Shown: positions 1-27,596 of the stretch, piece after piece
Layout: each line of letters starts with the position of its first letter
Numbering within the stretch: position 1 is the first letter of the stretch
Assembly: GCA_031292305.1 (NCBI GenBank)
Contig: JARLHJ010000032.1
Location: 1-27,596 of the forward strand
DNA length: 27,596 bases
Reading direction: 5' to 3'
DNA from: Candidatus Babeliales bacterium
Lineage (GTDB): Bacteria > Babelota > Babeliae > Babelales > JABDEC01
Notes under the pieces: generated by a model
Told to the model about the DNA's origin: nothing
Seen by the model: the letters and a program-made list of their open reading frames with translations, nothing else
Databases searched by the model: none
Translations under genes and position numbers: made by a program

Positions 1-789
1 AAGGTCAAAGAAGTTGTCAAAAGTTCACCTGTATTAGATAAGTCAGCGAGTGCAATACTTGCACGTAGAAAAGCTATTCAAGGTGATGATGAAGAAATGG
101 GACCAGGCATCGAATTAGATGATGTTCTACCTTCGCCTTCAACTAAGAATTCAACTTTAGCTAGATCGACATCTGCTCCAACCACGGCGGCAGAAAAACA
201 AGCGATATTAAACAAACAATCTGCTGCGCAAGCAAAAATGAAAGCAAAGGCAGCGGCTACTAAGGCAAGAGTGGAAAAAAATATTAAAGAGGCTCAAGAA
301 AAATTAAGCGTTGCTAAAAAAACTGGTACAAAAACGGAAATAGAAACAGCACAAAAAGAATTATTGGATGCTCAGAATCCATTACTAAGTAGTATAAGAG
401 CTGGTAAAGAATTAAAAGAGTCTGCAAAACAAGAGGTTGTAAAAACTCCAATCAAGCAAGAAAAAGCTTCAGCAATAAGCTCTAATTTAAAAGCTAAAGT
501 TCAAGCAAAAGTTTCTAAAGGCGCATTAAAAACCGCACAAGATAAATTAAAAGAAGCAAAAGATGCACATGATTGGGAAGATTCTAAAGAAAGCGCTGCA
601 GCATTAAAGCAAGCAGAAGCTGAATTGGAATTACTAAAAGTTCAAGAAGCAGAACAAGCATCTGCAAGTGATGCTCCGCCAGCGGGAAGCCAAGCTGCCG
701 ATAATATAGCAGAATCTAATGTGACAATAGATGATGTGACTACAGAACCTGTTATTGATGTTAATAGAGAATCTCTTATGGGATTATAA
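1..789 (+). CDS. Lys/Ala-rich envelope-type protein, 5' truncated by window edge
   Basis: The reading frame is open from base 1 to the TAA at 787-789, so the start and any signal peptide lie outside the window; 262 residues are visible. The protein is dominated by Ala, Lys, Gln and Glu in patterns typical of long helices or coiled coils and has no visible membrane segment or cysteine. Its last ~40 residues (APPAGSQA, then NVTIDD, EPV and ESLMGL at the very end) align with the C-terminus of the next gene, showing that the two are paralogues at least in their tails. It is the first visible gene of a twelve-gene same-strand run, 18 bases before the next start. I do not recognise a family. A role as an envelope-associated helical protein is inferred from the neighbours only. 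Confidence 0.75.
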   Translation, partial: KVKEVVKSSPVLDKSASAILARRKAIQGDDEEMGPGIELDDVLPSPSTKNSTLARSTSAPTTAAEKQAILNKQSAAQAKMKAKAAATKARVEKNIKEAQEKLSVAKKTGTKTEIETAQKELLDAQNPLLSSIRAGKELKESAKQEVVKTPIKQEKASAISSNLKAKVQAKVSKGALKTAQDKLKEAKDAHDWEDSKESAAALKQAEAELELLKVQEAEQASASDAPPAGSQAADNIAESNVTIDDVTTEPVIDVNRESLMGL

Positions 790-807
790 AAAAGGAAGGA
801 TTTTGCA

Positions 808-1761
808 ATGAAAAAATTATTAATGACCTTATTAATAGTGTGTTCAATTAATGGTATTGCCAAAGTTGAATATAAACAGTTTGTAAAGCAGCCAACCGCA
901 AAGCAGCTTTTAGCAACAAAGGATATTGATTCTTTTGTAAAAGTAATAGTTGATAAAACGGTTGCAACAAATTTGCAAAACCCAAGTATGAAAACTAGCG
1001 CGACTGATATATTTAAAGTATATGAACGCGATCCTAATTTTAAAAAATTGATGCAAGACAAAGATATAACAGTGCAAGAAGTTGCCAAATTATTGCCTGC
1101 GCAAGACAAAATGATTCCATCATTAGTTGCAAATGCAAAGAATGCACAAAGGGCAAAAGCTGTTGCGTCTCAAAGTGCACAAGAAAGAACTGGCAAAACT
1201 TCTGTCAGCGATGATAGATTAGCTTCTGCTAAAGAGTTTGTTACTTTAGAAAATTTAGTAACTGAAGCTTCTAAGGCTACTTCTCCAACAATTAAAAAAA
1301 GTCTTTTAGATAGCGTAAATAAGCAACTTAAGTCTAATAAGTTATCAAAAGTTTCGGATGCTTTAAAAAATGAACTTAAGCAAAAAATAGAAACTTTGCA
1401 AAAAGCTGAACCTGCACCAAAAGTGGAAACTACTTCCAAAGCCAAATCCACAGCACAGCAAGAATATGAGGCATATAGTAAAGCAAATAAAGGTTATGCA
1501 CAAGAATTGGAAGCAAGAATGAAAGCCGAAGCACAAGCAAAGGCAGCGAATGCAAAAACATTACTTGATGCAAAAGCAGAACTTGCGCAAGTGCAAGCTC
1601 AGGAAAAACTTACAAATTTAGAAAATAAAGCTAAAAGCGCTGGGTCTAGTGCACCAGCAGCTGGAAGTCAGGCTGACCAAGCTATGCAAGACAATGTAAC
1701 AATAGAAGATGATGTAAATTATGAGCCTGTTGAGATGTCAGAATCTATTGCAGGATTATAA
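808..1761 (+). CDS. secreted Lys/Ala-rich helical protein, paralogue of upstream gene
   Basis: This is a 317-residue protein. Residues 1-19 form a signal peptide (MKKLLMTLLIVCSINGIA), so it should be exported; AAGGAAGG at 792-799 supports the ATG at 808. The mature part is rich in Ala, Lys, Gln and Glu with strong helical or coiled-coil character (roughly residues 130-280), no second membrane segment and essentially no cysteine after the signal peptide. The C-terminus carries APAAGSQA, NVTIEDDV, EPV and ESIAGL, shared with the preceding truncated gene and ending exactly at the stop in both. A conserved extreme C-terminus suggests a binding or localisation signal, but this is inference. I do not recognise a family. 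It probably belongs to one transcription unit with its neighbours (gaps of 18 and 24 bases). Confidence 0.82.
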   Translation: MKKLLMTLLIVCSINGIAKVEYKQFVKQPTAKQLLATKDIDSFVKVIVDKTVATNLQNPSMKTSATDIFKVYERDPNFKKLMQDKDITVQEVAKLLPAQDKMIPSLVANAKNAQRAKAVASQSAQERTGKTSVSDDRLASAKEFVTLENLVTEASKATSPTIKKSLLDSVNKQLKSNKLSKVSDALKNELKQKIETLQKAEPAPKVETTSKAKSTAQQEYEAYSKANKGYAQELEARMKAEAQAKAANAKTLLDAKAELAQVQAQEKLTNLENKAKSAGSSAPAAGSQADQAMQDNVTIEDDVNYEPVEMSESIAGL

Positions 1762-1785
1762 AAAAATAAAAAAGGGGTTTGAGCT

Positions 1786-3129
1786 ATGAAATTAAAAATA
1801 TTTTTTTTAACAATATTAATGTTAAACAATGCAGTTGTTCTTCAAGGTGCGCCGATTAAATTGAAACCTAAGGCAGCTAAAGTTGTAAAAGCGCCAGTAA
1901 AAAAAGCGCCAGTAAAAAAAGCTCCAGTAAAAAAAGCGCCAGTAAAAGTTCCAGCAAAAAAAGCTCCGGCAATTAGCCCAGCACTTGCAAAAATTAATGC
2001 ACAAATTGCAGCTGAAAAAGCAAAGATTGCAGCTCAAAAAGCACATCCAGCCACAACAGCAACGGTAATTAATGTAACAGCATTAGCAACTTGCTTGAAA
2101 GCTGATCCTTCAAAGCCAACTACAGCTGCTTGCCAAGCAGTTTTTGATAGTTGTGTAAATGCTGATCCAAAAGCACAAACTAATGCACAATATAAGCAAT
2201 GCATATCTTTAGAACAATTGATTTGTGGTATAACCAATCCCGATATGACACAATCACAAGCGCAAACCTGTGGCAATGTTGCAAAATTAACTGATAAGAG
2301 TGGTGGCGCGAGTGCATTTACAGCATTTATATCAACTCCATTGGGCGGTTTAACTGCGGCTCTAATTGGTTTTGGTGTTCTTTTACCACTATTGCATGCA
2401 GGTATTCCGGCAATTGGTAAATATTTAAAGAGTTTAGCTCCCAAAGTAAGTGAGTATGAAGCTTCTCAAAATAAATTAAATGCAGCGCAAGCTAAAATGG
2501 ATGCAGCGCAAGCTAAATTTAAGGCTAATCCAAATGACCCGCAAGCATTATCAGAACGTACACAAGCAGCTAAGGAATTAAATAGTGCAAAACTAGAATT
2601 TCAACAAAAAGGTCAAGAAATGTTAAAAAGCAAGGCTGATGCCCATGCACAAATAGCTAAAGATGCAAGAGCGGCAGCTAATGCCGAACCAGGTAATAAA
2701 GCATTACAAGAAGCGGCAACGAATGCTGAAGCTGCATCTAATGCCGCAAAAGCTGACGTTGTACAAAATGCAAAAGCGAATCAGGCAGCTACTGCTGAAG
2801 CAGCATCTGTAGATTTATCAGGTGTTGAAACAGAACTTGGTACGCCAGTTAGTGCAAGACCTGCACCAGTGGTTGATTTAAATAACCTTTCTGAGCTTGA
2901 CCTTGAAACGCCTTCAACTAATACACCTTTAGAGCCTCAAGGAGTAACAACTCAACGTGCTTCAGTAGGATCGGAAATTAGTGCCGCAGATCAAGAAGCA
3001 GCTAATTCTGCGCAAACGGAAAACCAAGGAAAGTTGAAACAAATATCTCAAAATAATGCAGCTAATTCAAGCGGGGAAGAAGGTCTCACAGAAGAAGAGG
3101 AAGAAATGATGGCAGAGGAAAGGCCTTAA
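1786..3129 (+). CDS. single-pass envelope protein: KAPVK spacer, Cys module, TM, acidic tail
   Basis: This is a 447-residue protein. A signal peptide (residues 1-21) is followed by a low-complexity K/A/P/V stretch (about 24-65) containing four perfect KAPVK units. Six cysteines lie between residues 103 and 162, including a C-x6-C pair around QAVFDS, and probably form disulfides in a small helical domain. A hydrophobic segment at about 186-207 should cross the membrane, placing the Ala/Gln-rich helical region (about 220-345) on the cytoplasmic side if the signal peptide is cleaved. The C-terminal ~100 residues (VVDLNNL, GSEISAADQEAA, NNAANS, then a run of Glu) match the tails of the genes at 3431 and 15233. 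RBS AAAGGGG precedes the ATG. The family is unknown; architecture is read from sequence, topology is inferred. Confidence 0.85.
   Translation: MKLKIFFLTILMLNNAVVLQGAPIKLKPKAAKVVKAPVKKAPVKKAPVKKAPVKVPAKKAPAISPALAKINAQIAAEKAKIAAQKAHPATTATVINVTALATCLKADPSKPTTAACQAVFDSCVNADPKAQTNAQYKQCISLEQLICGITNPDMTQSQAQTCGNVAKLTDKSGGASAFTAFISTPLGGLTAALIGFGVLLPLLHAGIPAIGKYLKSLAPKVSEYEASQNKLNAAQAKMDAAQAKFKANPNDPQALSERTQAAKELNSAKLEFQQKGQEMLKSKADAHAQIAKDARAAANAEPGNKALQEAATNAEAASNAAKADVVQNAKANQAATAEAASVDLSGVETELGTPVSARPAPVVDLNNLSELDLETPSTNTPLEPQGVTTQRASVGSEISAADQEAANSAQTENQGKLKQISQNNAANSSGEEGLTEEEEEMMAEERP
1888..1947 (+). repeat. 15-bp tandem repeat coding for KAPVK, four units
   Basis: Four consecutive 15-base units of the form AAAGCGCCAGTAAAA (one carries GCTCCA instead of GCGCCA) encode KAPVK four times directly after the signal peptide of the surrounding gene. 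The 12-base word GCGCCAGTAAAA also occurs twice in the spacer of the gene at 6052. Such repeats can change length by slippage or recombination, so the spacer length may vary between strains. Confidence 0.9.
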
Positions 3130-3178
3130 TTGAAATGAAATCAATTATATTAATTAAGTGTTATAAAAGGAGGCTATT

Positions 3179-3385
3179 ATGAAAAAGTTATATGTTGTTT
3201 TATTATCAGCGTGTTTAATTACATTAATTAATATTAATGGAGCAGGTGCACCAAAGGCAAAAGCAACTGCAGTAAATTCAGCTAATGCTGCTAATAAAAA
3301 AGGCAATAAATGTAGTTTTTATGCATTCCAAAGTAAAGATGGTTCAAATGCATATTTTGTTACTGAGTGCCCTATAAATAAGTAA
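3179..3385 (+). CDS. small secreted protein, 68 aa
   Basis: A short gene with a very good ribosome binding site (AAGGAGG at 3167-3173, five bases before the ATG). Residues 1-24 form a signal peptide ending near GAGA; the mature product is only ~44 residues. It starts with a K/A/N-rich stretch (APKAKATA) and ends with a small region containing two cysteines (KCSFYAF and ECPINK) that could form one disulfide. The spacer-then-Cys layout is a miniature of the larger neighbours. No family is recognised. The strong RBS and its place inside the same-strand array argue that it is real despite its size. Confidence 0.75.
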   Translation: MKKLYVVLLSACLITLININGAGAPKAKATAVNSANAANKKGNKCSFYAFQSKDGSNAYFVTECPINK

Positions 3386-3430
3386 TAAAAAAAGAGCTAG
3401 TTTTATAGAATATTTTATTTGGGGGTTATT

Positions 3431-4717
3431 ATGAAAAGGCATTGGATATTTTTACTATTTTTAGCGGTTAATCATATTCTTGTAATTGAGCCTATTGTAA
3501 AAGGTGTAAAAAAACCTTTGGTTAAGACTAAAAATGTAAAACCAATAAAACAAAAGCCAAATGTTGTAATAGCGCCAATAAAAGCTACCACAGTTTCGCC
3601 AATTGTAATAACACCAAATGTTACACCAACTCCAAATGTGAATACTGTACCAACAGTTCATGGAGCACCGGCTGTAAAACCTATCGGCACAACAGCGAAT
3701 AATACGCCAATACCAACTATTAATCCGGCATCTGGAGCTGTTGCAACAACCTTTGCATCAAAGGCAGATGGTTGTAATAACATTGGTCAAAGTTGCACAT
3801 GTTCTAATAAGGGTTTAGGTATATGTAGCGTGAAGGATAAAATATTATCATGTAATTGTTCTCCTATCGCTTTAGGTAAAGACGGAACGTGTTCTTCTGG
3901 TTATCACAAAAATGATTCTGGGACATGTTGTCCAACAAATCAAGATTTAGACTCTAATTTTCTTTGTGCGCCAGCAAAACTTGCAAATGACCCTATGGAT
4001 TGGACCAAGAATTTCCTATCTATGAGTAATTGGAGCAATGAAAGCGATTCACAAAAAGTTGTAAGCGTACTTGAAGAAGTTGGTAAGATTGCTGTAGTTA
4101 GTATAGGTGCAACAGCAGCTTTGGCTATATTAGCAGCATTTGTGGTTGTAGCAGTTGTTGTAGAAGGTAGTAGTTTTGGTGGTTGGGGTGGTAGTGGCCG
4201 TGTTAGAAGTTGGGGTAGCAGTTCATCTTATTCAAATCAAAAAGATTTTGAGAATGAAATTAAAAATCAAGAACCGGCAAACCCAGATAAAATTTCTAGC
4301 GCAACTACTATTGAGGGTATGGAACTTAATCCAGCTGGAGATGGCCAACCAGCAAGAACAGTGCAAAATAATCTACCACGTGAAAATATTAATGTTGAAC
4401 CAGGCAGTGAAACACCAATTGATTTAGAAAATATAGATCTAGAAGCTCCAACAGATTTATCAAATCTTGAAGGTCTAAGCGCGCCAGGTGAAAGCCCAAT
4501 AGGTAACGTCGGCGAGAATGGCTTTGATGTTGAACCAGAGGCAACAGGTCCAAGTGCTTCATTAGCTGGCGAAGTTAGTGCTACGGATGCGCAAGCAGCT
4601 CAAACTGAACATGCAAAAATGCAAGGTCAACAAGACCAGATAGCTAAAAGCAAAACAACTAATTCTGCGACTCAAGAAGAGTTGTTAGAAGAAGAGGAAT
4701 TATTAGACGCGCGATAA
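3431..4717 (+). CDS. single-pass envelope protein: K/P spacer, Cys-rich ectodomain, TM, acidic tail
   Basis: The ATG at 3431 is chosen because it starts a good signal peptide (MKRHWIFLLFLAVNHILV) just after a GGGGG-containing RBS; a TTG four codons earlier overlaps that RBS. Length 428 residues. After the signal comes a K/V/P/T-rich spacer (about 24-105), then a cysteine-rich ectodomain (about 110-180; SCTCSNKG, SCNCSP, GTCCPTNQ) resembling EGF/TNFR-like strings. A strongly hydrophobic segment lies at about 220-247, followed by a Gly/Trp/Ser linker (FGGWGGSG). The C-terminal region (PTDLSNL, NVGENGFDVE, SLAGEVSATDAQAAQT, poly-Glu end) is nearly the same as that of the gene at 15233 and related to that at 1786. 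Topology ectodomain-out, tail-in is inferred. The family is unknown. Confidence 0.85.
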   Translation: MKRHWIFLLFLAVNHILVIEPIVKGVKKPLVKTKNVKPIKQKPNVVIAPIKATTVSPIVITPNVTPTPNVNTVPTVHGAPAVKPIGTTANNTPIPTINPASGAVATTFASKADGCNNIGQSCTCSNKGLGICSVKDKILSCNCSPIALGKDGTCSSGYHKNDSGTCCPTNQDLDSNFLCAPAKLANDPMDWTKNFLSMSNWSNESDSQKVVSVLEEVGKIAVVSIGATAALAILAAFVVVAVVVEGSSFGGWGGSGRVRSWGSSSSYSNQKDFENEIKNQEPANPDKISSATTIEGMELNPAGDGQPARTVQNNLPRENINVEPGSETPIDLENIDLEAPTDLSNLEGLSAPGESPIGNVGENGFDVEPEATGPSASLAGEVSATDAQAAQTEHAKMQGQQDQIAKSKTTNSATQEELLEEEELLDAR

Positions 4718-4754
4718 ATTAATTATAAAATTATTTTTAAATTGTAATTAATTA

Positions 4755-4784
4755 TTGATTTTTATATTGTGATTTTATTAATAT
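4755..4784 (+). promoter_or_regulatory. possible promoter for the Sel1-repeat gene
   Basis: The 106-base gap is very AT-rich. TTGATT at 4755-4760 is followed after 18 bases by TAATAT (4779-4784), about 40 bases before the next ATG. The same kind of arrangement occurs upstream of the gene at 7558. In sequence this AT-rich chance matches are likely, so confidence is low. Confidence 0.3.
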
Positions 4785-4823
4785 TAGTAATAATGTTGTT
4801 TTGTGCTTTAAATTAGGAAAACA

Positions 4824-6065
4824 ATGAAAGCAAAATTTTATTTATTAATATTTTTATTAACAACTTTTGGCTACAATCAATCCAAAGTTGCAGAAAAAAA
4901 GAGCGATTCAAAAACTCAAGTTAAATCTCAAAAAGAAAAAGCTAGTGATAAAGAAGATTTGGCTAAGCAAATACAGGGTGTATTAAAAATATTTCATGAT
5001 ACAATAGCCAATCCTAAAACTAGTTTTAAACAAAAGCTGAATGCAGCCATAAGTATGGTTGCTGTAAATTGTAGTATTGGTAACTGTGCAAACGCTTTAG
5101 CGAGTTATAAAAAAATATTGGAATTTAATAATCGTATGCCAAAACCGGACCCTGAAATAACAGCGGCTGTTGATTTTGGTATTGGAACTATTTATCAAAA
5201 TGGCATGGGTGTTAAACAAGATCTAGCGCAAGCAAAAAAATATTTTCAACAAGTATTAGACAATCCACAATCTAATAAGGAATTGATTTCAGGTGCTCAT
5301 GCAGCCTTAGCTGTAATGAGTTATGCTGGCAAAGGCGCAGATAAAGATCATACAAAGTCTTTAGAATATTTTAAAGAAATAATCAACAATAAAAAATCAA
5401 GACCAGATATGCTTTCAATTGCACAGGGTAATTTAGCAATTATGTATTTTAAAGGCCAAGGAGTAAAACGAGATATTAAAGAGGCTATTAAATATTTTAC
5501 TGATGTTACTGAAAATCGTGGCGCTATTCCAGTTATTTTAGCTACTGCACAAGGAACACTTGCAAATCTGTATTATGCAGGACGTCATGTCAAAAAAGAT
5601 TATAATAAAGCTGAAAAATACTATAAGGGTTTAACACAAAACCCTAAGGCAATAGCATTTCAAGTTGCGCAAGCTTATTTTCATTTGGCTACAATACACA
5701 AAATTAAAAAAGATTTAAAAAAAGCCGATGAATATTATTTAAAAGCAGATAAAGAATTTACTCATGTTGTTACTAAAAATGTAGATATTCCAAAGAATAT
5801 TTCAGATGCTAACTTTTTTTTAGGAATAATGAATTATAAGGGTTTTGGGGTAGCTGAAAATAAGCAAAAAGCTGTTGAATATCTTAAAAAAGTTACAAAA
5901 GATAATTCTCGCACATATTCTTATGCACAAAAATTAATAAATGAAGCACATAATTCCAAAGCAAAAAAAATTAGTAAATTAGATGGCTCTAAAATAAAAA
6001 AGACTACAAAGCCCAAAAAACAAGTAGCAGTAAAACATAAAGAGGTTAAACATGAAAAGAAATAA
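4824..6065 (+). CDS. secreted Sel1-like repeat protein
   Basis: This is a 413-residue protein with a signal peptide (residues 1-20) and about six Sel1-like (SLR) helical repeats between residues ~115 and ~375. Recognisable units include GTIYQNGMGVKQDLAQAKKY, LAIMYFKGQGVKRDIKEAIK and GIMNYKGFGVAENKQKAVEY, each ~45 residues apart; one unit (HKIKKDLKKADEYY) lacks the Gly-rich turn. SLR proteins act as scaffolds for protein-protein contacts and are frequent in host-associated bacteria. The C-terminal ~45 residues are strongly basic (KKTTKPKKQ, KHKEVKHEKK). The last 14 bases overlap the start of the next gene, indicating translational coupling. Location is periplasm or outside; partners are unknown. 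Confidence 0.88.
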   Translation: MKAKFYLLIFLLTTFGYNQSKVAEKKSDSKTQVKSQKEKASDKEDLAKQIQGVLKIFHDTIANPKTSFKQKLNAAISMVAVNCSIGNCANALASYKKILEFNNRMPKPDPEITAAVDFGIGTIYQNGMGVKQDLAQAKKYFQQVLDNPQSNKELISGAHAALAVMSYAGKGADKDHTKSLEYFKEIINNKKSRPDMLSIAQGNLAIMYFKGQGVKRDIKEAIKYFTDVTENRGAIPVILATAQGTLANLYYAGRHVKKDYNKAEKYYKGLTQNPKAIAFQVAQAYFHLATIHKIKKDLKKADEYYLKADKEFTHVVTKNVDIPKNISDANFFLGIMNYKGFGVAENKQKAVEYLKKVTKDNSRTYSYAQKLINEAHNSKAKKISKLDGSKIKKTTKPKKQVAVKHKEVKHEKK

Positions 6066-7461
6066 TATTTTTCTATTAATTATACTATCTTTGTGTACGA
6101 ATCTAGATTCTATTACGTTAAAGCCTAAGGCGCCAGTAAAAGTTGCTCCTAAAAAAGCGCCAGTAAAAGCTGCTCCTAAAAAAGCACCTGTTAAAGTAGC
6201 GCCTAAACCAGCTCCTAAACCTGCTGCTAAGCCAGTACCTAAGCCTGCGTCTAAACCGGTAGTTAAAGCACCTACAACAAAAAATATACAATTAAAATAT
6301 GTGAATTTAAGTAGTCTAAAAGTATCTGCCGTAAATATAGAATGCAATAGCACACAAATTGCCTTATCGCCTACTGCATATACAACCGTTACTTTACCTT
6401 GCCCAGATTTAGATGTTTCAGTTGTTGCAACTTATAAATACACTAGCGATCTTTTAGAATTTGATGTGTCAGAAATTTCTTCATTAGCTGAAAATTCTAG
6501 TGCAACACTTTATATTATACAACAAGTAAATGGGTATCCTGCAATATCATTATCTACAAAAAAAATTAATTTAAAATTTGCAAACATGGCTTGGAAAAAC
6601 TTGGGCGGTGTGAGTATACAATGTAATGGTGTTGTAACACCATTATCAAACTCCACTACAAAATCAATTACTTTGCCTTGCCCTGATTTAGATGTATTAA
6701 TTTCTTTAAGTGGCAATACATATAAAGGTTCAAAAATTGGGTTTGATGCTAGCCAATTATCTTCATTAAATGCCAATACTAATCAAACTCTTAATATAAC
6801 ATTGCAAGCAACAGGGACTTTTAAAGGCTATCCTGGTATAGAATTTGGACTGTATTGCCCAAGTAACCAGGTTGCTGATAGCACTAATTCTGTTTGTGAA
6901 TGTCCGGCAAACCAAGTACCCAAAACAGGTAGTAACTCGTGCATATGTCCAACAGGTCTAATTTTGGACCAAGATGGAGTTACTTGTGTATGCCCAGCAG
7001 GTCAAAATTTACAGCCCAATGGTCAGTGTTGCCCTGCTAATCAAGTTGTTGGCCCTGATGGTAAAACCTGTCAATGTTATGGAAGTCAAACGCTAAAAGA
7101 TGATGGAGTAACGTGTGAGTGTACCATATCAGGAGCGCTGCCAAATTGTAATTGCCCTAAAGGGCAGGTTATTGTAAGCACAATGCAAGCAACAACTTGT
7201 CAGTTATGCCCGGGAAATCAGTTAGCCGACCCTAATGACCCTACCAATAGTAACTGTATTGCTTGTCCTGGAGATTTAGTTTCTTATGATGGAACAACTT
7301 GCCAATGTCCATTAGGAACAACCTTACAAGGAGATAAATGTGTGGCACCTACATCTGCTGCACCTGCTGCACACCAAGCCTGTACGGTAACGTTTATTCC
7401 TGGTCCAGATCCAGCAAATCCTAGCGTAGGTGCTGTTTCAGAAATCGGCATCTGTAAATAA
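6052..7461 (+). CDS. secreted protein: KAPVK spacer, duplicated beta domain, Cys-rich C-terminus
   Basis: This is a 469-residue protein. The signal peptide (MKRNNIFLLIILSLCTNLDS) is followed directly by ITLKPKAPVK and a K/P/A/V spacer to about residue 75. Two tandem domains of ~95 residues follow (79-171 and 172-270), each with a conserved TLPCPDLDV core, a Cys before it (IECN, IQCN) and a closing GYP motif; they look beta-rich. Residues ~272-445 are a string of short cysteine modules (CPANQV, CICPTG, CVCPAGQ, QCCPANQV) similar in spacing to EGF/TNFR/ephrin-receptor-like repeats. There is no second membrane segment, so the product is probably released or bound to the surface. The ATG overlaps the upstream gene and is supported by AGAGG at 6041-6045. 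An adhesin-like role is possible but unproven. Confidence 0.85.
   Translation: MKRNNIFLLIILSLCTNLDSITLKPKAPVKVAPKKAPVKAAPKKAPVKVAPKPAPKPAAKPVPKPASKPVVKAPTTKNIQLKYVNLSSLKVSAVNIECNSTQIALSPTAYTTVTLPCPDLDVSVVATYKYTSDLLEFDVSEISSLAENSSATLYIIQQVNGYPAISLSTKKINLKFANMAWKNLGGVSIQCNGVVTPLSNSTTKSITLPCPDLDVLISLSGNTYKGSKIGFDASQLSSLNANTNQTLNITLQATGTFKGYPGIEFGLYCPSNQVADSTNSVCECPANQVPKTGSNSCICPTGLILDQDGVTCVCPAGQNLQPNGQCCPANQVVGPDGKTCQCYGSQTLKDDGVTCECTISGALPNCNCPKGQVIVSTMQATTCQLCPGNQLADPNDPTNSNCIACPGDLVSYDGTTCQCPLGTTLQGDKCVAPTSAAPAAHQACTVTFIPGPDPANPSVGAVSEIGICK
6286..6861 (+). repeat. tandem duplication of a ~95-residue beta-rich domain
   Basis: Two successive copies inside the gene at 6052 share I-x-LK[YF]-x-N at the start, a Cys in IECN/IQCN, the core TLPCPDLDV, a DVSEISSL/DASQLSSL helix-like segment followed by N/A-rich residues, and GYP near the end. 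Conservation is at the protein level; DNA identity is only partial, so the duplication is not recent. Confidence 0.8.
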
Positions 7462-7483
7462 ATGTTGATTTTCCGTGACACTA

Positions 7484-7513
7484 TTGACTTTTTATATCTA
7501 TTTGAATTAATAT
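7484..7513 (+). promoter_or_regulatory. possible promoter upstream of the 579-aa Cys-rich protein gene
   Basis: TTGACT (7484-7489) with TTAATA (7507-7512, spacer 17) or TAATAT (7508-7513, spacer 18), 45 bases before the ATG, in the 96-base gap between the two genes. The -35 is good and the -10 moderate. It would start a transcription unit covering the genes at 7558, 9318 and 12434. Confidence 0.45.
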
Positions 7514-7557
7514 GAGTTTATAAAGCTAGATTTTATTTACATTAAAAAAGGATTGCG

Positions 7558-9297
7558 ATGAAGTTTAAATTGATTTTATTTTTATTAGGCTTCACAGGAG
7601 TATTGCTTTCAAGTGAAGTTCTTGTTTTAAAGCCAATAAGTGTTGCACCTAAAGTGCTTACTTTGAAACCAGTTGCAAAACCCGTTGCTAAGACTGTCGC
7701 TAAACCAGTTGTAAAAAAACCAGTTGCAAAACCAGTTCCTAAGGCTGTAGTAAAACCCGTAGTAAAAAAACCAGTTGCAAAACCAGTTGCTAAGCCCGTG
7801 ATAAAACCCGTTGCTAAGCCTGTCGCAAAACCTATTGTGCAACCTGCTTCTGTAGTACCTATTGCAAAGCCAATAATTGCAGACAAACCAATATTAAAAT
7901 GTACTGGTGGCCAAGTAGCAAATAGTACTGGCACTGCATGTATTTGCCCGATAAATGAAACTTTAGTAAATGGTGTATGTTGTGAAGAAGATTCTTATTC
8001 TGAAAATGGTAAAACATGTTCAACTTGTCCTGAAGGTGGCCAATTAAGTGAAGATGGTAAATCTTGCCCATGTCCGGATGATAAATATTTAGTAAATGGT
8101 ATTTGTTGTGATGAAAATTCTTATAGCGCAGATGGTAAAACATGTTCAGTTTGTATTCCAGGTGGTCAAGTAAGTGCAGATGGTAAATCATGCCCATGTG
8201 CTATTTCGGGTCAAATTATAATAGACGGTGCTTGCTCTTGTCCCATAGGGCAAGAAGTTGTGGGAAACAGTTGTCAGCCAATCGGTTGCCAAGGCGGAAC
8301 ATTAACTGGCAATACATGTAGTTGTGCAATTGCGGGTCAAGTACCTATAAATGGAGTATGTTCTTGTCCAACAGGTCAAACCCTAGTTAATGGAATATGT
8401 TGTAAAACTGGCCAAATATCTGATGGTAAAACTTGTAAAAATTGTACAGGTAAAGCGAGCGCTGACGGTTCTGCTTGCTTAGGCAAACAACAATCCAAAC
8501 CAGTTCCACCTTCAGCAATACCGTTTGCGATTTATAACAACACCTTTGATTCTATTAAAATTTTTACAGTGGCTATTGCTCCAGGTTATTATTACTCAAC
8601 AAAAAATTTCCCTTCAGTTGCAAGTGGTTTAAGATGCCCAATATTTTTACCAACTAATAGCAATGCAGATTACTCAGTTGTAAATAGTGCAGTACCATTT
8701 ACATTAAGTGGTCAAAGAACATATAAAGGAGCTTGGGCATGGAAAGCATCATATATGTGTCCATCTGTAAGTGATCCTAACTCGCCTTCATATTCTGCAG
8801 TTAGTAGTGTTGTTGTTGTTTATAGCGTCAATGGTCAATCAGCAAAAACAACTAAAGTTTTCTTGATAAATAGCAATATAGATAGTTTTGTTATCGCCTT
8901 TGGCAATAGCATGTACGATAGTTATAACAATCGTCTTCCTTTAGAAAATAGTATAACTATAGAAACAGCAAAACAGGCTGGTGGAACTATAGCGGGTCAA
9001 GCTGGCGCACAGATAACAACTTTGCCTTACATAGATCAAAATACAACGAATTTAGCGCCTTGTAGTGCAGATGGTATATCACCTTTAAACACTGCTTGTG
9101 GATGCACCAATTATCCAGATTCAAGCTTACCTTATGCAGGTGGAACATGTTCAAGGCTTGATTGGAGAAACAATAGTCCGCTTGTAGTGTCAGCAGCGGC
9201 AATGGGTGGAGATTCAGATGCATCGGCCGGGCCTATTTATCAAGATAGTAGTACCAGCACAGGCGGCGATATTCCAGTTGATCCTGCAGATAGTTAA
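7558..9297 (+). CDS. secreted protein: long KPVA spacer, EGF-like Cys repeats, beta-rich C-terminus
   Basis: This is a 579-residue protein with RBS AAGGA five bases before the ATG. A signal peptide (1-19) is followed by LKP-containing sequence and a highly regular K-P-V-A/K-P-V-V-K spacer (about 37-94). Residues 115-307 hold some 30 cysteines in short modules (ACICP, LVNGVCC, GKTCSTCPEGG, DGKSCPCP), with one exact tandem duplication of a 42-residue unit (130-171 and 172-213). Residues ~320-480 look beta-rich (IPFAIYNNTFDSIKI, SAVSSVVVVYSVNG) with few cysteines. The C-terminus has a few more Cys and ends acidic (PVDPADS). No second membrane segment is present. It is probably a surface or secreted adhesin-like protein; the fold assignments are by pattern only. 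Confidence 0.85.
   Translation: MKFKLILFLLGFTGVLLSSEVLVLKPISVAPKVLTLKPVAKPVAKTVAKPVVKKPVAKPVPKAVVKPVVKKPVAKPVAKPVIKPVAKPVAKPIVQPASVVPIAKPIIADKPILKCTGGQVANSTGTACICPINETLVNGVCCEEDSYSENGKTCSTCPEGGQLSEDGKSCPCPDDKYLVNGICCDENSYSADGKTCSVCIPGGQVSADGKSCPCAISGQIIIDGACSCPIGQEVVGNSCQPIGCQGGTLTGNTCSCAIAGQVPINGVCSCPTGQTLVNGICCKTGQISDGKTCKNCTGKASADGSACLGKQQSKPVPPSAIPFAIYNNTFDSIKIFTVAIAPGYYYSTKNFPSVASGLRCPIFLPTNSNADYSVVNSAVPFTLSGQRTYKGAWAWKASYMCPSVSDPNSPSYSAVSSVVVVYSVNGQSAKTTKVFLINSNIDSFVIAFGNSMYDSYNNRLPLENSITIETAKQAGGTIAGQAGAQITTLPYIDQNTTNLAPCSADGISPLNTACGCTNYPDSSLPYAGGTCSRLDWRNNSPLVVSAAAMGGDSDASAGPIYQDSSTSTGGDIPVDPADS
7666..7839 (+). repeat. KPVA/KPVVK low-complexity repeat
   Basis: About 58 codons made almost entirely of Lys, Pro, Val and Ala, with recurring words such as AAACCAGTTGCA and AAACCCGTTGCT in tandem. 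The synonymous codon variation between units (CCA/CCC/CCT, GTT/GTA/GTC) suggests selection on the protein composition rather than fresh DNA slippage. Confidence 0.85.
7945..8196 (+). repeat. 42-residue tandem cysteine unit, two copies
   Basis: Residues 130-171 and 172-213 of the surrounding gene align without gaps: both contain LVNG[VI]CC at the same offset, then [ED]E[DN]SYS, DGKTC/NGKTC, GGQ[LV]S and DGKSCPC. DNA is also clearly similar, so this is a relatively recent internal duplication. Confidence 0.85.
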
Positions 9298-9317
9298 TAT
9301 TTATAGGGGTTTTTTAA

Positions 9318-12300
9318 ATGAGATTATTTAAAGCTGTATTTTTTATAATAATTTTAGCAAATGCTGAAATTATATTTGCAACTTGCGGTGCTCCAGGTGT
9401 TACATGTAACCAAGATAGCGATTGTTGTGGATACTGTGATACATCAGCCTCTGCGGCCGCAGGTGATATATATTTGACAGGTACATGTAAAGGTCAAGCA
9501 CAATGCCCAGGGAATTTAATAATGGGCTCAAATGGCAAATGTGTATGTCCACCAAATCAAACTTTGCAACCAGGTGGTCAAATGTGCTGTCTTGCAAATC
9601 AAGTACTTGTTAATGGAAAATGTGTTTGTCCTGGAAATCAACAAATAGGGCTTGATGGAAAAACTTGCGTGTGTGATACCACTAAACAATATTTAGCATC
9701 AGATGGGAAAACCTGTTGCGCATTTAACCAAACATTTAATAATGGTGTTTGTAATAATTGCCCAGCGGGACAACTAAGTGTTAATAACGTTTGCGTTAAT
9801 AACACATGTCAAAGTGGATATATTGCAGCAGTGAATCAAAATGCACCTCAAAGAATAGTTTGTAGCCCACCACCCGTAAAATTTTGCCCTGATGATACAT
9901 TGTTGCCAAATAATATTTATACCAATCTTATTCCACCAATTTCAGACCCTACATATAATATGTGTTTATCATCTTGTAGTGCCCTAGGGCAATCTGGAGC
10001 CACCTACTTAAAAACTTGCGTTGCAAAATGCCCAACAGGAACAATTCCCTATTCTCTTACTGATGGCAGTACAGGCTCAGATTGTTACTTTCAAAACTCA
10101 ATTGAGGGAAGTTGTGGATGCATGACGATTGTGCCTAATGCGAGTGGCTGTAGCAAAGGAACATATTTTTTTGATGGTTATCCTGCAACAGGTACACCTG
10201 TTGACTTTGGTAAAAAATCAACAGTCTTTGGGGATATTGTAAATCAAAATGGTAAATCCGCTGGTATATGCGTACCATCATGTCCCTTGGGAACTGTAGT
10301 TTCTGCTAATGGTAATAGTTGTGTTGCCGCTACATGCCCAGCTGATTACAGCTTAGCACAAAGTGGCCCTGTGCCATGGTTACATGGTAGTGACAATAAT
10401 ATGCCTTATGATTCTTCGGATATAACTACAGGTGGTTTGAAATGTTATAAAATACCACCAGATCCGGGAGGCTTTGATTTGAGTGGTGTAGTATCATTTT
10501 TTTCAGACGCTTTTGATGACCTATGTGCTCAAAAAAACGTCGCAGGAACAATTTGCAAGATTGACAAAAATGGCTTAAATGTAGGAGCGGATCTACTTAA
10601 CTTTGGTAATGATGCTTATCAAATGGGTGTTGCTTTTGCAAATGATATTAACAATTGTCATGGCGATACTTTAACACAGTTTGAAGAGGTAGTTGGAGCT
10701 TCATCAAATAACACAGATTTTAATGTTAATTTTGCCTCTACTGGGGTAAATATAACTACAGATCAATCGGGTACAAAAAATAGCATAGCTACAACAGTAT
10801 TAAATGACCCTGGAACAATACCAGATGGACAATCTTTAGGAAAGTATGTACCACCATCACCTATGAGTGGAACATTTAATTTTACTAATAATACAAAAGA
10901 TACAATTACTATTAATTCTATTAATACTGGTAATTTAACAGGTTGTACTTTTAACTTGCCACTTAAAATAGCGGCTGGCAAAAGTGCAAGTCTTGGTTAT
11001 TCAAGTTGTTCAATCGGAACTTCCGGTTGGCTTACATACACAAGCGGTACTGGTTCTGGTGCAGTTAATTTTACAAATTTAACTGCAGGTGGTTGTTCTA
11101 GTATTTGGCAAGCTACTGGAACGCAGGATATCTATAATTCTGGTTATCAAATTTCACATGGTCAAAATGTTATGGGTAGTGTTACAACAAATCTATTAGG
11201 CAGTGGTCTTGGTGCAACAACTTTAAACGTTTTAAGCCAAATGGGCCAAGTAATTAATACGGTATTAACAACAGGATTAGGAATAAAAGTTCCTTGTCCT
11301 GACGCCAGATATAATTTATGTAATGACTGTTCTGCACCCAATGTTTGTACAAGTTTTGGAATGTGTTCAGATGGATCACCACCTATTTGTAAAGTTCAAC
11401 CAGCTACAAAATGTTCTGATGGTTCAAAACCACCTTGTAAAGATTCTGGTTCAAAAATAACAGACTTTACAAATTGCCCAGCTAAAGATAAAACTTTTCC
11501 TGATTGTGGAAGTGCAGATAACCCTTGCATATACCCACCTTGTGCAGATGGATCCAACCCGACAATAGATGCTAAAGGAAGGCCAATTTGCAAGGGATAT
11601 GGATATTGCCAAGATGCCAATTCTTCTGCACCTGTTTGTAAGGGCGCAGATCCAAATGATCCTTGGGAGATGTATGAAATAAATTCTATAGCACCATGTT
11701 TTGATGGCAAGGATCACACATGTGCCGATAAATCTAAGCCAGCATGTATAGATAATAAATATGAATTAACTGCTGCTGCACCTTGGGGTGCTATTCATCA
11801 ATTTGTTGGTCCAATATTTCAAGAATTTGATAAAAGTTGCTGTGACGGTTACCTAGGAATGAGTATTGACGTGATTCTTGGTGTAGTAGGGCCTGGATGG
11901 GCACCTTTTGTAAATCCATTGGACCCTGATCCACCAGCAGAAGGTTCAACAAGTGGGCTAGTAACTATTAATACGGCAGAGGGTCCACAGCAAGTAAACG
12001 TTGTAACAAGCGCTTTTAATAATATTGATTATATTTGTAAAAATAATGGTAAGGAATTACCAACTACAAATGTTTTAACTGGGACACTTAAAATAGAAAT
12101 TACTGACAAAGATAGCTCTAAGCCGAGCGTGTCTTTTACCACGCAACCTTTTGCGTTTTATTATGGTGATAATTTAGAAGTGCATGTTGATCCTACAAAT
12201 GCAGGTGTATCTATTTATAGAGCAGATGCTGCTACAAATAATCAATTATACTTAGTAAATTGCGGGTCTAATGTCCTTCCGGGGTATACAACTGAAATAA

Positions 12301-12425
12301 ATTGTGGATGTAATGTAAATGGAAAACCAGGACAAATTAATTCTGCAGGCAGTGATTGTACTGGCGTTGCAGATACTACTTTAGTACAAGGTCCACAAGT
12401 GTCTATTGCAGGACCACAAAAATAA
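9318..12425 (+). CDS. very large secreted Cys-rich multidomain protein, knottin-like N-terminus
   Basis: This is a 1035-residue protein with a signal peptide (about 1-21) but no K/P spacer. The mature N-terminus reads TCGAPGVTCNQDSDCCGYC, giving C23-x6-C-x5-CC-x2-C-x16-C, close to an inhibitor-cystine-knot pattern. Then come EGF/TNFR-like strings (to ~170), a long mixed region with scattered Cys, a beta-rich domain (about 515-600, TFNFTNNTKDTITI and IAAGKSASLGYSS), a set of C-x-DGS-x-P-x-C modules (about 680-820; KCSDGSKPPC, PCADGSNP), and a beta-rich C-terminus with final cysteines (INCGCNVNG). No second membrane segment. Its size and many disulfides point to an extracellular or surface protein. 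The start follows TAGGGG weakly spaced; the next gene's RBS overlaps its stop codon. The family is unknown. Confidence 0.85.
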   Translation: MRLFKAVFFIIILANAEIIFATCGAPGVTCNQDSDCCGYCDTSASAAAGDIYLTGTCKGQAQCPGNLIMGSNGKCVCPPNQTLQPGGQMCCLANQVLVNGKCVCPGNQQIGLDGKTCVCDTTKQYLASDGKTCCAFNQTFNNGVCNNCPAGQLSVNNVCVNNTCQSGYIAAVNQNAPQRIVCSPPPVKFCPDDTLLPNNIYTNLIPPISDPTYNMCLSSCSALGQSGATYLKTCVAKCPTGTIPYSLTDGSTGSDCYFQNSIEGSCGCMTIVPNASGCSKGTYFFDGYPATGTPVDFGKKSTVFGDIVNQNGKSAGICVPSCPLGTVVSANGNSCVAATCPADYSLAQSGPVPWLHGSDNNMPYDSSDITTGGLKCYKIPPDPGGFDLSGVVSFFSDAFDDLCAQKNVAGTICKIDKNGLNVGADLLNFGNDAYQMGVAFANDINNCHGDTLTQFEEVVGASSNNTDFNVNFASTGVNITTDQSGTKNSIATTVLNDPGTIPDGQSLGKYVPPSPMSGTFNFTNNTKDTITINSINTGNLTGCTFNLPLKIAAGKSASLGYSSCSIGTSGWLTYTSGTGSGAVNFTNLTAGGCSSIWQATGTQDIYNSGYQISHGQNVMGSVTTNLLGSGLGATTLNVLSQMGQVINTVLTTGLGIKVPCPDARYNLCNDCSAPNVCTSFGMCSDGSPPICKVQPATKCSDGSKPPCKDSGSKITDFTNCPAKDKTFPDCGSADNPCIYPPCADGSNPTIDAKGRPICKGYGYCQDANSSAPVCKGADPNDPWEMYEINSIAPCFDGKDHTCADKSKPACIDNKYELTAAAPWGAIHQFVGPIFQEFDKSCCDGYLGMSIDVILGVVGPGWAPFVNPLDPDPPAEGSTSGLVTINTAEGPQQVNVVTSAFNNIDYICKNNGKELPTTNVLTGTLKIEITDKDSSKPSVSFTTQPFAFYYGDNLEVHVDPTNAGVSIYRADAATNNQLYLVNCGSNVLPGYTTEINCGCNVNGKPGQINSAGSDCTGVADTTLVQGPQVSIAGPQK

Positions 12426-12433
12426 GGAATTTT

Positions 12434-13090
12434 ATGAAAAGCATTAAAAGTTTAATTTTTGTAGTTTCTATTTTAGCTATAAACAACTTATGCAGTAATA
12501 CAAAAAGCTTTGTTATTAAAAATCTAAAAGCACAAAATGGTAGCGTAAAAGCTACACTTACAATTACAGGGAGCTATTCAAATACGTCAGAGGAAAATTT
12601 CCAATGTAGCCAGAATATGACGAATGTAAAACCATTAACACAAAGTTTTGCAATTGCAAAACTTACTGCAACCAATAAAACAAATGCTGTAATCACCACG
12701 CCTAAGCCAGCTACTACTGCTACAACGGTAAAGCCAGCTGCTACAACTGTAAAACCGAAGCCGGTTGCTACAGCTGTAAAGCCAGCAACAACCCCTATAA
12801 AACTTTTACCAACAAAACCACAGGCAGCACCTGTTACAGCTGTTATAAAACCAAAGGCTACTGCAGCAGGAGCTAAACCAGTAATCCAGACAAAGTCTTT
12901 ACCGAAAAAACCTGTTGCAAAGCCTAAGGCAAAACCAAAAAAACCTGTTGTAAAACCAAAACCCGTTGCAAAACCTGTAGTTTTAAAATTACAGCCAGCA
13001 AAGCCTAAGCAGGTAGTTTTAAAACCCATAGTAGTAAAGCCGGCAGTTAAAAAACCTTTAGTGCTAACCCTGAAACCTGAAAATGAATAA
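12434..13090 (+). CDS. secreted protein with long C-terminal Lys/Pro-rich tail
   Basis: The ATG at 12434 is chosen: it follows TAAGGA (overlapping the upstream stop) by five bases and starts a signal peptide (MKSIKSLIFVVSILAI). Any earlier start in this frame lies inside the upstream gene. Length 218 residues. After the signal comes a short region (about 26-75) with a beta-like SFVIKNLKAQNGSVKATLTI and one cysteine, then ~140 residues of Lys/Pro/Ala/Thr/Val repeats reaching the C-terminus (TTVKPAATTVKPK, KPKAKPKKPVVKPK, ending LVLTLKPENE). The LTLKP word resembles the one found after the signal peptides of other proteins here, but it sits at the C-terminal end. It might link surface structures or bind a polyanion; that is inference. 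Confidence 0.8.
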   Translation: MKSIKSLIFVVSILAINNLCSNTKSFVIKNLKAQNGSVKATLTITGSYSNTSEENFQCSQNMTNVKPLTQSFAIAKLTATNKTNAVITTPKPATTATTVKPAATTVKPKPVATAVKPATTPIKLLPTKPQAAPVTAVIKPKATAAGAKPVIQTKSLPKKPVAKPKAKPKKPVVKPKPVAKPVVLKLQPAKPKQVVLKPIVVKPAVKKPLVLTLKPENE

Positions 13091-13122
13091 AAGGGAATTG
13101 CAGTAAAATTAATTACAAACTG

Positions 13123-13152
13123 TTGATTTTTTTAAATAAAATTTGCTAAAAT
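13123..13152 (+). promoter_or_regulatory. promoter with extended -10 upstream of the 656-aa gene
   Basis: TTGATT (13123-13128), an 18-base spacer, then TGCTAAAAT whose TAAAAT (13147-13152) is a good extended -10. It lies in the 102-base gap, ~40 bases upstream of the GTG start, and would begin a new transcript within the array. Confidence 0.55.
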
Positions 13153-13192
13153 GTGATTAGGATACGATTTTTAATAAAAAAAGGAGTTTGCA

Positions 13193-15163
13193 GTGAAGAT
13201 AATAAAAATAGGACAAATGATTTTAATATTATTATTTTTTAGTAATAATATGCTAATTGATGGTATAACTTTAAAGCCAGTAGTTGCTAAAAAACCAGTT
13301 GCAGCAGCAACAAAGGCCAAACCAAAGGCAACGCCGGCACTTAAGCTGGTACCTAAGGCAGCACCCAAGGCAGCTCCTAAAGTAGCTCCAAAGGCAGCGC
13401 CTAAAGCAACTCCTAAGGCAACGCCTGCGGCAACTCCGAAGGCAGTTCCTAAGGCAACTCCAACTCCAGATTTAACTACACAAATTAACACTTGTTTAGC
13501 AGGATTAATGCCAGGTGGACTAAAAACTCCACAAACAGCTGCACAGAAAGCTACCTGTAATACTCAATTTAAATCTTGCGCCGCAGCAGCCGTAGCTGGT
13601 TCTAAAGCTCAAAAAGCACAAACAGCGGCTCAAAAAACAGCATGTTCTGGATTTGTAACAAATTGTAATCAAGCAGAAAAATATTATTCAACCTGTAAGG
13701 CTTTAAATCTCACAACTGCTACTGCGACACAAAAATCCCAATGTCAAACAATTCAGGCATTGTACGCACCTTGTATAGCTGCAGGAATAAAACCAGTTGC
13801 ACCAACAGTTGCACCTACGCCGGGATTTGTATCAAGTGGAACAACTACAACTGCAACAACAGCAGCAAGTGCAACAAAGGCGCCACAAGAAGATCCTGGA
13901 AGAGTAAATACTTTACAATGTAAAATAAATACTTGTACATCTAAATATTATCAACCTACAGGTCCAAATGATCCAACGCCTGCTGGACTAAATCCAGATG
14001 CGACAAAATATTCAAATTGCGTTGCTTTTGCAAATGGAACTTTCTGTAACACTTATTCTTCATCTAAGCAAGGATTAACTCCTGCAGAATCTACAGGTTG
14101 TAAGCAATTAGCATGTACTAGTCAGTATTATGTACCCACAGGTGCAAGTGATACAACTCCTGCGGGAAAAACTCCTAATGCAACAAAATTAAAAACTTGT
14201 CAGACTTATGCAAAATCTAATTATTGCCAAGCTAATAAAGCGTCATTAACTGGTGATAATAAAGAAATTTGTACTTTATTATCAGGACCAGTGCCTTTAC
14301 CTAGCAATGGTGCTTCATTAGGTTGTCCAGAAATAACAGCTGATTCTAGTATTAATGGTGCTGGAGATATTTGTGCAGCGCAAGCATATTGCATAGTAGA
14401 TTCGTGCCAAAGTGCAAATCCAATTTTACAAGATAATAATGATGCAAAGGCTTGTTTAACTACTTGTCAAGTAGCTAAAGATAATGACTATGCTGATCCA
14501 CAAAGAATACTTAATACAGCTGCAGTTACGGCTTGTAATGCTGCAATATCGGCAGCAGCAATACCACCTGGACCATCACTTACAGATCAAATAATTAAAT
14601 ATGGCGGTGCAGCGAGTATGGCATTGATGACTGGTGCTTTAGTTTATGACAAACTTAAGGGTGAAAAGAAACTTTCACCTGGAGAGAAAGCTGGAGAAAA
14701 GCCACCAGCAGCAGAAAAAGCTCCAATTGAAGCCGAAGCACCACCACCACCAGCAGAATATGAACTTGGCGCTACAGATGTTCCTAACCGACCACCAGTA
14801 GAAGATGGCTTAGGCTCAGCTGAAGGCGGTCTAGACGGCGCATCAGGATTAGAAGGCGCATCAGGACTAGAAGGTGCATCAGGACTAGAAGGCGCATCAG
14901 GCGGTATGGGCGCAGGCAGTGCATCAGGACTAGAAGGCGCAGCAGGCGCAGAAGGTGGACTGTCGGGCGGTATGGGCGGTGGAGCCGCAGCCGGTGAAGC
15001 AACTAATCTTGAGGGAGTGGCTACTACAGCAGAAAAAGGGATTATGTATGAAGGTGAATTAGTCACAATTGCTGAATTAGAAAGCATGGGAAAATCTGTC
15101 CAAGAGATCGAAGAATTAGAACGATTGGCTACAGCGGAAAGAGCAGCAGGAGAGGTACTATAA
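13193..15163 (+). CDS. envelope protein: K/P/A spacer, helical Cys repeats, Gly-rich tail
   Basis: GTG start at 13193, six bases after AAGGAG. Length 656 residues. The signal peptide (about 1-25) is followed by ITLKPVVAKKPVA and a K/A/P spacer with PKAAPKAAPKVAPKAAPKAT (to ~95). A first Cys region (about 100-200) contains CNTQFKSC, matching the C-x6-C pattern in the gene at 1786. Two tandem ~60-residue repeats follow (243-302 and 303-361; CTSKYYQPTG and CTSQYYVPTG), then further Cys pairs. A short hydrophobic segment (about 471-487) may cross the membrane. The tail has a proline-rich part, GLEGAS repeats (about 549-590) and a helical acidic end (IAELESMGKSVQEIEELE). An ATG at codon 9 is an alternative start. 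The family is unknown. Confidence 0.82.
   Translation: MKIIKIGQMILILLFFSNNMLIDGITLKPVVAKKPVAAATKAKPKATPALKLVPKAAPKAAPKVAPKAAPKATPKATPAATPKAVPKATPTPDLTTQINTCLAGLMPGGLKTPQTAAQKATCNTQFKSCAAAAVAGSKAQKAQTAAQKTACSGFVTNCNQAEKYYSTCKALNLTTATATQKSQCQTIQALYAPCIAAGIKPVAPTVAPTPGFVSSGTTTTATTAASATKAPQEDPGRVNTLQCKINTCTSKYYQPTGPNDPTPAGLNPDATKYSNCVAFANGTFCNTYSSSKQGLTPAESTGCKQLACTSQYYVPTGASDTTPAGKTPNATKLKTCQTYAKSNYCQANKASLTGDNKEICTLLSGPVPLPSNGASLGCPEITADSSINGAGDICAAQAYCIVDSCQSANPILQDNNDAKACLTTCQVAKDNDYADPQRILNTAAVTACNAAISAAAIPPGPSLTDQIIKYGGAASMALMTGALVYDKLKGEKKLSPGEKAGEKPPAAEKAPIEAEAPPPPAEYELGATDVPNRPPVEDGLGSAEGGLDGASGLEGASGLEGASGLEGASGGMGAGSASGLEGAAGAEGGLSGGMGGGAAAGEATNLEGVATTAEKGIMYEGELVTIAELESMGKSVQEIEELERLATAERAAGEVL
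13919..14275 (+). repeat. ~60-residue tandem Cys repeat, two copies
   Basis: Residues 243-302 and 303-361 of the surrounding gene share C-x4/5-CTS[KQ]YY-x-PTG, a TPAG turn, [PD]AT/NATK, and later cysteines at matching positions (SNCVAFANGTFC against KTCQTYAKSNYC). This is a clear internal duplication of a four-Cys, probably helical hairpin module. Confidence 0.85.
14837..14905 (+). repeat. 18-bp tandem repeat encoding GASGLE
   Basis: Units of GGCGCATCAGGACTAGAA (one with ATT for ACT, one with GGTGCA) run in tandem from 14837: three full copies and a partial fourth, with a further degenerate copy near 14920. They encode the G-A-S-G-L-E stretch in the C-terminal tail. High identity between units suggests recent slippage or recombination and possible length variation. 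This is one of the least AT-rich segments of the window. Confidence 0.88.
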
Positions 15164-15177
15164 AGAATATATTAACT

Positions 15178-15214
15178 CAGCTAAACGCAACATCAAATAT
15201 GTTGCGTTTAGCTG
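15178..15214 (+). promoter_or_regulatory. perfect 16-bp hairpin between two array genes
   Basis: CAGCTAAACGCAACAT (15178-15193) and ATGTTGCGTTTAGCTG (15199-15214) are exact reverse complements separated by a five-base loop. It starts 15 bases after the stop at 15163 and ends 18 bases before the ATG at 15233, just ahead of its AAAAGGA site. No T-run follows, so it is not a standard intrinsic terminator; an RNA-stability or 5'-leader element, or a protein-binding palindrome, is equally possible. Confidence 0.7.
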
Positions 15215-15232
15215 GATATAAAAAGGATTATT

Positions 15233-17077
15233 ATGAAAATAATGTTTATAAATTATGTTTTTAAAAGAAATCATAAATTTTTAAGAAAATCTTTAGTAAT
15301 TTTATCATTATTAATTTTTAATAATTCTTTTGCAATAACGCTAACGCCACAATCTAAAAAAACTGTTAAAAAAGTGGTTGCACCTACGAAGGTGACTAAA
15401 AAACCGGTCCCAAAAAAGAAGCCTAAACTGATTCAAAAAGTTGTAGTTAAAAAAAGACCAATTACAACCATCAAACCTAAAAAGCCTTTAACGGAAACAA
15501 AAATACAAAATTTTAAAAATTCTTTTTGTAAGCAATTGCAAACTCAAGTAAATCAATGTAAGAAGTCTACAACGCCAACATGTTTGCAAGCTCAACAATC
15601 ATTGCAACTTTGTACTCCAGCTAAAGCTACTCCGACACTATCGCCGGGCACATCTGGCCAGACTTCTACTACTACCATCATTATGCAAGGTGGTAATAAC
15701 GGTGACAGCAGTGGCAGTGGGTCTACTGATTTTTGGCATGATTCATTTAATGAATTTATCTTGGAAATGGTAGCTGGTCTTGTATTAGGAGTTGCTGGGA
15801 TATTCATAGGTGCTTTTCAGGTTTATAAATATTACCAAGACAAAAATGCTGCAAAATTATCTGAAAGCAAGAGCCAAGCAGATCAAGCAAAAGCTGACAA
15901 ATTAAAACAAGTGGCTGAACAAGCTCAACAAGATGCAGAAAAAAATCCTACCAATTCGCAAAAACAAATTGAGGCTGCAACTGCTACGCAAGAAGCCAAT
16001 GCTGCACAAGTTGAAGCAAACAAATCAACAGTGCAAGCAAGCAAAGATGTTGCAAGAGTTAATAGCGGAAACGCTGCTTCTTTAGAGCAAGCGACAACTA
16101 AAATCAAGAATGCCGCACCTGGAAGCCCAGAAGCTGCATTAAAGAATAAATTACCAGAATTAGAAACGGCTACCAAACAAGCAAAAAATAATGCTACAGT
16201 AAGTAATCAAAATTTACAGGATACTGTTAATCAAGTTAATAAAGAAAATCAAACGATTGATCCTGCAGTAGACTTGCCACCTGGTAGCCCAGCACCAGAA
16301 GTTGCAAGCATAGTGCCGGATGCTCCTGCAATGACTATAGATGTACCAACTGCACCACCACTAGCACCAGATGCTCCAACTATTAGATCAAATGAAATAT
16401 CACCAGGTGGGCCAAAAAAAGGAGCAACAGGTGTAACATTAGAAGAAATTAATAGTGTTAAATTGAAACCTGCTCAACCTCTGGAATTAGTCCCCCAAAA
16501 AGGACTAGATATGAATGCTGTTAAAGATGCAGCAAAAGCACGTGCTGATAGGGTTGCAAAAGGCGAAGCAAAAAAAACTGAACTAAAAAAGGCAGTTGAG
16601 CCAGAATTAAACCAGCATGAAAAATTGCAAGCCGAATTGAAAGCAAAATTTAAAACAAGAGCAGCTGCACAGGAAAAAGCCGCTCAAGAGAAAGCTGCTA
16701 AAGAGAAGGCTGCACAAGAAAAAAATGCTGTACCAGAAGAAGAGTTAAAAATAGATTTATCAAATGTTGATATTGCGACGCCTACAGATTTATCAAATCT
16801 TTCAGATCTTGGTGGATCTACTGAAGGTGCAACAAGTAATGTTGGACCAGAAGGTTTTGATTTTGAACAGTGGCAACAGGAGAATGGTGTTTCAGGCAAA
16901 ACTGGTTCATTAGCTGGCGAAGTAAGTGTTGCCGATGCTCAAGCAGCTCAAACTGCTCAAGCAGAAAACCAGGCCAAGCTTACAGAGACAATTAAAAATA
17001 ACGCAGCTAATTCAGGAAATGGAAGCACTTCTGAAGAAGAAGAAGCAGAACAAGAGGCAAGAGAGAGAGAAATATAA
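15233..17077 (+). CDS. single-pass envelope protein: K/P spacer, Cys module, TM, helical acidic tail
   Basis: This is a 614-residue protein. The signal sequence is long (about 1-34, with a basic n-region and a hydrophobic core SLVILSLLIF) and is followed by ITLTPQSKKTVKK and a K/P/V-rich spacer to ~90. Four cysteines (about 100-130; CKQLQTQVNQC, CLQAQQSLQLC) make a small helical module. A hydrophobic segment at about 175-197 should span the membrane. Beyond it lies a long Ala/Gln/Lys-rich helical region (about 205-330), a proline-rich patch, KEKAAQEK-type repeats, and the C-terminal tail PTDLSNL, SNVGPEGFDFE, SLAGEVSVADAQAAQT, NNAANS and a Glu-rich end shared with the genes at 1786 and 3431. 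Last gene of the secreted-protein array before rplI. The family is unknown. Confidence 0.85.
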   Translation: MKIMFINYVFKRNHKFLRKSLVILSLLIFNNSFAITLTPQSKKTVKKVVAPTKVTKKPVPKKKPKLIQKVVVKKRPITTIKPKKPLTETKIQNFKNSFCKQLQTQVNQCKKSTTPTCLQAQQSLQLCTPAKATPTLSPGTSGQTSTTTIIMQGGNNGDSSGSGSTDFWHDSFNEFILEMVAGLVLGVAGIFIGAFQVYKYYQDKNAAKLSESKSQADQAKADKLKQVAEQAQQDAEKNPTNSQKQIEAATATQEANAAQVEANKSTVQASKDVARVNSGNAASLEQATTKIKNAAPGSPEAALKNKLPELETATKQAKNNATVSNQNLQDTVNQVNKENQTIDPAVDLPPGSPAPEVASIVPDAPAMTIDVPTAPPLAPDAPTIRSNEISPGGPKKGATGVTLEEINSVKLKPAQPLELVPQKGLDMNAVKDAAKARADRVAKGEAKKTELKKAVEPELNQHEKLQAELKAKFKTRAAAQEKAAQEKAAKEKAAQEKNAVPEEELKIDLSNVDIATPTDLSNLSDLGGSTEGATSNVGPEGFDFEQWQQENGVSGKTGSLAGEVSVADAQAAQTAQAENQAKLTETIKNNAANSGNGSTSEEEEAEQEAREREI

Positions 17078-17119
17078 ATAAATTTTTAACTAAAATTTTT
17101 AAATATCTATCTTTTAGAT

Positions 17120-17125
17120 TATACT
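17120..17125 (+). promoter_or_regulatory. possible -10 element for rplI-dnaB
   Basis: TATACT lies 32 bases upstream of the rplI ATG in the 80-base gap after the secreted-protein array. The -35 region (around 17097-17102) is only T/A-rich and not convincing. The gap and change of gene type make a promoter here plausible. Confidence 0.3.
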
Positions 17126-17157
17126 GATCAAATATATTAAACATAATAAGGATGATC

Positions 17158-17601
17158 ATGAAAGTATTTTTACTAAAAGACGTAGATAAAGTTGGCGTAG
17201 CTGGCGAAGTAATTAAAACTAAAGAGGGCTTTGCTCTTAATTACTTAGTCCCACAAAAATTTGGTGTTATAATTACTGCTGATAACGAAGCAAACTTTAA
17301 AAATAAAATTAAATCTATAGAAAATAGAAAAGAAGTAATATCTTCTAAAACTTCTATGTTAGCTGAAAAAATTAAAGCATTAAAACTTGTTATTAAGAAA
17401 AAAGCTCATGACAAAGACAAGCTTTATGGCGCAATTACAAACCAAGAAGTTGCTGATTTATTAGAAGCTGAAGGTATCAAAATTGCCAAAAGCCAAGTAG
17501 TTTTTGAAAAAACAATAAAAACTATTGGTAATCATGAAGTTGTTATTAAACTTTCTAATCAATTATTACCTAAATTGTCTTTAAAGGTTGCAGCTGAGTA
17601 A
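17158..17601 (+). CDS. rplI: 50S ribosomal protein L9
   Basis: This is a 147-residue protein matching bacterial L9 along its whole length. The N-terminal rRNA-binding domain begins MKVFLLKDVDKVGVAGEVIK and includes the signature GFALNYLVP; a long connecting helix and the C-terminal domain (KLYGAITNQEVADLL, IKTIGNHEVVIKL) follow. L9 binds 23S rRNA near the L1 stalk and helps frame maintenance. The ATG at 17158 is preferred over one six bases earlier because AATAAGG ends at 17151, leaving proper spacing only for the later codon and matching the family's MKV start. It is followed after two bases by dnaB, a common bacterial pairing. The usual rpsF and rpsR partners are not upstream; secreted-protein genes are. 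Confidence 0.97.
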   Translation: MKVFLLKDVDKVGVAGEVIKTKEGFALNYLVPQKFGVIITADNEANFKNKIKSIENRKEVISSKTSMLAEKIKALKLVIKKKAHDKDKLYGAITNQEVADLLEAEGIKIAKSQVVFEKTIKTIGNHEVVIKLSNQLLPKLSLKVAAE

Positions 17602-17603
17602 GA

Positions 17604-18986
17604 ATGTTTGATTCAAATTCAAATAATAGATACGATCGTCAAAAAAAGATTTTTGGTCCATCTGTTGAATCTATATTGGGCAAGCAATTACCAGCAAGTA
17701 TTGAAGCAGAAAAATCTGTTTTAGGCGCTGTGTTATTGAATGACGAATGTTTTGTGCAGATAGCAGAATTATTAATGCCTAATGATTTTTATAATTCTGG
17801 GCATAAAATAATTTATGAAGTGATGCAAGAACTTATTGCAAAGCATAAGCGCATAGATATTGTTACAATACAAGATGAGCTTAATAAGCGAGAGCAATTA
17901 GATTCAATAGGTGGGCTTGTATATTTGATTGGGTTGCAAGAAGAAATTCCTGCAGTAGGTCTAATAGAACAGCATGCTAAAATTATAAAAGAAAAATCAG
18001 TACTGCGAGAATTAATATCTTCAGCAACTGATATTATATCTAATTGTTATGCTCAAAATGAAAAAGATATTGAATCTGTTTTAGATGCGGCTGAAAAAAT
18101 TATTTTTAATATAGCTAGCAAAAAAAATTCGCAATCTTTTACGCAATTAAATATTTGGTTAAAACGTACCTTTGCGCATCTTTCTGAAATTAAAAGTCAT
18201 TCAAAAGGCGTTACTGGGTTGCCAACTGGCTTCAGACATTTAGATGAAATGACTTCAGGATTGCAAAAAAGTGATTTAATTGTTTTAGCGGCAAGACCTT
18301 CAATGGGAAAAACATCTTTAGCATTAAACGTTGCAACAACTATTGCGGAAAACGGATTTGTGGTCGGTTTCTTTTCTCTTGAAATGTCTGCAGAACAATT
18401 AACTCTAAGGTTCTTATCAACAGAATCTAGAATATCACATCAAAAAATAAGAAATGCTACAATAACATCAGATGAGTGGATAGAGTTGACTAATGTTGCT
18501 GCCAAATTAGCTGATTTAAAGTTATTTATTGATGACACTGCAGGGCTTAGTATTATGGACTTGCGTGCAAAAGCAAGAAAGCTTAAATTAGATCATGGTT
18601 TGCAATTTTTAGTAATTGATTATTTACAATTATTACATTCATCTAAAAAACATGAAAATAGACATCAGGAAGTTTCAGAAATTTCTAGATCTTTAAAAGC
18701 TTTAGCAAAAGAATTACAAATTCCTATTCTTGCATTATCTCAGCTATCCCGTGCCGTGGATGCACGTTTAGATAAGCGTCCAATGTTATCAGATTTACGT
18801 GAATCTGGTGCTATTGAGCAAGATGCTGATTTAATTGCTTTTTTATACAGGGATGTAATTTATAATCCTGATACTGAAAATCCAGCCCTTGCTGAACTTA
18901 TTATCGGTAAACAAAGAAACGGTCCAACCGGGACTGTTTTCATGAATTTCTTACGCGAATTGACTAAATTCGAAGATGCTGATTAA
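17604..18986 (+). CDS. dnaB: replicative DNA helicase DnaB
   Basis: This is a 460-residue protein of normal DnaB length. The N-terminal primase-interacting domain (PASIEAEKSVLGAVLL, NDFYNSGHKIIYEVM) is followed by a linker and the RecA-like helicase domain. Walker A is ARPSMGKTS (K236, T237), Walker B is FLVIDYLQLL (D339), and the later motifs SQLSRAVDARLDKRP and SDLRESGAIEQDAD are complete. It unwinds DNA ahead of the replisome as a hexamer and recruits primase. There is no intein or frameshift. The ATG lies two bases after the rplI stop, so translation is probably coupled. Confidence 0.98.
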   Translation: MFDSNSNNRYDRQKKIFGPSVESILGKQLPASIEAEKSVLGAVLLNDECFVQIAELLMPNDFYNSGHKIIYEVMQELIAKHKRIDIVTIQDELNKREQLDSIGGLVYLIGLQEEIPAVGLIEQHAKIIKEKSVLRELISSATDIISNCYAQNEKDIESVLDAAEKIIFNIASKKNSQSFTQLNIWLKRTFAHLSEIKSHSKGVTGLPTGFRHLDEMTSGLQKSDLIVLAARPSMGKTSLALNVATTIAENGFVVGFFSLEMSAEQLTLRFLSTESRISHQKIRNATITSDEWIELTNVAAKLADLKLFIDDTAGLSIMDLRAKARKLKLDHGLQFLVIDYLQLLHSSKKHENRHQEVSEISRSLKALAKELQIPILALSQLSRAVDARLDKRPMLSDLRESGAIEQDADLIAFLYRDVIYNPDTENPALAELIIGKQRNGPTGTVFMNFLRELTKFEDAD

Positions 18987-19018
18987 CTTATACGATTATA
19001 AGTAATTCAGGAGAAAGC

Positions 19019-19483
19019 ATGAAAAAAAATATACTTATTTTTATATTCTTACATTGTTTAATTAACTTAAATGCTGAAAATAAGCTTACGCAAGCATTTG
19101 CTGCAGAAAATAATGGACAATATACCACAGCTTTTAATCTTTACACGCAAGCTATAAAAGACATGAGCTTAAGCTTTGATTACAGAACAGAAGCAAGGAT
19201 AAATAAGGCTTTAATGTATCTTACTAATGAACTTGGAAGACCAAATTATATACATGGTAGAAAGTTACTATTAAATATCTTAAGAGATTCAAGAATTTCA
19301 CCTGTAAATAAAGGTAAAGTTTTATATAACATAGCAGAATTATATCAAGATGGGTTAGGTGTAAAAAAAAGCAACGAAATTGCCTTAGCATTTTATAATC
19401 AATTAATTAATTTGCATGGTGCTAATCCTGGTGACATAGAGGCTGCAAAACAAGCTGTTAGATTGATTAATAAAAAACCATAA
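19019..19483 (+). CDS. small secreted TPR/Sel1-like protein
   Basis: This is a 154-residue protein with a signal peptide (MKKNILIFIFLHCLINLNA) and AGGAG six bases before the ATG. The mature part has helical-repeat character: AFAAENNGQYTTAFNLYTQA is TPR-like, and LYNIAELYQDGLGVKKSNEI is a Sel1-type unit with the Gly-Leu-Gly-Val turn. It shares this feature with the larger Sel1 protein at 4824. It probably works as a periplasmic or surface scaffold. It follows dnaB by 32 bases and may be co-transcribed with it without functional relation. Confidence 0.8.
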   Translation: MKKNILIFIFLHCLINLNAENKLTQAFAAENNGQYTTAFNLYTQAIKDMSLSFDYRTEARINKALMYLTNELGRPNYIHGRKLLLNILRDSRISPVNKGKVLYNIAELYQDGLGVKKSNEIALAFYNQLINLHGANPGDIEAAKQAVRLINKKP

Positions 19484-19503
19484 TTTTATTTAAGGTTTTT
19501 TAT
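19470..19503. terminator. possible bidirectional terminator between convergent genes
   Basis: ATAAAAAACC (19470-19479) and GGTTTTTTAT (19494-19503) are exact reverse complements around a 14-base AT loop, forming a 10-bp stem with A-tract and T-tract. It overlaps the stop codons of both convergent genes, which are only two bases apart. GC is low, so stability is modest. Confidence 0.4.
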
Positions 19504-19947
19504 ACCTTCTAAAAGTTCTTTATCTAGTTTAATTCTTTGTCGGATATTTTCTATATTTTTCAAATCATCTAACTTAAGATCGCGTAGCATATAAATATAT
19601 ACTACCAATAAATTTGTAAATTCTATTCCCGATTTTGCAATACTATGTTCGTCATCTAGCGTATCTAAACCTATAGCTTTATGTGCTTGTCTAAATGCTT
19701 TATTATCTTTTTTATATACATCAAATATCTCATTATCAAGCATATATAAATGTAATGATTCAGCTAACTCTAGGCGTTTAGTAAAATATATTTTGTCATG
19801 ATTTGAAAGTTGAGAAAATGCACTTAAAAATCTACTTTTAGGATTATCTCCAGCATTCTCGATTGCAAAATTAGCGTCAGCTGCTTTTGATGAATGTGGT
19901 AGAACTAAAAACAGAGAAATAAGTAAAAAAAATAGGGTTTTTTTCAT
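19486..19947 (-). CDS. small secreted protein of unknown function
   Basis: This is a 153-residue protein with a textbook signal peptide (MKKTLFFLLISLFLVLPHSSKA, cut after SKA). The mature part is predicted helical, without cysteine or repeats; visible stretches are SRFLSAFSQLSNHDKIYFTK and LLVVYIYMLRDLKLDDLK. I recognise no family. AAGGAA precedes the ATG and a near-consensus promoter lies upstream, so it is likely expressed as its own unit. The next - strand gene upstream is also a small secreted protein but shows no obvious sequence similarity. Confidence 0.8.
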   Translation of the reverse strand: MKKTLFFLLISLFLVLPHSSKAADANFAIENAGDNPKSRFLSAFSQLSNHDKIYFTKRLELAESLHLYMLDNEIFDVYKKDNKAFRQAHKAIGLDTLDDEHSIAKSGIEFTNLLVVYIYMLRDLKLDDLKNIENIRQRIKLDKELLEGIKNLK

Positions 19948-19985
19948 AAATTTCCTTCATAGATATTATTTTCATATTTTCTATT

Positions 19986-20014
19986 AGTATAATTTATTTA
20001 AAAAACCCTGTCAA
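19986..20014 (-). promoter_or_regulatory. near-consensus sigma70-type promoter
   Basis: Read on the - strand: TTGACA (20014-20009), a 17-base spacer, then TATACT (19991-19986), 39 bases upstream of the ATG at 19947. The exact -35 and five-of-six -10 at ideal spacing make this one of the best promoters in the window. Confidence 0.75.
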
Positions 20015-20018
20015 ATGC

Positions 20019-20564
20019 TTATAATTTACTCTTAATATCTGTGATTTCTTTATAGTTAGCAAGAACAGTCTTCTTCTTGCAGCTTAAGTCTTCACTTACT
20101 GCTGAATTAATTTTTTCGCCTGTAGCGATAAAGTTTTTAACAATGTCCAATATAACTCTTTGGTATTCAAATAATATCAATTCTTTTAGGTTTTGGTTAG
20201 AAACTTGTACTTGGTTGAATGCATTAATTGAGTTATTTGCTAGTACAAAAATAGCTTGAATTTCTGCATTAAAGCTTTGAAATGTAATAGTTTTTGTAGC
20301 ATATTTTTCTGTTAAAGAAGATAGCGCTTTTAATGCCTTGTCGTTTATATCTTTAAAAAAAACTTGAACTGCTTCTTTTTCATTTTCAGGAACTTTAGAT
20401 AATGCAATATATAAGTTCGTTAGATTTACATTACCTACTGGAATTTTATACTTACTTGTATATATTTTAATTGTTTTACTTGCAGGTGTGTGCTCTACGC
20501 AGTTTATAGAATAAATTGACGCTAATGAAATCGCCAACACCAATAATTTAAAATTATTTTTCAT
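20019..20564 (-). CDS. secreted helical protein of unknown function
   Basis: This is a 181-residue protein with a signal peptide (MKNNFKLLVLAISLASIYSI; the following NCVEH may place a Cys at or near the mature end, so a lipoprotein form cannot be excluded although no clean lipobox is seen). The rest is helical with TNLYIALSKVPENEKEAVQV and NLKELILFEYQRVILDIVKN. One further cysteine lies near the end (DLSCKKK). No family is recognised. It is divergent from ruvC, and its own promoter lies in the gap. Confidence 0.78.
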   Translation of the reverse strand: MKNNFKLLVLAISLASIYSINCVEHTPASKTIKIYTSKYKIPVGNVNLTNLYIALSKVPENEKEAVQVFFKDINDKALKALSSLTEKYATKTITFQSFNAEIQAIFVLANNSINAFNQVQVSNQNLKELILFEYQRVILDIVKNFIATGEKINSAVSEDLSCKKKTVLANYKEITDIKSKL

Positions 20565-20600
20565 TGTTTTTTCCTAACTTGGTTATAATATTACTTAATA

Positions 20601-20628
20601 AGTATATGGCTAGTAGCTCAAAAATCAA
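20601..20628 (-). promoter_or_regulatory. promoter for the 181-aa secreted protein
   Basis: On the - strand: TTGATT (20628-20623), 16-base spacer, TATACT (20606-20601), 36 bases before the ATG at 20564. It is in the divergent gap shared with ruvC. A perfect TATAAT also lies at 20584-20589 on the + strand but without a good -35 for ruvC. Confidence 0.5.
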
Positions 20629-20666
20629 GATTTTTGCTTTCTAGCGCAAATAAAGAGATAAAGAAG

Positions 20667-21134
20667 ATGGTAGTTTTAGGCATAGACCCTGGTTTTCAAT
20701 TTTCGGGCTTTGGGATAATTAAAAAAGAAAATAATAAAATATTACTCTTAGAATGTGGTTACTTAAAACTAAACCCTACAAAGCATCTTTCTGTTCGTGT
20801 GCAAGAATTTTATGACTATTTTGATGAAAAAATAAAAAAATGGGGTATAACAGATATTGCTTTGGAAACATCATTTTTAGGCAAAAATGCACAAAATTTT
20901 TTAAAGTTAGGCTATTTGCGTGGCATTTTATATTTACTTGCAAGCCAGCATAAATTAAATATACATGAATTTTCTCCAACTGAAGTTAAAAAATCGATTA
21001 CCGGATACGGTGGGGCACAAAAAGATCAGGTGGCACGTGTAGTATTACAACTGTTTCCTGGTTTGTTGATGCCAGCAAAAAATGATGTGACCGATGCTAT
21101 TGCCGTTACTTTATGTGGTACATGGGCTAAATAA
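20667..21134 (+). CDS. ruvC: Holliday junction resolvase RuvC
   Basis: This is a 155-residue protein of normal RuvC length. It is the endonuclease that cuts Holliday junctions symmetrically, working with RuvAB in recombinational repair. All four acidic metal-binding residues are present: D7 in LGIDPG, E67 in DIALETSF, and D140 and D143 in NDVTDAIAV; the conserved GYGGAQKDQV and FSPTEVKK segments are also seen. The ATG at 20667 is chosen because it places the GIDPG motif at the family's usual position; a TTG 33 bases upstream in frame is unlikely. ruvA and ruvB are not in the window. Confidence 0.95.
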   Translation: MVVLGIDPGFQFSGFGIIKKENNKILLLECGYLKLNPTKHLSVRVQEFYDYFDEKIKKWGITDIALETSFLGKNAQNFLKLGYLRGILYLLASQHKLNIHEFSPTEVKKSITGYGGAQKDQVARVVLQLFPGLLMPAKNDVTDAIAVTLCGTWAK

Positions 21135-21178
21135 TTTAATTCTTTACTTTTTGGTATTGGTTTTGCAATAATCTCTCA

Positions 21179-21736
21179 ATGATAAAAATATATATTTTAA
21201 CTATTGCAATAGTAAATTCTTGTTATAGCGCAGAACCATCAAAAATAAATTTAGATAATATTGCTAATGCAATTGAGAAGCTTTCAGATGATGAAAAAAT
21301 TGATGCTTTATCGTTTGTTTATGCTGTAATTGAATGGATTGATTCAAAAAACATATTAGATGCCGAAGAAAATAAAATAAAATTAGAATATGAAAACATA
21401 TTTTCTGATATTACAGATAGGGAAGAGCTTGTATTGCTTCATTCGCCTAAAGGCAATAAAGAGCTAGTTTCATTGCAATCTCCTAAGGGAAGTGATAGAA
21501 AAAATGCATTTTTGGAAATAATTACTGAAAAATTAGCTGCATCTAGAAATCTAATTGTAAGCAAGATTAAAAGTTATAGGCTAGAATTGAGAATAATTAG
21601 TTATAAGTTATTAAATGAATTATATAAAGAGAAATCTAGATTATTATTCAGAAAATACTTGGCATTTTTGATATCTAAAATCACTAAATCAATAGTTGAT
21701 AAAAGCAAAATCCCAATTGAGCTTCAGCTTAGATAG
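21179..21736 (+). CDS. secreted helical protein of unknown function
   Basis: This is a 185-residue protein. Residues 1-18 look like a signal peptide (MIKIYILTIAIVNSCYSA), though the ATG has no convincing Shine-Dalgarno sequence. An internal duplication is visible around residues 85-103 (LVLLHSPKGNKE then LVSLQSPKGSD). The second half is a strongly basic, Leu/Ile-rich helical region (LIVSKIKSYRLELRIISYKL). No family is recognised. It follows ruvC by 44 bases, and its stop directly abuts the stop of the convergent glycosylase gene with no intervening base. Confidence 0.68.
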   Translation: MIKIYILTIAIVNSCYSAEPSKINLDNIANAIEKLSDDEKIDALSFVYAVIEWIDSKNILDAEENKIKLEYENIFSDITDREELVLLHSPKGNKELVSLQSPKGSDRKNAFLEIITEKLAASRNLIVSKIKSYRLELRIISYKLLNELYKEKSRLLFRKYLAFLISKITKSIVDKSKIPIELQLR

Positions 21737-22330
21737 TTATTTTAAGACTTTTCCTGTGACATGCTGCCAAATGATTAAGTCCAGCTCATCTTGAGGGATT
21801 GAAAATTTTTCTAAAATAGCTTCAAATTCTAAATAATGTTTTTTGGTAATGGTTTTAGGTATTTCCGGAATTAAGTTTTCTGCAAGCATCCATCTCAAAA
21901 TGTGTCTGTCTATAATTGCAATATCAGAATAACCTACATTACGTAAAAAGTGTGAGGCCTCTTTGTAACCAAGTCCCTTTATATTTTTTGCTATAAAATC
22001 ACGTGCTTCTTTGGTGCTTTTAAAACTTTGCACAATAGTTTTAATATCTTTAAACTGTCTCGCTTCTATGATGTATTTTGTTTTATTATTATGGAACCTA
22101 TGGCCATATTTGCGAATAACAGTTTTAATTTCTTCTGGGCTATTTTCTAAAAAACCATTAGCGCCAATTTCTTTTTGAATATCTATTGCGCTTTGCGCCT
22201 TTGAATTAGCAGTTAATATGCAAAAGCATAGTTCACTAAACCATGCAGCATTATCTTGCTTATGCAGGTGTGCAAATTCTTTTAGACGTTCTTTTATTAG
22301 GGCATTTGATTGTAAGACAAGTTTGTTCAT
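21737..22330 (-). CDS. ogg: N-glycosylase/DNA lyase, Ogg2-type 8-oxoguanine repair enzyme
   Basis: This is a 197-residue protein of the helix-hairpin-helix glycosylase superfamily, closest in motif to the compact Ogg2-type 8-oxoguanine DNA glycosylase/AP lyases known from archaea and Thermotoga. The HhH segment is KGLGYKEASHFLRNVGY with catalytic Lys K123, and the general-base Asp is D141 in AIIDRHILRWM. The usual Cys-ligated iron-sulfur cluster of endonuclease III is absent, which separates it from Nth and MutY. It would excise 8-oxoG opposite C and nick the abasic site. Eleven bases downstream of a nucleotide pyrophosphatase gene on the same strand; probably one operon devoted to nucleotide and DNA sanitation. 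Assignment is from motifs remembered for the family. Confidence 0.88.
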   Translation of the reverse strand: MNKLVLQSNALIKERLKEFAHLHKQDNAAWFSELCFCILTANSKAQSAIDIQKEIGANGFLENSPEEIKTVIRKYGHRFHNNKTKYIIEARQFKDIKTIVQSFKSTKEARDFIAKNIKGLGYKEASHFLRNVGYSDIAIIDRHILRWMLAENLIPEIPKTITKKHYLEFEAILEKFSIPQDELDLIIWQHVTGKVLK

Positions 22331-22341
22331 GATGTTCTTTT

Positions 22342-22710
22342 TTAAGGTTTTTTATAAGTAGTATATTTATCAGACTTACCTTTGCATTTTTCAATAGAGT
22401 ATTTTTGCTCATTGATCTTTAGCTTATTTTCAAAGGCTTTTGCCAAATCAATATTATTTTGACTGCAGAATATTAATAAGTAATTAAAAACGTCTGCAAT
22501 TTCATGTTCCACTTCAGTTCTATGCTTTTCTAATTCATCTTTTGATTTACTATTATCTACCCATTGGAACTTTTCTAATAATTCTGCAGCTTCAATAGCA
22601 ATAGAAATGCTTACAGATTTAGGGTCATTAAATTGTTCCCAATCACGTTCTTTAAGAAATGTTTTAACTTTATCTTTGAGTTCTTGAATTGTTGTAGTAG
22701 TATCTTGCAT
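22342..22710 (-). CDS. MazG-like nucleotide pyrophosphohydrolase (dCTPase/NTP-PPase type)
   Basis: This is a 122-residue protein of the all-alpha NTP-pyrophosphatase superfamily. It shows the RDWEQFNDPKS opening and the two metal-binding motifs: EAAELLEKFQW (E-x2-E type) and EVEHEIADVFNYLL (E-x3-D type). Relatives (DCTPP1/XTP3TPA and MazG-like small proteins) hydrolyse dCTP or modified dNTPs to the monophosphate and PPi, cleaning the nucleotide pool. AGGAG lies six bases before the ATG. The start codon overlaps by two bases an ATG on the opposite strand, and the gene is followed by the Ogg2-type gene. Exact substrate cannot be told from sequence. Confidence 0.9.
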   Translation of the reverse strand: MQDTTTTIQELKDKVKTFLKERDWEQFNDPKSVSISIAIEAAELLEKFQWVDNSKSKDELEKHRTEVEHEIADVFNYLLIFCSQNNIDLAKAFENKLKINEQKYSIEKCKGKSDKYTTYKKP

Positions 22711-22810
22711 GATTTCTCCTGTTAAAGGTATGAAGATAATTGAAAAAAATACTAATAAAAGTTTTTTAATAATTTATCCTTTAGCTCATTTAATTAAAAA
22801 GGAATGTGTA

Positions 22811-23731
22811 ATGGAATCATATATATCCCGCTTTGAAGTCTACTTATTAACAGAAAAAAGGCTTTCAAGAAACACCTTACAAGCTTATATTAAAGATATT
22901 AGTCAACTTGCGCAATATTTAAAATCAAGAGAAATAGAGTTAAATGCTGCGACAAATAAAGACATTAAGCTCTTTTTGCAACATCTAAAAGTTAAAATAA
23001 AAATTAATGCACGCAGTATGGCGAGAAAAATATCTTCATTAAAAGTGTTTTTTACTTTTTTAAATAAATTTTGTGGACTTGATAACTTAGCAAGTAATTT
23101 AACATTCCCTAAGCTAGAAAAGCGTTTGCCAAATTATTTATCAGAAGCTGAAATAGAAGGGTTGTTGGAATTTTCCAACAAAGACAAAACGGATCATGGT
23201 ATACGCAATAAAATAATGCTTTATATGATATATGTAACAGGTATGCGTATTACAGAACTTGTAACTTTAACCGTTTCTAACTTACAATTTGACACAGGTT
23301 TTATTTCCATTGTGGGAAAAGGTGGCAAAGGGCGCTTAATTCCTGTACCATTACCTGTAATGGCTGATATGAAAGAATATTTAAATACTGTGCATCCCCG
23401 ATTATTATCCCGCAAGAATTACGGTAATAGTGCATATAATGCAGGCGATTATATATTTCCCGTAATTTATGCACAAAAAATTAAACATATATCACGCCAA
23501 TCATTTTGGATTATTTTAAAAAGTATGGCAGTAAAATGTGGGATCAAAAGACCGATATCACCACATCAATTAAGGCATTCTTTAGCAACCCATTTACTAA
23601 AAAAGGGTGCAAACTTAAGATCACTGCAATTATTATTGGGACATGAGAATCTTTCAACGGTACAGATATATACTCATGTAGATACTCAATATTTGCGCAA
23701 AGTTTATGATAAATTCCATCCTAGATCGTAA
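22811..23731 (+). CDS. xerC/xerD: tyrosine recombinase XerC/XerD-type
   Basis: This is a 306-residue protein of typical Xer length. The N-terminal SAM-like core-binding domain (SRFEVYLLTEKRLSRNTLQA) is followed by the catalytic domain with R146 (TGMRITEL), K170 or K173 in GKGGKGRLIP, H252 and R255 (HQLRHSLATHLL), H278 (LLGHENLSTVQIYTHV) and nucleophile Y287. Xer recombinases resolve chromosome dimers at dif sites. The ATG at 22811 follows AAAAAGGA at proper spacing and gives the family's usual N-terminus; the frame extends 34 codons further upstream. XerC and XerD cannot be distinguished safely here, nor can a single-Xer system be excluded. No mobile-element context is visible, so a housekeeping role is likely. 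Confidence 0.93.
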   Translation: MESYISRFEVYLLTEKRLSRNTLQAYIKDISQLAQYLKSREIELNAATNKDIKLFLQHLKVKIKINARSMARKISSLKVFFTFLNKFCGLDNLASNLTFPKLEKRLPNYLSEAEIEGLLEFSNKDKTDHGIRNKIMLYMIYVTGMRITELVTLTVSNLQFDTGFISIVGKGGKGRLIPVPLPVMADMKEYLNTVHPRLLSRKNYGNSAYNAGDYIFPVIYAQKIKHISRQSFWIILKSMAVKCGIKRPISPHQLRHSLATHLLKKGANLRSLQLLLGHENLSTVQIYTHVDTQYLRKVYDKFHPRS

Positions 23732-23742
23732 GTAGCGATAAA

Positions 23743-23771
23743 TTGAATATATAATAAAAGCGTGCTATTAT
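23743..23771 (+). promoter_or_regulatory. promoter for dnaN-EamA-recF
   Basis: TTGAAT (23743-23748), 17-base spacer, TATTAT (23766-23771) preceded by TGC, giving an extended -10. It lies 45 bases before the dnaN ATG, just downstream of the recombinase stop. Confidence 0.65.
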
Positions 23772-23815
23772 AGCTTATAAACTTTATTTGAAAATTAATT
23801 TTTTAGAAGGCTAGT

Positions 23816-24937
23816 ATGGAAAATACATTCACTATTGATCAAAAGATATTGTCATCAGTTCTTTCTTCAATGCAACCAATTTGTTCAAAAAGAACAACAC
23901 TTGATACAACATCATCAATCTTATTTAATACAAATCACAAAGAGTTGATAATAAAAAGCACAGACTTAGAAATAAGCTTGCAATATAGCTGCTTTATTAA
24001 AGATAGCAATCTAGACGAAGGTCAATCATTTTTGGTTTCGGGAAAACGTCTTTTTGATTTAGTAAAAGAACTTGATGGTGAAATTCAATTTAATATTAAT
24101 AATAATCAAGTTTCTTTACAGGCAGGTCCGGCGCAATTATCTTTAAATATTAAAAATGCGCAAGAATTTCCTCCATTTCCGGAACGCATAGAAAACATCA
24201 TGCAATTGGATAATGCGTTTTTATTAGAAATGCTTGATAAAGTAGCTTTTTTAATTCCACAAAATAACTCTAATCCTGCATTAAATGGATTATATTTAGA
24301 AGTTTCTAATACAGAAATTAAAATGACAGCAACAGATGGACATTGCTTGGTACAAACAACTTCAGGTAAATACAAACTAGAAGAACAAAAGACTTGGTTG
24401 TTACCACGTAGAGCAATATTTGAATTGAAGAAAATTCTAGAAAATGTAGAAGATCAAACAATATTTTTAGGCACCTGCGGGAATCAATTAGTATTCTCTG
24501 GTACATCCTTTAATTTCTTTACAAAATTATTAGCGGATCCATTTCCTGAATATGCATCTATTTTAGATAGAAAAGATTTTAATCAAGGTACTGTTAGCAG
24601 AATTAATTTAGTAAAATCTTTAAGACGTTCTACCTGTTTACTATCTGGTCAATTTATTGCAACACGCTTTGATTTTACCAAGAGCGCATTATCCATTTCT
24701 TTGCAAAATAAAGAAGTTGGATCAATGCAAGAAAATCTTTCTTTAGAAGAATTTGTAGACAAAGAAATCACTATTAGATTTTATGCGCCTTATTTACTAA
24801 ATGGTCTTCAAGCATTAAGTGAAGATAAAATAAATTTCCATTTAAACAATCAATCAAGGCCTGTAATCTTTGAATCAAAAGAACGGGAAATTAATTTTAT
24901 ATATTTAGTAATGCCAGTATCACCTTCTTACAATTAA
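23816..24937 (+). CDS. dnaN: DNA polymerase III beta subunit (sliding clamp)
   Basis: This is a 373-residue protein, the usual size for DnaN with three clamp domains. Recognisable are the N-terminus ENTFTIDQKILSSVLSSMQP, the domain-2 segment NPALNGLYLEVSNTEIKMTA with DGHCL, the RRAIFELKKIL motif and the C-terminal FIYLVMPV. It forms a dimeric ring around DNA that tethers polymerase III and other repair proteins. AGAAGG precedes the ATG. The next gene starts six bases after its stop, so it is co-transcribed with the permease gene and recF. Confidence 0.97.
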   Translation: MENTFTIDQKILSSVLSSMQPICSKRTTLDTTSSILFNTNHKELIIKSTDLEISLQYSCFIKDSNLDEGQSFLVSGKRLFDLVKELDGEIQFNINNNQVSLQAGPAQLSLNIKNAQEFPPFPERIENIMQLDNAFLLEMLDKVAFLIPQNNSNPALNGLYLEVSNTEIKMTATDGHCLVQTTSGKYKLEEQKTWLLPRRAIFELKKILENVEDQTIFLGTCGNQLVFSGTSFNFFTKLLADPFPEYASILDRKDFNQGTVSRINLVKSLRRSTCLLSGQFIATRFDFTKSALSISLQNKEVGSMQENLSLEEFVDKEITIRFYAPYLLNGLQALSEDKINFHLNNQSRPVIFESKEREINFIYLVMPVSPSYN

Positions 24938-24943
24938 GATAAT

Positions 24944-25828
24944 ATGTTTTTAATTTTTTTATTAGAATTCTTTTTTGCAGCATCTAACATCTTAGTCAAA
25001 AAAGTTAGCAGCTTTGGCTTTCCATTTTTTATGGTAGGTATGCGACTAGTAATTGCTGGAGGTATATTATTAATATATCAGTTAATTACAGATAGATCTG
25101 CATTTAAAACATTAAAAAATTGGCGACTTATATTTTTTGCATCATTACTAAATGCGTATGTAACCAATGCATTTGGCTTATGGGGATTTACCTATTTACC
25201 AACAGGGATCGCGAGTTTTATTTATAACTTGTCTCCATTTGTAACTGCTATATTAAGTTATGTAATTTTTAAAGATAAATTAACACAACGACAAACAATA
25301 GGATTGATAGGCGGGATACTAGGTTTCTTGCCAGCATTAATTTTTAATGGCAGCTTTGAAAGCAATGTAAGCTTAGGGTTATTTCTGGTTGCCTTCTTTG
25401 CTGTCTTCATTTCAATGTTAGCTGGTTCGTACGGTTGGATCACAATAAAGCAACTAGTATATGATGAAAAAATTCCATTGGTTTTAGTAAATGGAATCAC
25501 ATTATTTTTAGGTGGCATTTTTTCATTTATAAATTCCGCAATTGTTGAAAAAGGTGTTACATTAGATATGCAAATGTTAATGTATGTGGTTGCATTAGCA
25601 ATTGTTTCTCAAGTAATTTGTTATACATTTTATTCATACTTGCTCAAAAGATATTCTACTGTTTTTATGTCTTTTGCAAGTTTAATATCCACAGCATTTA
25701 CTGCTGTTTTTGCGTGGTTCTTATTTGGTGAGCCAATTACTATTTCTTTTGTTATTTCTATGATTATTGTTTGCACAAGTTTGTATGTTTTTTATTTAGA
25801 CGAAGTACCCAAGAGTGTTGAGGGGTAA
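24944..25828 (+). CDS. EamA-family (DMT superfamily) permease
   Basis: This is a 294-residue integral membrane protein with about ten hydrophobic segments arranged as two EamA domains of ~140 residues. Typical features are the helix with GFTYLPTGIASFIYNLSPFV, the following ILSYVIFKDKLT, and in the second half YSTVFMSFASLISTAFTAVF with WFLFGEPIT. Family members export or import small metabolites; in intracellular bacteria relatives have been linked to amino-acid or S-adenosylmethionine uptake, but the substrate cannot be read here. It starts six bases after dnaN and its stop directly abuts the recF ATG, so it is tightly embedded in a replication operon, an uncommon location. Confidence 0.9.
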   Translation: MFLIFLLEFFFAASNILVKKVSSFGFPFFMVGMRLVIAGGILLIYQLITDRSAFKTLKNWRLIFFASLLNAYVTNAFGLWGFTYLPTGIASFIYNLSPFVTAILSYVIFKDKLTQRQTIGLIGGILGFLPALIFNGSFESNVSLGLFLVAFFAVFISMLAGSYGWITIKQLVYDEKIPLVLVNGITLFLGGIFSFINSAIVEKGVTLDMQMLMYVVALAIVSQVICYTFYSYLLKRYSTVFMSFASLISTAFTAVFAWFLFGEPITISFVISMIIVCTSLYVFYLDEVPKSVEG

Positions 25829-26869
25829 ATGCAATTAACTAATTTGGTTCTTAAAAATTTTAGGTGCTTTAAAAATTTAGAACTAAAATTAGAAGCCCCA
25901 ATAATTCTTATAGAAGGTGAAAATGGATCTGGTAAAACTTCTATACTAGAAGCGTTGCATTATTTATGTTATTTAAAATCTTTCAGAACGCATCTTTCTA
26001 AAGATTTAATTAAGTTAGAGTCTGAAAATTTTTTTATTAAAATTAATTTCTCAACACAAGAAGAAAGTGAGATTCAGGCAGGCTTTTCGGGTAAAAAAAA
26101 ATCAGTAAAAATGAACAATAAACCCATACAATCTTATAAAGAGTTAGTAACAGCATACAGATCCGTTGCTCTTACCGAAGATGATATTAACTTAATAAAG
26201 GGTGGCCCAGATTGCAGAAGGGCATTCATAGATCAATACATTCATCTTTATGACACACAGTTTCTTGCTTTATCAAAAAATTACAAACAAATTGTAGATA
26301 ATAAAAATGCTTTATTGCAAAATCCAAGATCAACTCATGAATCTTATACTCTTTGGAATGATCAATTAAAAAATCAGTCTTTAAAAATCCAAGAAACAAG
26401 AAAAGCTGCTTTAAAAAATTTAGAAGATAATGTAAATACACTTTTGCTAGAAAATTTTGATCCCAATTTATATGTCCAATTTAAATATGAAGAAAAAATA
26501 GAAACATCTACTTCTTTTGAAAGAGAAAAACTATTAGGTAGGTCTCTATTTGGAGCTCACTTAGATGATTTTTCTATAGTTTTTTGCGACAAGAAATCAC
26601 GCACATTTGCATCCAGAGGACAGCAAAAATTACTTATCACCCTTATGAAGGTTGCTCAAGTTAGGCAACTTATTGATAAAACTTTTAACAATGGGTCTAT
26701 ATTATTTTTAATAGATGATTTTATGACAGACTTAGACGCAAATAATATGTCTAGACTTGCTCCTATCTTACTATCTTTAAACACCCAGCTTATTTTCACT
26801 TGTCCTTTGAATGACAGCCCATTAAAAAAGATACTACTAGACAACAATGCACAAATTATTAAGCTATAA
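25829..26869 (+). CDS. recF: DNA replication and repair protein RecF
   Basis: This is a 346-residue SMC-like ATPase that loads RecA at gaps together with RecO and RecR. The N-terminus reads LVLKNFRCFKNLEL, Walker A is GENGSGKTS (K36, T37), the family segment KGGPDCRRAFIDQYI is present, FGAHLDDFSI matches the G-x-H-x-DD motif, the signature is ASRGQQKLL, and Walker B is FLIDDFMTDLD. It is complete and normal in length. The ATG follows the permease stop with no gap and has GAGGGG as its RBS. gyrB, which often follows, is absent; a 350-base gap comes next. Confidence 0.96.
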   Translation: MQLTNLVLKNFRCFKNLELKLEAPIILIEGENGSGKTSILEALHYLCYLKSFRTHLSKDLIKLESENFFIKINFSTQEESEIQAGFSGKKKSVKMNNKPIQSYKELVTAYRSVALTEDDINLIKGGPDCRRAFIDQYIHLYDTQFLALSKNYKQIVDNKNALLQNPRSTHESYTLWNDQLKNQSLKIQETRKAALKNLEDNVNTLLLENFDPNLYVQFKYEEKIETSTSFEREKLLGRSLFGAHLDDFSIVFCDKKSRTFASRGQQKLLITLMKVAQVRQLIDKTFNNGSILFLIDDFMTDLDANNMSRLAPILLSLNTQLIFTCPLNDSPLKKILLDNNAQIIKL

Positions 26870-27085
26870 TTACAATTCAATTAGAAATATTGTGAGAATT
26901 GGGCTATAGAGCTAGACTATTGAATCAAATGTTGGTAAAGTTTCAAGAATAGCGTTTGATTATTGGCTTTAACAACCAATTAATTCTACCCCCTGAATTT
27001 CTAGCTTTTACTCTGGAAATCACTAAAACCTTCTTAAAATAATTCCAAAAATCATTATTTTCAAAAAAACATTTACAATAAAGCA

Positions 27086-27113
27086 TTGACAATTTTATAA
27101 ATTAATTCATAAT
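27086..27113 (+). promoter_or_regulatory. near-consensus promoter in the recF downstream gap
   Basis: TTGACA (27086-27091), 16-base spacer, CATAAT (27108-27113). The -35 is exact, and the -10 has five of six consensus bases. No gene starts downstream on this strand within the window, so it should drive a non-coding or very short transcript. Confidence 0.6.
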
Positions 27114-27119
27114 GAATAA

Positions 27120-27215
27120 TGATAGTGATTTAACCTATCATTTTACTTAGGCTTCATTACTACTCTCCTTTTTTCCATCGCATTGATTTCAAAATCAATG
27201 CGATGGTTTATTTTT
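27120..27215 (+). ncRNA. candidate small RNA, about 95 nt
   Basis: The predicted transcript begins about seven bases after the -10 and ends at a strong terminator. It would carry a first hairpin (AATGATAG at 27118-27125 with CTATCATT at 27135-27142; the start may trim one or two pairs), an unpaired stretch containing CTCTCCTTTTTT (27163-27174), and the 14-bp terminator stem. The CU-rich stretch is complementary to Shine-Dalgarno sequences. It does not match the SRP RNA, tmRNA or RNase P RNA patterns that I know. Exact ends are estimated. Confidence 0.45.
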
Positions 27216-27216
27216 T
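27175..27216 (+). terminator. strong intrinsic terminator
   Basis: CCATCGCATTGATT (27175-27188) and AATCAATGCGATGG (27193-27206) are perfect reverse complements with a TCAA loop, followed by TTTATTTTTT (27207-27216). On the + strand this is a classical terminator. On the - strand the stem is followed by A residues instead, so it should work in the + direction only. It may end the small RNA and any recF read-through. Confidence 0.8.
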
Positions 27217-27221
27217 ACTAC

Positions 27222-27596
27222 TTATTTTTTATAGACAAAAACCTTAGCCGGCTTACACATTGCCTTAGTAGTGGCTATGTTTTCTGTTACTTTCGGATTT
27301 TTTATAACAACAGTGCATTTTTTAGTTTTAGCATTCCATGTAGCCTTGCTTACGTTTTTAGCATTACAAAGCGTGCTAGGCAACCCTTGAACTACCTGAT
27401 TTCCTAATTTACAAGCTCCCAAAGATGCCTTGGCTACCGGTGCCTTGACTGGTGGCGTCTTGACTGCCGGAGTTTTTACAGGCGCTTTTACTGTTGGTTT
27501 GACTACTGCTGGTGTCGGATTTGATATTGCAGTAATTGCAGGCGCGGCCATAGCAGCCACATAAGGTGCTGTTTCTGCTACTATTGTTTGGCATAC
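27222..27596 (-). CDS. Lys/Pro/Ala-rich Cys-containing protein, 5' truncated by window edge
   Basis: The frame is open from the right edge to the TAA at 27222-27224, giving 124 visible residues; the N-terminus, probably with a signal peptide, lies outside. The visible part begins with an Ala-rich segment, then a spacer of Val/Lys/Pro/Ala (KPTVKAPVKTPAVKTPPVKA), and ends in a ~65-residue domain with four cysteines (GACKLG, STLCNAK, KKCTVVI, AMCKPAK). A GTG at 27558-27560 is an internal codon rather than a likely start. The spacer-plus-Cys layout matches the secreted-protein array at 1-17077, so the family extends to this side of the replication genes. Function unknown. Confidence 0.75.
   Translation of the reverse strand, partial: VCQTIVAETAPYVAAMAAPAITAISNPTPAVVKPTVKAPVKTPAVKTPPVKAPVAKASLGACKLGNQVVQGLPSTLCNAKNVSKATWNAKTKKCTVVIKNPKVTENIATTKAMCKPAKVFVYKK

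What the first reader, a model, noticed from the sequence alone, without database searches (positions are those of the whole stretch)
1..17077. Twelve-gene same-strand array of modular secreted/envelope proteins
Eleven complete genes in a row have signal peptides and nearly all are made by recombining a few parts: post-signal K/P/A/V spacer, Cys modules, one TM, helical region and conserved tails. No housekeeping gene interrupts the run. None of the products belongs to a family I recognise apart from the Sel1 protein. This looks like a lineage-specific envelope or host-interaction locus and is the best candidate for an undescribed system here.
Basis: partly seen in the sequence, partly recalled or inferred. 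Interest (0 to 1): 0.75.

Follow-up and report, generated by a model that had tools for sequence, protein, structure and literature searches.

The report
Modular exported-protein gene array, Dependentiae bacterium
A bacterium from a phylum of parasites of single-celled hosts carries a run of twelve genes for exported proteins built from a few reused parts, found in none of the 100 related genomes searched; they probably work at its surface or in its host, but what they do is unproven.

Summary
Twelve same-strand genes (eleven complete, one cut by the contig end) lie at 1-17077, directly upstream of rplI-dnaB. Ribosome-binding sites and third-position GC match the housekeeping genes, so they are real native genes. 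All eleven complete products start with a signal-peptide-like segment. They share a K/P/A/V spacer, an EGF-like Cys repeat (g06, g07, g08), a Cys-stapled helical module (g10, g11, perhaps g03), one TM segment (g03, g04, g11) and two kinds of conserved tail. Only the Sel1 protein clearly passes a curated family cut-off.

The genome is Dependentiae (Babeliales), whose cultured members are intracellular parasites of protists. In relatives the site upstream of rplI holds pseudopilin and membrane-protein genes instead. The Cys module, the tail, g08 and the small CSFYAF protein have no detectable relative in 100 other genomes of the order. In their own genome the same parts recur in at least four further places, so this array is the largest cluster seen of a dispersed, lineage-restricted family.

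Best explanation: exported surface or secreted host-contact proteins diversified by module shuffling. That function is inferred. A disulfide-linked envelope scaffold is the main rival. A twin-CX9C hint of mitochondrial targeting is a low-probability lead.

The parts
1..789 (+). g01: C-terminal 262 aa of a Lys/Ala/Glu-rich helical protein, 5' end off the contig; tail SDAPPAGSQAADN..NVTIDDV..EPV..ESLMGL
   Evidence: tail homologous to g02 (44% over 64 aa, E 2e-6)
808..1761 (+). g02: signal peptide, helical, same tail as g01
1786..3129 (+). g03: signal peptide, K/P/A/V spacer, Cys module (C-X6-C ... C-X7-C), one TM (about 2350-2406), helical region, acidic tail type A
3179..3385 (+). g03b: 68-aa small exported protein with CSFYAF.SKDG...YFVT.C; second copy on contig C16, in both places just upstream of a signal peptide-spacer-TM protein
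3431..4717 (+). g04: signal peptide, spacer, 10-Cys module (about 3773-3967), one TM (about 4103-4159), acidic tail type A
4824..6065 (+). g05: signal-peptide Sel1 repeat protein (5 repeats)
   Evidence: PF08238 E 3.6e-26, above cut-off; relatives on C16
6052..7461 (+). g06: signal peptide, K/P/A spacer, two copies of an unassigned domain (inferred beta-rich by eye), EGF-like Cys repeat (6844-7380)
7558..9297 (+). g07: signal peptide, K/P/V/A spacer, EGF-like Cys repeat (7894-8475), unassigned C-terminal domain
9318..12425 (+). g08: 1035 aa, 67 Cys, signal peptide, EGF-like Cys repeat at the N-terminus (9486-9890), other Cys-rich segments, no spacer
   Evidence: PF19202 match, E 2.5e-5 and 25.0 bits in the protein (cut-off 27.1), 31.1 bits in the genome scan
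12434..13090 (+). g09: signal peptide, short N-terminal domain, K/P/A/V spacer running to the C-terminus (reversed module order)
13193..15163 (+). g10: signal peptide, K/P/A spacer, helical Cys modules including C-X9-C-X15-C-X9-C (13664-13774), possible weak second hydrophobic segment, Gly/Ala/Glu-rich tail
15233..17077 (+). g11: signal peptide, K/P/V spacer, C-X9-C-X7-C-X9-C motif (15527-15613), one TM (about 15755-15811), coiled-coil region, acidic tail type A
27222..27596 (-). C-terminal part of a further family member on the opposite strand (K/P/A/V spacer plus a C-terminal Cys domain); its 5' half with EGF-like Cys repeats is at the end of contig C36 (18-base overlap, frame kept, 300 aa in all)

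Best explanation
The locus is the largest cluster seen of a modular exported-protein family restricted, in the genomes held, to this one Dependentiae genus. Shown: open genes with native codon usage, shared modules, recurrence of the modules at four other loci of the genome, no detectable relatives in the other genomes searched. Inferred: the proteins leave the cytoplasm by the Sec route. The spacer is an extended stalk, and the Cys repeats are small disulfide-stapled binding modules like the EGF or TNF-receptor modules of eukaryotic extracellular proteins. In g03, g04 and g11 (and the 272-aa C16 protein) one TM segment anchors the stalk and module outside the membrane with a helical and acidic tail inside. 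In g06, g07 and g08 there is no anchor, so they end up in the periplasm, on the surface or outside. Duplication and recombination through the repetitive spacer DNA would reassort modules, giving a fast-evolving repertoire for contact with a eukaryotic host cell.
For: Module sharing inside the array and with C16, C36, C8 and C15. A two-gene unit (small CSFYAF protein, then a spacer-TM-tail protein), followed by a Sel1-containing protein, occurs both at 3179-6065 and on C16 8857-11333. No detectable relatives in 100 other genomes of the order for the tail, the Cys module, g08 or the small protein. The rplI upstream site in relatives is occupied by other genes. Spacer proteins occur only in this genome among 357 ORFs of the first set surveyed, most of them from relatives. 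Cys repeats point weakly to eukaryotic extracellular modules: EB module 9e-4, NCD3G 2.9e-6 and TNFR-like 2.3e-6 for the C15 member, all below the curated cut-offs, with Pfs25/P25 among the weak, non-significant profile and fold neighbours. The phylum is host-dependent: 44% of C. destructans proteins have signal sequences (PMC6561590), and Babela has 7 secreted Cys-rich plus beta-barrel proteins compared to LDL receptors (PMC4378268).
Against: No direct evidence of location or binding. Signal peptides and TM segments come from hydropathy only. Predicted models are of low confidence (mean pLDDT 38 and 45). No DsbA-like (PF13462) or VKOR match was found in the genome, so how the disulfides would form is unclear. 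No conservation across genomes, so no comparative evidence of function.
Confidence: 0.5

Rival explanations
1. Structural envelope proteins: K/P-rich stalks and Cys modules form a cross-linked scaffold in the periplasm or outer envelope, as the cysteine-rich outer membrane proteins of Chlamydia do, with TM-tail proteins linking it to the inner membrane.
For: One-TM proteins with a spacer outside the membrane and a long helical tail; TonB/TolA-like composition hits, all far below cut-off; Cys-rich exported proteins in bulk; C. destructans is reported to lack LPS biosynthesis genes (PMC6561590).
Against: No detectable relative in the 100 other genomes of the order searched; a core envelope scaffold should be more conserved. 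No oxidase found.
Confidence: 0.25
2. Translocated effectors, some of which fold in the host mitochondrial intermembrane space through twin CX9C helical hairpins.
For: Twin CX9-10C motifs in g10, g11 and twice in a C16 family member; among 614 ORFs the only other match lies in the EGF-like repeat of g07. In the g10 model two helices at pLDDT about 80-88 carry the motif. Weak hits to COX6B (0.23), CX9C (0.81) and ATPTG9 (0.23). C. destructans is surrounded by the host mitochondrion (PMC6561590). Few Dependentiae have a DsbA-like protein (4 of 95).
Against: No hit is significant; placement-in-span P values are only 0.05, 0.012 and 0.0005, computed after the motif was noticed; spacings of 6 and 7 also occur, so any helix-stapling arrangement would do; the proteins carry bacterial signal peptides; fold search found nothing.
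Confidence: 0.08
3. A neutral expansion: repetitive, low-complexity genes multiplied by recombination with little or no selected function.
For: Spacers are tandem DNA repeats; no conservation outside the genome.
Against: Open frames up to 1035 codons, ribosome-binding sites, and Cys positions and tails kept at 30-47% identity between paralogues suggest selection.
Confidence: 0.1
4. A surface-antigen family that switches or varies by recombination between expressed and silent copies.
For: Several clusters with shared modules and tandem spacer repeats.
Against: No near-identical or truncated silent copies seen; paralogues are far too divergent for recent gene conversion, the closest pair being the Sel1 parts of two C16 proteins (68%).
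Confidence: 0.07

Closest known systems
Babela massiliensis family of 7 large secreted proteins with Cys-rich N-terminal domain and beta-barrel domain (PMC4378268)
   Same: Same phylum, exported, Cys-rich receptor-like modules joined to another domain
   Different: No detectable Cys-module homologue in any other genome of the order searched (Babela itself was not identified by name among them); here a K/P/A/V spacer precedes the Cys part and there are TM-tail and small-protein partners
EGF-like, TNFR-like, NCD3G and EB modules of eukaryotic extracellular proteins
   Same: Repeated short units with C-x-C and C-C spacing and beta hairpins in the model
   Different: No match over a curated cut-off; bacterial; probably convergent or distantly acquired
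Sel1-repeat exported proteins
   Same: g05 and three C16 proteins contain Sel1 repeats
   Different: One C16 protein has twin CX9-10C modules fused in front of the Sel1 repeats
Twin CX9C (CHCH) mitochondrial intermembrane-space proteins
   Same: C-X9-C pairs on two predicted helices in g10; same spacing in g11
   Different: No significant sequence or fold match; bacterial signal peptide
Chlamydial cysteine-rich outer membrane proteins (own knowledge)
   Same: Cys-rich exported proteins of an obligate intracellular bacterium
   Different: Comparison from memory; no sequence test made against them

Membership tests
Sel1 repeat proteins (g05 only) | PF08238 repeats above the gathering score | tested here: met
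   91.1 bits against 30.7, 5 stretches
PF19202 DUF5874 (g08 only) | score over the curated cut-off | tested here: inconclusive
   25.0 bits for the protein but 31.1 bits in the genome scan; cut-off 27.1
EGF-like / TNFR-like / EB modules | curated cut-off of a Pfam module family | tested here: not met
   best 27.9 bits against 33.2
CHCH / twin CX9C family | two C-X9-C motifs on paired helices | tested here: inconclusive
   motif present in g10 and g11, helices predicted in g10; disulfide pairing not seen
CHCH / twin CX9C family | profile match (PF16860, COX6B, solved structures) | tested here: not met
   best E 0.23 to 0.81
CHCH / twin CX9C family | import and oxidation in mitochondria by Mia40 | not testable with these tools
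   needs an experiment
Babela LDL-receptor-like secreted family | sequence homology of the Cys-rich domain | tested here: inconclusive
   no hit in 100 other genomes of the order, but Babela was not identified by name among them
TonB / TolA | NCBIfam equivalog cut-off | tested here: not met
   10-16 bits against 213-377

The most novel reading that the evidence does not exclude
Bacterial exported proteins with twin CX9C helical hairpins that fold in the host mitochondrial intermembrane space, part of a modular kit by which a Dependentiae parasite binds or remodels host organelles.
Probability: 0.05. Interest if true: 0.85.

Novelty: new variant of a known kind. Interest (0 to 1): 0.42.

Why it matters
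Dependentiae are widespread, mostly uncultured parasites of protists, and nearly half of the proteins of one cultured member carry secretion signals, many without known function. Here a concrete, bounded set of such proteins is resolved into modules and found, in the genomes held, in one genus only. It suggests that their host-contact repertoire may be invented largely lineage by lineage through module shuffling, and it names small, expressible modules (Cys repeat, Cys-stapled hairpin, CSFYAF protein) to test.

Tried and rejected
Foreign origin of the array: not supported, GC3 equals that of the housekeeping genes. Contaminant contig: rejected, dnaB is 78% identical to that of the same-family genome G001. 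Phage or prophage: no convincing PHROG match (best 5e-4, over a coiled coil) and no relative in viral contigs. Hits to herpes U30, Mitofilin, TolA and TonB are coiled-coil or composition matches below cut-off. Two scans of the named genome collection with g08 and g11 found nothing. Fold search with both models gave no usable match; the helical Hsp70-lid matches (Z up to 7.2) fall in a low-confidence part of the model and within the range expected of common arrangements. The contig holding the sequence left of g01 was not found: a search of the own genome with the Lnt-like neighbour from G001 gave nothing. The promoter and terminator scan was no better than shuffles.

Full report
What was checked. 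The window is the whole of contig C19 of a 1.53 Mb draft genome in 47 contigs. One relative, G032, is a single contig of 1,174,272 bases, the exact chromosome length reported for Chromulinavorax destructans (PMC6561590), so the order is Babeliales, phylum Dependentiae. dnaB in the window is 78% identical to that of the same-family genome G001, so the contig belongs to this lineage.

The observation. Twelve + strand ORFs occupy 1-17077, the twelfth being a 68-aa gene at 3179-3385 (g03b) that a length filter would drop. Most have a purine-rich ribosome-binding site; GC3 is 0.13-0.21 in the array and 0.14-0.25 in the neighbours. Gaps between genes are short (-14 to 106 bases), which fits a few operons; the promoter scan cannot tell. 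Roughly half of the ORFs in the sampled stretches of this genome start with a signal-like segment by a crude hydropathy rule, so this feature alone is not special; a same-strand run of ten has P of 0.002 to 0.008 in shuffles.

The parts. (1) A K/P/A/V spacer after the signal peptide in g03, g06, g07, g10 and g11, weaker in g04, and at the C-terminus in g09. (2) An EGF-like Cys repeat in g06, g07 and g08 (E 2e-7 to 5e-14). (3) Helical Cys modules in g10, g11 and probably g03, with spacings of 6, 7 and 9. (4) One TM in g03, g04 and g11. (5) Tail type A (DLSN..L.TPTDLSNL...SLAGEVS..DAQAAQ...EEEE) in g03, g04 and g11. (6) Tail type B (PPAGSQA.DN...NVTI.DDV..EPV) in g01 and g02. g05 is a Sel1 protein.

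Elsewhere in the same genome. C16 7731-12313 holds a Sel1 protein whose post-signal linker matches g03 (67% over 30 aa), a second CSFYAF small protein, a spacer-TM-tail protein, a protein with two twin CX9-10C modules fused to Sel1, and another Sel1 protein. The order small protein, TM-tail protein, Sel1-containing protein is the same as at 3179-6065. The right end of the window overlaps the end of C36 by 18 bases, in frame, giving a 300-aa protein with EGF-like Cys repeats, a spacer and a C-terminal Cys domain shared with its C36 neighbour. C15 has a single Cys-repeat protein. C8 has a spacer fused to a beta-propeller-like protein. Only part of the genome was read, so further members may exist.

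Elsewhere in the order. Order- or phylum-wide searches with the tail, g08, the small protein and the Cys profile found only this genome. In the relatives examined the site upstream of rplI usually carries pseudopilin-like genes and an Lnt-like membrane protein, with ileS and a large exported protein beyond them. Scans of named genomes and of viral contigs found nothing. These searches show absence at detectable similarity, not absence of very distant relatives; g02, g09 and g10 were not searched order-wide on their own.

How it may work. See the best explanation. Export, stalk and binding roles are inferred. The twin CX9C lead rests on spacing, on one helical prediction at pLDDT about 80-88 in g10 (model residues 60-102) and on three non-significant hits to mitochondrial-type families. 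It was noticed after the fact and is given 5%. No PF13462 (DsbA-like) or VKOR match was found in this genome and few relatives have the former, so where the disulfides form is an open question; other oxidases were not tested.

Verdict. A real, striking, lineage-restricted modular family with one large cluster. It is a new variant of a known kind (expanded exported ORFan families of Dependentiae), not shown to be a single system.

Noticed in passing
window 27222-27596 and L068 12240-12785: The window's right end overlaps the end of contig C36 by 18 bases, joining one gene across two contigs; C36 carries two more modular exported genes next to it.
   Followed up: yes
L069 10158-14602: Two tandem exported beta-propeller-like proteins on C8, 50% identical, only the first with the long K/P spacer: an example of spacer gain or loss between duplicates.
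   Followed up: partly
window 17152-26869: Around rplI, dnaB and ruvC small exported ORFans (19019, 19486, 20019, 21179) lie between the core genes; in G001 different small exported ORFans lie at the corresponding places.
   Followed up: no
relatives, upstream of rplI (L036-L055): A common block of ileS, a large exported protein on the opposite strand, pseudopilin-like genes and an Lnt-like protein; the Lnt-like protein of G001 has no match in this genome.
   Followed up: partly
L046 2941-3756: In the C. destructans-length genome three very similar small membrane proteins (71-88 aa) lie in tandem upstream of rplI.
   Followed up: no
order-wide: Only 4 of 95 genomes of the order match PF13462 (DsbA-like), although the proteins studied here are Cys-rich and exported.
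   Followed up: partly
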